From NCBI RefSeq assembly GCF_027571385.1, contig NZ_CP085636.1, forward strand, positions 3,224,001 to 3,288,000: DNA of 64,000 nt. Direction: 5' to 3'. Under the pieces are notes generated by a model. The model was given only the letters and a program-made list of their open reading frames with translations, ran no database searches and was not told the DNA's origin. This document shows positions 1 through 64,000 of this stretch, piece by piece. This DNA comes from Shewanella sp. MTB7. Lineage in GTDB: Bacteria; Pseudomonadota; Gammaproteobacteria; Enterobacterales; Shewanellaceae. Position 1 is the stretch's first letter. Every line of letters starts with the position of its first letter. A program made the translations under genes and the position numbers.

Positions 1-2
1 AA

Positions 3-2737
3 AGTAAATGCCTTAAGAGCAAGCTATCGATAGCCATATCGACAGCGCTAATAACAGCAAGTTTAACGACGACTACAACTTTGCATGCCGAAGAGAAGAA
101 AAAAGAAAAGCCAAACAATAAAGAGTCTATTGAAGTAATCGTAGTAAAAGGAAGCATTGCTGCTAGTTATGAAGGGGCTATTGGTATAAAACGATTAGCA
201 GACACTATAGTCGATGCGATTACAACAGAAGATATAGGCCAATTTGCTGACGACAGTATTGCAGGTGCTATTAAGCGTATGCCAGGTGTTCAAATTGAAA
301 CAGATCCAGCTGGGACTGATGGCGACAGAGTATCGATTCGTGGTTTAGGACCTCAGTTTGTCAACTCTACTATCAATGGTAGAACACTTCTGTCATCAGG
401 CAATGAAGCTCAAGGTTTACGAAAGATGAACTTCAATGTATTCCCTGCAAGCATCTTAAGTGGTGTCAGAGTTGTCAAAGGACAAACAGCAACTCGCCCT
501 GAAAGTGGTTTGGCTGGACAAGTAAACTTACTCACTATCAAACCATTAGATTTAAAACAATTGCATAGCAAAAACTACTTTGGTTCCATTTCTTATAAAG
601 CTGAATATCATGATTTAGACAGCGATAAAGGTGCAGTTTAGACGGTGTTTTTGCGTGGAGAAATGATGCAAAAACATTAGGCATGTATGCAGGAGCTGTG
701 AGTGCGGATTCCGATTTAACTTACGAACAGTCTGGACAAAGGTTATACACAAGGAACTTAAGAGTCGACAATGATGGCGATGTCGTTCAAGACGAGTTGA
801 TTAAAGGGGTAACTGTACCTAATTCCAGTACCAACCGCCCTATTAAGAATAATAAATCACGCACCGCTTATAGTGCTGGCATACAGTGGCAACCAGATGA
901 CAGTATAGATTTAGTCTGGGATATTACATCAACAACTTATGATAACTCATCCCAAAGACATAATGGCCAACTAATAACTAACCCTATATGGGGGCGAACT
1001 GTTTTTGATAAAGATGCGATTGAAATAGACGACAATAATGTGCTTCGTTATGCTGATTTTGGCAAAACAACGGGGGGTGGAGGAATATTAAGCCGAGTTC
1101 AGGATATGCGATTCAATAATGATACTGCCAATTTAATTACAGGTATCAATTTAGACTGGGCGCTAGATAACCTAACAACAAACTTCGATATTTATTATTC
1201 AACCGTCGACTACTCTCAAGATTTAAGATTCCCAATTTTTAATCGTGTACTGAATAAAAACAATGTCGTTTACAATAGTACTGGTAACCTTCCAACGTTC
1301 ACCACTGGTGATGACAGACTAGACCCATCAGGTTATAGGTATTTATTCAGTAATATTCGAGAAATAGAACTCGATGGCGAAAATTATGGCTCAACATTAA
1401 AGTTTAATTATTTATTAGATACTAATTGGTTGTCATCATTCGATGTTGGTTTCCATTATGAAAAAACTGATTTAGACTCAAAACGTTCAACAGTCAATCG
1501 GTTAGCGAATCCTAGTATGGCAGATGAAATTGTTGATTTAGCATTAACAGGTGAATTAACAGACGGTGAATTTCTCTCTGGCCATGACTACTCCCCTGGA
1601 ACATGGTTAATCTCAGATTTTGATACTATTGGTGAATTAGACCCAAGAGTATTAACCACAGGTATAGATAATCTAGGTGTTGACTATTCAGCATCCCATG
1701 AAAGTACTGAACAAATTGTTGCCGCTTTCGGTCAGCTTAATATAGATGTATATTTTTCAGACATGCAACTCACTGGTAATTTAGGCGTTCGAGCTGTATA
1801 TACGAAAAATGAAGCAACTGCCGGTACCTTAAGCAATGATCCAGCCGTCGAATTAAATACCATCTCTAATGATTATTGGGAATATCTTCCAAGTTTAAAC
1901 TTAAATTTAGGAATGACTGAGTCTACAGCACTTCGTTTAGGTGTTTCGAAAACATTATCACATCCCGAATACAGTGACATGGCTCCAATAATCCGTATCA
2001 ACATCCCCAATTGTGAACCAAACGATACAGCAGAAGATTGTAAGGGTACAGGCAAGTCAGGTAATCCCGACTTAGAACCGATGACAGCTTGGAACTATGA
2101 TTTAACGTTTGAATACTATAATGAAACTGATGGTTCAGCAGTCGTAAGTTTATTCTACAAGAGCCTTAAAAACTTTATTATTGACGATATTGTTTTTGAT
2201 CAAACCATCATAGATCAACCCGAAGATATTTTATTTGATGTAACCAAACCCGTTAACTTTTCAAATGGAGAAGTTAAAGGGTATGAAATCGGTTTTTATC
2301 AGCCTTTTGATAAATTAATTCCCGCTTTGGCTGGCTTTGGTATGAGCACTAACTATACCTATGTTGATAGTAGCTTTGATGAAGATGTTGGTAACTCAGG
2401 TTTCGGATTTCCTGGTACTTCTAAAAATAATCTAAATTTTGTGGGCTTTTACGAAAATGATGTATTCTCTGCACGTGTTGCATACTTGTTCAGAGATGAT
2501 TTCTTCAGAAGTTTGGCTGGCCAAGGTTCTCAAACTACTGATGCACGATTTACTGGTGACACACAAAGCTTAGATTTAAACATTAAAATTAAACCGACAC
2601 AGAGTCTCGTACTTGCACTTAACGCTCGCAATTTGCTAGATGATACTCGTAGAGATCACATTGGAGATGAGGCAAAAATGCTCGATTTTTTCGATGTTGG
2701 TAGACATTATTCTATGAGTATTACATACCGATTTTAA
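3..2737 (+). pseudogene. TonB-dependent outer-membrane receptor, frameshifted and cut by the left edge
   Basis: The reading frame is already open at base 3 and encodes a basic then hydrophobic signal peptide ending near TTTLHA, so the true start lies left of the window. A plug domain follows (ending about base 600) with the typical RMPGVQIE and SIRGLGPQF motifs. The frame stops with TAG at 639-641. The next frame, readable from about 635, continues without a break (SLDGVFAWRND, then MYAGAV) as a beta-barrel to a C-terminal SMSITYRF ending in aromatic Phe, the usual outer-membrane signature. One missing base near 630-638 explains the break. The combined product would be about 910 residues, a normal receptor length, and the rest looks intact, so this is a very recent mutation or a sequencing error. 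Substrate unknown; receptors of this type take up siderophores, vitamins or oligosaccharides across the outer membrane using TonB energy. Confidence 0.85.
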
Positions 2738-2761
2738 CTTCTTCCTGTTGTACTAATCCTT

Positions 2762-2808
2762 CGCTATACCTTTTGGAGCCTCCACTTCAACTGGTATAGC
2801 GCTTTTTA
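2762..2808 (+). terminator. Probable terminator after the TonB receptor
   Basis: A perfect 9-bp inverted repeat, CGCTATACC and GGTATAGCG, with a long 22-nt loop, followed by CTTTTTA. It lies 25 bp after the receptor stop codon. The long loop makes it a weaker candidate than the others in the window. Confidence 0.5.
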
Positions 2809-3091
2809 TTAAGCATTAGAGAACCGATTTAGGCATGAGGGTTAAATTAATTTAATTTTGTATATAACTCAATGCGCTTATAGATTAAAGTTAATCCTAT
2901 GTTTTAAATAGCCTATATAACTATCCAACGTTCAAATTAAACCAATACTGACGTCTTCTCTGCTTGATAGCTATCTCTCAATCGAAGATATCAAAAAGGT
3001 GTAGAGGGGTCGAACAACAGTGAGGGGATCAAAAACTAAAGTAAAACTAAGATACATACTTGAACAAATATCTCAGTAGAAAGGTAGGCTA
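2809..3091. other. Intergenic region without a recognisable gene
   Basis: AT-rich sequence between the convergent TonB receptor and the response-regulator/kinase gene. I see no convincing open frame, tRNA or strong hairpin here. Confidence 0.5.
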
Positions 3092-4273
3092 TTATGTTTG
3101 CTGTTCTAAACCTAGGCTTATTTTCATAATGAAGTTGATCCCGCAGCCTGGTTCACTTATAAGCGTGATCTCTCCATCTAACTCATCCTCAACTAATTTT
3201 TTAATAATAGCCAAACCTAAACCAGAGCCCCCACAGTCAGCTTTGGTTGTATAAAACTTTGTAAATGCATAACTTTGCTGCTCCTCGCTCATACCAATGC
3301 CGTTATCCCTATAATATAAAATAAGCCTATCTCCATCAATTGCGGCACTGATGGTGATTTTCCCCTCTTGGCTACCAATAAAGGCATGTAACAGAGAGTT
3401 ATTAATTAAATTAATGATAATTTGAGACAAAGCCCCTGGATAGCTAGTAACATTGATATCTTTATCAATGTTAAGATTTACTTTATGGGGAGTTCTCTTA
3501 AGTCTTGGTTTTATCGTCAACAAGATGTCATTAACATATTCCAGCAGATTAAATTCGATTTTTTTCTGGCTACATTGATCAACCGCAATATGTTTGAAGC
3601 CATTCAATAGACTGGTCGCACGTTTAGCATTATTACTGCAAAGGCGTAGTGACTCATCCAACTGAACTAAATATTGGATTAATGTCTCTTCATCTAGCGT
3701 TTGCGCTGCGCACTCACTGCGAAGATTTGTAACTTCATTAAGCATAAAATCAACAGATAGGATCATATTTCCGAGGGGAGAAGCCACTTCATGAGTGATC
3801 TCAGATACCATGCTGCCTAACTCTGCCATTTTATTGTTTTCTTCTAACAATCGCTGCTCAAGTTTAGACTGATGAATTAGTGATACTTGATTTTTAACTC
3901 TAGCAATGACAACATCTTGTTGGATAGGCTTAGTGATATAATCAACTGCACCGACAGAAAAACCTCGGCGTAATTCCTCTGGTTTAGTTTTTCCCGTTAC
4001 AAAAATCACCGGAATCTGTTGTGTCTGAACATCATTTTTCAGTACTTTACATGTCTGATAACCGTCTAAGCCTGGCATTATAATATCAAGTAATATCAAA
4101 TCGATAGATTGACTAAATTTCAAATCTGCAAGAAGTTCTATTGCTTCTTCACCGCTTGTAGCACTAAAGGCTTTATAATGTTCTAACTCTACAAAGCAGC
4201 TTAATAACTTAATATTAACTCGATTGTCATCAACGATAAGAATTGAAATATCTGTTCCGTCTAGATCCATCAT
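3092..4273 (-). CDS. Hybrid protein: N-terminal receiver domain plus histidine kinase
   Basis: A 393-residue signalling protein. Residues 8-130 form a CheY-like receiver: acidic pair D15-D16, phospho-acceptor D63 in LLDIIMPG, and K115 in DYITKP. A short coiled segment leads to the kinase dimerisation region with phospho-acceptor H161 in the H box EITHEVASPLG. The C-terminal ATPase domain shows the N box (NLINNSLLHAF), the G1 box DNGIGM and the G2 box GGSGLGLAI. There is no membrane segment, so it is cytoplasmic and probably takes phosphate or signal from an unseen partner. The start is supported by GGGAGG five bases upstream. No output-domain regulator lies next to it, and the pathway is unknown. 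Confidence 0.85.
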   Translation of the reverse strand: MMDLDGTDISILIVDDNRVNIKLLSCFVELEHYKAFSATSGEEAIELLADLKFSQSIDLILLDIIMPGLDGYQTCKVLKNDVQTQQIPVIFVTGKTKPEELRRGFSVGAVDYITKPIQQDVVIARVKNQVSLIHQSKLEQRLLEENNKMAELGSMVSEITHEVASPLGNMILSVDFMLNEVTNLRSECAAQTLDEETLIQYLVQLDESLRLCSNNAKRATSLLNGFKHIAVDQCSQKKIEFNLLEYVNDILLTIKPRLKRTPHKVNLNIDKDINVTSYPGALSQIIINLINNSLLHAFIGSQEGKITISAAIDGDRLILYYRDNGIGMSEEQQSYAFTKFYTTKADCGGSGLGLAIIKKLVEDELDGEITLISEPGCGINFIMKISLGLEQQT

Positions 4274-4610
4274 GTCCTCCCGCTAAAAAGCCTCCTAGAG
4301 TTCACGACTACCAACAAGGCGCAAAGCTGTTGTCAGTATATGCTTTAACTTTAACTTATAGAGTAGCTAAAAACAGACAAAAAGCATCATTATTGGACTT
4401 AGCTTTGATATCAGAAACAGACTCGATCGCACTCCACCATGTTCGTTACGCACTTCCGGTGGTGGACATCAGGTGGATTATGACCCTCGCTATGCTGATC
4501 AACTAGGGCGAGCTTATTACTTATTCGCTATAGTTCATCCGCTAGAAGTTACGCCACAGTAATCGCTGGGGTTAAACCCTCTTTATTCTAGCTTTAGATA
4601 TCACTTTAAA
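4274..4610. other. Intergenic stretch with no supported gene
   Basis: An open frame crosses 4243-4506, but it overlaps the kinase start, has no ribosome-binding site and resembles no family. Another frame around 4440-4558 gives plausible protein-like sequence ending in a stop; it could be a gene remnant, but I cannot name it. Confidence 0.35.
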
Positions 4611-4767
4611 ACGAAAGAAGGCTACTCTTTCGAGTAGCCTTTCATCTTAAATATGGCAAAGGGATAGCTGACTTTAAACAATAGGAACCTTAGGGTTCAA
4701 CAGTTTTGAAACGAAAAAAAGCTACTCTTTCGAGTAGCCTTTCATCTTAAATATGGCGGAGGGATAG
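4611..4767. repeat. Direct repeat of the tRNA-Ser 3' end plus terminator (two copies 100 bp apart)
   Basis: Bases 4611-4667 and 4711-4767 are near identical over 57 bp. Both contain the hairpin GGCTACTC-TTTC-GAGTAGCC (first copy 4620-4639; the second begins AGCTACTC), then TTCATCTTAAATATGGC and the last bases of tRNA-Ser. In the right copy this runs into the real tRNA-Ser; in the left copy only about 13 bp of the tRNA 3' end (with GG to AA changes) remain before the sequence diverges. The hairpin would end the minus-strand tRNA transcript. The duplication resembles the mark left by loss of a tRNA-targeting element or of a second tRNA gene. Confidence 0.8.
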
Positions 4768-4844
4768 GGATTTGAACCCTAGATGGGCTATAAACCCATG
4801 CCGGTTTTCAAGACCGGTGCATTCGACCACTCTGCCATCCCTCC
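4754..4844 (-). tRNA. tRNA-Ser (anticodon TGA)
   Basis: On the minus strand the acceptor stem GGAGGGA pairs with TCCCTCC, followed by discriminator G and encoded CCA. The anticodon stem-loop CCGGT-CTTGAAA-ACCGG gives anticodon TGA. A long variable arm (GCATGGGTTTATAGCCCATC) gives the 91-nt class II length expected for tRNA-Ser. Confidence 0.95.
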
Positions 4845-4958
4845 GAACGCCGCGAATAATATAGCGACTCGCTTTCTATGTAAAGCACTAATCTACACTT
4901 TATACGTAAAAAAGAGCCGACTGATTAAATCACCGCCAAATCAGAGAGATATTGAGCA

Positions 4959-6218
4959 TTAATTGCGGTTCAACTTTTCTTGCTTAAGTGCAATTCGAGC
5001 AGGATCTGGTGTAATAAAGTTAGCTTTAACATCCGCCCAAGAGTTGTTAGCTCTTAACTTGTAGCCTGCAAAAACTAAAATGGCACATACAAAGATCCCC
5101 CAACCAATGGCAACCTCACCAGATGCAGCCCATAAAGCAACTAGACTAGACGCACCAAAAGCGATACTCATCTGTAAGAAATTCTGTAAGCCAGCCGCTT
5201 TAGCTGCATTCTGAGTAAATTCCTGTAAAGCACCATTAACTACAATGGGATAAATAGCACCATTCGCGGCAGCAAGTATAGAAAAAGCAGCCAATAGCGG
5301 CAGAATACTTTCTGCTTTAAAGACCAATGAACTCAATACAATTGACAGTACACACAAACCAAAACAAGCAAGCATAATCGTCAGCGTTTTCTCGCTGCCG
5401 ACTTTACGGATCAAAATCTTACTTGCATAACCACCAACAATAAACATGATAGTCTGTGGTATAAAGCTTAAACCTATCTCTTTTGCCGCATATCCATGCT
5501 GTTCCATCACAATGGGCCAAACGGTCAAATAGGCAAAGAATGCACCAGAGCAAGCACCAAATATAATTACGTTACCTAAAAATCGAGTGTTTTGCAGTAT
5601 ACCCCAGTATGAAATAGATGCTGATTTACTCGCTTTGTGATGCAGAGGTTTCTCTTTTGGGACAAACACTAAGGTTAATAGCATAAGAAATGCAGCTAAA
5701 ACCGTCAGTATTACGAAGATGCTCTGCCAGTTACTAATATCAAGAATGAATGCGCCTAACAAAGGCGCTAACGCTGGAGACAAGGCAACCAAGGGCATAA
5801 TGTTAGAGAACACATTTTGCGCTTTTACAGCGTCATACTTTTCAATCACGATAGCTTGCCAAATAACACCGGCACTACATGCGCCTAATGCTTGAAAAAA
5901 GCGCGCAATATTAAACGAGAGCATAGTGTCACTTGATGTCAACATGAAACTGGCAATTGCAAAAATAGTAAGACCTATTAACAGCGAATTGCGTTTTCCT
6001 ATCCGCTGAACCAGCGGTCCATAAAGTAATTGACCAATAGCCAGACCCGCGAGGAAAAAAGTTAACGAACTTGCAATCTGAGCTGGTGTAGCCTGCATGG
6101 TGTCTTCTATCGCTTTAAAAGCCGGAAGGTACATATCCGTAGCGATGAAACCTAACATACTAAGCAGTGCTAAGTATGTTAGAAAAAAGAAATATTTAGT
6201 GTTACTGACTGAATTCAT
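4959..6218 (-). CDS. punC: Bcr/CflA-family MFS transporter, PunC-like purine nucleoside exporter/importer
   Basis: A 419-residue inner-membrane protein with about 12 hydrophobic helices and the Bcr/CflA hallmark near the N-terminus (GFIATDMYLPAF). Segments such as VIWQAIV, IMPLVALSPALAPLLGAF, NWQSIF and ANGAIYPIVV closely match what I remember of E. coli YdhC (PunC), a purine nucleoside transporter. It is transcribed away from a LysR gene 128 bp off that resembles YdhB (PunR), the same arrangement as punR/punC in enterics. By analogy the regulator would activate it in response to adenosine. A general drug-efflux role typical of the wider family remains possible. Fits the purine theme of the right end of the window. 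Confidence 0.75.
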   Translation of the reverse strand: MNSVSNTKYFFFLTYLALLSMLGFIATDMYLPAFKAIEDTMQATPAQIASSLTFFLAGLAIGQLLYGPLVQRIGKRNSLLIGLTIFAIASFMLTSSDTMLSFNIARFFQALGACSAGVIWQAIVIEKYDAVKAQNVFSNIMPLVALSPALAPLLGAFILDISNWQSIFVILTVLAAFLMLLTLVFVPKEKPLHHKASKSASISYWGILQNTRFLGNVIIFGACSGAFFAYLTVWPIVMEQHGYAAKEIGLSFIPQTIMFIVGGYASKILIRKVGSEKTLTIMLACFGLCVLSIVLSSLVFKAESILPLLAAFSILAAANGAIYPIVVNGALQEFTQNAAKAAGLQNFLQMSIAFGASSLVALWAASGEVAIGWGIFVCAILVFAGYKLRANNSWADVKANFITPDPARIALKQEKLNRN

Positions 6219-6345
6219 ATTAATTTCAATATCTATAAAATGGCTTTAAACTAAGAGGGCGGAGTCTAAATGCTTGCTATATCCTTGTGAAGCGTTTATT
6301 TTTGATATGTGTCATCAAAATTTCTCATAGCAAGGAACTACTGGT

Positions 6346-7248
6346 ATGCTTTCTGAACAATCATTACAACTTATCGATATGGTCGCACGGGTTGGGAGTT
6401 TCACCGCTGCAGCTAATAAGCTTCATAAAGTACCTTCAGCTGTCAGTTATGCAGTTAAACAGATCGAAGAGGAACTTGGTGCCACATTATTTGAACGCCA
6501 CCATCGCAGTGTTAGCCTGACGCCAGCGGGCGCACATTTTGTCAAACATGCCAGAGTACTGTTAACCAATATCGCCTTGATGAAAGATGACACTAAGCGT
6601 GTGGCCAATGGTTGGCAACCTACCTTGTCCATTGCATTAGACAATATCGTCAGAGCCGATAAAATTAGTGTGCTAATTGCTGATTTTTATCGACATTTTA
6701 CCAATGTAGAATTAATTATACGCATCGAGGTATTTAACGGTGTATGGGAATCAATTGCCAATGGTCGAAGTGATATCGCGATAGGAGCTACGACAGCGAT
6801 TCCGGTAGGTGGTGATTATTTCTTCAGAGATATGGGCGAGATAGAATGGGCATTTGTAGTAAGTAAAAAGCATCCATTGGCAGAGGTAGATAGACCTTTA
6901 ATCGACGATGAGATGCGACACTATCCTTCTATTTGTCTAGAGGACACCTCCCGAGAAATCCCCAAACGTATGACCTGGTTACTAGAAAACCAACGTCGTT
7001 TAGTGGTGCCTGATTGGATTAGGGCCATTAACTGCTTCAGAGAAGGACTCGGCATAGGGTATATACCCATGCATTTCGCGGAGTCTTTTATCCGTTCAGG
7101 GGCACTGATTTCAAAAGAATTAGAGCGACCGAAAGCGCCGAGCCCTTGTTGTTTAGCTTGGAACGGAGCAAATATGTCACCTGCCATGTCCTGGGTACTG
7201 GAGTACCTTGGCGACAGTGATAAGCTCCATAATGATTGGTTTCATTAA
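6346..7248 (+). CDS. punR: LysR-family regulator, PunR-like
   Basis: A 300-residue LysR-type regulator. The N-terminal winged helix-turn-helix covers residues 1-60 (SFTAAANKLHKVPSAVSYAVKQIEEELG ATLFER in two runs, then LTPAG). The C-terminal two-lobe effector domain includes GRSDIAIGATTAIPVGGDYFFRD-type sequence, the pattern of the YdhB/PunR group, and ends around residue 290. AAGGA lies about ten bases before the ATG. It is divergent from the PunC-like transporter, and LysR proteins usually control the divergent neighbour from the shared spacer (6219-6345). Adenosine is the ligand of E. coli PunR; whether that holds here is inference. Confidence 0.75.
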   Translation: MLSEQSLQLIDMVARVGSFTAAANKLHKVPSAVSYAVKQIEEELGATLFERHHRSVSLTPAGAHFVKHARVLLTNIALMKDDTKRVANGWQPTLSIALDNIVRADKISVLIADFYRHFTNVELIIRIEVFNGVWESIANGRSDIAIGATTAIPVGGDYFFRDMGEIEWAFVVSKKHPLAEVDRPLIDDEMRHYPSICLEDTSREIPKRMTWLLENQRRLVVPDWIRAINCFREGLGIGYIPMHFAESFIRSGALISKELERPKAPSPCCLAWNGANMSPAMSWVLEYLGDSDKLHNDWFH

Positions 7249-7551
7249 TCTTTCTGCATCGACGTGTCGCTAGCTATCTCCTACACAATAAAGTGCGTAT
7301 TATAGGTAATTAATCATAAACGCAGTCTAATTTAAGTTTTGTTTAATATTGAGGGTTATTACACATGAAATATGGAATTAATTACTCGCTTGTGACTTTC
7401 CCCCTCTCATAAGCTACTGTATGATTCAATAACTTAACCAAATGCATTTACGGCAGTTAAGCTGGTAAATGGCTTGCGGAACTCTTTGGAGTGAAGCGAA
7501 TCTAAGTAATATGATTAGAACATCTGCTATAAAGGGTCAATGGAGAACGAT

Positions 7552-8214
7552 ATGACACAACAAACAATGTATTCAACTGGCACTTCCACATTGGAAGTGA
7601 ATAAGCTTCTAAAAAATACTTATATGCTACTTTCGATGACATTAGCTTTCTCTGCAGTTTGTGCAGGTTTAGCAATGGCACTGCAAATTGGTCCTTTTCT
7701 CTCTATTGGCATGTCTTTAGGTAGTTTAGTGGTCCTATTTGTTACATTGAGAAAGGCTGAGAGCGCAGCAGGTCTTTTCTGGGTATTCGCATTTACGGGT
7801 ATGCAAGGTGCATCTTTAGGTTACATTCTTAACCATTATGCTGGCATGGCAAATGGTCCACAGCTTATTATGCAAGCTCTTGGATTAACCTCTGTCATTT
7901 TTATCGCCTTATCTGGTTATGCTGTCACGACTAAGAAAGATTTCTCTTTCATGCGAGGCTTTCTTATTGCGGGCCTAGTCATTATGGTTGTGGGCTTGCT
8001 TGTAAATATGTTCCTAGGTAATGGAATGATGTTTATGGCCCTTAACGCTGGTATCGCGCTGCTGATGACAGGCTTTATCTTGTATGACACTAGCCGTATT
8101 GTAAATGGTGGTGAAACCAACTACATTCGCGCAACGATCTCTTTGTACTTGGACTTCCTAAACCTATTTATGGCGCTATTGCACCTTATGGGTATCGGCG
8201 GTAGTGACGATTAA
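7552..8214 (+). CDS. yccA: Bax inhibitor-1 / YccA-family inner-membrane protein
   Basis: A 220-residue protein with seven hydrophobic segments and the BI-1 family C-terminus (ILYDTSRIVNGG, then ISLYLDFLNLFMALLHLMG). The ATG at 7552 is chosen because GGAGA lies seven bases before it; an in-frame ATG at 7540 overlaps that site. In E. coli YccA interacts with the FtsH protease and its gene lies next to tusE, and here it precedes tusDCB-tusE, a known gammaproteobacterial order. A strong terminator follows at 8297, so it is probably a separate transcript from tus. Confidence 0.88.
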   Translation: MTQQTMYSTGTSTLEVNKLLKNTYMLLSMTLAFSAVCAGLAMALQIGPFLSIGMSLGSLVVLFVTLRKAESAAGLFWVFAFTGMQGASLGYILNHYAGMANGPQLIMQALGLTSVIFIALSGYAVTTKKDFSFMRGFLIAGLVIMVVGLLVNMFLGNGMMFMALNAGIALLMTGFILYDTSRIVNGGETNYIRATISLYLDFLNLFMALLHLMGIGGSDD

Positions 8215-8296
8215 TCGCATGTCAGAAATTACTGGCCGCAATACCGATTGATTAAAGCGTAAATAACAATTTTTTCAAACAGCGATTTTCAGTTAG

Positions 8297-8326
8297 AATA
8301 GCTCCTTAGACGGGGCTATTTTTTTA
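8297..8326 (+). terminator. Rho-independent terminator after yccA
   Basis: Stem AATAGCTCC pairing with GGGGCTATT (one G-U pair), six-base loop, then a run of seven T. A textbook intrinsic terminator between yccA and tusD. Confidence 0.9.
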
Positions 8327-8359
8327 CCTTTTAATCAACCTGAGTGACTGTATCTATTC

Positions 8360-8749
8360 ATGAGCAACTTCATCATCCAAGTTAATGGCGCAGCTTACAC
8401 GGGCTCAGCCAGTTATACTGCCTATCGATTTACTAAGGCGGCATTAGAGCAAGGGCATAAGGTCTCTCGAGTGTTCTTCTATCAAGATGGTGTACTCAAT
8501 ACCAGCTCGTTCAACAGTCCTGCAACTGATGAATTTGACTTAACAAAAGCTTGGGTTGAGCTCAACCATACTTATCAGCTTAAGCTCATAAATTGTGTTT
8601 CAGCCGCACTAAGACGTGGTGTAATATCAAAAAATGAAGCCCATGAATACCAAGCACAACATTGGAACATACAAGCCCCCTTTGAAATGGGCGGGCTTGG
8701 TGAGTTGGTAACGGGGATTGAAAAAGCAGATAAATTGGTAAGCTTTTGA
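8360..8749 (+). CDS. tusD: TusD, sulfur relay subunit for tRNA 2-thiouridine
   Basis: A 129-residue DsrE-family protein. TusBCD is a cytoplasmic heterohexamer that accepts persulfide sulfur from TusA and hands it to TusE, for 2-thiolation of the wobble uridine by MnmA. The conserved sulfur-carrying cysteine is visible in LINCVSAALRRGV, near residue 79. The N-terminal FIIQVNGAAYTG is typical of TusD. First gene of the tusD-tusC-tusB-tusE operon, with a 62-bp gap to tusC. Confidence 0.93.
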   Translation: MSNFIIQVNGAAYTGSASYTAYRFTKAALEQGHKVSRVFFYQDGVLNTSSFNSPATDEFDLTKAWVELNHTYQLKLINCVSAALRRGVISKNEAHEYQAQHWNIQAPFEMGGLGELVTGIEKADKLVSF

Positions 8750-8811
8750 TTATTTAATAACTTAAAGTAAGTTACATAATGTTAATTCAGTAAACTATTA
8801 AGAAGCTATAA

Positions 8812-9168
8812 ATGAAAAAGTTGACCATTGTTTTTCGCCGCGCGCCACACGGAACACCCCATGGCAGAGAGGCATTAGATCTTGCTCTATTAAGTGCGAG
8901 TTTTGAGCAAGAGGTATCGTTGATCTTTGTCGATGAAGGTGTACTTAATCTCGTTAAAGCACAGCATCCTGAACTTGTTGGTGCAAAAGATTTTATTGCA
9001 ACCTTTGGTGCCCTCCCCCTTTATGATGTCGATACAGTTCTTGCATGTGAAGCATCGTTACTTGAATACGGTTTAAGCAACACAGAGCTGACCATGAACC
9101 TTGATAAAGTAACGCAAGCAGAAATCAAGCAACATTTAGCTGATGCTGATGAGGTTTTAGTATTCTAA
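8812..9168 (+). CDS. tusC: TusC, sulfur relay subunit
   Basis: A 118-residue DsrF-like protein with the family N-terminus IVFRRAPHGTPHGREALDLAL. It is the second subunit of the TusBCD complex. Its TAA stop overlaps the ATG of tusB by one base, so the two are translationally coupled. A single cysteine remains (VLACEA); unlike TusD this subunit is not known to carry sulfur in E. coli. Confidence 0.92.
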   Translation: MKKLTIVFRRAPHGTPHGREALDLALLSASFEQEVSLIFVDEGVLNLVKAQHPELVGAKDFIATFGALPLYDVDTVLACEASLLEYGLSNTELTMNLDKVTQAEIKQHLADADEVLVF

Positions 9169-9449
9169 TGATTTTACACCATATACAGACTTCTCCAGCC
9201 CAAGATAATGCCTTAGCTACTTGCCTTCGTTATATCGATAAACAGGACACTGTGTTGCTTTCAGGCAATGGCGTTAATGCCCTGTTACTTAATACTTGGC
9301 AACATGCATTAGTTCACACCCGAATATTAGTATTAGAGGAAGATGTAAAAGCGCGAGGTCTTATTGAAAGACTCAGTCAATTTACCTTAATTAGCTACGA
9401 GCAATTTGTTCAAGAAACATTAAATCATGAGAAGGTGATTAGCTGGTGA
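9168..9449 (+). CDS. tusB: TusB, sulfur relay subunit
   Basis: A 93-residue DsrH-like protein beginning [10 protein letters not shown] and ending KVISW, both typical of TusB. Its start overlaps the tusC stop, and its own stop overlaps the GTG of tusE, so translation is coupled through the operon. Confidence 0.9.
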
Positions 9450-9793
9450 CACATATAGAAAATAGCTTCGAATACAATAAAACTCGGATCCAGACAGATC
9501 ATCAAGGTTACCTGAAAAATGTAACCGATTGGAATGAAGCTATCGCAGAGATAATTGCACAAAAAGAGCAAATAGAACTAACCACAGCTCATTGGGAGGT
9601 GATCAACTTCGTACGCAGTTTCTACCTTGAGTTTAAAACGAGTCCAGCGATAAGAGTTTTGGTAAAAGCAATAGGCCTCAAACTTGGTGCAGATAAAGGT
9701 AACTCCAAGTACCTTTACACCCTATTTCCTGTCGGACCTGCTAAGCAAGCAACTAAAATCGCAGGTCTACCAAAACCTGCTAAATGCATATAA
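9446..9793 (+). CDS. tusE: TusE/DsrC-family sulfur carrier
   Basis: A 115-residue DsrC-like protein that takes sulfur from TusBCD and delivers it to MnmA. The catalytic cysteine is the penultimate residue in the C-terminal tail KPAKCI, as the family requires. Core motifs NWNEAIAE-like and [12 protein letters not shown] are present. It starts with GTG inside the end of tusB (overlap GTGA). Last gene of the operon; a bidirectional terminator follows. Confidence 0.93.
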
Positions 9794-9810
9794 CGTTCAA
9801 AAGTGAATAA

Positions 9811-9848
9811 AAAAACATCAATCATGTGAATGATTGATGTTTGATTTT
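9811..9848. terminator. Bidirectional terminator between tusE and the serS-side small ORF
   Basis: An 11-bp perfect stem, ACATCAATCAT and ATGATTGATGT, with a 4-nt loop GTGA. On the plus strand it is followed by TTGATTTTTA, on the minus strand by a run of T (TTTTTTTATTC). It can end both tusE and the leftward transcript. Confidence 0.88.
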
Positions 9849-9988
9849 TATCTCATGGCATTGGTAAAAATAAGTGTTGTTGCTTCACCAAACGTTGCGA
9901 ACATCAATAATGTCCAGTTGATTGTTTATCTCATAAGATTGGTAAAGATAAGAATTGCAGCTTCACCAAACGTTGCGAACATAATCAC
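9841..9988. repeat. Tandem duplication, about 78-bp period
   Basis: Bases 9841-9917 and 9918 onward are imperfect direct repeats. Both contain TATCTCAT, GATTGGTAAA-like sequence and an identical CTTCACCAAACGTTGCGAAC, offset by 78 bp. The repeat covers the 3' half of the small membrane ORF on the minus strand. Confidence 0.85.
9848..9904 (-). CDS. Duplicated 18-codon mini-ORF, copy of the end of the small membrane ORF
   Basis: Minus-strand frame reading MFATFGEATTLIFTNAMR then stop. It repeats, 78 bp downstream, the last 18 codons of the 41-codon ORF at 9926-10051 (MFATFGEAAILIFTNLMR). The duplication keeps both the internal ATG and the stop. There is no convincing ribosome-binding site, so it may be only a repeat rather than a translated gene. 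Confidence 0.3.
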   Translation of the reverse strand: MFATFGEATTLIFTNAMR

Positions 9989-10051
9989 ACCAAATAAACA
10001 GATGACGCCTACATAAGTAAGCCACTGGAAGTAGCGCCTACCAGCATCCAT
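9926..10051 (-). CDS. Small predicted single-pass membrane protein (41 residues)
   Basis: A short frame on the minus strand begins MDAGRRYFQWLTYVGVIC, continues through a hydrophobic stretch (LFGVIMFATF) and ends in FTNLMR. The pattern is a basic N-terminus followed by one transmembrane helix. TGGGGA lies eight bases upstream as a possible ribosome-binding site. It sits 117 bp after serS in the same direction and before the bidirectional terminator at 9811, so it may be read as the tail of the serS transcript. I do not recognise the family. The 3' half is tandemly duplicated downstream. Confidence 0.55.
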   Translation of the reverse strand: MDAGRRYFQWLTYVGVICLFGVIMFATFGEAAILIFTNLMR

Positions 10052-10168
10052 TGCATGTATCCCCAAATCTTATAATACAAATAACCGACGACATTAACTT
10101 ATTATTGAAAATTTGATCTATTAGTCGTTGATTTATTTGAGCATGTCTCTTTTACCTAGAAATTGATA

Positions 10169-11458
<1,290 letters not shown>

Positions 11459-11473
11459 TTATATTCTTAATAG

Positions 11474-11848
11474 TTAAATGCGAGAAAAAACCAACTGCTG
11501 TCCCAGATAAACCATGAATAAGCACAGGCATAGGTTCAGAGCGATATTAAAAAATGCCTTTAACCAAGCTCCACTTTGTACCAGTAACAAGGTTTCATTG
11601 GAAAAAGTTGAAAACGTTGTGAGTGCACCTAATAAACCCACGCCCACGAAGGCTTTTATTTCAGGGCTTACTTCACTTACCTCACCTAAAGCGTAAATCA
11701 GACCCATCGAAAACGAGCCAATGATATTAACCAATAGTGTACCAAAAGGAAATGCAGAGCCAAATAGCTGAAGCATGAAAATTGAGAGTAGATAACGAAA
11801 AACAGCACCAATCGATCCCCCAAGCGCCACGAATAGAATATTATTCAT
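11474..11848 (-). CDS. crcB: CrcB/Fluc fluoride channel
   Basis: A 124-residue four-helix membrane protein. Fluc proteins export fluoride as inverted dimers. Family motifs are [13 protein letters not shown] near the start, [10 protein letters not shown] in helix 2, and [15 protein letters not shown] in helix 3. I place the start at the ATG at 11848 ([11 protein letters not shown]) rather than nine codons earlier, because that matches the family. The preceding rarA stop codon (11841-11843) lies inside the first codons, so the genes overlap by eight bases and are coupled. No fluoride riboswitch is visible, as the gene sits inside an operon. Confidence 0.93.
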
Positions 11849-13172
11849 ACCGTTTTCTCTCACTGTCATTATCAAGTTGCAATAATTGCTCTAATTTGGA
11901 TTTTATACGCTTTTCAAAACCATGCTCCGTCGGATAATAAAAACGACTTCCAGCTAAACTTTCAGGGAAATAGCATTCACCATTGGCATAGGAGTTTGGT
12001 TCATCATGGGCGTATCGATACCCTTCACCATACCCAATATCTTTCATGAGTTGAGTCGGTGCATTTCTTAAATGATCAGGCACTGCAACTTGCCCCGTTT
12101 CACGGGCTAAGTTACGAGCAGCTTTAAAAGCGGTATACACGGCATTACTTTTAGGTGCACTAGCAAGATAGATTATTGCTTGAGCGATTGCCCGTTCACC
12201 TTCTGATGGACCTACTCGATGAAAACATTCCCACGCATTAAGCGCAACAGTCATCGCAACGGGATCGGCATTACCTATATCTTCCGAAGCGATAGCCAAT
12301 AATCGACGGGCGATATAGAGCGGATCACAACCGCCCTCTAACATTCGGCAAAACCAATACAGCGCAGCATCTGGCGCCGAACCACGGATAGACTTATGTA
12401 CTGCAGAGATAAGATCGTAGAATTGGTCGCCATTTTTATCGAAACCTGCCAGTTGCTGCCCAGCCACTTCAATGATCATCTGCTCGGTAAAGCTTTCGCC
12501 GTCAGCAAGCATGTCACTCATCAATTCAATTAAATTTAGTGCCTTACGGGCATCCCCATCACATACATTGGCCAATTTTAGTGCAACTGGTTCCTGAATG
12601 CTTAATTTCCGCTTACCTAAACCCCGCTCTACATCCGTTAACGCCTGATTAATGATAAGCACTATCTCATCGTTAGTGAGTTTCTTAATCAGATAAACCC
12701 GTGCTCTTGAAAGAAGTGCATTATTTAGCTCAAATGAGGGATTCTCAGTCGTTGCCCCGATAAAGATAACCGTGCCATCTTCAATAAAAGGCAAGAAAGC
12801 ATCTTGTTGACTCTTATTGAATCGATGAACCTCATCGACAAACAGTAAGGTGCGTTGTCCACGGGACTCAGCCACATTCTTTGCGTGCTCGATTGCCGTT
12901 CGGATCTCTTTAACACCTGATGTCACCGCAGAGATACGTTCTACATGTGCATTCGCATAATTTGCGATCAGTTCAGCTAAACTTGTTTTACCTGTACCTG
13001 GTGGCCCCCAAAACAGCATAGAGTGGGCTCGGCCCGCTTCAAGTGCTTTTCTTAATGGTTTACCTTCACCTAGTAAATGAGACTGCCCTATATATTGGGA
13101 CAGTTCCTCTGGCCGCATACGTGCGGCTAAAGGTCTAAAATCGGGTGCGAAATCGAAGCTAAAACTGGACAC
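11841..13172 (-). CDS. rarA: RarA (MgsA), replication-associated recombination AAA+ ATPase
   Basis: A 443-residue clamp-loader-like ATPase acting at stalled replication forks, binding SSB and single-stranded ends. Walker A GPPGTGKT lies at residues 56-63, Walker [11 protein letters not shown] near 110-119, and the arginine-finger region [10 protein letters not shown] follows near 160. The C-terminal tetramerisation domain shows the family run [11 protein letters not shown]. Full length. It overlaps crcB and lies nine bases from lolA. Confidence 0.96.
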
Positions 13173-13181
13173 TGTAGCCTC

Positions 13182-13808
13182 TTAGTTAATCAATTTAAGA
13201 CGTTGATCATCGATATCAACATCTTCAGGAACAGTGAACTTAAACATGGAGAGCTCTGCATCCGCAATTGCTGTTTGTTCTGAAAGCATAAATTGACTGA
13301 TATTTCCTTGTTGATCTTGCAACACCATTTCAGTCAAGGTCTTATCATCGAAACAGACTTTCACCGACTCAACGCCCGCATCGATACTTTTAGGTTTTAT
13401 GCTAAAACAGTCATTATTTCTCGTCACTGAATATTGAGACCAAGTCTTTTCATCCCTATGCACTAATAATGCAATTGGAGAAGCGTTGATTGCTTGATTT
13501 AGATCCATTACTGAGACCTCTTCAGCAAATGGGTTGTAGATCCAGACATCTTTTCCGTCAGCGACAATAAGCGATTCATCTGGCGCGGTCAGATGCCAAT
13601 AAAACTGGTTAGGATACGCTAAGGCAAAGATACCACTGCCTTTTTGAATCAACTTGTTGTTAATATCTGTGACCGTTTGCTCAAACTTGGCTTTAAGTGT
13701 CGCTACTTCTGCTAATTTAGTCTTAAGCGCAGATGACTCGTCTGCCAGCGCATAATGCGAAGTGAGTAATGGCAAAGTAAGCACAAGTGCTGATAACGTC
13801 TTTCTCAT
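13182..13808 (-). CDS. lolA: LolA, periplasmic lipoprotein carrier
   Basis: A 208-residue periplasmic chaperone that takes lipoproteins from the LolCDE ABC transporter to LolB on the outer membrane. A Sec signal peptide ([17 protein letters not shown]...ALA) ends near residue 22. The mature part has LolA features such as [29 protein letters not shown] and [14 protein letters not shown] in successive runs. The start at 13808 is preferred over one five codons upstream because AAAGGA precedes it at proper spacing. It lies between ftsK and rarA, a conserved gammaproteobacterial order. Confidence 0.96.
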
Positions 13809-13912
13809 ATTTATTCCTTTCATCGAATGCTTATCATTGGGGATATTACTCCCTCCTCTACGCAGATCCCAACTTAATGTGAAGCATCTACATTGTGTAT
13901 ACCCATGGACAA

Positions 13913-16474
13913 TTAATAGACTTTCGGTGGCGGTGGGGCCAGTACCTCACGGTTACCATTATGTCCTTGTGAACTGACAACTCCTTGTGATTCCATCTGT
14001 TCAATAATGCGTGCAGCCCGATTATAACCTATCTTAAACTTTCGCTGCACACTGGAGATAGAGCCACGACGAGTCTCAGTAACGAAAGCCACAGCTTCAT
14101 CATAAAGTGCGTCGGTATCGTCATCTGATCCACTGGCTTCTCCAGGCAACAAAACCTGCTCGCCATCAGTGGAACCTTGTAATATGTCATCTATATATTG
14201 TGGCTTTCCACGTCGACGCCAATCGGCAACTACTGCGTGTACTTCATGATCGTCAATAAAGGCACCATGAACGCGATTAGGCACTGAAGTGCCTGGTGGA
14301 AGATACAACATGTCACCCATACCAAGTAACGCCTCAGCACCCTGTTGATCCAAAATAGTACGCGAGTCGATTCGGCTCGAAACTTGGAACGCCATTCGTG
14401 TCGGGATGTTCGCCTTTATTAAACCTGTAATAACATCAACCGAAGGTCGCTGAGTTGCGAGAATTAGATGTATACCAGCAGCACGAGCTTTTTGAGCAAT
14501 ACGTGCAATGAGCTCCTCAACTTTCTTACCGACAATCATCATCATATCGGCAAATTCATCAACAATAACCACGATCGATGGTAATTTATCTAATTCGAGC
14601 GCTTCAGCCTCCATGCAGTCTGATGACTTCCACAAAGGATCAAAGATGGGTTCACCAGCAGCTTTTGCCTCTTTTATCTTGGCGTTATAACCTTTAAGGT
14701 TTCGAACACCTAACTTCGACATCAATTTATAACGGCGCTCCATCTCACCAACACACCAACGAAGCGAATTGGCCGCTTCCTTCATATCAGTAACCACTTC
14801 ACATAAGAGATGTGGGATACCTTCATACACAGACAGCTCCAACATTTTTGGATCGATCATGATAAAACGAACGTCATCGGGACCAGATTTGTACAGCAGG
14901 CTAGTGATCATCACGTTTACACCCACTGATTTACCAGAGCCTGTCGTACCTGCTACCAATAAGTGCGGCATTTTTCCCAGATCGACAACCACGGGCTTAC
15001 CCGCAATATCTTGACCTAAGACCATACTTAAATGTGATTCACTTTGAGTAAACTCGTCGCTATCTAAGACATCCCGCATAAAAACAGTTTCACGGAATTT
15101 ATTAGGCAACTCGATACCTACATAGGCTTTACCCGGTATAACTTCAACCACTCGTACACTTTCAGCGAGCAATGATCGTGCTAAATCCTTTGAAAGACTC
15201 GTGATTTTTGATGCTTTAACACCGGGAGCTAATTCAAGCTCAAATCGTGTCACTACAGGCCCAGGGAACACCCCCATCACCTTAGCAATGATGTTGAAAT
15301 CAGCCAATTTAACTTCAACCAGAGCTGCGACTTGCTCAAGCTCTTCACGGCTAATTGGATTATCTTGCCTGTTTGGTACATCTAATAGCGATATACAAGG
15401 CAATGGGGTGATTGGTGTCTTATTCTCTTCCACACTTTGACCTGGGAGTATGACGATCCCATCAACAATTTTCGCTTCTTCTTTTACCTTACACTGTGCA
15501 GCTGTGACCGCACCTGTCGATGCTTTCTTTTCAAAATCGATCTCAATATCTTGATTCCCATCCATGTCATTGTGAACAGTGAACGCCACCCCGTCTAATG
15601 GTTCTGAGGTGTGAGCATTGTTAGTACTTTGGCTATGGCTAAACTGAGGTTCAGTTCTAATCTCAACAAGCTTATCGATGTGTGATTCTTGGCTGGATGG
15701 GTCTAAAATACTAAACCTTGAAGTACTCGCCTTTGGTTCCTCAAATTCATCTTCGTTATGTACATCATATTCATTCTGTTGATTACGCTTTTCTTTAAAC
15801 TTATCAAATACAGACATGAAGCCGCGAGTATCTTCCGTTTCATCTGTTTTCAGTTTAAATCTAGCCGGCAACCCCCTTAGCAGATTCGCGAGGTAAATAG
15901 CGTAAAACCCAGTCAAATCAACTACTGTTAACCAACTGATTCCAGTTAGAAGTGTAAAACCAGCTCCAACAAAACAAAGTAGCAGTAAAGTTGTCCCTAA
16001 CTTATTGAAATAAGGTAACATTGCATCGCGAATTATATCGCCCGATACTCCACCTGCAGAAAACTCATAGAGATCATTAGCATTCATACTAGCTAGAGCT
16101 GCTAAGCTAAAGACCATCAAAAGAAAACCAATTAACCTTAGGCCTACAGAAAAATAATCAATTTCAAGTAGCTTATGTGTTCTCTTAAACAAGAGCCAAC
16201 CTGTCAAAGCCATAATTATTGGTATGAGATAGGCGGTATAACCAAAAAAATAAAATAATACATCTGCACACCAAGCCCCTACGGCTCCAGTGAGATTTAA
16301 AATCTCCCCTTCAAAATGAGACTGACTCCAGCCAGGATCTGAAGAGTGAAAGCTACTTAGGGCTAAAAGTACATAAGTTGCTAACATGCAACAAATAATT
16401 AGCCCTCCTTCCAGAAGGCGTTGTACTCCGCTGAGCGTTTTAACACTGTTTGTCTTAGACAAATGAAAACCCAT
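13913..16474 (-). CDS. ftsK: FtsK, DNA translocase of the divisome
   Basis: An 853-residue protein coupling septation to chromosome segregation. The N-terminal 200 residues contain about four to five membrane helices that dock at the septum. A linker of about 180 residues rich in acidic and polar residues is short compared with E. coli. The motor carries Walker [10 protein letters not shown] near residue 510 and Walker B-type [12 protein letters not shown]. The C-terminal gamma winged helix ([20 protein letters not shown]) reads KOPS and activates XerCD at dif. The gene runs to APPPPKVY. First gene of the ftsK-lolA-rarA-crcB-serS series; about 104 bp separate it from lolA. Confidence 0.97.
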
Positions 16475-16610
16475 AAAAAGATAAAGACAGGTATAGGTAA
16501 GATATCAAAATTATGGTTGTTTTGCAGCGGTTAAACTCACCTAAAAGCAATAAGATGAATCTAAATTAATGTGAGAGATGATTTTATCGACATATACATA
16601 TAGCAGAATA

Positions 16611-16637
16611 AGAAAAGGAGCCATAGTTGGCTCCTTT
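16611..16637. terminator. Terminator after lrp
   Basis: Ten-base-pair perfect stem AAAGGAGCCA / TGGCTCCTTT with loop TAGT. On the minus strand, downstream of lrp, it is followed by TTCTTATTC. Confidence 0.8.
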
Positions 16638-16657
16638 ATTATCATTACGTTAAAATC

Positions 16658-17161
16658 CTAAGACTCAGCAGTAATATTTATTGCAACTTTATTAGTTTGC
16701 TTAACCTCTTCCATCACCACGTAGGTACGTGTATCCGAAACTGATGGCAACCTAAGTAAAGTCTCACTTAATAAACGACGGTATGCAGACATGTCTGATA
16801 CACGCGTCTTTAATAGATAGTCAAAATCGCCTGACACTAGATGACACTCTTGAATGTCATCTAGTAACTGTACTGCACGATTAAACTTATCGAACACTTC
16901 CGAGCTATCACGATTGAGCGTAATTTCAACGAATACAAGTAGTGAAGCCCCCAAGAAATGGGGATTCACTAATGCCGTATATCCGTTGATATACCCTTGC
17001 TTTTCGAGCCTTTTAACTCTCTCTAAGCATGGTGTTGGACTTAGCCCTACGCGTTTCGATAACTCAACATTGGAAATGCGACCATCCATCTGTAGTTCAT
17101 TAAGTATGTTTCGATCTATGCGATCTAAGTCTTTTATTGGACTCTTTTTATTATTAACCAT
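16658..17161 (-). CDS. lrp: Lrp, leucine-responsive regulatory protein
   Basis: A 167-residue Lrp/AsnC regulator. The N-terminal helix-turn-helix shows LDRIDRNILNELQMDGRIS and NVELSKRVGLSPTPCLERVKR (two adjacent runs), close to E. coli Lrp. The C-terminal RAM domain includes VSGDFDYLLKTRV and binds leucine or alanine. It is divergent from ald, an arrangement in which Lrp-type proteins often control alanine dehydrogenase in response to alanine. Global Lrp rather than a local AsnC is suggested by the high similarity, with moderate certainty. Confidence 0.93.
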   Translation of the reverse strand: MVNNKKSPIKDLDRIDRNILNELQMDGRISNVELSKRVGLSPTPCLERVKRLEKQGYINGYTALVNPHFLGASLLVFVEITLNRDSSEVFDKFNRAVQLLDDIQECHLVSGDFDYLLKTRVSDMSAYRRLLSETLLRLPSVSDTRTYVVMEEVKQTNKVAINITAES

Positions 17162-17340
17162 ATTATTAACCTTGCTTTATCACTAAAACAATATTTATCA
17201 CTACGTATGTCGAAAGTTCAGCAGCATAAACTGCTGAACTGATACTATACTAGATTTCCCTGAATTAATCACGTTTAGGGGCTACAAAATAACAATTTTT
17301 CCCATATAAAATGGATTTTTATTCAATTTGAGGCTCGAAG

Positions 17341-18456
17341 ATGATAATTGGTGTACCTAAAGAAATCAAAAACCACGAATATCGCGTTGGAATGGTTCCA
17401 TCTAGCGTACGAGAGTTAACCAATAAAGGTCATAAAGTATTTATCGAGAAAAATGCAGGCTCTGGAATAGGTTTTACAGATCAAGATTATATCAACGTTG
17501 GAGCATCAATTTTAACGACTGCTGCTGAAGTTTTTACAACTGCTGAAATGATTGTAAAAGTCAAAGAGCCACAAGCAATTGAGCGTGCTATGTTACGTGA
17601 AGACCAGCTGCTATTTACCTATCTTCATCTTGCTCCTGACCTTCCTCAAACTGAAGACTTAATCAAAAGTGGATCAGTTTGTATCGCTTATGAAACAGTG
17701 ACCGATGACCGCGGAACACTCCCTCTTCTAGCCCCGATGTCTGAAGTCGCTGGCCGCATGTCAATTCAAGCCGGAGCAATGGCACTTGAAAAGTCTGTGG
17801 GCGGATGCGGAATGCTACTTGGTGGTGTTCCAGGTGTTGAACCGGCCAAAGTGGTTATTATCGGTGGGGGTATGGTTGGCACCAATGCAGCTCAGATGGC
17901 TGTTGGCTTAGGTGCTGATGTTGTTATTTTAGATCGCAGTATTGATGCACTTCGTCGTTTGAACGCTCAGTTCGATAACAAAGTTAAAGCTATCTACTCG
18001 ACAGCTGATGCCATCGAGAAACATGTGCTTGAAGCCGACCTTGTTATTGGTGGCGTACTGGTTCCAGGTGCTGCAGCGCCTAAACTTGTTACTAAAGACC
18101 ATATTAAACGTATGAAGCCTGGCTCTGCCATCGTTGATGTTGCCATTGACCAAGGCGGCTGTATTGAGACATCTCATGCCACGACTCATCAAGATCCAAC
18201 TTACATCGTTGATGATGTGGTTCACTATTGTGTTGCTAATATGCCAGGCGCGGTAGCTCGTACCTCTACGTTCGCACTAAACAATGCAACGCTACCATAT
18301 ATCATTAAACTTGCAGATCTTGGCTACCGAGCAGCACTTTTGCAAGATAAGCACCTACTCAACGGCTTGAATGTTATGCACGGCAAGATCACATGCCCGG
18401 AAGTAGCTGAAGCGCTAAAATTAGAATATGTTGATCCAAAAATATTACTGCATTAA
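17341..18456 (+). CDS. ald: Alanine dehydrogenase
   Basis: A 371-residue cytoplasmic enzyme that interconverts L-alanine and pyruvate plus ammonia with NAD. N-terminal [20 protein letters not shown] is the family signature, with substrate-binding Arg15. The Rossmann fold shows [28 protein letters not shown] sequence (short runs [15 protein letters not shown]) around residues 170-195, and catalytic His96 lies in YLHLAPD. GAGG lies upstream of the ATG. The spacer with the divergent lrp gene (17162-17340) is AT-rich and a likely Lrp target. Confidence 0.97.
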
Positions 18457-18481
18457 GTTTTATTAACGAACTAATCACAAT

Positions 18482-19555
<1,074 letters not shown>

Positions 19556-19579
19556 TTTTCACAGTATTGATAAACAGCT

Positions 19580-19609
19580 AAAGCAGGTTCCCTGCCTGCT
19601 TTGGTTTTT
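19580..19609. terminator. Terminator between convergent trxB and nnrU
   Basis: Stem AAAGCAGG / CCTGCTTT with a seven-base loop, followed by GGTTTTT on the plus strand. Confidence 0.8.
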
Positions 19610-20167
19610 CTACACAATAGAGACTCCAGACAGGTAGGGATGCAAAATGAGTAAGACACTAAATATAACCCCACCAATAATGATTACCTTAATATCATTT
19701 CGCCAAGAAGTAGGCCTAGGCTTCAACCAAGCACCCTCACTGCGATTAATGAAATAGATCTGCAGTACTGACCAAACAAGCATACCGCCAAATAGAACGA
19801 TAGAACGACTATCGCCATTTAAAATCAGATGCGCGATTGACCAGACAAGCACACTCACTAGTTGTGGGTGTCGAATAACTCTTTTTATGCGAGTTTTCTG
19901 TTTAGCAGCAAATAAAATAAAGGCCATCAACATGAGTATTAATGCTAATGGTTTTGTCGCTAAAGGAAGTGTATAGATAAGTTCTGGTATTGAAGCTCTC
20001 CAGCCAAACACCATCAAACATAAAGATAAGACGATCAAGAGCGAAAACGTGATCGTATACCCCTTAAGTCCTATTTTTGCTAGCCAGGCTTGCTTCAAAT
20101 TTGGCATCGCTGATGGAATAAAATGAACAAGCGACCACAATATTAAACCTGATATCAGCATTCCCAT
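19610..20167 (-). CDS. NnrU-family integral membrane protein
   Basis: A 185-residue protein with about six hydrophobic segments. The family signature is present: LWSLVHFIPSAMPNLKQAW near the N-terminus, then IRHPQLVSVLVWSIAHL and a C-terminal half with NGDSRSIVLFGG. NnrU is named for a nitric-oxide-related locus in Rhodobacter, but the family is widespread and its biochemical role is unknown. Start supported by GAGGGG eight bases upstream. It stands alone and is convergent with trxB. Confidence 0.88.
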   Translation of the reverse strand: MGMLISGLILWSLVHFIPSAMPNLKQAWLAKIGLKGYTITFSLLIVLSLCLMVFGWRASIPELIYTLPLATKPLALILMLMAFILFAAKQKTRIKRVIRHPQLVSVLVWSIAHLILNGDSRSIVLFGGMLVWSVLQIYFINRSEGAWLKPRPTSWRNDIKVIIIGGVIFSVLLILHPYLSGVSIV

Positions 20168-20273
20168 AAGCCCCTCTTTATAACAATAGAATATGTACTA
20201 CTAAAGTGCTTATCCAAGTTAGTGTCAATAGAAAGTGATAGTTCAGATCGGGTAAATGTCAGATTTAGAAACT

Positions 20274-20300
20274 AAAAAAGGGACCCGAAGGTCCCTTTTT
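20274..20300 (-). terminator. Terminator of the thrS-infC-rpmI-rplT operon
   Basis: Minus-strand stem AAAAAGGGACC / GGTCCCTTTTT with loop TTCG, ending in a T run, 18 bp after rplT. The very stable tetraloop hairpin is typical of a ribosomal-protein operon end. Confidence 0.9.
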
Positions 20301-20317
20301 AAAGCAGATTCAACTAA

Positions 20318-20677
20318 TTACTTAGCTAAAGCTTCTTTTGCTCTTTCAACTAAAATTGTAAATACAACTTTATCGAAAACAGCGATGTCAGACAGGATCT
20401 TACGATCGATTTCAATAGAGGCTTTTTTCAAACCATTAATGAAACGGCTATAAGATAGACCATTTTGACGAGATGCCGCATTGATACGTGCAATCCAAAG
20501 TTGACGGAATTGACGTTTCTTCTGACGACGGTCACGGTAAGCATATTGACCAGCTTTAGTTACGGCTTGCTTTGCAACACGGTAAGTACGTGAGCGAGCT
20601 CCGTAATAACCTTTGGCTAATTTCAGTACTTTCTTGTGACGAGCACGAGCGGTTACACCACGCTTAACTCTAGGCAT
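20318..20677 (-). CDS. rplT: 50S ribosomal protein L20
   Basis: A 119-residue basic protein beginning [20 protein letters not shown] after the initiator methionine, the family signature, and needed for early 50S assembly. In enterics L20 also represses translation of rpmI-rplT by binding the leader RNA. Spaced 18 bp from rpmI, with AGGAG upstream of the ATG. Confidence 0.98.
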
Positions 20678-20695
20678 TGTTCATTGCTCCTTTAA

Positions 20696-20890
20696 TTAAG
20701 CGTAAGGTAGTTGACGTGCAATTGCAGGCATGTCAGCTTTAGATACTAAACATTTAGCACGTAAGTGACGTTTACGCTTAGTGCTCTTTTTGGTCAAAAT
20801 GTGACGTAAGTGGGCTTGCTTGCGCTTGAAACCATTAGCGGTTTTCTTAAAACGCTTTTGTACACCCTTGTCTGTTTTCATTTTAGGCAT
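20696..20890 (-). CDS. rpmI: 50S ribosomal protein L35
   Basis: A 64-residue basic protein. The start is placed at 20890 ([17 protein letters not shown]) rather than eight codons upstream, because this is the conserved L35 N-terminus. The 84-bp gap to infC could hold an L20-responsive translational control region, as in other gammaproteobacteria; I cannot fold it here. Confidence 0.97.
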
Positions 20891-20974
20891 TGCTAAAACT
20901 CCGCATTGGGACATTAATAAAACGCAAGGCGAGCAGAGACCTTATAAAAGACCCTGCTACTTTATATTGCCTTA

Positions 20975-21517
20975 CTATTTCTTTTTCGGCGCGAGTACCA
21001 TCACAGCTTGACGGCCTTCCATTTTCGGGAAGGACTCAACGACTGCTATTTCAGCTAAGTCATCTTTAATACGATTCAAAAGATTCATACCAAGACTTTG
21101 ATGAGCCATTTCGCGACCACGGAAACGAAGCGTAACTTTCGCTTTGTCGCCGTCATCTAGAAAACGATTCAGGTTGCGTAGTTTTACCTGATAATCGTTT
21201 TCATCAGTACCGGGACGGAATTTAATCTCCTTCACCTGTACAATTTTCTGCTTCTTCTTCTGTTCTTTTTGAGATTTTGCTTTATCAAAAAGGAACTTTC
21301 CGTAGTCCATTATACGGCAAACCGGCGGCTCAGCGTTAGGACTAATTTCAACGAGATCAACACCAGCTTCATCAGCTAATTCTTGTGCTTCTCTGATTGT
21401 CATTAACCCTAAGGGCTCACCATCTAAACCATTTAAACGTACTTCAGAAACGTCTGTGATGAGTTCATTAATTCTGTTCGGGGCCGCCTGGCGCCCTGCT
21501 GTTTTTTTGATCTTTAT
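20975..21517 (-). CDS. infC: Translation initiation factor IF-3, probable AUA start
   Basis: The first ATG in frame (21403, MTIREAQE) would give only 142 residues and cut off the N-terminal domain. Reading upstream without a stop gives K-I-K-K-T-A-G-R-Q, then [19 protein letters not shown], the conserved IF-3 N-terminus, back to ATA at 21515-21517. GGAGG lies eight bases before this ATA, and an in-frame TAG lies two codons before it, so no ATG, GTG or TTG is available. From ATA the product is 180 residues, exactly the family length. IF-3 dissociates ribosomes and rejects non-canonical start codons, and the rare infC start lets it limit its own synthesis. The thrS stop codon sits between the Shine-Dalgarno sequence and the start. 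Confidence 0.93.
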
Positions 21518-21520
21518 GAC

Positions 21521-23449
21521 CTATTCCTCCAACAAATTGAGACTACGGAGCGAAATTTGTTTTTTTATCTTAGACACAAAATCAGATATTTGCATTTTGC
21601 CTAAGTCAACACCATCTCTGGTTCGCACCGCAACTTCCTTATTTTCCATCTCTTGATCACCAACGACCAATAAATAAGGTACACGCTTTAGTGTGTGTTC
21701 GCGTATCTTAAAGCCTATCTTCTCATTCCTCAAGTCTTTCGAGGCACGAATTCCGTTTTCTTTTAAAATATTTACGACTTCGTCGACATAATCGGACTGT
21801 TTGTCGGTAATATTCATCACTACGGCTTGTGTAGGTGCTAACCAAGTTGGAAATTTACCCGCATACTCTTCGATAAGAATACCGAGAAAACGCTCTAATG
21901 AACCTAAAATAGCACGATGAATCATAACTGGTGTTTGACGACTGTTGTCTTCAGCAACATAAGTCGCTCCCAGACGACTAGGCAGAGCGTAATCAAGCTG
22001 AACAGTACCACACTGCCATGCACGATCTAGACAGTCATGCAGCGTAAACTCAATTTTAGGGCCGTAGAATGCCCCTTCTCCAGGTAAGATATCAAAAGCT
22101 ATCTCGTTGGCTTTTAGCGCTTGTTTAAGCGCTTCTTCGGCTCTATCCCACATCTCGTCATCGCCAATACGTTTTTCAGGACGAGTAGAGAGTTTCACGA
22201 CGATATCTTTAAAACCAAAAGTCTCGTAAGTATCATAAACCATCTTGATACACGCGCTCACTTCTTGCTGTACTTGATCTTCAGTACAGAAGATATGTGC
22301 ATCATCTTGAGTAAAACCACGAACACGCATCAGGCCATGTAAAGAACCTGACGGCTCGTTACGATGACAACAACCAAACTCTGCCATCCGAAGTGGCAAA
22401 TCACGGTAAGATTTAAGACCTTGGTTAAAGATCTGAACATGACCAGGGCAGTTCATTGGTTTAATCGCATATTCACGATTTTCAGAGCTTGTAGTGAACA
22501 TAGCATCTGAATACTTGTCCCAGTGCCCAGAACGCTCCCAAAGGGCACGATCCATCATCAACGGACCTTTCACTTCTTGATAAGTGTATTGACCAAGCTT
22601 CTGACGAATAAACTTCTCAAGCTCTAGGTACAAGCTCCAACCATCATTATGCCAAAACACCATACCAGGTGCTTCTTCTTGCATATGGTAAAGATCAAGT
22701 TGCTTACCAATCTTACGATGATCTCGCTTCGCTGCTTCTTCTAAACGGTTAAGATGTACTTTTAATGCTTTTTTGTCAGCCCAAGCTGTACCATAAACAC
22801 GTTGTAGCATCTTGTTATCAGAGTTACCGCGCCAGTATGCGCCGGCTACACTCATCAACTTAAAGTTTTGGCAAAATCTCATGTTTGGCACATGAGGACC
22901 ACGGCACATATCAACATACTCTTCATGATGATATAGCGCAGGTTGGTCGTCCTGACTGATATTTTCATCTAAGATAGCCATCTTGTACGTTTCGCCACGA
23001 GCCTCAAACGTATCACGCGCTACTTGCCAACTGCCTACACGCTTTTCAACGACATAGTTAGTTTTTGCAAGTTGTACCATGCGCTTCTCCAGTGCATCGA
23101 TATCTTCCTGGGTCAACTTATGAGCTAAATCAATATCATAGTAAAAACCATTATCAATGACAGGACCAATTGCCATTTTTGCTTCTGGCCATAATTGCTT
23201 GAATGCATGACCTAAAAGGTGAGCACATGAATGACGAAGGATTTCAACACCCTCTTCATCTTTAGCCGTAATAATAGATAACTCTGAATCTGTGTCGATA
23301 AGATCACAAGCATCTTTCAACTCACCATTAACACGACCCGCGATACACGCTTTCGCGAGTCCAGGGCCTATATCGGCAGCAACATCTAAAGTAGAAACAG
23401 GGTTGGCAAACTCGCGTTTGCTTCCATCAGGAAGTGTAATAACAGGCAT
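21521..23449 (-). CDS. thrS: Threonyl-tRNA synthetase
   Basis: A 642-residue class II synthetase, full length. It has an N-terminal TGS domain (residues 1-61, [13 protein letters not shown] start), an editing domain with [10 protein letters not shown] and a second metal motif in [11 protein letters not shown], then the catalytic core with the zinc cysteine in MNCPGH, motif 2 FRNE-like [11 protein letters not shown] and motif 3 [11 protein letters not shown]. The C-terminal anticodon domain starts [12 protein letters not shown]. First gene of the thrS-infC-rpmI-rplT operon; the stop is three bases before the infC start. The leader carries a probable autoregulatory hairpin. Confidence 0.98.
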
Positions 23450-23470
23450 GAAAAATCCTTATCCAGTGGT

Positions 23471-23487
23471 GACCCCCACGTAGGGCC
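23471..23487 (-). promoter_or_regulatory. Putative thrS translational operator mimicking the tRNA-Thr anticodon arm
   Basis: In the thrS leader RNA the sequence GGCCC-UACGUGG-GGGUC forms a 5-bp stem with a 7-nt loop, the geometry of a tRNA anticodon arm. The third to fifth loop bases are CGU, a threonine anticodon, at about -31 to -29 from the thrS ATG. In E. coli, threonyl-tRNA synthetase binds a similar leader hairpin with a CGU triplet to block its own translation. An outer AGUGG/CCACU pairing could extend it. The Shine-Dalgarno AAGGA follows directly downstream. Confidence 0.55.
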
Positions 23488-23650
23488 ACTTGCTAATAAA
23501 TAATAAAAGAAAACATACTTATGGGATAAGCCATTACAAGAGTCTTAGGCACCTTAAGCACAAGAGCGTAATTCTACGAGATCACACTAGCTAAACGCAA
23601 GAGCCCACTTGAACTTTTGCGTGACAAAAATGGTTGATTTTTACTATGCA

Positions 23651-23855
23651 ATGTCATGGTTTTACGGATTCATTGTAAAAGACAACGTTGAACACATTAA
23701 CTGCTGAAATAACAAGCACACCTGAAAATGAAATTGTGATTGATGATATGAGCAAGGAATTATTAATGGAAATAAAGGACCATCTTGAAGCAGAGTTTAA
23801 ACCTATGGTAATCGCAATAGATAAGGGGTTAACACATCACCTTGACAATGATTAA
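23651..23855 (+). pseudogene. Small frameshifted ORF of unknown function
   Basis: An ATG at 23651 reads MSWFYGFIVKDNVEHINC then stops. The next frame, open from 23679, continues as TAEITSTPENEIVIDDM, then a charged helix-like segment KELLMEIKDHLEAEF and ends in THHLDND. Joined, they would make a roughly 65-residue acidic protein. I do not recognise it. It may be a decayed small gene, or either piece could be spurious. Confidence 0.3.
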
Positions 23856-23922
23856 AGCAGTCTATCTCTATTCAGAGGAAAACTAACCTACAAAATAACA
23901 GTATTATGCTGATGTTCTATTA

Positions 23923-23968
23923 GTAATACCAATTACATTAAATATGTAATACCAATTACATTAAATAT
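23923..23968. repeat. Tandem 23-bp repeat, two copies
   Basis: GTAATACCAATTACATTAAA plus TAT occurs twice in direct succession, with a partial third start (GTAATA). This TAATACCAATT-type sequence is reminiscent of short intergenic repeats in Shewanella relatives; no function is evident. Confidence 0.85.
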
Positions 23969-24105
23969 GTAATAAAGAGGCTGTCTCCATAACTTATAAT
24001 GAACAAAGAGAACAATTAGTGAGGTCACTAGCAAAGCTCTATATAGAAGAGCATAGTGATAACTCGAAAATTTATTCATCATTGTTGACTGTATATGGAG
24101 GTCAA

Positions 24106-24294
24106 ATGAAGTATTCCACACAGACAATTTGCTGCCCACACTGTGGTCACCACCAACATATTGATATAGATGGTACTTCTGGGGATCAAGATTATTACGA
24201 CGACTGTAGAATATGCTGCAATGCTATTCATTTGCGAATTCATCTTGATGAATCACAGCAGGTAATTGAATTATATATCAACTCAGATAACTAA
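24106..24294 (+). CDS. CPXCG-motif cysteine-rich small protein
   Basis: A 62-residue protein beginning MKYSTQTICCPHCGHHQHI. Two cysteine pairs, CPHCG and CRICC, suggest a zinc ribbon, as in the CPXCG-motif family of short gammaproteobacterial proteins of unknown function. The start at 24106 is chosen over an ATG 29 codons upstream because GGAGG lies just before it and the family begins here. The C-terminus is acidic (ELYINSDN). Confidence 0.82.
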   Translation: MKYSTQTICCPHCGHHQHIDIDGTSGDQDYYDDCRICCNAIHLRIHLDESQQVIELYINSDN

Positions 24295-24326
24295 CGGAAC
24301 TTTGATATAAGGTGATTTTCAGATAC

Positions 24327-24348
24327 AAAAAAGCCAGCTTAAGCTGAC
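24327..24348 (-). terminator. Terminator of the tRNA array
   Basis: On the minus strand GTCAGC-TTAA-GCTGGC followed by TTTTTT, 24 bp after the last tRNA-Val. Confidence 0.85.
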
Positions 24349-24372
24349 GAAGTATCTCTTATTTTAAATAGA

Positions 24373-24449
24373 TGGTACAACCGAGTGGATTCGAACCACC
24401 GACCCCTACCATGTCAAGGTAGTGCTCTAACCAACTGAGCTACGGTTGT
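24373..24449 (-). tRNA. tRNA-Val (anticodon GAC), copy 1
   Basis: Minus-strand cloverleaf of 77 nt: acceptor ACAACCG / CGGTTGT, anticodon loop CTTGACA (GAC), T loop GGTTCGAATCC, encoded CCA. Last gene of the array in the direction of transcription. Confidence 0.95.
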
Positions 24450-24492
24450 ATTGTCTCATACTAAAATAAAATTCAATCTTTTACAAAAAGAT

Positions 24493-24569
24493 TGGTACAA
24501 CCGAGTGGATTCGAACCACCGACCCCTACCATGTCAAGGTAGTGCTCTAACCAACTGAGCTACGGTTGT
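24493..24569 (-). tRNA. tRNA-Val (anticodon GAC), copy 2
   Basis: Identical in sequence to copy 1, separated by a 43-bp spacer. Acceptor ACAACCG, anticodon GAC, encoded CCA. Confidence 0.95.
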
Positions 24570-24571
24570 AT

Positions 24572-24677
24572 TGGTTACGGGAGCTGGACAACTCTTTACA
24601 AAAACAGGGCAACGACCTTCGCCTTGTTCTATATCAAAAGTTGAGTCCGAGTAGCTTTCATACTGCTCCATCCCGCG
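24572..24677 (-). pseudogene. tRNA-fMet-like 106-nt sequence (left flank of array)
   Basis: On the minus strand the first 19 nt (CGCGGGATGGAGCAGTATG) match the fMet tRNAs of the array and the last part returns to CCAGCTCCCG-T-AACCA. In between, the D-arm end is altered (AAAGCTACTCGGACTCAAC) and about 29 extra bases fall in the anticodon and T-arm regions. It cannot fold as a normal tRNA. The right-flank partner at 25899-26004 is exactly the same length and shares the same middle block. Confidence 0.7.
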
Positions 24678-24722
24678 TCTATGTTGATGCTAATAACTGT
24701 TTTAATTCTGCTATAAAAGAAT

Positions 24723-24799
<77 letters not shown>

Positions 24800-24844
24800 T
24801 CCATGTTGACGCTAATAACTGTTTTAATTCTGCTATAAAAGAAT

Positions 24845-24921
<77 letters not shown>

Positions 24922-24966
24922 TCCATGTTGACGCTAATAACTGTTTTAATTCTGCTATAAAAGAAT

Positions 24967-25043
<77 letters not shown>

Positions 25044-25088
25044 TCCATGTTGACGCTAATAACTGTTTTAATTCTGCTATAAAAGAAT

Positions 25089-25165
<77 letters not shown>

Positions 25166-25209
25166 TCCATGTTGACGCTAATAACTGTTTTAATTCTGCT
25201 ATAAAAAAT

Positions 25210-25286
<77 letters not shown>

Positions 25287-25331
25287 TCCATGTTGACGCT
25301 AATAACTGTTTTAATTCTGCTATAAAAGAAT

Positions 25332-25408
<77 letters not shown>

Positions 25409-25453
25409 TCCATGTTGACGCTAATAACTGTTTTAATTCTGCTATAAAAGAAT

Positions 25454-25530
<77 letters not shown>

Positions 25531-25575
25531 TCCATGTTGACGCTAATAACTGTTTTAATTCTGCTATAAAAGAAT

Positions 25576-25652
<77 letters not shown>

Positions 25653-25697
25653 TCCATGTTGACGCTAATAACTGTTTTAATTCTGCTATAAAAGAAT

Positions 25698-25774
<77 letters not shown>

Positions 25775-25819
25775 TCCATGTTGACGCTAATAACTGTTTT
25801 GATTCTGCTATAAAAGAAT

Positions 25820-25896
25820 TGGTACAACCGAGTGGATTCGAACCACCGACCCCTACCATGTCAAGGTAGTGCTCTAACCAACTGAGCTACGGTTGT
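25820..25896 (-). tRNA. tRNA-Val (anticodon GAC), copy 3
   Basis: Same 77-nt sequence as the two left copies, placed at the promoter-proximal end of the array. The array is thus bracketed by tRNA-Val genes on both sides. Confidence 0.95.
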
Positions 25897-25898
25897 AT

Positions 25899-26004
25899 TG
25901 ATTGCGGGAGCTGGATTACTCTCTAGTAAAGCAGGGCAACGACCTTCGCCTTGTTTTATATAAAGAGTTGAGTCCGAGTAGCTTTTATGCTTCTCCATCC
26001 CGCG
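25899..26004 (-). pseudogene. tRNA-fMet-like 106-nt sequence (right flank of array)
   Basis: Minus-strand ends match tRNA-fMet (CGCGGGATGGAG at the 5' side, CCAGCTCCCGCAA at the 3' side, with TCA in place of CCA). The middle shares the block AGCTACTCGGACTCAACT and AACAAGGCGAAGGTCGTTGC with the left-flank copy, and the two align over 106 nt without gaps. It has no readable anticodon arm. It is the first element after the array promoter. Confidence 0.7.
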
Positions 26005-26043
26005 CCCTAGTGTCCGTTCGGCTATTGCCTTGGAACGAGCGTC

Positions 26044-26071
26044 ATAATACGGGATACAGTTTTTGTTGCAA
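26044..26071 (-). promoter_or_regulatory. Probable sigma-70 promoter of the tRNA array
   Basis: On the minus strand, -35 TTGCAA and -10 TATTAT separated by 16 bp, followed by a GC-rich discriminator GACGCTCG of the kind found at stringently controlled stable-RNA promoters. It lies just upstream of the right-flank tRNA-like sequence. Confidence 0.6.
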
Positions 26072-26141
26072 GTAAAAAGATGAAGTTTCTGTTTAAGTGC
26101 TGCTTTGCTACTCAACTTGCTCTTTTATGGCGCATATATAC

Positions 26142-26168
26142 AAAGAGAAGCTGTATTAGCTCCTCTTT
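26142..26168 (-). terminator. Hairpin after norM
   Basis: An 11-bp stem AAAGAGGAGCT / AGCTTCTCTTT (one G-U pair) with a five-base loop, 25 bp after the norM stop. No clear T run follows, so termination is likely but not certain. Confidence 0.55.
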
Positions 26169-26193
26169 ACGACCAAAAAGTAAGCACTAAAAT

Positions 26194-27570
26194 CTAGTGG
26201 TTTGATGCATTCAATAAAACTTCGTTTGTAAAACTTCTTTTCTGTATATACCTTAACCTTAATGCAAACAGTAATGCTGCACTTGTAAGCCCTGCGATTA
26301 AGCCTATCCAAAAACCATGTGCACCCATAGCAGGAACAATCAAATCCGTTCTTGCTAATGTATAACCTAGTACCATGCCCACCGCCCAATAAGAAACCAA
26401 GGTGATATAAAAGGCACTTCTTGTATCTTTGTACCCTCTTAGCGCTCCAGCTGCCACGACTTGAACCGAATCTGATAGTTGATACAGTGCCGCAAGGAAC
26501 ATTAAACTCGCCGCTAACGTGACAACTTCAGGATTACTATTATATAAGTGCGCGATCTGATACCTAAATACAACAGTGAATATCGCGGTGATCACTGCAA
26601 GACCAAATGCAATGGTTAGCCCAAGTTTAGTGATCAGAGCTGATACCTCAGGTTTATCTTGTCCCAAGTAATATCCAACACGTATAGAAACCGCAATGCC
26701 GATTGACAACGGTAACATAAATACAATGGATGAAAAATTAAGGGCGATCTGATGACCGGCGACAACAATAGCACCCAGTGGGGCAAGTAGTAGTGCAATC
26801 ACTGCAAACAAGCTCACCTCAAAAAACAGAGCCATAGCAATGGGTAAACCATGCTTAGTCATATCCCACATGGTAGATAGATGTGGTTTATGAAAAGCCT
26901 TAAATGGTGCAAGCTCCTTAAATTTTTGATGAAACTGCATATAGATAATCATCGCGATAAGCATAGCCCAGAAAACCAGAGCTGTCGCAAGGCCACAACC
27001 TGCACCTCCCATGGCGGGCATACCTAAATGACCATAGATAAAAACATAGTTAGCCGGAATATTAACCGCTAAGCCAACAAAGCCGATAACCATAGTTGGT
27101 AAGGTATAGGATATTCCCTCACTGCATCCACGCAGAACCTGATATAAGATAAACGCAGGTACGCCCCATGCAAAGCCCTCAAGATAACCTATGCTCAATC
27201 TGGCCATTTCTGGGTCTAACGTCATCATAGAGAAAATTTGTTCCGCAAAACTGAGGAATACCACAACACCGACACTACCAACTATGGCAATATAACCAGC
27301 TTGAAAAGCGAGAGGTTGGATCGCCTTTTGATCATTTGCGCCATGATAATGCGCAAACATAGGGGTAAAGGCCATTAATAGCCCCTGAACAAACAACAAT
27401 GCAGGCAACCATAAACTGGTACCTATGGCTACGGCGGCCATATCGACTGCACTGACACGACCAGCCATAACGGTATCGATAAACCCCATCATAGTTTGGG
27501 TTACTTGAGCAATAAGTACAGGTAGAGCAAGCTGTACTAAGCGTTTGGCCTGAAAGCCGACATGATTCAT
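26194..27570 (-). CDS. norM: MATE-family multidrug/sodium antiporter, NorM/MdtK-like
   Basis: A 458-residue inner-membrane exporter with about 12 helices in two homologous halves, each starting with the MATE pattern (ALPVLIAQVTQTMMGFIDTVMAG; GLPIAMALFFEVSLFAV, each split in family alignments). These antiporters use sodium or protons to expel cationic drugs and fluoroquinolones. It is divergent from ribE with only 32 bp between starts, the same pairing as mdtK and ribC in E. coli. AAAGG precedes the ATG. Confidence 0.92.
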   Translation of the reverse strand: MNHVGFQAKRLVQLALPVLIAQVTQTMMGFIDTVMAGRVSAVDMAAVAIGTSLWLPALLFVQGLLMAFTPMFAHYHGANDQKAIQPLAFQAGYIAIVGSVGVVVFLSFAEQIFSMMTLDPEMARLSIGYLEGFAWGVPAFILYQVLRGCSEGISYTLPTMVIGFVGLAVNIPANYVFIYGHLGMPAMGGAGCGLATALVFWAMLIAMIIYMQFHQKFKELAPFKAFHKPHLSTMWDMTKHGLPIAMALFFEVSLFAVIALLLAPLGAIVVAGHQIALNFSSIVFMLPLSIGIAVSIRVGYYLGQDKPEVSALITKLGLTIAFGLAVITAIFTVVFRYQIAHLYNSNPEVVTLAASLMFLAALYQLSDSVQVVAAGALRGYKDTRSAFYITLVSYWAVGMVLGYTLARTDLIVPAMGAHGFWIGLIAGLTSAALLFALRLRYIQKRSFTNEVLLNASNH

Positions 27571-27602
27571 GAAAATTGCCTTTAATACTAACGAGAGAAA
27601 AT

Positions 27603-28223
27603 ATGTTTACAGGTATAGTTCAAGCCACGTGCGAAGTGGTTGCGATAAATAAGAAAGATGGCTTAAATACGCTAGAAATCGCTATGGAACCCAGTTTACG
27701 TGAAGGGCTCATAACAGGCGCAAGTGTTGCGAACAACGGAGTCTGTTTAACGGTTACACGAATTGACGATAATAGGGTGTTTTTCGATGTAATGGAAGAG
27801 ACTTTGACCGTGACTAACCTCTCAAAATTACAACTTGGTTCTAAGATCAATATCGAGCGGTCTCTCACATTTGGTAGCGAAATCGGTGGGCATATCCTAT
27901 CTGGCCATATTCATACTCAGGCCAAGATAGTCAATATAAGTAATACCAGTACCCATTACAATATTCAATTAGAAGTGGAACCTAGATGGATGAACTATAT
28001 CCTCTATAAAGGTTTTGTAGGGGTAAATGGTTGCAGTTTAACAGTGGGCGCAGTGACAGAAAATAGCTTCATGCTACACCTGATCCCTGAGACGTTAAAA
28101 TTAACCAATCTGGATATCGTCAAAATAGGTGAGCAAGTCAATATTGAAATCGACAGCCAAACACAAGCCATTGTCGACACCGTTGAGCGCATACTAGCAA
28201 AAAAGGCATTCATTAAGGCTTGA
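27603..28223 (+). CDS. ribE: Riboflavin synthase, alpha subunit
   Basis: A 206-residue enzyme that dismutates two 6,7-dimethyl-8-ribityllumazine molecules to riboflavin. It consists of two lumazine-binding repeats: MFTGIVQATCEVV...ANNGVCLTVT at residues 1-97 and GGHILSGHIHTQA...GFVGVNGCSLTVG from about 98. The ATG at 27603 is chosen over one nine codons upstream because MFTGIV is the invariant family start. No FMN riboswitch is visible in the 32-bp spacer. Confidence 0.96.
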   Translation: MFTGIVQATCEVVAINKKDGLNTLEIAMEPSLREGLITGASVANNGVCLTVTRIDDNRVFFDVMEETLTVTNLSKLQLGSKINIERSLTFGSEIGGHILSGHIHTQAKIVNISNTSTHYNIQLEVEPRWMNYILYKGFVGVNGCSLTVGAVTENSFMLHLIPETLKLTNLDIVKIGEQVNIEIDSQTQAIVDTVERILAKKAFIKA

Positions 28224-28233
28224 TAGATACTAT

Positions 28234-28267
28234 AAAAGACAAGCACCAGAATTGGAGCTTGTCTTTT
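28234..28267. terminator. Bidirectional terminator between ribE and prpF
   Basis: Perfect 11-bp stem AAAAGACAAGC / GCTTGTCTTTT with a 12-nt loop between the convergent genes. T-rich on both strands. Confidence 0.85.
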
Positions 28268-28301
28268 ACTATTCTCAACTCTCTTTTACTAAAAAGTCTC
28301 T

Positions 28302-29534
28302 TTATTTGAACGTATCTCCAGGCACTCTCACCCAGCCTTCCATCAATACTCGTGCACTTCGGCTCATTGCGGCTTTAGTTACCTGCCATTGCCCATTTTC
28401 AAACTTTGCTTCAGCACCCACCTTCAATGTCCCCGAAGGATGACCAAATACGACATTACCACTTGCTGCAGATTCTCTGTCCACACCACCAGCAGCAAGA
28501 TTAACTAAAGTGCCAGGTATGGCTGCTGCAGTCCCAATAGCTACCGCAGCGGTGCCCATCATGGCATGATGAAGTTTACCCATTGAGAGTGCGCGCACAT
28601 TCAAATCTATATCCGTGCTTAAAATAACCTTTCCACTTGATGAGGTGTAATCCATAGGTTCAGCAACAATAGCCACTTTGGGGGTATGTTGTCTCCCAGC
28701 AGCTTCATCGATATGACTAATGAGTCCCATCTTAACCGCACCATGAGCACGAATAACCTCAAACATCGCCAATGCCTTTGGATCGCCGTTTATAGCTTGC
28801 TGAAGCTCAGCTCCTGTATAGCCTAGATCGCTAGCATTAATAAAGATCGTCGGGATCCCTGCGTTGATCATCGTGGCTTTTAATACTCCAGCTGCAACAA
28901 CTTCAGTAGGCACAATTAAGTCATCGACTAAGTTCCCAGTGGGGAACATCGCCCCCTCTCCATCAGCCGGGTCCATAAATTCAACCAAGACTTCAGCAGC
29001 AGGAAAAGTCACACCGTCGAGTTCAAAACCCCCCGTCTCCTGCACTTCACCGTTAGTCACAGGCACGTGCGCGATAATGGTTTTGTTAATATTAGCTTGC
29101 CAAATTCGTACGACCGCGATGCCATTATCAGGTATGCGCTCAGGATTAACTAAGCCACTACTGATTGCAAACGAACCAACCGCGGCAGATAAATTACCGC
29201 AATTGCCACTCCAATCAACAAAAGGTTTATCGATTGCCACTTGGCCAAACAGATAATCAACATCGTGATCTGCTTGAGCACTTTTAGCGATAATTACTGT
29301 TTTACTGGTACTTGAGGTCGCGCCTCCCATGCCATCTGTTTGCTTTCCATAGGGATCAGGACTGCCAATCACCCTAAGCAACAATTCATCGCGTTCATCA
29401 CCCGCGATTTGTGCTTGTGCCGGTAGGTCCTCGAGATTGAAAAACACTCCTTTACTGGTACCACCACGCATATACGTCGCAGGTATTTTTATCTGAAGAG
29501 AAAAAACTGGCAGAGCTTTAGGTTCTTGTCCCAT
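28302..29534 (-). CDS. prpF: PrpF, 2-methylaconitate cis-trans isomerase
   Basis: A 410-residue protein needed with AcnD in the 2-methylcitrate cycle to yield the isomer that aconitase can use. Family motifs are PATYMRGGTSKGVFF near the N-terminus, DWSGNCGNLSAAVG around residue 105, and the C-terminal SARVLMEGWVRVP. Start at 29534 (MGQEPKALPVF) is preferred over an upstream GTG because AAAGGG lies at proper distance. Last gene of prpB-prpC-acnD-prpF. Confidence 0.95.
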   Translation of the reverse strand: MGQEPKALPVFSLQIKIPATYMRGGTSKGVFFNLEDLPAQAQIAGDERDELLLRVIGSPDPYGKQTDGMGGATSSTSKTVIIAKSAQADHDVDYLFGQVAIDKPFVDWSGNCGNLSAAVGSFAISSGLVNPERIPDNGIAVVRIWQANINKTIIAHVPVTNGEVQETGGFELDGVTFPAAEVLVEFMDPADGEGAMFPTGNLVDDLIVPTEVVAAGVLKATMINAGIPTIFINASDLGYTGAELQQAINGDPKALAMFEVIRAHGAVKMGLISHIDEAAGRQHTPKVAIVAEPMDYTSSSGKVILSTDIDLNVRALSMGKLHHAMMGTAAVAIGTAAAIPGTLVNLAAGGVDRESAASGNVVFGHPSGTLKVGAEAKFENGQWQVTKAAMSRSARVLMEGWVRVPGDTFK

Positions 29535-29608
29535 GCATATCACCCTTTAATAGAGAGTGACGCATTGTTGCGCCACAATTCTATTGCTAAATATAAAATA
29601 ATGTCGAA

Positions 29609-32230
29609 TTAAGCCGCAGAAGATGACTCAAGGAAGTCTTGAGCAAAACGTTGCAATATTCCGCCCGCCTCATAAATCGATGCCTCTTCAGCCGTATCTA
29701 ATCGACACTTCACCGCGACTTCGATTTGCTCGCCACTCTTACGAGTGATAATCACGCTCAAAATAGCACCTGGTATACGCTCGCCTATGACATCATAAGT
29801 TTCAGTACCGTCGATTTGATAGGTATGGCGGTTTTCACCATTAGTGAACTCTAGCGGCAGTACACCCATTCCTACTAGATTGGTACGGTGAATACGCTCA
29901 AAACCTTCAGCAACAATCACTTCAACTCCAGCTAAACGGACACCTTTTGCAGCCCAGTCTCGACTTGAACCTTGACCATAATCAGCGCCCGCGATAATGA
30001 TAAGGGGTTGCTTACGCTCCATATAGGTCTCAATCGCTTCCCACATGCGTGAAATTTGACCTTCAGGCTCAATACGGGCCAGCGATCCTTGCTTAACTTC
30101 AGACAACCCGCCTTTACCAAGGTGAGTCACCATCTCATTAAACAGCTTAGGGTTAGCGAACGTTGCTCGTTGAGCCGTTAAATGATCGCCACGATGAGTG
30201 GCATACGAGTTAAAGTCCACCTCAGGCAATCCCATTTTATCCAGATATGCCCCAGCCGCACTGTCGAGCATAATTGCATTTGAAGGAGAAAGGTGATCGG
30301 TCGTAATGTTATCGCCAAGTACTGCCAGTGGACGCATCCCTTTCATGGTGCGCTCACCTGCTAAAGCACCTTCCCAATAAGGAGGACGACGAATGTAAGT
30401 GCTCTGTGGACGCCATTGATACTGTGGATCCACATCTGTGCCGTATTCGACTTTAATATCAAACATAGGCTCATAGACTTTACGAAACTGCTCCGGCTTT
30501 ACACTCGCTGCAACCACTGCATCTATCTCTTCATCTGATGGCCAGATATCTTTGAGGGTGATCTCATTACCTTGGTTGTCTGTTCCTAAGCTATCTTTCT
30601 CAATATCGAAACGAATAGTTCCCGCAATGGCATAAGCAACAACCAGAGGCGGTGAAGCTAAGAAGGCCTGCTTGGCATAAGGGTGAATACGACCATCGAA
30701 GTTGCGATTACCTGAAAGTACCGCTGTTGTATAAAGGTCGCGATCGATCACTTCCTGCTGAATAACTGGATCTAATGCCCCACTCATCCCGTTACAAGTC
30801 GTGCAAGCAAAGCCAACGATACCAAACCCAAGTTGCTCTAGTTCTGACAGTAATTGTGCATCTTCAAGATACAACTGCACCGTTTTTGAGCCTGGCGCCA
30901 AAGAGGTTTTAACCCAAGGCTTACGCGTTAACCCTTTTGCGTTAGCATTACGGGCAAGTAAACCTGCCGCAATCACATTGCGTGGGTTTGAGGTGTTAGT
31001 ACAACTGGTAATAGCAGCAATGATGCAGGCGCCATCAGGCATTAACCCTGCTTCAGTCTCTTGTTCACTGCCATAATCACCACTAATGCCCTTTACAGCG
31101 AGATCACTGGTCGATACACGGCGGTGCGGATTAGAAGGCCCTGCGATGTTACGACCAACCGATGATAAATCAAAACTCAGTACACGCTCATATTCTGCAT
31201 TTTTAAGGCTATCAGCCCATAAACCGCTTTGCTTCGCATAGATTTCAACTAGCTTAATCTGACTTTCATCTCGACCCGTTAACTTAAGGTAATCAATGGT
31301 TTTCTCATCTATATAGAACATAGCCGCTGTTGCGCCAAATTCAGGTGTCATATTCGAGATCGTTGCACGATCGCCCAAGGTAAGATTAGCTGCGCCTTCA
31401 CCATAAAACTCTAAATAGGTCGACACGACTTTTTCATTACGTAAAAATTCAGTAATCGCCAATACAATATCTGTCGCCATGATACCCGGTTGACGTTTAC
31501 CCACTAGTTCGACGCCTACAATATCAGGAAGACGCATATAAGAAGGCCGACCTAGCATGACACTTTCAGCTTCAAGACCACCTACACCAATCGCGATCAC
31601 GCCCAGTGCATCCACATGAGGTGTATGACTGTCTGTCCCCACTAAAGTATCTGGAAAAGCGACACCATCCAAGGATTGAATCACTGGCGACATCTTCTCA
31701 AGGTTAATCTGATGCATAATGCCATTACCCGGCTGGATCACGTCGATATTTTTGAATGCTGTTTTAGTCCAGTTGATAAAATGAAATCTGTCTTCGTTAC
31801 GTCTATCTTCAATCGCGCGGTTTTTATCAAATGCATCTTTTTCAAAACCTGCATGCTCAACGGCAAGAGAGTGATCGACAATCAACTGCGTCGGCACCAC
31901 AGGGTTCACTTTCGATGGGTCACCACCTTTGTCAGCTATGGCATCCCGAAGACCAGCAAGATCAACTAAAGCGGTTTGTCCCAAAATGTCATGACACACC
32001 ACGCGGGCTGGATACCAAGGAAAGTCCAAATCACGTTTGCGCATGATGATCTGTTCAAGACAAGCGGTGAGTTTATCTGGCGCACAACGGCGTACTAAGT
32101 TTTCAGCATATACACGGCAAGTATAAGGTAGCTTGTCATAGGCACCCGGCGTAATAGTATCAACAGCTGCACGAGTATCGAAATAGTCGAGTTCAGTACC
32201 CGGTAAAGATTTACGGTAGGTGGTATTCAT
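29609..32230 (-). CDS. acnD: AcnD, 2-methylcitrate dehydratase (Fe-S dependent)
   Basis: A 873-residue aconitase-family enzyme that dehydrates 2-methylcitrate. Iron-sulfur ligands are in AITSCTNTSNP (about residue 407) and FACTTCNGMSG (about 473-480). The C-terminal swivel domain has GADYGQGSSRDWAAKG. The start is the ATG at 32230 (MNTTYRKSLPGTELDY); the frame extends four codons further to a TTG. It is the AcnD type rather than AcnA because it is followed by prpF, the pairing known in Shewanella. Confidence 0.96.
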   Translation of the reverse strand: MNTTYRKSLPGTELDYFDTRAAVDTITPGAYDKLPYTCRVYAENLVRRCAPDKLTACLEQIIMRKRDLDFPWYPARVVCHDILGQTALVDLAGLRDAIADKGGDPSKVNPVVPTQLIVDHSLAVEHAGFEKDAFDKNRAIEDRRNEDRFHFINWTKTAFKNIDVIQPGNGIMHQINLEKMSPVIQSLDGVAFPDTLVGTDSHTPHVDALGVIAIGVGGLEAESVMLGRPSYMRLPDIVGVELVGKRQPGIMATDIVLAITEFLRNEKVVSTYLEFYGEGAANLTLGDRATISNMTPEFGATAAMFYIDEKTIDYLKLTGRDESQIKLVEIYAKQSGLWADSLKNAEYERVLSFDLSSVGRNIAGPSNPHRRVSTSDLAVKGISGDYGSEQETEAGLMPDGACIIAAITSCTNTSNPRNVIAAGLLARNANAKGLTRKPWVKTSLAPGSKTVQLYLEDAQLLSELEQLGFGIVGFACTTCNGMSGALDPVIQQEVIDRDLYTTAVLSGNRNFDGRIHPYAKQAFLASPPLVVAYAIAGTIRFDIEKDSLGTDNQGNEITLKDIWPSDEEIDAVVAASVKPEQFRKVYEPMFDIKVEYGTDVDPQYQWRPQSTYIRRPPYWEGALAGERTMKGMRPLAVLGDNITTDHLSPSNAIMLDSAAGAYLDKMGLPEVDFNSYATHRGDHLTAQRATFANPKLFNEMVTHLGKGGLSEVKQGSLARIEPEGQISRMWEAIETYMERKQPLIIIAGADYGQGSSRDWAAKGVRLAGVEVIVAEGFERIHRTNLVGMGVLPLEFTNGENRHTYQIDGTETYDVIGERIPGAILSVIITRKSGEQIEVAVKCRLDTAEEASIYEAGGILQRFAQDFLESSSAA

Positions 32231-32400
32231 AAGGTGTTCCAATTTTATATCTAAGGTACTAGGGCGTTACGCTGCCAGAGAGGGCTTCGCCCTGCTATAC
32301 AATCAAAAGATAAAACGAGCAGCGTATTTATCCTTTGACCGTATAGGATCTAGCAGGAGCATAGTGACACTCTCGCTGTGACCAAAATCACGTTCTAGCT

Positions 32401-32427
32401 TCTAGAATCTAGAATCTAGAATCTAGG
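32401..32427. repeat. Short tandem TCTAGAA repeat
   Basis: Three exact copies of TCTAGAA and a fourth TCTAGG in the 213-bp prpC-acnD gap. Each unit contains the palindrome CTAG. No function evident. Confidence 0.85.
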
Positions 32428-32443
32428 TCCTATGCCCTATCCT

Positions 32444-33568
32444 CTATCTTTCACTAATAGGCTTAACACTTCTAGGCTCTGCTCCCGTATAATCAGCACT
32501 TGGACGAATGATACGGTTATTGGAGCGCTGCTCCATCACATGAGCAGCCCAACCTGTTAGTCGTGAACAGACAAAAATAGGCGTAAACAATTTAGTGGGA
32601 ATACCCATAAAATGGTAAGCCGATGCATGGAAAAAATCAGCATTACAGAACAGTTTCTTGGTGTCCCACATAAACTCTTCACAAGCCACGGATATGTCGT
32701 ACAAAGACATGTCACCATTTTCATGGGCTAGCTTTTCTGACCAAGCTTTAATAATGACGTTACGAGGATCTGATGTACGGTAAATCGCATGACCGAATCC
32801 CATGATCTTCTCTTTACGTTCAAGCATGCCTGCCATTTGGATTTTCGCGTCCGCAGGTGATGAGAATTGTTGAATCATAGCCATAGCAGCTTCGTTAGCA
32901 CCGCCATGCAGTGGTCCACGCAAAGTACCAATAGCACCAGTAATACAAGAATACATATCCGATAGTGTCGATGCACAAACACGTGCAGTAAAAGTAGAGG
33001 CATTAAACTCATGCTCAGCATACAAAATTAATGACACATCCATCACGCGTCTATGTTGCTCCGACGGCGCTTTACCGTTCAGTAGATGCAAGAAATGACC
33101 TGCAAGTGAGCCCTCATTGGTAACACAATCTATCTCTACACCTTCATGGGAGAATTTATACCAGTAACACATAATGGCAGGGAAAGCAGAAAGCAAACGA
33201 TTAGCAGCTTGAGTTTGTTCACTAAAATCGACTTCAGGCTCTAAATTTCCTAAAAAAGAGCAACCGGTTCGCATCACATCCATCGGATGAGCATCAGCAG
33301 GTATGCGTTGTAGCACCTCTTTCAATGCTTGAGGAAGATCACGTTGGGCCATGAGTTCAGTTTTATAAGCATCAAGTTGTGTGCTATTAGGTAACTCACC
33401 GTTGAATAGCAGATATGCCACCTCTTCAAACGTAGTGTTATCAGCTAAATCTGCCACGTCATAACCGCAATAGGTTAATCCAGATCCAGACTTGCCCACA
33501 GTACATAGCGATGTATCTCCAGCACTTTGACCACGAAGACCTGCACCACTTAGTTTCTTGTCTACCAT
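32444..33568 (-). CDS. prpC: 2-methylcitrate synthase
   Basis: A 374-residue citrate-synthase-family enzyme that condenses propionyl-CoA with oxaloacetate. Active-site motifs include LYAEHEFNASTFTARV, GAIGTLRGPLHGGANEAAM and MGFGHAIYRTSDPR, with catalytic His in each and Asp in the C-terminal FFHASAYHFMGIP region. Short length and LHGGANE fit PrpC rather than GltA. Preceded by AGAGGAA; follows prpB after 98 bp. Confidence 0.96.
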   Translation of the reverse strand: MVDKKLSGAGLRGQSAGDTSLCTVGKSGSGLTYCGYDVADLADNTTFEEVAYLLFNGELPNSTQLDAYKTELMAQRDLPQALKEVLQRIPADAHPMDVMRTGCSFLGNLEPEVDFSEQTQAANRLLSAFPAIMCYWYKFSHEGVEIDCVTNEGSLAGHFLHLLNGKAPSEQHRRVMDVSLILYAEHEFNASTFTARVCASTLSDMYSCITGAIGTLRGPLHGGANEAAMAMIQQFSSPADAKIQMAGMLERKEKIMGFGHAIYRTSDPRNVIIKAWSEKLAHENGDMSLYDISVACEEFMWDTKKLFCNADFFHASAYHFMGIPTKLFTPIFVCSRLTGWAAHVMEQRSNNRIIRPSADYTGAEPRSVKPISER

Positions 33569-33666
33569 AACTTGTTCCTCTTCTTTGTTGATCTACTTAT
33601 GCTCAGGCTATTGTGTTTTGTTGCCTTATTATTGATACATAAGCTGTAGGGTTCATATCATTGTGA

Positions 33667-34545
33667 TTACTTGTTTTTACCTTCAGCAAACAAACTGTCT
33701 AACTTCTCTTCGTAGTCGTGATATCCAAGATAGTTATACAGATCCATACGCGTCTGCATTGAATCGACTACCGCTTTTTGATCGCCATTTTCGAGTATTG
33801 ATGAATACACCATCTCGGCAGCCTTGTTCATGGCACGAAATGCACTTAAAGGATAAAGCACCATGTCAGCGCCCCACTCTCCAAGCTGCTGCTTGTTCCA
33901 AAGTTCTGTTTGACCAAACTCTGTAATATTTGCCAAAATCGGCACATCTAAGGCTGCTGAAAAAGCGCGATAATGTGCTTCAGTTTTGACTGCTTCAGCA
34001 AAGATCCCATCAGCGCCAGCAGCGACATAGGCTTTAGCACGCTCAATCGCGGCTTCAAGTCCTTCTTGTGCAAATGAATCTGTGCGGGCCATGATGAAAA
34101 AATCTGGATCGGTGCGAGCATCAACCGCCGCCTTAATGCGGTCAACCATCTCTTCCGTAGACACGATCTCTTTATTAGGACGGTGACCACAGCGCTTTTG
34201 AGCAACTTGATCTTCCATATGAACCGCAGCAGCGCCAGCTTTCTCCATATCACGAATGGTCTTGGCAATATTAAAAGCTCCGCCCCAACCTGTATCAATA
34301 TCAACAAGTAATGGTAGGTCACATGCAGAGGTAATGCGCTGAACATCAACAATCACATCATTGAGTGATGTCATGCCAAGATCTGGCAATCCGTAAGATG
34401 CATTCGCAACGCCGCCACCAGATAGGTAGATGGCCTGATGACCGATCTGTTTGGCCATCATGGCCGTATAGGCATTAATAGTACCGACTATTTGCAGTGG
34501 CTTATTATCTACTAATGCTTGACGGAACTTTTTCCCTGCACTCAT
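33667..34545 (-). CDS. prpB: 2-methylisocitrate lyase
   Basis: A 292-residue isocitrate-lyase-superfamily enzyme that splits 2-methylisocitrate into pyruvate and succinate. The catalytic cysteine lies in KRCGHRPNK near residue 120, with metal-binding Asp residues in DIDTGWGG and [17 protein letters not shown] matches the family. GGAG lies upstream of the ATG. It is the first enzyme gene of the operon, 47 bp after the regulator. Confidence 0.97.
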
Positions 34546-34592
34546 CTTCGTCTCCTTAAGCTAGTTCTTAAACTAGATACATAAATAGGGTG

Positions 34593-35255
34593 TTAACTCT
34601 TAACAAGTTTGGCTTCTACATTCTTCTTTGAATACATTATGTGGCGACGCATCAGCATTTCAGCGAGCTCTTCGTCACGATTAGATATGGCTTGCACTAT
34701 ATGTCTATGTTCATCAAAGGCTGTGGTGATCCTCGGCCCTGACATACCAAGCTGGACTCGATACATACGGACCAGATGATAGATCCCATCGATCAGCATT
34801 GTAATTAGGTGTTTATTTTTACTGCCCAAGATGATGCGATAATGAAAATCAACATCACCCGCTTCTTGATAATATGATTCACCGGTTTTCACTTTTTGAA
34901 AATGGCAATTGAGTAACATGTTAAGATCATCGATCTCTTCGGGTGCCATATTTTTAGCGGCGAGACGAGCCGCCATGCCTTCTAATGACTCTCGCACTTG
35001 GTAGAGATCAATTAGACCTGCTGACGTTAGCGCTACGACTCGGGCCCCGATATTAGCTTTGCGCTCAACAAGGTTACATGACTCTAATCGATTAATAGCT
35101 TCACGAATAATTGCACGACTGACACAGTACTTTGTCGACAACTCCGTTTCGCTTAATTTAGATCCCGCGAAAATACCACCTTCAACAATATCTTTTCGTA
35201 GCTGAAAAAATGTTTTATCTGCAGTAGTTACAGGTTCTTCATCGAAAAATGTCAT
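34593..35255 (-). CDS. GntR/FadR-type regulator of the propionate operon
   Basis: A 220-residue GntR protein. The winged helix covers residues 10-75 with LSETELSTKYCVSRAIIREAINRLE, and the helical FCD ligand domain follows with metal-binding-type residues in YQEAGDVDFHYRI. In Shewanella-type genomes a GntR protein, instead of the sigma-54 activator PrpR of enterics, heads the prp operon and is thought to respond to a methylcitrate-pathway metabolite. Three TTGTCGACAA palindromes lie around its start (35132, 35283, 35335) and are likely autoregulatory operators. Confidence 0.85.
   Translation of the reverse strand: MTFFDEEPVTTADKTFFQLRKDIVEGGIFAGSKLSETELSTKYCVSRAIIREAINRLESCNLVERKANIGARVVALTSAGLIDLYQVRESLEGMAARLAAKNMAPEEIDDLNMLLNCHFQKVKTGESYYQEAGDVDFHYRIILGSKNKHLITMLIDGIYHLVRMYRVQLGMSGPRITTAFDEHRHIVQAISNRDEELAEMLMRRHIMYSKKNVEAKLVKS
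35132..35141. promoter_or_regulatory. TTGTCGACAA palindrome inside the GntR gene
   Basis: A perfect 10-bp palindrome identical to the two upstream sites, located about 40 codons into the regulator gene. It may be an auxiliary operator for repression by looping or roadblock, or a chance match. Confidence 0.4.
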
Positions 35256-35282
35256 AATCCACTAACAATTACCTTACAATAC

Positions 35283-35294
35283 ATTGTCGACAAT
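35283..35294. promoter_or_regulatory. Candidate GntR operator 1
   Basis: Perfect 12-bp palindrome ATTGTCGACAAT 28 bp upstream of the regulator start. GntR/FCD regulators commonly bind short palindromes of the TTGTNNACAA type. Confidence 0.65.
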
Positions 35295-35334
35295 ATAGCC
35301 AAGTATTTCATGTTGGTCAATAATAAACCCAGAG

Positions 35335-35346
35335 ATTGTCGACAAA
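35335..35346. promoter_or_regulatory. Candidate GntR operator 2
   Basis: TTGTCGACAA at 35336-35345, centre-to-centre 52 bp (about five helical turns) from operator 1. The pair may control both the prp operon and the divergent gene at 35568. Confidence 0.65.
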
Positions 35347-35567
35347 AAGTTAATTAGTGTCGCGATTTTGGAACGCAATAGTTATGAAACAGAAGGTGAT
35401 ATTGGCTCAAAACCATGCCAATTTGGCCAATCTAAAAAAATTGAGGGTTTGTTAGTCTCTTGAATTTACAAATAAGCTGCATATTGGTACATTCCAAGCA
35501 CAGCAGTATCAATAGGTAACATGCTTGATAATCACCACTGACCTAATCATTCACACTAAAGGTTCTA

Positions 35568-36431
35568 ATGCAGATAGTTAATTCCCCCTGTCAATCATCT
35601 CTATTTACCACAGCAACCATTGTAGGAAATGCGTCTGGAAATTGGGATATTGCATCAAATGGCGTTACCTTCATTTTTAATGGTACCCAGTCTCCAAACA
35701 GTAAAGACAATACTCATGATTCGCTGATCAATATCTCCAACGGTCCATTTGTTGGATCCAAAGCCCCTTTTGTTGTCACTGGATTTTTGGACGAGCCAGA
35801 AGAAACGTTATTAACACAGCAATTAGTAGAAGTCGCAGAGCGATTGGAATTAAGCCTCAATTGTTGGCCATCAACAGGATTGGTTACCACTGTACTCATG
35901 ACTCAGTTATCTGAGCAATTACATGTTAAACGCATGTCTTTACTGCCGAGTCTCAGTCGTGATCTGATGATGTCCAAGCAAGAGCATTTGCCTTGCATGG
36001 TGCATAATTGGCTAGGTGAACGCCGAATAGCATTAACACTACAGACACATAACCTGAATTGGAAAGAACTCTACTTAACCGAGCCTGCGCGTAATAATAC
36101 AACAGCCATAGACCCTAGTTCGACGTCATCGATAGATAGCCAATGCCCATTTACTCAATTGATAGAGATAGGAAAGCACGTTGATTGTTCAGAACAACAA
36201 CGCCAACAATCAATATCAAACTTAGAGGAGATGTCATCTAGCCATATCTCATGTTGGCTTAATCATTCAACTCAAGAGAAACTGCTAACCTGCGAAAACC
36301 TTTTTTTCAATCAAACACCAGAATTAACGCCAACTTACTGGTATTTGTTAAATAACCTCGCTTCGCAATATCTTGATGGGATCCGTCAACGACTTGCATA
36401 TTGCCAACAGATGCTAATTAGTGAGAGTTAA
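35568..36431 (+). CDS. Uncharacterised protein, 287 residues
   Basis: AAAGG precedes the ATG at good spacing and the frame is long and free of overlap, so the gene is probably real. I recognise no domain. There is no signal peptide or membrane helix. Visible features are an N-terminal beta-rich part (VVTGFLDEPEETLLTQQ), a middle helical part with several cysteines, and a C-terminal helix (QYLDGIRQRLAYCQQMLI). Its divergent position from the prp regulator, with two operators between, suggests it may respond to propionate metabolites, but no function is claimed. Confidence 0.7.
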   Translation: MQIVNSPCQSSLFTTATIVGNASGNWDIASNGVTFIFNGTQSPNSKDNTHDSLINISNGPFVGSKAPFVVTGFLDEPEETLLTQQLVEVAERLELSLNCWPSTGLVTTVLMTQLSEQLHVKRMSLLPSLSRDLMMSKQEHLPCMVHNWLGERRIALTLQTHNLNWKELYLTEPARNNTTAIDPSSTSSIDSQCPFTQLIEIGKHVDCSEQQRQQSISNLEEMSSSHISCWLNHSTQEKLLTCENLFFNQTPELTPTYWYLLNNLASQYLDGIRQRLAYCQQMLISES

Positions 36432-36538
36432 CAAACCCTTTCAGCCACAATGACCTGTCGAAGTTACTTCTTGCTGTGTATTTATTACTAACAATGTCCC
36501 AATAGCGAAACATTGTTAGTAACATGCAGCTAACCGAA

Positions 36539-37774
36539 CTAATAGTGTTTTGACATAGCCAATGCAGCTACACCTGAGTCTACAGCGGCTTGCGCAACGG
36601 CTTTAGCCACTCTATTACACAGCCTAGGATCCATAGGACGGGGAATAATATAGTCGCGACTGAAGCTCAGTGTGCTCTCATCACTCGCTTGTAGCACACT
36701 TTCCGGTACGGGCTCTTTTGCCAGTGAACGTATTGCATCAACGGCAGCTAACTTCATTTCATTGTTTATCTTCCGCGCTCGTACATCTAATGCACCTCTG
36801 AAGATAAACGGAAAACAGAGCACATTATTGACTTGATTTGGATAATCAGAACGACCCGTTGCCATGATCAAATCATTTCTGATTGAATGCGCAAGCTCTG
36901 GCTTTATTTCAGGATCTGGGTTTGAGCAAGCAAATACAATCGGCCTAACAGCCATTTTAGATAACTGCTCAGCAGAAAGTAAATTAGGTCCCGACACACC
37001 AATGAACACATCAGCTCCCTCAATGACATCATCTAAGGTGCGCTTATCAGTATTATTGGCAAACTGTGTTTTATACTCATTAAGATCGGTTCGTCGAGTA
37101 TGCACGACCCCTTTAGTGTCGAGCATATAAATATTTTCACGCTTAGCGCCACATTGGATTAGCAAGTCCATGCAAGCTATCGCCGCAGCCCCCGCTCCCA
37201 AACAGACGATGTCCACGTGGCTAATCTCTTTATCTTGTACCTCTAACGCATTGAGCATAGCAGCGGCTGTCACAATCGCGGTACCATGCTGATCATCATG
37301 AAATATGGGAACATTACAGCGCTCTTGTAAGGCTTTTTCTATCACAAAACAATCTGGGGCTTTGATATCTTCAAGATTAATTCCCCCAAAAGTGTCAGCA
37401 ATACTTGCGACAGTGTTAATGAACTCATCTGGGGTATCATGAGTCACTTCAATATCAAACGAATCGATATTGGCAAAGCGTTTAAATAGCAGCGCCTTCC
37501 CCTCCATCACAGGCTTTGATGCCATAGGCCCCAAATTCCCTAAACCCAACACTGCACTGCCATTTGATATCACTGCAACACTGTTGCCTTTACCTGTGTA
37601 CTTATAAACGTTTTCTATGTTAGCGGCAATTTCTCGACAAGGCTCTGCCACACCTGGACTATATGCAAGCGATAGATCATCACTCGTTTCAGCCTGAGTC
37701 GTTATTTCGACCGCAATTTTCCCTGGAGTGGGATATGAATGGTAATCCAGCGCGCGTTGTTTCAAATTGCTCAT
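36539..37774 (-). CDS. maeB: NAD(P)-dependent malic enzyme, short form
   Basis: A 411-residue enzyme that oxidatively decarboxylates malate to pyruvate. The N-terminal malic domain has AYSPGVAEPC, GNLGPMASKPVMEGKALLFK and ALQERCNVPIFHDDQHGTAIV (shorter runs within), and the NAD-binding domain has VCLGAGAAAIA and VFIGVSGPN. It lacks the phosphotransacetylase-like C-terminal half of enteric MaeB. The start at 37774 (MSNLKQRALDYH) has AAGGA eight bases upstream and matches the family better than the frame start 19 codons earlier. It could route malate made from glyoxylate to pyruvate. Confidence 0.93.
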   Translation of the reverse strand: MSNLKQRALDYHSYPTPGKIAVEITTQAETSDDLSLAYSPGVAEPCREIAANIENVYKYTGKGNSVAVISNGSAVLGLGNLGPMASKPVMEGKALLFKRFANIDSFDIEVTHDTPDEFINTVASIADTFGGINLEDIKAPDCFVIEKALQERCNVPIFHDDQHGTAIVTAAAMLNALEVQDKEISHVDIVCLGAGAAAIACMDLLIQCGAKRENIYMLDTKGVVHTRRTDLNEYKTQFANNTDKRTLDDVIEGADVFIGVSGPNLLSAEQLSKMAVRPIVFACSNPDPEIKPELAHSIRNDLIMATGRSDYPNQVNNVLCFPFIFRGALDVRARKINNEMKLAAVDAIRSLAKEPVPESVLQASDESTLSFSRDYIIPRPMDPRLCNRVAKAVAQAAVDSGVAALAMSKHY

Positions 37775-37913
37775 AAGTGATCCTTCGATGATGTATTCCT
37801 GTTGACTGAACTGCAGATAAGATTGCGCCAAAAACGCCTACGTTATTTGGGCAAAAAGCGGGTATTAATCGGTAGTAGAATCTCTATTTGTGTAGAGCAA
37901 CTCGTTGAGTGGC

Positions 37914-37947
37914 AGCCAGTGCTCATTAAGATTAATGAGCACTGGCT
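37914..37947. repeat. Long perfect inverted repeat between maeB and the Tsx-like gene
   Basis: Sixteen-base arms AGCCAGTGCTCATTAA and TTAATGAGCACTGGCT separated by only two bases. It would form a very stable hairpin in RNA of either strand, 22 bp after the Tsx-like stop codon on the minus strand. It has only weak T runs (GTTTTC on the plus side), so it may be a terminator, an mRNA 3' stabiliser or a protein-binding palindrome. Confidence 0.75.
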
Positions 37948-37969
37948 CGAGTTTTCGACTGATTTTAGA

Positions 37970-38809
37970 TCAGAAGCGCCATACCGCTAAAAATTGTGCG
38001 GCATTATCATCAGTGCCTTTCTCACCAAGTTTATTTTTCCAGTATTGATACTCAATACCAACAAACAATTGATTGGCATTCGTGCCTAATAGCTCACCTA
38101 AATCTAAACGGAGTTGTGGTTGAAATAAGATCCAGTACTCAAGATCTGTCATACCAAAATTATTGGTCTGTTCACGACCATCGATATACTCCAAGTGTCC
38201 CTCAATACTCCAACTCGTGGAACCGAGCTTGAAAGGATAGGCCCAGGCAAAATCAACCATATAGCTAGATTCTTCATTAACGATAGTAAAAACTGATGAA
38301 GAGGCACTACCACCACCTTGGTGTATGTATCCAGTCACATTAATCTGTGCGAAAGCGAAGCCTGGCAAATCGAGTGAAAACTTAACGCCTGGTAGAAGCC
38401 ACGCACTATCAACTTCAGGTGCAAAGTTAAAACCTGCCACAACACCAATATCTTTTACTGGGCCGAAAGAGAGGTCATTGCCAGTAATGGCCCCCAAACT
38501 AAAGTTTGAATACCACTCACCATAGAATGCACTACTATCCTCAACTGGAAAATTAGCATCCTCATTGACATCGTAACGGCTGTAGTCAATGAAAAAGAAG
38601 TTATCACCGTAATCCCAACCACCAGCATGTTGGAAAGTCACAATAGTAGTAGTAGCAGTGCCCCCAGTACCAACAACCTCCAATTCACCCAGTGTTTGTA
38701 ATTGCACTTCGGTGTTGCTCCAGTTCTCTGCAGTAGCATTTGTCGTTATTAGTGCTGACGATGCAATTAAGATTGTAGTGATAGCACTCACTGTTTTACA
38801 GAACTTCAT
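37970..38809 (-). CDS. Tsx/OmpK-like nucleoside-type outer-membrane channel
   Basis: A 279-residue outer-membrane beta-barrel. The N-terminus is a signal peptide ending near TTNATA. The motifs HAGGWDYGDNFFFIDYSRYD and LSFGPVKDIG are of the Tsx/OmpK family (Tsx has LTNTDLSFGPFKEW at the same place), and the chain ends in WRF as barrel proteins do. Tsx in E. coli passes nucleosides, so this protein may bring purine nucleosides into the periplasm, fitting the AzgA permease and purine catabolism genes nearby. The start at 38809 has AAGGA seven bases upstream. Confidence 0.8.
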   Translation of the reverse strand: MKFCKTVSAITTILIASSALITTNATAENWSNTEVQLQTLGELEVVGTGGTATTTIVTFQHAGGWDYGDNFFFIDYSRYDVNEDANFPVEDSSAFYGEWYSNFSLGAITGNDLSFGPVKDIGVVAGFNFAPEVDSAWLLPGVKFSLDLPGFAFAQINVTGYIHQGGGSASSSVFTIVNEESSYMVDFAWAYPFKLGSTSWSIEGHLEYIDGREQTNNFGMTDLEYWILFQPQLRLDLGELLGTNANQLFVGIEYQYWKNKLGEKGTDDNAAQFLAVWRF

Positions 38810-39169
38810 AACCATTCCTTCTTAATTATTATATTTATATTCATTACTGAATATCATTATTATTAAAGTATTCAGCGATTAAATTTATAAAGCACAATAA
38901 AACTAATAAATTTATTAATTCCAGATTTATTCAAATTCTTATTTCATGACTAATGAAACAGAAAAGATAAAACTGTTAACGACAAGTTGCGCCTGACTAA
39001 ATCTTAACCAAGCTTACAAATCCTGACATCTGTGTCAACTCAATTTTTTTATAGAAATACAGTGACCATTTTTTGTTTAAACTCCACACACCCACAAACT
39101 TGACACTTGTGACAGGTTTTGGTATCAAATGTTAACCAGACAACACTCCATCTAATAAAGGCATATAAA
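38810..39169. other. Spacer upstream of the bhcA-like gene
   Basis: AT-rich divergent promoter region between the Tsx-like gene and the aminotransferase. It contains an inverted repeat TTTCAT-GACTA-ATGAAA at 38942-38958, which is related to but spaced differently from the TTYCA-N5-TGRAA sites further right. No gene seen. Confidence 0.5.
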
Positions 39170-40291
39170 ATGAACTTTCAATCTTTTAATCCTCCTCGTA
39201 GGATCTTAATGGGCCCAGGTCCTTCAGATATAAGCCCTGAGGTTCTGGCTTCACTTTCAAGACCCGTAATCGGTCATCTAGATCCCCTATTCGTCGGAAT
39301 GATGGATGAAGTAAAAGCCCTACTTCAATATGCTTTTCAAACTAAAAATGAGTTTACAATCGCGTTATCGGCACCAGGCTCTGCGGGGATGGAAGCGTGT
39401 TTTGTTAACCTCGTAGAAGCTGGCGACAAAGTCATCGTCTGCCGTAATGGTGTGTTTGGTGACCGCATGATCCAAAACGTCACTCGAATAGGTGCTGAAG
39501 CGATAATCGTTGACTCACCCTGGGGACGTGCTGTTGAAGTCGACAAAGTAGAGCAAGCACTTATTGCTAATCCTGATGCAAAATTTATCGCCTTTGTTCA
39601 CGCAGAAACCTCTACAGGCGCAGTATCTGATGCAAAAACCTTATGTGCACTGGCACAAAAGTATCACTGTCTCTCTATTGTTGATGCTGTCACCTCCTTA
39701 GGCGGAATAGAAGTCAAGGTCGATGAATGGGGAATCGATGCTATCTATTCCGGATCGCAAAAATGCTTATCTTGTGTGCCTGGTTTATCACCGATCTCAT
39801 TTAGTAAAAAAGCGGTCAATGTGATCAAAGAACGTAAAACGCAAATTCAAAGTTGGTTTTTAGATCAATCACTTGTAATGAACTACTGGTCAGGGAGTGG
39901 TAAGCGAAGTTATCATCATACCGCCCCAGTTAACTCTCTGTATGGATTACATGAATCGCTCCTTCAGTTACATAATGAAGGTCTTGAGAACCGCATCAAA
40001 CGCCATAGAATACAGCATGAAGCCCTTGCTAAAGGCTTGGCCAAATTAGGTATTGAGTTCATTGTCCCTGAAGAAGAGCGTTTACCTCAACTTAACGCTA
40101 TCTACATCCCAGAAGGCATTGATGACGTCAAAGTCCGCCACTACCTCCTCAATAAGTACAACTTAGAGATAGGTGCTGGTCTTGGTGATCTTGCAGGTAA
40201 AGCGTGGCGAATTGGTCTTATGGGCTATGCAGCGAGAAGTGAAAATGTCATTTTATGCTTGGCAGCACTTGAAGATGCGTTGAATCAGTAG
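39170..40291 (+). CDS. bhcA: PLP aminotransferase using glyoxylate; probable BhcA (aspartate-glyoxylate aminotransferase)
   Basis: A 373-residue class V aminotransferase of the alanine/serine-glyoxylate group. PLP lysine is K198 in YSGSQKCLS, and DAVTSLGG carries the PLP-contacting Asp. The N-terminal MGPGPSDISPEVL and RPVIGHLDP are typical of the group. In the beta-hydroxyaspartate cycle BhcA makes glycine from glyoxylate with aspartate as donor. The nearby bhcBCD-like genes support this role. The main alternative is a ureidoglycine-glyoxylate aminotransferase (PucG), also of this fold and linked to purine breakdown; but the cluster at the right end uses allantoicase, which does not make ureidoglycine. 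Start at 39170 (MNFQSFNPPRRIL) matches the family; the frame opens 17 codons earlier. Confidence 0.72.
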   Translation: MNFQSFNPPRRILMGPGPSDISPEVLASLSRPVIGHLDPLFVGMMDEVKALLQYAFQTKNEFTIALSAPGSAGMEACFVNLVEAGDKVIVCRNGVFGDRMIQNVTRIGAEAIIVDSPWGRAVEVDKVEQALIANPDAKFIAFVHAETSTGAVSDAKTLCALAQKYHCLSIVDAVTSLGGIEVKVDEWGIDAIYSGSQKCLSCVPGLSPISFSKKAVNVIKERKTQIQSWFLDQSLVMNYWSGSGKRSYHHTAPVNSLYGLHESLLQLHNEGLENRIKRHRIQHEALAKGLAKLGIEFIVPEEERLPQLNAIYIPEGIDDVKVRHYLLNKYNLEIGAGLGDLAGKAWRIGLMGYAARSENVILCLAALEDALNQ

Positions 40292-41056
40292 GGCATTATA
40301 GCCGTTTGCGCTTCCATAATGTGGAATTGAAAACGGCTATCTCTCCGGCAAAAAACCATAATGTGAGATGAGGCTTTTGACAAAAATCTAACTTTTGACG
40401 CATCAATTTGGCAGTGGCACAGGTAAAAAGTAATAGGAAAGCGCACTGCGATTATATTAAACTGGAATGATAGCTGTACGATACAAATACCGTAATAGTA
40501 ATTTACGATCATATTAATCATTGCAGAAATCATCACAATATATATATATACAATGTTAGGCCATTAATTAAATAGCACTTAAAATATAGAATAAAATCTA
40601 TTACAAACCACTTTAAACCAGAGTTGATGTAATATGTAAAACAGCTAGTATTTATTTTAAAACACACACCAACAAAGTAATCATAGTCATCTATTATATC
40701 AAAGAGTCCTTCATGTAGAAGACCTTGTGACTATGATTCATACTAAGGTTGCTCAACCTAATGCTATATTTTCCTTCTCTATAGAGTTCAGCCCATCAGA
40801 TTTACAAGCTTCGATTACTAATGATATAAACTAGACACGCCTAAAGCATCAAAACTATCCTTGCGGCTGTCTGCTTAAACGAATGTTCTTACTTCTATAC
40901 AGTTATTACTTTTTCTAGATCAGCTTTGCAGGATGCTTGTGATGCCTTATAAGGTTGAAATGGATATGATGAAGAGTCATAGCGGAAAATTTGTCAGTGA
41001 GAGGTTTAGTGACGTTGTATTGCACTTTTTTATTGGCCACAGATGTAACACTTTCA
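40292..41056. other. Long spacer after bhcA with two candidate operators
   Basis: About 765 bp of AT-rich sequence. It contains one strong TTYCA-N5-TGRAA site (40312) and a weaker one (AACCATAATGTGAGA, 40354-40368) 42 bp later. No convincing gene is seen on either strand; a minus-strand open frame at 40285-40536 has an unnatural composition. The operators suggest either an unrecognised small transcript or a relic of rearrangement. Confidence 0.45.
40312..40326. promoter_or_regulatory. Candidate IclR (BhcR-like) operator A
   Basis: TTCCA-TAATG-TGGAA, 20 bp after the aminotransferase stop. It differs at only two positions from the site at 42776. Confidence 0.5.
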
Positions 41057-41081
41057 ATAAAAAACCCTTCCGAAGAAGGGC
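41057..41081 (-). terminator. Terminator after the AzgA-like permease
   Basis: Minus-strand stem CCCTTC-TTCG-GAAGGG followed by TTTTTTATT, 52 bp after the permease stop. Confidence 0.88.
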
Positions 41082-41132
41082 TTAATCGATTTTCTATGAT
41101 CATGTAAATAAAATTAATTCATGAAGATAGCG

Positions 41133-42569
41133 TTAGTTTATGAAGATAAATTTCGCAATAAATAGTGCTGTGAGTGCCCAAATACCCTTAGAGATCTGAC
41201 TAGACTTGCCTGTACCCACTTTCAATACCGTATAGGTGATAAAGCCAAAAGCAATGCCGTTAGCGATTGAGAAGGTAAACGCCATCATGATGGTGGTACA
41301 AACAGCTGGAGCATATTCAGTAAAATCGTCCCAGTCCAGACCTTTCAGTGAACTCATCATTAACATTGCTACGTAGATAAGTGCGCCATCGACAGCAAAG
41401 CCTGGCAGCATTTGTGCTAGCGGTAAGAAGAACATGCCTACTGCAAACAACAAACCAATAGTCACAGCAGTGAGACCTGTACGCCCACCAACGGCAACAC
41501 CAGCAGCAGATTCAACATAAGAGGTCACAGGGGGACAACCAAAGCCAGTTCCAATCACTGATGAAATAGAGTCCGCTTTTAATGATTTACTTAACCCTTC
41601 AATTTTACCATTTTCATCTTGCAGGTTCGCACGTTCAGCTACGCCCATTAAGGTGCCGGCCGTATCAAAAATATTCACAAATAGGAAAGTCACAATCACA
41701 GGAATTAACGCAATTTGAAATGCACCCGCAATATCGGCTTTCCACAATATGGGCTCTAGTGCAGAAAACTCAGGTACAGCCAATATGCCTTTGTAGCTCA
41801 CAAAACCGGAGGCAGGAGCAAACGATTTAGCGGCTTCAGAAACCACGAAGAAATCTGTTGGTAACACCCATGTCATTACAAACGCGATAAAGGTAGTCGC
41901 GGCGATACCAATTAAGATAGCACCGAACACTTTACGATAGCTAAGCACCGAAATAAGCAGAAAACTGATGAAACCAAGCGCTGGCGCTTCTGGGCCGAAT
42001 TCACCAAAACCGAAGTGAGTCAGATCCGCAAGAGCAAGTGCGTTATCAGGATTAGGTATGACGATACCAGTGAAACGTAAACCGATAAAACCTAAGAAAA
42101 GGCCTACACCTGCGGTCATAGCCAATCGTAAGCTCATGGGAATGCTGTCTAGCATCCACTCCCTTAGTCGAGTGACACTCATTAAAACAAACAACACACC
42201 AGAAAGGAAAACCGCACCCAGTGCAATTTCCCAGCTATAGCCCATTCCACCGACGACTGAAAAAGTGAAAAAAGCATTCAGTCCCATTCCAGGGGCAAGT
42301 CCCACTGGCCAGTTAGCGTATAGTCCCATCAAAATCGTCGCAATGGCGGCACCAAGACAAGTCGCTAAGAATAGTCCTTCAAAGGGCATACCTGTTTTAG
42401 ACATAATAATGGGGTTTAAAAACATGATGTATGACATTGTCACGAAAGTGGTAAGACCCGCCATTAGCTCAGTTTTCACTGTGGTACTATGCGCAGAAAG
42501 TTTAAAAAGTCGTTCTAAAAGTCCGCCTGTTTTTGCTGATTCTTCGTGTGTTTGATTAACCTGTTCCAT
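41133..42569 (-). CDS. AzgA-type (NCS2) hypoxanthine/guanine/adenine permease
   Basis: A 478-residue inner-membrane protein with about 12-14 helices. The AzgA pattern is clear: TVKTELMAGLTTFVTMSYIM, GLAPGMGLNAFF, LFVNIFDTAGTLMGV and the signature PPVTSYVESAAGVAVGGRTG (TSYxESAAG). These proton symporters import hypoxanthine, guanine and adenine. It is next to glyoxylate-assimilation genes and 10 kb from guanine deaminase and urate oxidase, so it is the likely purine entry point. The long upstream region holds a candidate IclR operator at 42776. Exact purine preference cannot be read from sequence. Confidence 0.9.
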   Translation of the reverse strand: MEQVNQTHEESAKTGGLLERLFKLSAHSTTVKTELMAGLTTFVTMSYIMFLNPIIMSKTGMPFEGLFLATCLGAAIATILMGLYANWPVGLAPGMGLNAFFTFSVVGGMGYSWEIALGAVFLSGVLFVLMSVTRLREWMLDSIPMSLRLAMTAGVGLFLGFIGLRFTGIVIPNPDNALALADLTHFGFGEFGPEAPALGFISFLLISVLSYRKVFGAILIGIAATTFIAFVMTWVLPTDFFVVSEAAKSFAPASGFVSYKGILAVPEFSALEPILWKADIAGAFQIALIPVIVTFLFVNIFDTAGTLMGVAERANLQDENGKIEGLSKSLKADSISSVIGTGFGCPPVTSYVESAAGVAVGGRTGLTAVTIGLLFAVGMFFLPLAQMLPGFAVDGALIYVAMLMMSSLKGLDWDDFTEYAPAVCTTIMMAFTFSIANGIAFGFITYTVLKVGTGKSSQISKGIWALTALFIAKFIFIN

Positions 42570-43275
42570 AACTACAGTACTCTTATTGATTGAAAAATAA
42601 GGTCATTTTGTATATTTATTAAATTTGACCTGTTATGTGCTGACCCAGTTAACAAAAAGGTAATACCAGCTGCGGCTATTTATTAGAAAGAGGCTGTGTT
42701 AGACCCAATTTCTGTGTAGCTTATTCAATAGAGCACATTTAACAGCCAATGTTAACCACAATAAATTCATTTTAATTTCACAATGTGGAAACATATTGTT
42801 TTATCAAACACTCAGTCAAAAGATGGAGACGTTTAAGGAGGAGTAAAAAATATTCTCTGAGTCATTCAGACTATTTAAATTCACCAACACTGACAAAACT
42901 ACACGTCATATGTTCTCGGAGCTATAGCGAGTTATTCGGCCAACCATAGGGTAGATATTACGTTCCTGATGGAATTTGAAAGCCGATGACAAGGGTAATG
43001 GTTTAGCATTCGTAGCAGTTAATGCAAGCGCCATTGTCGCTCTTTGCGCCGTTAAACGTCTTGTTCAGGGAGTAGGTATCAATAGGTGAACGGTCATTCA
43101 ATCCCGTCTATATGATATAAATTTCACATCGTAAAATTGATTAGAATTTAAATCATAGTTAGATTTAAGCCTCCCTGTTATTCTAATTTCATATCATTTT
43201 GTCAACATATCATGATAATATTTAAGTTTTTACCAACCCTATTAACCAAACTAAACCAAATTGAATTAGGTAGTT
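42570..43275. other. Divergent regulatory region between azgA-like and sulP genes
   Basis: About 700 bp without a supported gene. It contains the candidate IclR operator at 42776 and a degenerate one (TTTCA-CATCG-TAAAA) at 43122-43136, placed about 150 bp upstream of the SulP start. Confidence 0.5.
42776..42790. promoter_or_regulatory. Candidate IclR (BhcR-like) operator B
   Basis: TTTCA-CAATG-TGGAA, about 205 bp upstream of the AzgA-like permease start and 485 bp upstream of SulP. One arm mismatch from a perfect inverted repeat. Confidence 0.5.
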
Positions 43276-44892
43276 ATGCTTTCTTTGTCCCACTTTAATC
43301 GACGAACCATCAAAGGTGATATATTTGGTGCGCTCACTTCTACCATTGTGGCCCTGCCCTTTGCATTAGCCTTCGGTGTCACTTCAGGCGCGGGAGCTAG
43401 TGCTGGTATATATTGTGCGATTATCACCGGCTTATTTGCCTCACTATTTGGGGGGACAAATCAACAGATATCAGGTCCAAATACTGGCTTGACGGTGGCA
43501 ATGGTTGCCATATTAACCAGCTTCGTCGCACAATCTCCAGAGCATGGTGTAGCAGCCGCATTCACGGTGGTGAGTTTAGCGGGGATATTCCAAATGCTAT
43601 TTGGTTTTTTTAAACTCGGTAAGTACTTCATCTTAGTGTCATACCCTGTGATATCTGGCTTTACGTCCGGAATTGGGATCTTAATTATTCTTTCGCAACT
43701 TGAACCCTTTTTTGGTGCAACGTTAACACAGCTCCCAATATCTCTCAGCATATTTAGCAGCACCAATACATTAGTAGGGCTGGCCTGTATATTTGTACTT
43801 TTCATATGGCCGCAGAAATACCGCCATGTAGTACCAGCCAGCATCATTGCCGTCATTGGTGCCACTCTATTTTATGTCTTTAGTGGTGCTCAAATCCCTG
43901 TGGTGGGGGCCATCTCAAGTGAGCTACCTTCATTTAACTTGCCGGTTTGGGGAAATGATTTAGCCGGAGAGATGATTAAATCAGCCTTGCTCATCGCGAC
44001 GTTAAGCACACTGGATTCGTTAATGACCTCCTTAACTGTTGACAGTATAAGTAATGATTTCCATGATTCAGATCAGGAGCTTGTAGGGCAAGGTGTGGGT
44101 AACTTTGTCGCAGGGTTATTTGGCGCACTGCCTGGTGGCGGTGCAACAATGCGGACGGTGACGAACTTAAGAGCTGGGGGTACAACTCCCTTATCAGGCA
44201 TTTTACATTCACTGTTTATTTTGGCCATTGTATTATGGGCTGGAGAGTATACCGCCTATATCCCGGTAGCCGTATTAGCGGCAATATTGATTCATGTTGG
44301 TATCAGCATTATTGATTGGAATTTTCTTAAGCGGATCCACCAAATATCACCTTTTAGCGTAATTTTAATGATTTCAGTCATGGTGATGTCAGTGGCTTTT
44401 GACTTAATCACGGCAGTATTAATCGGTGTGTTTATTGACAATCTGGTCGTCATTAGACGTTTATCTGAGATCCAATTAGATAATATCAAACTTTACACAG
44501 CCAAAGATGCAGTGCATCTGTCTGACGAAGAGAAACAGTTGTTTGAATCTATGGCCGACAGCGTGCTTTTACTCAATATTTCTGGCCCAATAGGCTATGG
44601 GGTAGCTAGAGGACTCAAACAATGTGTTTCAACTGCCGATCAAAACAAAACATTATTGATCGATCTATCCGATGCACGTTTTGTCGGTATTACCAGTACC
44701 ATTGCCATTGAAGAGATTATTGTCGGCTATCAAAATGAGGGGCAAGAGATAATATTAGCAAATGTTGGTGAGCGAGTAAGAAAGGACTTTAATAGAATAA
44801 AACTACTGGATAAAATTTCAGCAGAACATGTTTTTACCACGAGGATAGCAGCACTGAAATATCTGAAACAGAAATCACTCTCTTCTACGTGA
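43276..44892 (+). CDS. SulP-family anion transporter with STAS domain
   Basis: A 538-residue inner-membrane transporter. The N-terminal 400 residues contain 11-14 helices with SulP landmarks (ALPFALAFGVTSGAGASAGIY, ISGPNTGLTVAM, LPGGGATMRTVTNLRAGG). Residues 420-530 are a cytoplasmic STAS domain (VLLLNISGPIGYGVARGL). Substrates of the family include sulfate, bicarbonate and, for DauA, C4-dicarboxylates. Its place between the permease and the bhc genes suggests an organic or inorganic anion linked to glyoxylate use, but the substrate is not predictable. It is convergent with the glcG-like gene. Confidence 0.88.
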   Translation: MLSLSHFNRRTIKGDIFGALTSTIVALPFALAFGVTSGAGASAGIYCAIITGLFASLFGGTNQQISGPNTGLTVAMVAILTSFVAQSPEHGVAAAFTVVSLAGIFQMLFGFFKLGKYFILVSYPVISGFTSGIGILIILSQLEPFFGATLTQLPISLSIFSSTNTLVGLACIFVLFIWPQKYRHVVPASIIAVIGATLFYVFSGAQIPVVGAISSELPSFNLPVWGNDLAGEMIKSALLIATLSTLDSLMTSLTVDSISNDFHDSDQELVGQGVGNFVAGLFGALPGGGATMRTVTNLRAGGTTPLSGILHSLFILAIVLWAGEYTAYIPVAVLAAILIHVGISIIDWNFLKRIHQISPFSVILMISVMVMSVAFDLITAVLIGVFIDNLVVIRRLSEIQLDNIKLYTAKDAVHLSDEEKQLFESMADSVLLLNISGPIGYGVARGLKQCVSTADQNKTLLIDLSDARFVGITSTIAIEEIIVGYQNEGQEIILANVGERVRKDFNRIKLLDKISAEHVFTTRIAALKYLKQKSLSST

Positions 44893-44900
44893 CGACCTAA

Positions 44901-45356
44901 CTATAGAATATTCTGACTCAGCGTTGGTGATGTGATTCGGTTGAATATATCAACTCCAGCCTGAGCACAGTCCAAATCTTGCTTTGGAGAGCCAGAGCTG
45001 ACACCTATCCCACCAATGACCATCCCATCATATGAAATGGGTAAACCACCACCAACAATACACATTCTCCCACCTAACGCGGTATGAATGCCGAATAAAC
45101 CACTTTTATCTCCAGGAATACACACCTGATTGACCTCATGTGTAGCTTTTCGTGCCGATGCAGCAGTAAAAGCCTTATCTTGGGAGAGAGTTATACTGTG
45201 TATTTTCCCTCCATCCATACGTTCAAAGGCAATTAAACTCCCTGATTCATCAACGACAGAGATACACATTGGCACACCGATTTTAGCTGCTTTTTGCATA
45301 GCCCCCTCGATGATTAATTTTGCTTCGGTTAGGTTTAATCGATTTATGGTTAACAT
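44901..45356 (-). CDS. GlcG/HbpS-family protein
   Basis: A 151-residue protein of the GlcG/HbpS family (Pfam DUF336). Family features are the N-terminal LTLTEAK-like INRLNLTEAKLIIEGAM, VVDESGSLIAFERMDGG and GGRMCIVGGGLPI, then GGIGVSSGSPKQD. It has no signal peptide. Relatives bind haem in Streptomyces (HbpS) or lie in glycolate oxidase operons (GlcG), but their role in carbon metabolism is unknown. GAGGG lies before the ATG. It follows the IclR regulator by 26 bp and is probably cotranscribed. Confidence 0.88.
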   Translation of the reverse strand: MLTINRLNLTEAKLIIEGAMQKAAKIGVPMCISVVDESGSLIAFERMDGGKIHSITLSQDKAFTAASARKATHEVNQVCIPGDKSGLFGIHTALGGRMCIVGGGLPISYDGMVIGGIGVSSGSPKQDLDCAQAGVDIFNRITSPTLSQNIL

Positions 45357-45382
45357 ATCTTCCCTCTAATTATTTATAAATT

Positions 45383-46174
45383 TTAATCTGACTTTTGATT
45401 ATCAATATAACCAAGCTCTGCTGAAAGTGATTTACCTGCAAGCAGTAAGTCTTTTAGCCACTCATCTCTTCGCCTATCAATAGGCGCAGAAACCGATAGC
45501 CCAGCAACCACTTCACCATATCGGTCATATAGTAGTACGCCAATACAACCTACCCCAATCTCAGCTTCTTCATTATCAAAGGCATAGCCTTGCTCGGCGC
45601 ACCCCGTACATTCCTGCACGAGATCATTTAATGAAGAAAACGTATTACGCGTATATGTCGGTAAATTAGTACGTTGAGCATATCCTTTAATGCCCTCCTC
45701 TCCTTCCATGCCTAGCATCATCTTACCTACCCCAGTAACATGCAAAGGGGCACGACTACCAATCATTTGTTGGACATGCATCATCCTATTGGGTATCGCC
45801 TTTTCAACGTAAATAACCACATCCCCTTCACGTGTTGTCAGATTAATGGTTTCACCAAATTTATCACGCAGTTTTTCCATATAGGGGATCGCCACTTTAC
45901 GAAAGTCGACGCTGTTATTCGGATAATGGCTTAACCTTAATAACCTGCCACTTAACAGATACTTCCCCTTACTATCTCTTTCAACAAAACGGTTATCGAT
46001 TAACGAGTGCAGTATACGAAAAGCCGTAGAAGGCGCTAAGTTGGTGTCTGCACTCAGCGCCTTTAACGTGACAGGCATAGTGTAACGAGAGATGGCATCT
46101 AACAAGGTGGCAGCTCGGTCGATCACTTGAATTCTAGGCTGAACTTTTGCTTCGCTCACTTTTGTTTCTTTCAT
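45383..46174 (-). CDS. bhcR: IclR-family regulator, probable BhcR
   Basis: A 263-residue regulator. Residues 15-75 form the IclR winged helix (VIDRAATLLDAIS, APSTAFRILHSLIDNRFVE), and the rest is the effector domain with APLHVTGVGKMMLG and a C-terminal ligand pocket including GCIGVLLYDRYGEVVAGLSVSAP. It is divergent from bhcB-like, as the IclR regulator BhcR is from its operon in Paracoccus, where glyoxylate is the ligand. The start at 46174 (MKETKVSEA) is chosen over a GTG nine codons upstream. Three inverted repeats in the shared spacer are its probable operators. Confidence 0.78.
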   Translation of the reverse strand: MKETKVSEAKVQPRIQVIDRAATLLDAISRYTMPVTLKALSADTNLAPSTAFRILHSLIDNRFVERDSKGKYLLSGRLLRLSHYPNNSVDFRKVAIPYMEKLRDKFGETINLTTREGDVVIYVEKAIPNRMMHVQQMIGSRAPLHVTGVGKMMLGMEGEEGIKGYAQRTNLPTYTRNTFSSLNDLVQECTGCAEQGYAFDNEEAEIGVGCIGVLLYDRYGEVVAGLSVSAPIDRRRDEWLKDLLLAGKSLSAELGYIDNQKSD

Positions 46175-46258
46175 TATTATTTGACCTCGATAACAGCGCA
46201 CATTGCGAATATAAATCTAAAACCACAATAAAACCAAATACCCAATGATGCAAATAAG

Positions 46259-46273
46259 TTTCACATAGTGGAA
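46259..46273. promoter_or_regulatory. Candidate IclR operator C
   Basis: TTTCA-CATAG-TGGAA, 85 bp upstream of the regulator start in the divergent spacer. Confidence 0.55.
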
Positions 46274-46360
46274 TAATGTAGCAACGGCAATTAACAACCT
46301 AGTCTCAACCTTATATTTCAATACAGTACAGCGATCCCCCTAAATACCCAAGATTAATAA

Positions 46361-46375
46361 TTCCATAATATGGAA
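46361..46375. promoter_or_regulatory. Candidate IclR operator D
   Basis: TTCCATAATATGGAA, a perfect inverted repeat with six-base arms and a three-base centre. The strongest of the set; 150 bp upstream of the bhcB-like start. Confidence 0.65.
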
Positions 46376-46403
46376 TTCAAACTCTTTGCGTGAATGCGAC
46401 GGT

Positions 46404-46418
46404 TTCCATAAAGTGAAA
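46404..46418. promoter_or_regulatory. Candidate IclR operator E
   Basis: TTCCA-TAAAG-TGAAA, 43 bp centre-to-centre from operator D, about four helical turns. Confidence 0.55.
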
Positions 46419-46525
46419 CTCAACATTAATGATTAAAGCGACAAATGTAATAGGCAAATACGCACCAATTACTGACGTTTCATTAATCTACACACCAGTA
46501 ACAGCATAAGTATTGAGAGGAAAAT

Positions 46526-47503
46526 ATGAGCAGTAGAACCCCATCAGCAATGTATATCCCAACCTATGATGATGTACTCATTGCCCATGAACGAATCAAG
46601 CCTTACATTCATGAGACGCCTGTACTCACCTCACGTTTTTTGAATGACTTAACAGGTTCAGAGCTATTTTTTAAATGCGAAAATTTGCAAAAAGCAGCCG
46701 CATTTAAAGTACGTGGGGCTTGTAATGCAGTCTTTGGATTGACTGATGAGAAAGCCAAAAAAGGGGTAGCTACGCACTCGTCAGGTAATCATGCACTATC
46801 ACTGTCATATGCAGCAGGACAACGTGGTATTGATGTCACTGTTGTGATGCCAAGAACAGCGCCTCAGGCAAAGAAAGATGCTGTGATTGGCTACGGTGGC
46901 ACTATCGTTGAGTGCGAGCCGTCAACCAGTTCACGTGAAGCAGTATTTAGCGAAGTAGTGGCACAATCTGGTGCTGACTTTGTGCACCCCTATAACGACC
47001 CACGCGTGATAGCAGGTCAAGCTACTTGCTCTAAAGAGCTGATTAATCAGGTTGATGAACTCGATATTGTCATTGCCCCTATCGGTGGCGGAGGCATGAT
47101 CTCTGGCACTTGCTTAACCCTATCGACAATAGCGCCTCAAATACAGGTCTATGCTGCTGAGCCCGTTAACGCCGATGACGCAGCACGCTCATTTAAAGCG
47201 GGTTATATCATCGCTGATGATGCGCCAAACACCGTGGCTGATGGCCTAAAAGTCCCTCTAAAAGAACTCACCTGGCATTTCGTCAAGAACCATGTAACCG
47301 ACATTTTAACGGCTACAGAAGATGAAATTGTCGCGGCGATGAAGATTGTTTGGCTACGAATGAAACTCGTTATCGAGCCTAGTAGTGCGGTTTCGCTGGC
47401 GACCATCATAAAGAACCCTGAGATATTTAAAGGTAAACGAGTTGGAATCATTATTACCGGAGGCAATGTTGATTTAGACAAGCTTCCTTGGATGAGCCAG
47501 TAA
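46526..47503 (+). CDS. bhcB: PLP dehydratase of the threonine/serine dehydratase family; probable BhcB
   Basis: A 325-residue fold-type II PLP enzyme. PLP lysine is K61 in QKAAAFKVRGA, and the phosphate-binding GGGGM lies near residue 190. Family folds of serine racemase and threonine dehydratase are similar. The context (IclR upstream, aldolase and iminosuccinate reductase downstream) points to beta-hydroxyaspartate dehydratase, which converts erythro-3-hydroxyaspartate to iminosuccinate. The usual GSFK at the lysine is replaced by AAFK. AGAGG precedes the ATG. The bhcC-like gene starts 43 bp later, so an operon is likely. A plain threonine dehydratase is the alternative. Confidence 0.78.
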   Translation: MSSRTPSAMYIPTYDDVLIAHERIKPYIHETPVLTSRFLNDLTGSELFFKCENLQKAAAFKVRGACNAVFGLTDEKAKKGVATHSSGNHALSLSYAAGQRGIDVTVVMPRTAPQAKKDAVIGYGGTIVECEPSTSSREAVFSEVVAQSGADFVHPYNDPRVIAGQATCSKELINQVDELDIVIAPIGGGGMISGTCLTLSTIAPQIQVYAAEPVNADDAARSFKAGYIIADDAPNTVADGLKVPLKELTWHFVKNHVTDILTATEDEIVAAMKIVWLRMKLVIEPSSAVSLATIIKNPEIFKGKRVGIIITGGNVDLDKLPWMSQ

Positions 47504-47546
47504 ATTAGATCCCGATTGGCATAACGATAAACAGATGGAGACAACA

Positions 47547-48716
47547 ATGACAACAGTAACGACAACAATGACAACCACAAGCGACTTAGCCGTCGGTTAC
47601 GACGTTCCCGCACTACCAGGGATGGCCGAAGCCGACATTCAAACTCCCTGTTTGGTGGTCGACCTTGATGCATTAGAGCGTAACATTCGTACCATGGGAC
47701 AACTTGCAAAAGAGATGGGCGTTCGCCATCGAGTGCATGGGAAAATGCATAAGTCTGTCGATATTGCTCTTCTACAGGAGAGTTTAGGCGGCAGCTGTGG
47801 GGTATGTTGTCAAAAAGTATCCGAGGCTGAAGTCTTCGCCCGTGGTGGGATAAAAGATGTACTAGTATCAAATCAAGTTCGCGACCCCGCAAAAATAGAC
47901 CGTTTAGCCCGCTTGCCAAAGCTTGGAGCACGTACTTTATGTTGCGTTGATGATATCGATAATGTTGCTGAACTCGCCTTGGCCGTTAAAAAACACGGCA
48001 CTGAAATTGAATGTTTAGTAGAGATAGATTGCGGCGCTGGTCGTTGTGGTGTCAGTGAAGGTCAACCCGTTGTAGATATCGCTAAAGCTATTGCGGCAAC
48101 ACCTGGGCTAAAGTTTGCTGGCATTCAAGCTTATCAAGGCGCGATGCAGCATATGGAAAATTTCCTCGAGCGTAAAGAAAAAATAGATATTGCAGCAGCG
48201 ATGGTTGCACGCACTATCGCCATGCTTAAAGAGGAAGGGCTAGAGTGTGACATCGTCGGTGGCGGGGGTACAGGTTCCTACTATTTCGAGGGAAACTCGG
48301 GAGTATTTAATGAGTTACAGTGTGGATCTTATGCCTTTATGGACGCTGATTATCAGCGTATACATGACAAAGATGGCCAAAAAATCTCTGAATTTGAAAA
48401 CGCCCTGTTCATATTAACTTCGGTGATGAGCCACACCAAAACTGACAAAGCGATCTGTGATGCTGGCTTAAAAGCACAATCTATAGACAGTGGCTTACCT
48501 TATATCTTTGGCCGTAATGATGTCCAATACATCAAGTGTTCTGATGAGCATGGTGTTATTTCAGATCCCACTGGCGCACTAAGAATAAATCAAAAACTGA
48601 AGCTGGTGCCCGGTCACTGCGATCCAACCTGTAATGTTCATGATTACTACGTAGGTGTGCGTAACGGCATAGTTGAAACACTATGGCCAGTTTCAGCTCG
48701 TGGTAAAGCCTACTAA
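47547..48716 (+). CDS. bhcC: D-threonine-aldolase-fold PLP enzyme; probable BhcC (beta-hydroxyaspartate aldolase)
   Basis: A 389-residue fold-type III (alanine-racemase-like) PLP enzyme of the DSD1/3-hydroxyaspartate aldolase group. The N-terminal DIQTPCLVVDLDALERNI is typical, PLP lysine is expected at K66 in RVHGKMHKS, and the C-terminal metal site shows HCDPTCNVHDYY. BhcC joins glycine and glyoxylate into erythro-3-hydroxyaspartate. Start at 47547 is preferred to 47535 because GGAG lies seven bases before it. Oddly the leader is rich in Thr (MTTVTTTMTTT). It sits between the bhcB-like and bhcD-like genes. Confidence 0.8.
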   Translation: MTTVTTTMTTTSDLAVGYDVPALPGMAEADIQTPCLVVDLDALERNIRTMGQLAKEMGVRHRVHGKMHKSVDIALLQESLGGSCGVCCQKVSEAEVFARGGIKDVLVSNQVRDPAKIDRLARLPKLGARTLCCVDDIDNVAELALAVKKHGTEIECLVEIDCGAGRCGVSEGQPVVDIAKAIAATPGLKFAGIQAYQGAMQHMENFLERKEKIDIAAAMVARTIAMLKEEGLECDIVGGGGTGSYYFEGNSGVFNELQCGSYAFMDADYQRIHDKDGQKISEFENALFILTSVMSHTKTDKAICDAGLKAQSIDSGLPYIFGRNDVQYIKCSDEHGVISDPTGALRINQKLKLVPGHCDPTCNVHDYYVGVRNGIVETLWPVSARGKAY

Positions 48717-48946
48717 ATCCATCACAAAACCGATTAATGCTCAAGGTAATGCGTAAGTCAGAAATCACCTTGAGCCAATAAGTTTCACGTTTTGCCCATT
48801 GCGCGAGCATAAAAGGATTCACCATAGCTTTTTATAGCCATAGCTTCTTAGTTCCCAACTATGCTTTGCCCTAGCTTACTAGGGGGTGATTGAAATATGA
48901 CCGTCTTTTACACTCGCCAGTGGGATTTTTTATTTAGGAATACTCG

Positions 48947-49975
48947 ATGAATCATTCAACTCCGAACACACATTCAATACCTAGCACTGATCCAAGCACA
49001 AATACAGGCATCACTCTTGTATCAGAAGCGGTATGCCAGCAAGTTATGGGCCGTACAGATGCGTTTAGCGCAGTAGAGAAGGTATTTTCTGCCATGGCTA
49101 AAGATACCGCTTATAACTTTCCAGTCATACGCGAAGCCATTGGCCATGCAGATGCCCTCTATGGCTTTAAATCAGGCTTTGATCGTGAAGGCATGGTACT
49201 AGGTTTGAAATCAGGCGGTTATTGGCCAGGTAATACAGAAAGACAATTAACCAATCACCAATCGACGATTATTTTATTTGATCCTGATACGGGAAGATTA
49301 GTATCTCTGGTTGGCGGCAACTATCTGACAGCGATACGAACAGCGGCATCATCTGCAGTGTCAATCAATCATCTAGCCCGTAAAAATGCTAGAACACTAG
49401 GTATCATAGGTGCAGGTCATCAATCGAGTTATCAACTTCAAGCGGCCTTGGAACAGCGCCCTTTTGAAAAAGTGCTCGCATGGAATAACGATGCCTCTAA
49501 ACTGACTAAATTGGCCAAAATATGTGATGAGCTATCAGTGCCTTTTGAGTCCGTGAGCCGTGAAACACTGTGTGCTCAATCTGACGTTATTATTACCATT
49601 ACCTCGGCATTTCAAGCATTAATCAACCAAAAGTGGATCAAACCAGGTACGCATATTGCTTGCATGGGAACCGACACCAAAGGAAAGCAAGAGGTTGATG
49701 CCGAGCTATTCACCCATGCCACAGTATTTACCGACGAGTTAACACAATCGACAACCATTGGTGAGGCGCAACACGCTGTCGCCGCTGGGCTCATTGATCC
49801 TAAGGACATAATTCCTATCGGCGACGTGATAAATGGCTCTCACCCGGGTCGAACATCAGATAATGAGATCACGCTTTTTGATGGTACGGGTGTGGGTCTA
49901 CAAGACTTAGCTGTCGCTTCTGTCGCTGTCAAGTTAGCTCAAGCCCAAGGGAAAGCGACCTATGTTAATCTTTAA
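48947..49975 (+). CDS. bhcD: Ornithine-cyclodeaminase-family reductase; probable BhcD (iminosuccinate reductase)
   Basis: A 342-residue Rossmann-fold enzyme of the ornithine cyclodeaminase / mu-crystallin family. Substrate-loop motifs LYGFKSGFD and LGLKSGGYWPGN and the nucleotide motif LGIIGAGHQ near residue 155 are clear; GTDTKGKQEVD follows. BhcD reduces iminosuccinate to aspartate with NADH, regenerating the amino donor for BhcA. AGGAA precedes the ATG. A 230-bp gap separates it from the bhcC-like gene, so it may have its own promoter. Downstream lies ytoQ. Confidence 0.8.
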   Translation: MNHSTPNTHSIPSTDPSTNTGITLVSEAVCQQVMGRTDAFSAVEKVFSAMAKDTAYNFPVIREAIGHADALYGFKSGFDREGMVLGLKSGGYWPGNTERQLTNHQSTIILFDPDTGRLVSLVGGNYLTAIRTAASSAVSINHLARKNARTLGIIGAGHQSSYQLQAALEQRPFEKVLAWNNDASKLTKLAKICDELSVPFESVSRETLCAQSDVIITITSAFQALINQKWIKPGTHIACMGTDTKGKQEVDAELFTHATVFTDELTQSTTIGEAQHAVAAGLIDPKDIIPIGDVINGSHPGRTSDNEITLFDGTGVGLQDLAVASVAVKLAQAQGKATYVNL

Positions 49976-50106
49976 AAGCGACCTTGATATGGAAGCTTTG
50001 ATAAAAGAGCTTAGTGAATAACCTGCTTTACAGATACTCTCTTTTAGGTCAACGTTATCATTACACAACAAAAATCGAATTAAAAAATAACAGCACAGGA
50101 GCAGAA

Positions 50107-50559
50107 ATGTCATTAAATGTTTATCTATCTGGAGAGATCCATACCGATTGGAGAGAACAGATAATTCAAGCCTGTCAGAAATTAGAACTTGATATCATAT
50201 TCTCGTCTGCAGTTACAAACCACGACCAAAGTGACAGCGCAGGAGATATGCTCAGGCAAACCAATACCGATGAAAGTCAAGGCTATTGGCGTGACCACCG
50301 TTCAGCAAAAGTGAACGCCATCAGAACAAAAACATTAATAGCAGCCTGTGATATCGCCATTATTCGTTTTGGTGATAAGTACAAACAATGGAATGCCGCC
50401 TTTGATGCTGGTTACTGTGCGGCACTGAACAAACCCTACATCACACTGCACAGTGAGGATATCATTCACCCACTCAAGGAAGTAGATAGCGCGGCTCACG
50501 CATGGGCGACCACTGTCGAGCAGGTCGTAGAAACACTGCAATATATTAGTCAGAAGTAA
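50107..50559 (+). CDS. ytoQ: YtoQ-family protein
   Basis: A 150-residue protein. The start at 50107 (MSLNVYLSGEIHTDWREQI) has AGGAG six bases upstream; the frame opens 31 codons earlier. Motifs VYLSGEIH, NHDQSDSAGD and FGDKYKQWNAAFDAGYCAAL match B. subtilis YtoQ as I recall it. The fold resembles nucleoside deoxyribosyltransferase/TIR-like hydrolases, but no activity is established to my knowledge. It lies 131 bp after the bhcD-like gene on the same strand and ends in a hairpin, so it is probably part of this glyoxylate locus and is a candidate accessory enzyme, for instance in metabolite repair. Confidence 0.85.
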   Translation: MSLNVYLSGEIHTDWREQIIQACQKLELDIIFSSAVTNHDQSDSAGDMLRQTNTDESQGYWRDHRSAKVNAIRTKTLIAACDIAIIRFGDKYKQWNAAFDAGYCAALNKPYITLHSEDIIHPLKEVDSAAHAWATTVEQVVETLQYISQK

Positions 50560-50602
50560 AAAGTGTGACGATATCCCTACTCGTGTGTGTATTAGAGCAG
50601 TT

Positions 50603-50629
50603 TCGAAGGCGGCTATACATCGCCTTCGA
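50603..50629 (+). terminator. Hairpin after ytoQ
   Basis: Perfect 9-bp stem TCGAAGGCG / CGCCTTCGA with a nine-base loop, then TAAAATGCTTTT. It likely closes the bhcBCD-ytoQ transcript. Confidence 0.65.
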
Positions 50630-50913
50630 TAAAATGCTTTTCCTCTTTTCTCCTAGCCAACTTAAAAACCATTCATGTACCAAGGTCCTTCGCAAGACTC
50701 CGTGAAATAGCCCTAGTGTATAATAAATATCAAGCCAGCCACCGTTAATCCATAATGTATCGACTCTGAATAAGAGTGAACAAGCATCACGCTTTTAATC
50801 GTGCCAGTCATTAATTCTTGATCTTGAATTCAATGCTAAGAGATGGCATTTTGGTGATTGAGTATGGGAAGCGCCAAAGTCTTAAATTTAACTATTGGCG
50901 CCGAAGTCTCTTG
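50630..50913. other. Spacer between the bhc locus and the integron relic
   Basis: No gene, tRNA or clear repeat seen. Confidence 0.5.
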
Positions 50914-51415
50914 TTATAGCTGTATTTCGTTACATATACCCGTTCTGCTGTTTGCCTTTTCCGTAAGCCGATGATTACATGCACGCTGCAAATTTATTTC
51001 AGCTTGTGAAGAATTTGGAAACGCATTAATTATAAAAGAAAATAATTGTAATGAATTATCAGCCATATTGGACCAAAGAAGCTCAAACGCAAGTGAAGAT
51101 AAGCTTTGCTGGCTAAAATCTAAGTGGTTATTTTCAGATTTTAAGTCGTTAAATTTTTCGTTAAAATCCCCAGAAACAATCCCTTTTATTAAGGTCAAAG
51201 TTGCATCACTTTTCCGTTCTGGAACCTCTTGACCATATAATACAGCTGCTATATCGTAAGTGAGTTGCTCTTTCAAGAAATAGCTTATTCCAGTATTGCT
51301 TAAAAGAATAATACTGTGCTCATCATCTATAAGTTGATTTCTCTATAATTTTACCCAGTAAAAAATAACCAAGATTAGAGTAAAGGTAATCCTCCCTGGG
51401 CTCAAATAGGGGCGT
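50914..51415 (-). pseudogene. Remnant of a beta-lactamase-type serine hydrolase
   Basis: From 51406 leftward the minus strand reads FEPREDYLYSNLGYFLLGKI, the YxN-type active-site region of class C beta-lactamase/esterase-like hydrolases, then stops after IIEKSTYR. In another frame from about 51345 it reads DDEHSIILLSNTG, the family's C-terminal strand, and runs to a stop at 50914. The roughly 100 residues that normally separate these motifs, and the whole N-terminal half with the SxxK motif, are missing. An internal deletion plus frameshift has destroyed the gene. Confidence 0.6.
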
Positions 51416-51595
51416 TTTTTTGGTTATTAGATTAACAAATTCCTGCTCCGATGTTTTCCTGTGGAAATTAGCATTAAACCACCCGTATTAAAACTACCTA
51501 CGTAACAAATTGACGTAAAGTAATAAGCTGTACCATGACGCCTAATGTATTATTGAAGCGCTCCCGAGAAACTGAGGTGCGACACTTTAACTTTC

Positions 51596-51934
51596 TTAAG
51601 GCGCTAGTGAAGGTAACACACTACCAAATTTTCTAATCTTTCGCTGCAGCTCAATAGGTAGTTGCCAGTAACGCTTGTTTGAGTGCGTGCCAAGTCCAGT
51701 GACTCGCAAATCATCGTCTATTTGCCATTTTTGGGCTACTTCATTCGCATTAGATCTTGTACGACCATCATCCACGGCTTTCCCATCGAGCAATACTAGA
51801 TAAGCGACTTCCTGCCAGTAGTCTGCCACTCTGGAACCATCATTGCTGACGACTTCAATTTCCTGACCAAATGACACTGACAATATATCGGTGGTATTAG
51901 CCATTTCAACGCTTATGATTTGCTTGAATCGCAT
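51596..51934 (-). CDS. Small protein of unknown function, 112 residues
   Basis: A frame with a convincing ribosome-binding site (GAGG seven bases before the ATG at 51934). It begins MRFKQIISVEMANTTDILSV and ends KFGSVLPSLAP. No domain recognised. The gene is cytoplasmic by composition and oriented like the integron cassettes to its right, so it may be an old cassette gene whose attC has eroded. Confidence 0.6.
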   Translation of the reverse strand: MRFKQIISVEMANTTDILSVSFGQEIEVVSNDGSRVADYWQEVAYLVLLDGKAVDDGRTRSNANEVAQKWQIDDDLRVTGLGTHSNKRYWQLPIELQRKIRKFGSVLPSLAP

Positions 51935-52291
51935 GGTTAACCTCAAAAATTAGAAGGGCATAATGTTACCCCTGCAGTATTCCAGCGTCAATAACACTCT
52001 TGGCTAAGGAAATAAGGAAATAAGGAAATAAGGAAGTGGTTGTTAATCGCGGCTTTGACTTGTGTTCTTCTGGGACGGGGCATAATCACCTTAAACCAAC
52101 AACTAAAAATGAGTGGCGCACTGCTACTTTGAACAAGAGGCACAACATTAAACATTACCTAAAACAGAACGATATCTCGTTCTGTTATTTGCATAATAAA
52201 GAGTATCAATAAACCTCAGCTTCAGGCTTATACAACACTTGCCATGCTGTTGATAAGGAAAGACGCGACTTCGCGCGGCCTATCCTTATTT
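51935..52291. other. Spacer with short tandem repeat and hairpins
   Basis: Holds four copies of TAAGGAAA (52005-52036), a palindromic CAGAACGATATCTCGTTCTG at 52162-52181 and the left side of the degraded attC. No gene supported. Confidence 0.5.
52005..52036. repeat. Tandem 8-bp repeat, four units
   Basis: TAAGGAAA three times plus TAAGGAAG. Likely slippage-prone microsatellite in the decayed integron. Confidence 0.9.
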
Positions 52292-52298
52292 GTTATGT
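52243..52298 (-). other. Degraded attC of cassette 2
   Basis: Read on the minus strand it begins ACATAAC-AAATAAGGA and pairs with TCCTTAT 32 bases on, forming an attC-like imperfect hairpin. ACATAAC is the exact complement of GTTATGT, the boundary at 52703-52709 where this cassette begins, as expected for the R'' box of an inserted cassette. The R' side (GTTRRRY) is missing, so the site is probably inactive. Confidence 0.45.
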
Positions 52299-52313
52299 GA
52301 AACCTAACCGGCA

Positions 52314-52667
52314 CTACTCTTCTAAAATAACTTCGAAGCCACCATATATTAAACGTTTACCATCAAAGGGCATTGGATTTTGAGCTGGATCCATTCTAGG
52401 GTCTTCCATAATAGCTTCCCAACCCGCATCACGAACTTCCTTTGTTGGCCATATAACAGATGAAAAGACTACTGTTTCATCTTTGCCACATTTCACAGCC
52501 ATTGGGAAGGATGTAATATCACCATCAGGAACATTATCTCCCCAACTTTCAGTAACTTTTAGTGCTCCGTGATCTTTGAAGACGACCGCAGATAACTTCG
52601 CATGTTCAATGTACTTTTCTTTATTTACTGTTGGTACTGCGGCAACAAAACCATCGACATAAGGCAT
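52314..52667 (-). CDS. DUF1428 (YbaA-like) protein, integron cassette gene
   Basis: A 117-residue protein with the DUF1428 pattern: MPYVDGFVAAVPTVNK, ESWGDNVPDGDITSFP, VFSSVIWPTKEVRDAGW, MDPAQNPMPFDGKRLIYGGF (in successive short runs). Relatives form a ferredoxin-like dimer of unknown function and are frequent in integron cassettes. AAGGAA precedes the ATG. It lies between the full attC at 52703 and the half attC at 52298, the layout of a mobile cassette with little spare DNA. Confidence 0.88.
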   Translation of the reverse strand: MPYVDGFVAAVPTVNKEKYIEHAKLSAVVFKDHGALKVTESWGDNVPDGDITSFPMAVKCGKDETVVFSSVIWPTKEVRDAGWEAIMEDPRMDPAQNPMPFDGKRLIYGGFEVILEE

Positions 52668-52702
52668 ATATTATTCCTTTTATACTCTACAGGTTGAAGT
52701 TC

Positions 52703-52828
52703 ACATAACGCCGCGTTAAGTAGTGAGCAACACTACCACCTTGCTAAACCATTTCACCGTAAACACAAAACTCAACTTGAATTGAAAACGCCGAGTGTTG
52801 CGAATCTGTCTTAAACGCTTTGTTAGCT
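52703..52828 (-). repeat. attC recombination site of cassette 1
   Basis: Read on the minus strand: R'' AGCTAAC followed by AAAGCGTTTAAGACAG, and at the other end CTACTTAACGCGGC then R' GTTATGT. The two ends are complementary (TAAC...GCGTT.AAG), the site is about 126 bp like the long VCR-type attC sites of Vibrio and Shewanella, and the central part is itself an imperfect inverted repeat. Recombination would occur between G52709 and T52708. Confidence 0.8.
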
Positions 52829-52844
52829 GTGTACTAGCCTCAGC

Positions 52845-53108
52845 TCAATTTTCTGAAGTTGAATAAATTACAATTAGACCCGGTGTAATAATCGTGGCAA
52901 AAATAGCTATTACTGCACTAACTGCATCGGGAAGAACTAAAGAAAGAGTGCCTTTAATTAATTTTGTATACAAAAGCGCAGGAGCCATGACCCAATCAGG
53001 CATAGGGATTAGATGAAACCCAACGAGCACGATTGCGGAATATGCAATTACACACCACCGAACAATTTGCCATGTAGCCTTTACTTGTTCACCAACTTTT
53101 TCCTGCAT
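52845..53108 (-). CDS. Small predicted membrane protein, integron cassette gene
   Basis: An 87-residue protein with two or three hydrophobic helices (IVRWCVIAYSAIVLVGFHLI; AVSAVIAIFATIITPGLIVIY) and a short charged N-terminus (MQEKVGEQVK). No family recognised. It fills cassette 1 (53227 to 52709), the promoter-proximal cassette next to attI, where expression from an integron promoter would be highest. Such short two-helix cassette proteins are common and uncharacterised. Confidence 0.72.
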   Translation of the reverse strand: MQEKVGEQVKATWQIVRWCVIAYSAIVLVGFHLIPMPDWVMAPALLYTKLIKGTLSLVLPDAVSAVIAIFATIITPGLIVIYSTSEN

Positions 53109-53221
53109 AATTTCACTTTCTGATATTCAACTAACTGCAATTATGCCACCACAAGAATGGCACACCATTAACTAAGATCAACAATTTTAAATTGAACTCC
53201 TACCTGACGATTTCAGCAAGC

Positions 53222-53228
53222 AGCTAAC
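53222..53228 (-). other. attI-like junction (start of cassette 1)
   Basis: GTTAGCT on the minus strand fits GTTRRRY. Its TTAGCT is the exact complement of the R'' box (AGCTAA-C) of the attC at 52828, as required if cassette 1 was inserted here. The position, about 310 bp upstream of the divergent integrase, suits attI. Confidence 0.55.
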
Positions 53229-53517
53229 ATTTGTATATACGACTTGCGCGTTTTGCCAAGTCCACTTGGGAAAGCGTGCACAAGCCTCAATTTTTAAAAC
53301 CTTATTGATACAATGCATTACGGAAAATCAAACCTAATGGTATCCAATACACCTATTGATAAAACTTTGTCGCACACTTTACTTGCCTGTTATCTCAGCG
53401 ATTCAAAGTCGCACACTTTTATCCTACTGAATTTACACAGTTTATTTACACTACACAATAGCAAAGCGTGAATAGAATCGTAAAGGTAGCCTTGATTTCT
53501 TGGGAAAAACGATAATG
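53229..53517. other. Integron leader with 12-bp direct repeats
   Basis: GTCGCACACTTT occurs at 53369-53380 and 53408-53419, 39 bp apart, between attI and the integrase. These could be integrase-binding accessory repeats or unrelated. No gene supported. Confidence 0.4.
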
Positions 53518-53533
53518 CTGTATAAAAACACAG
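53518..53533. promoter_or_regulatory. LexA (SOS) box upstream of intI
   Basis: CTGTATAAAAACACAG, i.e. CTG-N10-CAG with the preferred TATA start, seven bases before the ATG at 53541. It is close to the gammaproteobacterial consensus CTGTATATATATACAG. Integron integrases are known to be repressed by LexA and induced during the SOS response. Confidence 0.75.
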
Positions 53534-53540
53534 TAACCTT

Positions 53541-54316
53541 ATGGGTCAGGAAATGAAGCACTCAAGTCCTTTTTTGGAGTCAATTCGACAAGAAATTCGA
53601 TTACGGGGCTTCAGCCTTCGCACCGAAAAAACTTATCTATATTGGATCAAGCGTTACATACTCTTCCATCAAAAGACACATCCTGACAATCTTGGGGCTG
53701 TCGATGTTAAGAACTTTTTGAGTTGGTTAGCAAACAATCAGAATGTAGTGGCTAATACACAAAAGGTCGCGCTAAATTCACTGGTATTTCTGTATCAACA
53801 GTGCCTAAAAGTCGAGCTAGGGGATTTAGGTTTTAGCTTGGCCACAAAGCAACGGACGTTACCAACGGTTTTATCGCCCAAGGAGGTCGCTCAGATTTTG
53901 TCGCATATGAATGGAACGGCAAAGTTTGTGATAATGAAAATGGGTTTGGTCCATCGTTACCCTGCTCATTAAGGAAAAAATATCCTAACACTTGTCGCCA
54001 ATCGGCTTGGATGTTTTTATTTCCATCAAGCAATATCTGTCAACATCCAGTGACGAAAATGCCCTGCAGGCATCACCGACATGACAGTACCATAAGGAAA
54101 ACACTTCAAAAAGCAGTGAGATTGACTCAAATAATGAAAAAAGTTAATTGTCATACATTCAGGCATTCGTTTGCAACACACCTCTTACAAACAGGAACTG
54201 ACATAAGAACCGTACAAGAGTTACTAGGCCATAACTCTCTGAATACCACCCAGATATATACTCATGTTTTAGGGCAACACTATGCAGGTACCGTTAGCCC
54301 TTTAGATGCCTTGTAA
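53541..54316 (+). pseudogene. intI: Integron integrase (intI), central deletion
   Basis: The N-terminal part (MKHSSPFLESIRQEIRLRGF, LRTEKTYLYWIKRYILFHQKT in successive runs) is the Shewanella/Vibrio integron integrase core-binding domain, ending with [14 protein letters not shown] and KFVIMKM near 53940. The frame then stops at 53970. Another frame, readable from about 53942, resumes with [20 protein letters not shown], the IntI-specific patch region, and continues through the catalytic [27 protein letters not shown] to the end at SPLDAL. About 80-100 residues, including the first catalytic arginine (box 1), are missing. The protein cannot recombine DNA, so the integron is frozen unless another integrase acts in trans. 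Confidence 0.9.
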
Positions 54317-54478
54317 TATTGATAAGATATAGAATCACCGTCTCATAAAAATGTCTCAAAATACAGGGGCCATACGTCGTTCTTTCACATCCATATGAGA
54401 ATGACATTAGTACCTCTGAACTCCACGGATGGAGACAATGCCATCAAGCTTCAATCGAAATATTTGTGACATGCAAAC

Positions 54479-55105
54479 CTAGTCTATCCCACATCCCTTG
54501 AGGATTATTTGAGTTAACGAACTGACAACATCTTCAAAATCTTCATCACTCATTGACTCTTTGTTTAAGGCCGCAACCACTTGCACATTAAAGTCAGCGT
54601 AGTGTTGAGTAGAACTCCAGATAAGAAATAGCAAATGGTAAGGATTAACCTTATCAATCAAGCCTTGATCGATCCAAGCATCAATCACATCGACTTGGCT
54701 TTGTAGCCAGGTTCCGAAATCCCCATAGAGGTAATCATTTAATATTGGTGCGCCATGGATTAGCTCACTGGCGAAGATTCTAGAGGAATCAGGATCATCT
54801 TTAGAATGCATAACTTTGGCACGAATGTAAGCGCTAAGTGCCTGTTTAGGATCCTTATCAACCGACAAGGTATCATACTCTCTGTTCCAAACATCGATGA
54901 TGTTACTTAGCAGCTGTTGGTACAAATCGGTTTTATCTTGAAAGTAGTAATGGATATTTGCTCTGGCAATATTAGCCCGCTCTGCAATTCGCTTAATTGA
55001 GGCACCTTTAAAGCCATAGGTGACAAATTCTTTCTTAGCAGCATTGAAAATAACAGCCTTATTCTTTTGCCGAATATTGCCTTCTGAAGCTTTAGCTTTG
55101 ACCAC
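54479..55105 (-). CDS. TetR-family regulator, RutR-like
   Basis: A 208-residue TetR protein with a GTG start preceded by AGGA. The helix-turn-helix (VTYGFKGASIKRIAERANIA, IHYYFQDKTDLYQQLL) covers residues 20-70. The C-terminal half (ELIHGAPIL, IDAWIDQGLI, LLFLIWSSTQHYADF) is of the RutR/YcdC type. E. coli RutR senses uracil and controls pyrimidine and purine catabolism and glyoxylate-linked genes. Position at the end of the purine cluster, 136 bp after glcB, makes it the likely local regulator. The ligand here is not known. Confidence 0.85.
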   Translation of the reverse strand: MVKAKASEGNIRQKNKAVIFNAAKKEFVTYGFKGASIKRIAERANIARANIHYYFQDKTDLYQQLLSNIIDVWNREYDTLSVDKDPKQALSAYIRAKVMHSKDDPDSSRIFASELIHGAPILNDYLYGDFGTWLQSQVDVIDAWIDQGLIDKVNPYHLLFLIWSSTQHYADFNVQVVAALNKESMSDEDFEDVVSSLTQIILKGCGID

Positions 55106-55241
55106 AGTAACTTCCTGTCAGAGGTGCAAAAAAGATAAAATCAGCGACATGGAACATGCCGCTGATGAGTTAATTTAATTAGATAATAAAAGTGACCTCT
55201 TTTCAACCATAAAAGAGGCGTCCAATCATTAACCCCTTACA

Positions 55242-57479
55242 TTAATTCATCGCTTTCACTTCAACTCTTCGTTGATGCAACAGTGGCTCTGTATAACCAT
55301 TTGGCTGGAATTTTCCTTTAAAAATCAGCTCGATTGCCGTTTGAAATGCAATGTTAGACTTAACGTTTTCAGCCATCGGTTCGTACCTTACATCGGTGAT
55401 ATTTTGCATATCGACCACCTTGGCCATCTTGTGTAAAGATGCCATCACTTGTTCACTGGTTAACAGTCCATGGTGTAACCAGTTACAAATATGTTGGCTA
55501 GAGATACGCAAGGTCGCTCTATCTTCCATACGACTAACATCATTAATATCGGGCACTTTGGAGCAGCCAGTACCGTGATCTATCCAACGTACTACGTAAC
55601 CCAACAAGCCTTGAATATTATTATCTAACTCATGTTGAATATCTTGTTGACTCAAGTTATCTCGGTTCTTCAACAGTGGAATGGTCAATAGATCCGTTAA
55701 CTCATCATTATATAAAGAGTTATCTATTTCAGCTGAAAACAACTGTAGCAGCTTGTCCTGGATTTCACTGACGTTAACGTGGTGATAATGCAATACGTGC
55801 AGAGTCGCGGCCGTTGGTGACGGTACCCACGCACAGTTTGCGCCAGATTGTGGATGGTCTATCTTACTTTTTACCATGGCTGACATCTGATCGGGTATCG
55901 CCCACATCCCCTTGCCTATTTGGGCTTTGCCCTTAAAGCCAGCTTGTAGGCCAATGCGTACGTTGCGGTTTTCATAGGCTGCGATCCACTTTTCATTTTT
56001 CATCAGCTCTTTTCGCGCCATGGGCCCCGCTTGCATGCTGGTGTGTATCTCATCCCCTGTTCTATCTAAAAAGCCAGTATTAATAAAGGCGACACGGTCC
56101 TTACTGGCACGAATACACTCTTTTAAATTAACCGATGTACGACGCTCTTCATCCATAATACCCATCTTGATGGTATTGGTGGCTAAACCTAAACTCTCCT
56201 CAATGCGAGTAAACAGCTCATTACTAAATGCCACCTCTTCAGGTCCATGCATTTTCGGTTTAACAATATATACACTGCCTTGACGAGAGTTTTTAAACGC
56301 TGAATTACCTTTTAGATCATGCAAAGAGATAAGTGTCGTCATTAACCCATCTAAAATACCTTCCGATACCTCTTGGTTGTCTAATGTGAGCACAGCGTCA
56401 TTTGTCATCAAATGACCAACATTGCGAATAAACAACAGGCTACGGCCAGGCAGTGTCAACACCTGATTGTCCAAACTTGTGTAGTTCCTATCAGCATTTA
56501 ATTTACGCGTGATCGATACGCCATTTTTTTCAAGGGTTTCAGTTAAATCTCCTTTCATCAGGCCAAGCCAATTACGGTACACTGCCGTCTTATCTTCAGC
56601 ATCAACGGCAGAGATTGAGTCTTCACAATCTTGTATCACACTCAAGGCCGACTCTAAAATGATATCAGCAACAGAAGCAGGGTCTGTTTTCGCGACAGGC
56701 ATACTGGGATCAATTTTGATCTCTATGTGTAAGCCATTATTTTTAAAAAGCAGCGCACTTGGATTCTGTTCATCACCATTAAAACCAACCAGTTTATCAG
56801 GATCTTGTAAACACACTAGAACACCCAATTGAAGCTTGACGACAAGTGCAGAGTTGGCAATTTGATAACTAACGACATCGCCATGGCTGCCATTTTGCAG
56901 CGGGATAACGTCATCTAAAAATTGACGACCATAGGCCTGCACTTTTGCGCCCCGAACTGGATTATAGTGCCGAGTGATCCCCGCTCCGTTATCATCACTT
57001 ATCACATCGGTACCATAGAGTGCATCATATAAACTACCCCAACGCGCATTGGCAGCGTTTATAGCAAAGCGTGCATTCATTAAAGGCACCACAAGCTGTG
57101 GGCCTGCCACTTTACCGACTTCATCGTCAACATAAGCGGTCGTGATAGAGAAGTCCTCTTTCTCTTCAACGATGTATCCAATATCAGTTAAAAATTGCTG
57201 GTACTTTGCTTGTTCGATACCATCATTTACCCCCAGATTGTTGTCAGCATGCTTGTGATCACGCTTCTGCTCTAAGTGCCATGCATCTATTTGCGTCTGA
57301 AATCTTGTTCTAGTCGCTAATAGTTGCTCATTTATAGGCGTGAATTCATTAAAGAGGTTCGCCATTGAAAGCCAAAAACCTTCCGCATCGACACCAGTTC
57401 CTGGTAGCACTTCATGCTCAACAAAGTTGTATAAACACTCGGCAACTTTGTAACCATTCTTTATAACTCGTTTATGCAT
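55242..57479 (-). CDS. glcB: Malate synthase G
   Basis: A 745-residue cytoplasmic enzyme that condenses glyoxylate with acetyl-CoA to malate. It is longer than AceB and has the G-type features: HYNPVRGAKVQAYGRQFLDD, LFIRNVGHLMT, the Mg-binding region EEVAFSNELF and FINTGFLDRTGDEIHTSM; the catalytic Asp near the C-terminus lies in VRWIDHGTGCSK/EDRATLRIS. It starts three bases after puuD ends, so it is coupled to urate oxidation, not to acetate or glycolate genes. It would use glyoxylate released from ureidoglycolate. Confidence 0.95.
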   Translation of the reverse strand: MHKRVIKNGYKVAECLYNFVEHEVLPGTGVDAEGFWLSMANLFNEFTPINEQLLATRTRFQTQIDAWHLEQKRDHKHADNNLGVNDGIEQAKYQQFLTDIGYIVEEKEDFSITTAYVDDEVGKVAGPQLVVPLMNARFAINAANARWGSLYDALYGTDVISDDNGAGITRHYNPVRGAKVQAYGRQFLDDVIPLQNGSHGDVVSYQIANSALVVKLQLGVLVCLQDPDKLVGFNGDEQNPSALLFKNNGLHIEIKIDPSMPVAKTDPASVADIILESALSVIQDCEDSISAVDAEDKTAVYRNWLGLMKGDLTETLEKNGVSITRKLNADRNYTSLDNQVLTLPGRSLLFIRNVGHLMTNDAVLTLDNQEVSEGILDGLMTTLISLHDLKGNSAFKNSRQGSVYIVKPKMHGPEEVAFSNELFTRIEESLGLATNTIKMGIMDEERRTSVNLKECIRASKDRVAFINTGFLDRTGDEIHTSMQAGPMARKELMKNEKWIAAYENRNVRIGLQAGFKGKAQIGKGMWAIPDQMSAMVKSKIDHPQSGANCAWVPSPTAATLHVLHYHHVNVSEIQDKLLQLFSAEIDNSLYNDELTDLLTIPLLKNRDNLSQQDIQHELDNNIQGLLGYVVRWIDHGTGCSKVPDINDVSRMEDRATLRISSQHICNWLHHGLLTSEQVMASLHKMAKVVDMQNITDVRYEPMAENVKSNIAFQTAIELIFKGKFQPNGYTEPLLHQRRVEVKAMN

Positions 57480-57482
57480 ATG

Positions 57483-58697
57483 CTAATTGACTGCCTTGGC
57501 TGATGATTGGGAAACATTTGATAACCAAATGGCTAACGTCGTACGCTCTTCATCGGTCATCTCGGTCTTGTTCATAAACGGCATATCTTTAGCATCAATC
57601 ACTCGTGCTTGAATGCGCGGTGCCCATTGCACAATACTTGCTTCATCGGAAAATATGATGCCAGCAGGCGCAATCGTAAACACATCATCAGTCGGCGCAT
57701 CTGAATGACAACTACTACAACGTGCATCGATAATATGCTTGATTTGGGTGAGCCCTACGGTTTGCTGCTTCTGTTCAGCGCTAAGTTCAGTAGAAACAGG
57801 CGCTATAACAAAGGCAAGCGCAATGGTGGCGACCACGGATCCCACAAGTATTAATGGCTTTTGCTTACCAAAATGGCGTAATACAAAGTATTGGCGAACC
57901 GCAGCAGTAATGACAATGATCGCAATCAACACTAACCAGTTGGCACTATGGTTATAGGTCATTGGATAATGGTTTGAGATCATGATGAAGATGATTGGCA
58001 ACGTAATATAGGTATTGTGTGTTGAACGCAGCTTGGCGTTCAATCCGTAAGCAGGATTTGGTGTTTTCCCCTCCTCAACCGCTTTCACTAAAGCACGTTG
58101 TGACGGCATTATCCCGAAAAACACATTACCCGCCATAATGGTGCCGATGATTGCGCCTATGTGCATATAAGCGCCACGAGCACTGAACACTTGGGTTAAT
58201 CCATAAGATAATGCAGTGATAACAAGCATCAAGATCACGCCTAGCACTAAACTGTGATTTTTAAGTTTAGTGCGCACTAAAAACTCATAGCTACCGACAC
58301 CCAGTACAATGGATCCCACACCGATAGCAATGGCTTGAAATTGGGTTAAATCAGCAACGCGCTTATCGATAAGGTATGTGTCAGCACCGACATAAAACAT
58401 CAGTGATAACAGTAGAAAACCAGTTAACCACGTGGTATACGCTTCCCACTTAAACCAATGTAAATTAACTGGGATCTGTGGCGGCGCCAATTTATATTTA
58501 GCGACTTCATAAAAACCGCCACCATGAATAGCCCAAAGATCACCACTCACCCCTTTGTCGGCCTTCCATTGCGGTGGTTTTTCCAAATGGTTATCTAACC
58601 AAACAAAGTAAAATGATGCACCAATCCAAGCGATGCCTGTGATCACATGTGCAAAACGAATAATTAAGTTTAACCATTCATTAATATAGGGATCCAT
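57483..58697 (-). CDS. puuD: PuuD, membrane-bound urate oxidase with cytochrome c domain
   Basis: A 404-residue protein. Residues 1-300 carry about eight membrane helices (starting MDPYINEWLNLIIRFAHVIT) of the PuuD/DUF989 urate oxidase domain; the C-terminal 90 residues form a periplasmic cytochrome c with CSSCH haem motif and axial Met in KDMPFMNKTEM. In this family urate is oxidised to 5-hydroxyisourate with electrons passed to the respiratory chain, not to oxygen directly, so no hydrogen peroxide is formed. Start at 58697 has GAGG upstream. Product goes to HiuH. Confidence 0.93.
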   Translation of the reverse strand: MDPYINEWLNLIIRFAHVITGIAWIGASFYFVWLDNHLEKPPQWKADKGVSGDLWAIHGGGFYEVAKYKLAPPQIPVNLHWFKWEAYTTWLTGFLLLSLMFYVGADTYLIDKRVADLTQFQAIAIGVGSIVLGVGSYEFLVRTKLKNHSLVLGVILMLVITALSYGLTQVFSARGAYMHIGAIIGTIMAGNVFFGIMPSQRALVKAVEEGKTPNPAYGLNAKLRSTHNTYITLPIIFIMISNHYPMTYNHSANWLVLIAIIVITAAVRQYFVLRHFGKQKPLILVGSVVATIALAFVIAPVSTELSAEQKQQTVGLTQIKHIIDARCSSCHSDAPTDDVFTIAPAGIIFSDEASIVQWAPRIQARVIDAKDMPFMNKTEMTDEERTTLAIWLSNVSQSSAKAVN

Positions 58698-58761
58698 AAG
58701 CTTCCTCAATTTTTTATAATTAGTTGTTGTACTCGTTCTTGTTTTTTTATCTGACTAGCAT

Positions 58762-60048
58762 CTACACTCGCTCACCCATAATATGCGTCGCTTTTATATG
58801 ACGTTCGTCACCTAACATACTTAAGATGAAAAGCTTTTCAGACAAATTGTTACAGTGCTGCATACGGCGAGACATAAGCTCGGTGGCATGATAGTCAAGG
58901 ACGATAAAGTCAGCCTCAGCACCTTTAGTGAAATTACCAATTGTGCCTTCAAGATCTAAGGCCACTGCGCCACCTAACGTGGCTAAATAAAACGATTGGA
59001 TCGGACTCAGTTTATCTGCTCGAAGCTGCTGAGTTTTGTAACCTTCGTTAAGCGTGCTTAGCATTGAAAACGTGGTGCCAGCACCAATATCTGTACCGTA
59101 ACCAACATTAACATCATACTTTTGCGCCTGTTTTAGGTTGAATAGCCCGCTGCCTAGAAACAAGTTTGAACTTGGACAAAATGCAATTGCTGCATCGGTT
59201 TCACCTAAACGCTGACATTCGCTGTCATGCAGGTGGACGCCATGTGCGAAGACACTGCGACGGCCCAACAATTTATGTTGATCATAAACATCTAAATAGC
59301 CCTTGTTGTCAGGAAATATTTCATTGACCCAAGCTATTTCATCTTTGTTTTCACTAAGATGAGTGTGTAGATATACGCTAGGGTTTTCAGCCAGCAGTTG
59401 GCCTGCTTTATTGAGTTGTTCGGCTGAGCATGTTGGTGCAAACCTTGGTGTGATGGCATATTGCAATCTATCGACTTTATGCCACTTTTCAATCAGTGCT
59501 TTACTGTCGTCATAACCGGTTTGTGCAGTATCGGATAGATAGTCTGGACAGTTTTGATCCATTAGTACCTTGCCACAAATCATACGTAATTTTTTCTGTT
59601 GAGCCACAGTAAAGAAAGCCTCAACCGACTCTTTATGTACAGTGCCGAACACTAATGCGGTGGTGGTTCCAGCTGCAAGCAGTTGAGTTAAAAAGAACTC
59701 GGCCACTTTTTTCCCATGCTCAAAATCTTCAAATTGTCGCTCGAAAGGAAAAGTATAATTTTCTAACCATTCAAGTAGTTGCTCACCATAAGAGGCAATC
59801 ATCTCTGTTTGCGGGTAATGCACATGAGTGTCGATAAAGCCTGGCATTATTAGTCCAGTTTCATAATGGGCGACCTCAATCGATGGGTCCAATGTGGGTA
59901 ATAGTTCGCTCGCATCTCCTACCTGCTCAACCAATCCATCTTTGATAATTAACAGTCCGTCATCAAAGTGCTGGTAGCTCTCTTCTAGACGACCCTTGGC
60001 TGGATCAGACAAGAAGTGCAGTAACTCTCCCCGGTATGCTTTCAACAT
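58762..60048 (-). CDS. guaD: Guanine deaminase
   Basis: A 428-residue amidohydrolase that converts guanine to xanthine. Metal ligands are visible: PGFIDTHVHYPQT (HxH), the second half's YLHTHLSE, FAHGVHLHD, and the Asp in GYGTDIGAGTTFSML. The family match PQTEMIASYGEQLLEWLENYTFP (short runs) is strong. The ATG at 60048 is preferred over one two codons upstream because AAGG lies nine bases before it. Xanthine dehydrogenase, needed to link it to urate oxidase, is not in the window and may lie to the right. Confidence 0.95.
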   Translation of the reverse strand: MLKAYRGELLHFLSDPAKGRLEESYQHFDDGLLIIKDGLVEQVGDASELLPTLDPSIEVAHYETGLIMPGFIDTHVHYPQTEMIASYGEQLLEWLENYTFPFERQFEDFEHGKKVAEFFLTQLLAAGTTTALVFGTVHKESVEAFFTVAQQKKLRMICGKVLMDQNCPDYLSDTAQTGYDDSKALIEKWHKVDRLQYAITPRFAPTCSAEQLNKAGQLLAENPSVYLHTHLSENKDEIAWVNEIFPDNKGYLDVYDQHKLLGRRSVFAHGVHLHDSECQRLGETDAAIAFCPSSNLFLGSGLFNLKQAQKYDVNVGYGTDIGAGTTFSMLSTLNEGYKTQQLRADKLSPIQSFYLATLGGAVALDLEGTIGNFTKGAEADFIVLDYHATELMSRRMQHCNNLSEKLFILSMLGDERHIKATHIMGERV

Positions 60049-60172
60049 TATCATTTACCTTTTTATCGTATCGTTTGCAGTTTTATTATTAGATACCAAT
60101 CTGGGTTGGTATTTTGTTGCTAAACTCGTTTGCTACCACAAAACGAATCATCATGGCGGTTAAAAATCGCGC

Positions 60173-60691
60173 TTAACGTTGAGCAATTAACAGTGATCCA
60201 TCGAGTACAAGCGCATCACAATTATCTCCCTCTCCGCCTCTATCGATCACCAAGAAATCACTCTCATCAAGGGTCGCTAAACAGAAGTGATGCCAAGTTC
60301 CTTTGTGATAATTAACTCCCTGATCTGAACTTGCGATAAACACTTCAATCTTGTTGACATCGAACTCACCAGCCGGTGCCACGACCACTATGTAGGGATT
60401 ATTTCCCATAGGTATAAATGCCTGACTGCCATGGGGATGACGCTCCATCATCTTAATCGCTATCGGCAGTGCTAACGGCTTTGCACGGAAAATACTGATC
60501 AAGGTATGACCGCCATTATCACTCACATCAACCTTAGCTAAATCATGGTAACGTTGAGCAAGGCCATCATTTATCGACAAGATTTTTGCATCAGGCGTGG
60601 CCTCGATAACATCACCAAAGGCACTAAATGCGGCTTGTGTTAATGGTTTTGATGTAAGAAGTCTTAACTTATCTGTCATCATATTTTCCAT
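60173..60691 (-). CDS. allA: Ureidoglycolate lyase
   Basis: A 172-residue cupin-like enzyme that splits ureidoglycolate to glyoxylate and urea. Family residues are in FSAFGDVIE near the start, MERHPHGSQAFIPM (metal-binding His and Gln), and GTWHHFCLATL, VDRGGEGDNC. The start at 60691 (MENMMTDKLRLL) has AAGGTG six bases upstream, inside the end of hiuH. This is the step that makes glyoxylate. Confidence 0.93.
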   Translation of the reverse strand: MENMMTDKLRLLTSKPLTQAAFSAFGDVIEATPDAKILSINDGLAQRYHDLAKVDVSDNGGHTLISIFRAKPLALPIAIKMMERHPHGSQAFIPMGNNPYIVVVAPAGEFDVNKIEVFIASSDQGVNYHKGTWHHFCLATLDESDFLVIDRGGEGDNCDALVLDGSLLIAQR

Positions 60692-60701
60692 TCTATTCAC
60701 C

Positions 60702-61043
60702 TTAGCTGCCGCGGTAGGTTGAATAACCAAATGCAGTTAATAACAAAGGGATATGGTAATGACTATTATCGCCATCAAGTTCAAAGACAATATCGACATA
60801 GGGATAAAATCCTTTGTCGTTATTGGCGTTAAAGTAAGTGCTAGTATCAAAATGCATTCGATACACACCAGCATCCAGAACTCTGTCATCAGCCAATAAT
60901 CCGCCAATGCGTCCGTCTAGGTTAGTGATACCCGATGCCAATACTTGCCACTCGCCTTCTACTTGAGCAAACAGGGTAATGGGTAAACCGGGTGCAGGTT
61001 TTCCACGCGTAGTGTCCAGAACGTGCGTTGTTATTTGGCTCAT
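60702..61043 (-). CDS. hiuH: 5-hydroxyisourate hydrolase (transthyretin-like)
   Basis: A 113-residue transthyretin-fold enzyme that hydrolyses 5-hydroxyisourate to OHCU. It has the N-terminal motif THVLDTTRGKPAPGLPI and the diagnostic C-terminal tetrapeptide YRGS. Catalytic His, Arg and Ser residues sit at these two ends. No signal peptide, so cytoplasmic. Ten bases separate it from the allA start. Confidence 0.96.
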   Translation of the reverse strand: MSQITTHVLDTTRGKPAPGLPITLFAQVEGEWQVLASGITNLDGRIGGLLADDRVLDAGVYRMHFDTSTYFNANNDKGFYPYVDIVFELDGDNSHYHIPLLLTAFGYSTYRGS

Positions 61044-61096
61044 ATCTTTTACTCTTATTTATTAGGCTGCAATATTCTTGCTTATCACAAATTGAC

Positions 61097-61597
61097 TCAA
61101 ATTAGTTTCTGCAGACGTAGCTGAAAAATTTTGCGCTGCTCTTCTGCTGCATTAACTAGCTCAGTGATTTTGTCGTTAGGTAATCGCGCAAGCAGCAAGC
61201 TCAACATCTCCTCAGCACTCTTGCCTGTGGCGCACACGATAAAGATAAAACCAAACTTTTTAAGGTATTCAGCATTACCATTGGCTAAATCTTGTAAGAC
61301 TTGCTCTGATGCCTGATTGACAGCACCTTGCTCACCGCTGGCAAGCGCCTTAGTATTGGCATATTTCGCACGTAAGGTATCAACATTGCCGATCTGAGGG
61401 TGACCTTCAAACGCTTCTAAAAGGTCATATTCTCCCAAGCTTTTCCAAGCATCATTGGCCTTAGATGCTAACACTTGAGCATTTAAAAATGGTCTTGATG
61501 ACACCATCACTTCAACCCAATTTGATGCCGTGCAGCACTGCATAAAAGCATGTGTAGCTTGCTCAACAGGTAGGTTATTTAACGTATCTAAATTCAT
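61097..61597 (-). CDS. uraD: OHCU decarboxylase
   Basis: A 166-residue enzyme that decarboxylates OHCU to S-allantoin. The catalytic His lies in FEGHPQIGNVDTL near residue 65, and FGFIFIVCATGKSAEEML is the conserved substrate region. The frame opens at 61609, where ATG overlaps the allantoicase stop (TAATG). I favour the ATG at 61597 (MNLDTLNNLP) because GGGG precedes it, but the upstream one is possible. Confidence 0.94.
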   Translation of the reverse strand: MNLDTLNNLPVEQATHAFMQCCTASNWVEVMVSSRPFLNAQVLASKANDAWKSLGEYDLLEAFEGHPQIGNVDTLRAKYANTKALASGEQGAVNQASEQVLQDLANGNAEYLKKFGFIFIVCATGKSAEEMLSLLLARLPNDKITELVNAAEEQRKIFQLRLQKLI

Positions 61598-61608
61598 CTC
61601 AGTCCCCA

Positions 61609-62667
61609 TTAATCTTTGCGCTTACCGAATAAACGCATACGTGCAATACCACCATCAGGGAAGATATTGAGGCGCACATGGGTGAAACTTTGTTGGCTAT
61701 TTGGCACTATCTCATTGATAAACAAATGTTCACGATGTGCATGGAGTTTGGTGCGAGTAATAATGGGTTGCCATAGGTCCGCTTGTTGATCATCAGTGAA
61801 ATCATCACTGTCTGATACCATCCCCTCTAGCGAGAAAGTATCAGGGAAATTACCTTTAAAGTGACAGGTATCAATAAGCACCTTCTCGATCGAACCACGG
61901 CTAGCCAACTTTACGATAGACCAATCAGGACCGGGATCACGACGTCGCTTAGTTTCCCAACCTGCGCCCATATTGGCAGGTCGACCAGGCATAATCAGGT
62001 TATTCTTGTCGCTAAAGAACATATCGCTGGCAAGCAGAGCCCTACCACCATTCTTAATATAGGCAAGATCGATAAGCTCACCGGCAATGAACTGTTCCCA
62101 ATTCACATCAGCTTCGCCATAAACGCGGATCCGGGCAATACCTCCATCAGGGAACATGTTGAGACGAATGTGGGTCCAAGCAGTATCATTGCTTATTGAG
62201 AATAAATTTTGACTATGGGCCTCAACCTTAGTTTGCGCTAACAGGGCATGCCAGACGGTTTCCTCACTAGGTTCAATCTCGCTCACACAAGCTTCAACCG
62301 ACACGGCCTCAGGTGCGTTACCACGGAAATAGTTAGTATCGATATCCACACCACGGATCAAACCTTTAATACCAAGCTTGATAACGCACCAATCAAATTC
62401 ACGACCATCATCACGGCCGTAACTACGACGAGACTCCCAACCATCCATCCACTTACCGCGATCGGTAAATTTATCATCGATAAAAATGCCACGACCCGGT
62501 TTGATTAAATTTTCCATTTCGGCAAAAAAGTCATCACTACACACGAGTGTTTCACCGCCCACGCCTTCACTGGCAAGATCAACGTATTGAGATTTAAATT
62601 TTCTTTCAAGCTCAAGCGCTTCGCCTGTTAACTTATTTTGTTGTTGTGTATCGATATCTAGCATCAT
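61609..62667 (-). CDS. alc: Allantoicase
   Basis: A 352-residue enzyme of two allantoicase repeats, each ending in a FPDGGIAR motif (FPDGGIARIRVYG about residue 180 and FPDGGIARMRLFG near the C-terminus). It hydrolyses allantoate to ureidoglycolate and urea. Each repeat also has ANMGAGWETKRRRDPG / GRGIFIDDKFTDRGKW-type glycine-rich parts. Its presence, with AllA, shows the allantoicase branch of ureide breakdown, in which no ureidoglycine is made. It is coupled to uraD by stop/start overlap. Confidence 0.95.
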   Translation of the reverse strand: MMLDIDTQQQNKLTGEALELERKFKSQYVDLASEGVGGETLVCSDDFFAEMENLIKPGRGIFIDDKFTDRGKWMDGWESRRSYGRDDGREFDWCVIKLGIKGLIRGVDIDTNYFRGNAPEAVSVEACVSEIEPSEETVWHALLAQTKVEAHSQNLFSISNDTAWTHIRLNMFPDGGIARIRVYGEADVNWEQFIAGELIDLAYIKNGGRALLASDMFFSDKNNLIMPGRPANMGAGWETKRRRDPGPDWSIVKLASRGSIEKVLIDTCHFKGNFPDTFSLEGMVSDSDDFTDDQQADLWQPIITRTKLHAHREHLFINEIVPNSQQSFTHVRLNIFPDGGIARMRLFGKRKD

Positions 62668-62731
62668 AACGTCGAGATCCTATTTAATATTTAGTATATT
62701 TTATAATTGGTTATGGTAATTTCTGCTGCCG

Positions 62732-64000
62732 TTACAGCTTTCCCTTTAGTAAAGGTCGTCCAATCGGCGCGTTGATAAATTCATCTTGCTGGTACACATG
62801 ATGGCCTCGCACATAAGTATGCAAAATTTGTCCGGTGACTTGTCGGCCTGCATAGGGAGTAATATTGTGGCGATGTTTGATCATTTCATTGGTGATGGTG
62901 TAACTTACTTCAGGATCAAACACTACAAAATCAGCGTGATACCCGGCTGTTATCTGGCCTTTTATGCTATCTAAACCGGCAAACTTAGCGGTTTTACTCG
63001 ACATTAATCGAGCCAGATCTACTAAGGTAAAGCCGCGTTCTTTCGCTTCGGTCCAAATCAGTGGCAGACCAAATTGCAAGGCTGATATTCCGCCCCACGC
63101 TTTTTCAATATCACCGGTGTCGATATGTTTGAGCTCGGGCGTACAGGGAGAGTGATCTGACACAATAAAATCTAAACGCCCATCGGTAACTGCTTGCCAT
63201 AAATGTTCACGATTGCTGTTCTCACGAATAGGCGGGCAACACTTAAACAAGGTTTTACCATCCGGAATATTTTCTGAAGCAATCGTTAGATAATGTGGGC
63301 AGGTTTCGGCAGTAAAGCGTAAACCCTCGCTTTTCGCTGTCGCAATCGATGCGAGTGCTTCATCAGATGAAAGGTGGACGATATGAATCTTACAGTTATC
63401 CCCCCGCTCTTTTGACTCTCGAGCCATATCCACCATGAGTGAAATGGCATCATTCTCCCAACGCTTAGGTCGAGAGGCTAAAAAGCTGTTGTATTTATCA
63501 CTCACAACCACATCATTAAAGCCACCGCAGTCAAGCTCAGCATGAATCAAGTAAGGCACATCGTGTTTGGCTAGAATAGGCATGGCCGCACGAATATCTT
63601 TGGCTTCGACGTTAGGGAACTCCGGGATACCTGAGTCAATTAAAAAGGATTTAACCCCTAATACGCCAGCATTAAGCAGTTCATCTAGATCATCGATATT
63701 TTGTGGGATAACCCCGCCCCAAAAACCACAATCAACCCATAACTTGTCGTCAACTGAGTTCAATTTCTCTTCGAATGCCGCCTTGGTGGTTGTCACGGGA
63801 ATGCAATTTAACGGCATATCCACTAATGCGGTAATACCACCTGCTGCCGCGGCTTGAGTGGCCGTGTTAAAGCCTTCCCATTCAGTACGACCGGGTTCGT
63901 TAATATGCACATGCGAATCAACCAAACCTGGCATAATAACCTGATCAGCATAATCGAGCACCTCGCACTCAAGCGCCATGCCATAAGGGTGGACGGCATG
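62732..64000 (-). CDS. allB: Allantoinase, 5' end beyond the window
   Basis: A dihydroorotase-family amidohydrolase; 415 residues follow the first in-frame ATG in the window at 63979, but the frame stays open to the right edge and reads HAVHPYG upstream, so the true N-terminus is outside. Metal ligands: MPGLVDSHVHINEPGRTEWEG (HxH), GVKSFLIDSG (carboxylated Lys), LIHAELDC, HIVHLSSDEA and the Asp in VSDHSPC. It opens the hydantoin ring of allantoin to allantoate. Likely first or early gene of the minus-strand purine operon; 64 bp separate it from alc. Confidence 0.93.
   Translation of the reverse strand, partial: HAVHPYGMALECEVLDYADQVIMPGLVDSHVHINEPGRTEWEGFNTATQAAAAGGITALVDMPLNCIPVTTTKAAFEEKLNSVDDKLWVDCGFWGGVIPQNIDDLDELLNAGVLGVKSFLIDSGIPEFPNVEAKDIRAAMPILAKHDVPYLIHAELDCGGFNDVVVSDKYNSFLASRPKRWENDAISLMVDMARESKERGDNCKIHIVHLSSDEALASIATAKSEGLRFTAETCPHYLTIASENIPDGKTLFKCCPPIRENSNREHLWQAVTDGRLDFIVSDHSPCTPELKHIDTGDIEKAWGGISALQFGLPLIWTEAKERGFTLVDLARLMSSKTAKFAGLDSIKGQITAGYHADFVVFDPEVSYTITNEMIKHRHNITPYAGRQVTGQILHTYVRGHHVYQQDEFINAPIGRPLLKGKL

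Follow-up and report, generated by a model that had tools for sequence, protein, structure and literature searches.

Shewanella sp. MTB7 probably carries a variant of the β-hydroxyaspartate cycle (BHAC) that is fed mainly by purine-derived glyoxylate and in which an AGT-family enzyme would stand in place of BhcA. This reading draws on sequence comparisons, namely, BhcB, BhcC, and BhcD scores above their cutoffs, the absence of BhcA and GlcD, co-occurrence of genes in the Shewanellaceae, and shared sites matching two palindromes, M1 and M2. The BHAC converts two molecules of glyoxylate into oxaloacetate without carbon loss and was described as a marine route for algal glycolate. Among the matches listed in our literature searches, no report tying it to purine genes was evident. 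We analyzed a 64,000-nt stretch (the window) of NZ_CP085636.1 (GCF_027571385.1), positions 3,224,001 to 3,288,000 of the forward strand; genomes of the present type numbered 21 (6 Shewanella, 14 Colwellia/Thalassotalea, and 1 Solemya symbiont).

A bhcBCD cluster without bhcA

The aminotransferase gene, the bhc genes, and their neighbors are as follows (window coordinates):

39170..40291, + strand, AGT-family (class V) aminotransferase, proposed glycine maker; not BhcA by profile scores and tree
44901..45356, - strand, HbpS/GlcG-like protein, after the IclR gene (Pfam PF03928, 129 bits)
45383..46201, - strand, BhcR-like IclR regulator (best NCBIfam model BhcR, 152 bits; cutoff, 350)
46259..46418, promoter of the bhc genes, containing M1 palindromes at three positions (46259, 46361, and 46404)
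46526..47503, + strand, BhcB, β-hydroxyaspartate dehydratase (593 bits; cutoff, 550)
47535..48716, + strand, BhcC, 3-hydroxyaspartate aldolase (716 bits; cutoff, 690; 6qkb, 625 bits)
48947..49975, + strand, BhcD, iminosuccinate reductase (556 bits; cutoff, 500; 6rqa, 382 bits)
50014..50559, + strand, YtoQ-family protein, 3' of bhcD (TIGR03646, 209 bits; cutoff, 155)

Orthologs of BhcB, BhcC, and BhcD stand in a single cluster, each above its curated equivalog cutoff, and a solved aldolase (6qkb) and a solved reductase (6rqa) are the best structure matches of BhcC and BhcD. The preliminary description had taken the dehydratase-, aldolase-, and reductase-like genes for BHAC enzymes and had placed an IclR gene divergent from them, and both observations were borne out. 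Its assignment of the IclR gene as bhcR held in part: BhcR is the highest-scoring of the IclR models, but the score lies below the equivalog cutoff.

The same description had counted bhcA among the nearby genes; that part of the gene set did not stand, while bhcBCD, the IclR gene, and the ureide genes did. We rejected BhcA as the identity of the aminotransferase, which scored 209 bits against a BhcA cutoff of 650, belongs with AGT, and is widely separated from the BhcA clade in a tree. A profile search of the whole genome detected no BhcA above the cutoff, and none was found in any of the 21 genomes of this type, while 3 of 3 control genomes were positive. Grouping with ordinary enzymes, which had been named as evidence against a BHAC, was observed for the aminotransferase; no such grouping is seen for BhcB, BhcC, and BhcD.

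Genes predicted to produce glyoxylate from purines

A second set of genes encodes purine uptake and breakdown:

41133..42569, - strand, Xan_ur_permease-family purine permease, AzgA-like (Pfam, 167 bits)
54479..55105, - strand, RutR-like TetR regulator, candidate M2 reader (TIGR03613, 186 bits; cutoff, 368; Pfam TetR_C_3, 168 bits)
55242..57479, - strand, malate synthase G, glcB (1069 bits; cutoff, 989)
57483..58709, - strand, PuuD-type urate oxidase (Pfam Urate_ox_N, 425 bits)
58762..60054, - strand, guanine deaminase (613 bits; cutoff, 375)
60173..60730, - strand, AllA, ureidoglycolate lyase (203 bits; cutoff, 160)
60702..61043, - strand, HiuH (Pfam Transthyretin, 130 bits)
61097..61609, - strand, UraD (185 bits; cutoff, 139)
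61609..62667, - strand, allantoicase (410 bits; cutoff, 278)
62732..63979, - strand, allantoinase AllB (559 bits; cutoff, 358)

The neighboring genes that would lead from purines to glyoxylate are present as described, on the - strand between 55242 and 63979, together with malate synthase G and guanine deaminase. With the xdh genes, which in this genome lie just beyond the window edge (locus L092), the route is complete: Xdh, PuuD, HiuH, UraD, AllB, allantoicase, and AllA were all found. The AllA start given above overlaps HiuH, and the true start is likely further downstream. The RutR-like protein scored below two curated RutR models (186 versus 368 bits and 160 versus 230 bits).

The preliminary description had noted that no glycolate oxidase lies in the window. 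For GlcD, taken as the mark of glycolate use through GlcDEF, this extends to the whole genome, in which the best match to the GlcD model reached 98 bits. The curated TIGR00387 cutoff of 567.9 was reached by none of 55 genomes and by the E. coli control; we therefore give GlcD counts at a threshold of our own, >400 bits, placed in the gap between 423 and 361 bits, which 34 of the 55 genomes pass. At this threshold, GlcD is missing from 19 of 20 Shewanella/Colwellia-group genomes; a GlcD-like protein occurs in one Colwellia genome (G165) and in the Solemya symbiont (G166). Glyoxylate carboligase (Gcl) was not found above the cutoff in any of 26 genomes tested. The idea of a purine-fed BHAC, put forward in the preliminary description, is thus supported in part, by the absence of GlcD and Gcl and by the co-occurrence and operator-like sites described below, all of it evidence from sequence.

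Operator-like sites shared by bhc, AGT, and purine genes

Outside the bhc promoter, the window holds the following palindromes (given without strand):

39023..39038, M2, RutR-like, 2 mismatches to TTGACACNNGTGTCAA, ~147 bp upstream of the AGT gene
39100..39115, M2, 2 mismatches, ~70 bp upstream of the AGT gene
40312..40326, M1, BhcR-operator-like, immediately beyond the 3' end of the AGT gene
42776..42790, M1, upstream of the permease gene

M1 is present at the bhc promoter in 18 of 18 genomes; it also precedes the purine permease gene in 6 of 7 genomes and lies 3' of the AGT gene in 14 of 17. Upstream of the AGT gene it was found in none of 17. M2 lies upstream of the AGT gene in 16 of 17 genomes, upstream of xdhA in 5 of 5, and in the bhc promoter in 11 of 18. 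Both palindromes were first recognized by visual inspection of sequence upstream of the bhc and AGT genes, and some of these promoters are among those counted; xdhA, the permease, the AGT 3' side, and bhcA promoters from other lineages serve as independent tests. In the last of these, M1 precedes bhcA in 24 of 55 loci, the shared palindrome expected of a BhcR operator. Hit totals count loci, and overlapping loci can count one site twice, a fault from which the per-genome figures are free. Among 40 half-site-shuffled controls per motif, M2 controls gave at most one promoter hit, as did M1 controls except for one with 22 hits, whose permutation, TTYYACNNNGTRRAA, overlaps M1. M1 is a candidate BhcR operator that can be put to the test in both Alpha- and Gammaproteobacteria. 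Between rutA and rutR of E. coli, the site nearest to M2 has 5 mismatches to it, so reading of this palindrome by a RutR-family protein is tentative.

An M1 site between xdhA and the permease gene of the MTB7 genome (L092:6321) was set aside as evidence, since it lies beyond the counted 300-bp region and has no counterpart in the four other Shewanella loci covering xdhA (L110, L112, L113, and L132).

Co-occurrence and the source of glyoxylate

BhcD was found in only 6 of 152 Shewanellaceae genomes, and allantoicase was found in 5 of those 6 and in none of the other 146. This co-occurrence could reflect transfer of physically linked genes as a block, rather than function, as judged from the AGT tree. 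AllA is present in 53 of 55 BHAC genomes; the Solemya symbiont lacks it. In a Rhodobacteraceae control, 272 of 295 genomes have AllA whether or not they carry a BHAC, and of the 20 AllA-negative genomes listed (there are 3 further ones), 8 were BhcD positive. We therefore dropped the general argument from AllA-BHAC co-occurrence in alphaproteobacteria; as AllA is nearly universal in Rhodobacteraceae, a purine-BHAC link there is supported by synteny only.

It is conceivable, but unlikely, that BhcBCD act as a general glyoxylate sink, supplied by isocitrate lyase or by glycolate through an unrecognized oxidizing enzyme, with the purine genes as mere neighbors. The Rhodobacteraceae control is in keeping with such a sink, as are the location of malate synthase G inside the ureide cluster and the lack of M1, the presumed glyoxylate-responsive site, in the 300-bp region upstream of xdhA (0 of 5 genomes). 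However, the M2 site common to the AGT gene, xdhA, and many bhc promoters, the M1 site preceding the permease, the near absence of GlcD from the group, and the tracking of BhcD by allantoicase in Shewanellaceae all argue for purines as the main source.

The aminotransferase as a proposed source of glycine

The aminotransferase could instead be an ordinary housekeeping or detoxifying glycine/alanine enzyme unrelated to the BHAC, with the glycine for BhcC drawn from elsewhere; we regard this as somewhat less probable still. A paralogue with 75% identity adjoins ilv-like genes, relatives with 70 to 77% identity are found throughout the family, and in several Colwellia genomes the AGT gene adjoins ureide rather than bhc genes. 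On the other hand, among the 152 Shewanellaceae genomes, the dedicated AGT ortholog is present in exactly the 6 with BhcD, it is present in 20 of 20 Shewanella/Colwellia-group genomes lacking BhcA, and its gene is flanked by M2 upstream and M1 downstream. Three residues invariant across 23 AGT rows are missing from 16 paralogue rows; they are uninformative on substrate.

A ureidoglycine-glyoxylate aminotransferase of the PucG type is very improbable: the protein belongs to the same class V group (PucG, 262 bits; 3nnk, 242 bits) and its gene has a purine-type operator, but its best solved relative is the alanine-glyoxylate aminotransferase 1vjo (340 bits), and the cluster encodes allantoicase, whose product is ureidoglycolate, not ureidoglycine.

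Proposed pathway

In the preferred reading, in which purines feed a BHAC with an AGT-family enzyme, purines would be taken up and, as homology predicts, converted to glyoxylate by Xdh, PuuD, HiuH, UraD, AllB, allantoicase, and AllA. Part of the glyoxylate would be converted to glycine by the AGT-family enzyme under the purine-type, RutR-like operator; judging by its family, the amino donor is more likely alanine or serine than aspartate. By the steps known for the orthologous families, BhcC would join glycine to a second glyoxylate, BhcB would dehydrate the product, and BhcD would reduce it to aspartate, from which ordinary transaminases may yield oxaloacetate. The BhcR-like regulator would sense glyoxylate, by analogy with Paracoccus, and the M1 site suggests that it may also act at the purine permease.

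With glycine supplied by an alanine- or serine-type aminotransferase, BhcC, BhcB, and BhcD would run as an open route. We propose tentatively, as a possibility rather than an expectation, that the BHAC is here no longer a closed cycle, that two glyoxylates and purine nitrogen give net aspartate under joint control by BhcR-like (glyoxylate) and RutR-like (purine) regulators, and that purine-derived glyoxylate, beside algal glycolate, kept and shaped the BHAC in marine Proteobacteria.

Relation to known systems

The cluster resembles bhcR-bhcABCD of Paracoccus denitrificans (PMC11323563) in its orthologous BhcB, BhcC, and BhcD and its divergent IclR regulator, and the M1-like sites upstream of bhcA in other lineages extend the likeness. 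It differs from that system in that bhcA is missing, GlcD is absent from the genome, an AGT-type enzyme is encoded nearby, and operator-like sites are shared with purine genes. The allantoin-inducible Gcl-GlxR module of Pseudomonas aeruginosa (PMC12694930) is also devoted to glyoxylate assimilation and linked to the breakdown of purines; its enzymes are glyoxylate carboligase and tartronate semialdehyde reductase, and CO2 is lost on the way, whereas here Gcl was not found above the cutoff. The window aminotransferase differs from 1vjo in that its gene accompanies bhcBCD and is flanked by sites of the purine and BhcR types. The E. coli RutR regulon (PMC10891134) shares a TetR-family regulator and a 16-bp palindromic operator; in MTB7, by contrast, the protein falls below the RutR cutoffs, M2 is 5 mismatches off the E. 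coli site, and the genes concern purines rather than pyrimidines.

A second role for the BHAC is suggested by the presence of bhcBCD without bhcA, and in 19 of 20 genomes without GlcD, together with operator-like sites that purine genes also have. If true, this role would be to recover the carbon and nitrogen of purines in a carbon-neutral way, and counts of bhc genes in metagenomes would not be a proxy for glycolate use alone.

Enzymes encoded in the window

The window belongs to a genome of 6.37 Mb in one contig, in which the following features bear on the beta-hydroxyaspartate cycle (BHAC):

39170-40291 (+), AGT, an alanine-glyoxylate-type class V aminotransferase gene
41133-42569, Xan_ur_permease-family purine permease
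46526-47503, BhcB (dehydratase), 593 bits, curated equivalog cut-off of 550 passed
47535-48716, BhcC (aldolase), 716 bits, curated equivalog cut-off of 690 passed
48947-49975, BhcD (iminosuccinate reductase), 556 bits, curated equivalog cut-off of 500 passed
55242-63979, ureide genes (malate synthase G, PuuD, guanine deaminase, AllA, HiuH, UraD, allantoicase, and allantoinase), models passed

Against solved structures, BhcC matched D-3-hydroxyaspartate aldolase (6qkb) at 625 bits, the next being D-threonine aldolase at 348, and BhcD matched iminosuccinate reductase (6rqa) at 382 bits, with the next at 154; the closest solved chain to BhcB was serine racemase (335 bits). The genes xdhC, xdhB, and xdhA come directly beyond the window edge (locus L092 of the same genome).

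Directly after bhcD lies a gene of the YtoQ family (50014-50559; annotated in Pfam as nucleoside 2-deoxyribosyltransferase YtoQ), an order shared by Shewanella loci; the family also occurs close to the bhc genes in Colwellia and Motiliproteus loci. A GlcG/HbpS-like gene (44901-45356), which may be a missing functional part, comes after the IclR gene here, and the same order holds for most loci of Shewanella, Colwellia, and Marinomonas. An integron-integrase-like gene between the bhc and ureide genes is broken in two, its parts (53541-53972 and 54011-54316) lying in different reading frames, and a tandem array at 24373-25896 holds nine tRNA-Met and three tRNA-Val genes.

A bhc cluster without bhcA

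The preliminary description had placed bhcA nearby, taking AGT for it. That identity is ruled out by three results: against the BhcA model, whose cut-off is 650 bits, AGT reached 209; a profile search of the whole genome found no BhcA over the cut-off; and a 49-row tree grouped the 11 BhcA rows with full support, setting their clade at the end of a very long branch and apart from the AGT-type rows (the outlying row L133 was too divergent for placement). The best solved relative of AGT was alanine-glyoxylate aminotransferase 1vjo (340 bits), PucG scoring lower (262 bits). A paralogue in the same genome, 75% identical, adjoins genes that we read by eye as ilv genes.

We compared 80 BhcC loci from named genomes. 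No BhcA-like gene lay between the IclR gene and bhcB in 16 Shewanella, Colwellia, and Thalassotalea loci, and 55 of the remaining 64 loci carried a full bhcA. The other nine were L049, L051, L062, L070, and L077, truncated at or close to the ends of their contigs; L080, L081, and L088; and L055, from the Solemya velum gill symbiont, which likewise had no BhcA-like gene between the IclR gene and bhcB and is apparently a separate case. Genome-wide, none of the 21 genomes assigned to the bhcA-less type had a BhcA above the cut-off (best matches, 206 to 215 bits; three control genomes, 720 to 733 bits); the Shewanella genomes G049, G094, and G095 are included on this genome-wide search rather than on their bhcR-bhcB gap. 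The Solemya symbiont (L055 and L103) has bhcBCD with a GlcD-like protein and without AllA. In an Oceanospirillaceae metagenome-assembled genome (MAG), the 10 kb on either side of a 76% BhcC (L081:10001-11152) showed neither BhcB nor BhcD nor an aminotransferase.

A GlcD-like protein, called at >400 bits on the GlcD model, a threshold that we set ourselves, was present in 34 of 55 BHAC genomes: G165 as the one positive among 20 Shewanella/Colwellia-group genomes, the Solemya symbiont, 3/5 Oceanospirillales, and all 29 others (28 alphaproteobacterial loci plus Spiribacter). Since only three of the five Oceanospirillales have it, Marinomonas MED121 and a Bermanella MAG, with genuine bhcA, are also without one. 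Flanks of a single BhcC locus among the 80 held a GlcD-like gene (L089, 33% identity), and glyoxylate carboligase exceeded its cut-off in none of 26 genomes.

Association with purine genes

BhcD passes its cut-off in 6 of the 152 Shewanellaceae genomes, and these same 6 have an AGT ortholog (91 to 100% identity; next best match, 76 to 77%). Five of the six also have allantoicase, which the remaining 146 genomes lack. Fisher tests gave 6e-11 for AGT and 9e-9 for allantoicase, but these genes are mostly linked and may have been transferred as a block. In the tree, the Shewanella AGT rows are nested within a clade that also includes rows from Colwellia and Thalassotalea. The BhcD genome without allantoicase, G107, keeps the other ureide genes (L110). 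Shewanella ureide clusters vary (L110, L113, and L132), and in G094 and G095 the space between allantoicase and xdhC lacks an allantoinase gene.

In Rhodobacteraceae, BhcD is found in 126 of 295 genomes; a co-occurrence test is uninformative because AllA is found in 272. Synteny is more telling: AllA lies within 10 kb of bhcD in 27 of 70 BhcD genomes among the matches listed with an AllA position, a count inflated by shared ancestry, against a chance of ~0.5% by rough arithmetic (20 kb of ~4 Mb). Ureide genes flank 17 of 64 loci in the 80-locus set (16 alphaproteobacterial and 1 Oceanospirillales). The gene order of Colwellia DT_19 (L013), in which phosphoribosyltransferase, adenosine deaminase, and then permease genes lie downstream of AGT, adds purine genes to the AGT neighborhood.

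Two palindromes

Two palindromes, M1 and M2, were first spotted by eye in the stretch separating bhcR from bhcB and in that upstream of AGT. M1, TTYCAYNNNRTGRAA, occurs at the bhc promoter in 18/18 genomes, at the permease promoter in 6/7, and within 150 bp 3' of AGT in 14/17 (window site, 40312-40326), but at 0/17 AGT and 0/5 xdhA promoters. Such regions, 25.8 kb out of 791 kb (overlapping loci count twice), held 87 of 95 matches; a first-order Markov background predicts 3 per Mb. All five window sites fall within the region from AGT to the bhc genes; from the same genome, an 18-kb stretch and ten small loci yielded none except the AGT site, met again. In other lineages, M1 precedes bhcA in 24 of 55 loci, which contain one further copy, upstream of a GlcG-like gene in L026 (Amphritea). 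M1 is most simply read as a candidate BhcR operator. A palindrome upstream of bhcA is described in Paracoccus (PMC11323563). The Colwellia copies 3' of AGT directly follow a terminator-like stem and are often doubled; in L013 and L094, the copy 3' of AGT is directly upstream of a phosphoribosyltransferase-like gene.

M2, TTGACACNNGTGTCAA, with up to two mismatches, was found at the AGT promoter in 16/17 genomes, the xdhA promoter in 5/5, and the bhc promoter in 11/18 (the window's own not among them), but at 0/7 permease promoters. The counted regions held 42 of 48 matches (first-order Markov background, ~2 per Mb), and at up to three mismatches, the 64-kb window has only two sites, both upstream of AGT. 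A RutR-like TetR gene adjoins the ureide cluster. Reported RutR boxes are ~16-bp palindromes (PMC10891134). We infer that the RutR-like protein reads M2 as a candidate operator; the E. coli RutR site is not close to it (five mismatches).

Proposed route

The Paracoccus paper names purines and allantoin as possible glyoxylate sources, glycolate being the compound studied (PMC11323563), and an allantoin-inducible Gcl route is described in P. aeruginosa (PMC12694930). Among the papers listed, mostly from outside subscription journals, none stood out as describing a BHAC with purine genes or one without bhcA. By homology, purines would yield glyoxylate, and BhcC, BhcB, and BhcD would make aspartate from glycine and glyoxylate. 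AGT would supply the glycine, the BhcR-like protein would act on purine uptake, and the RutR-like protein would act on the AGT and xdh genes. If aspartate is the amino donor of AGT, the cycle would be closed as in Paracoccus; if the donor is alanine or serine, the route to aspartate would be open and able to take up purine nitrogen.
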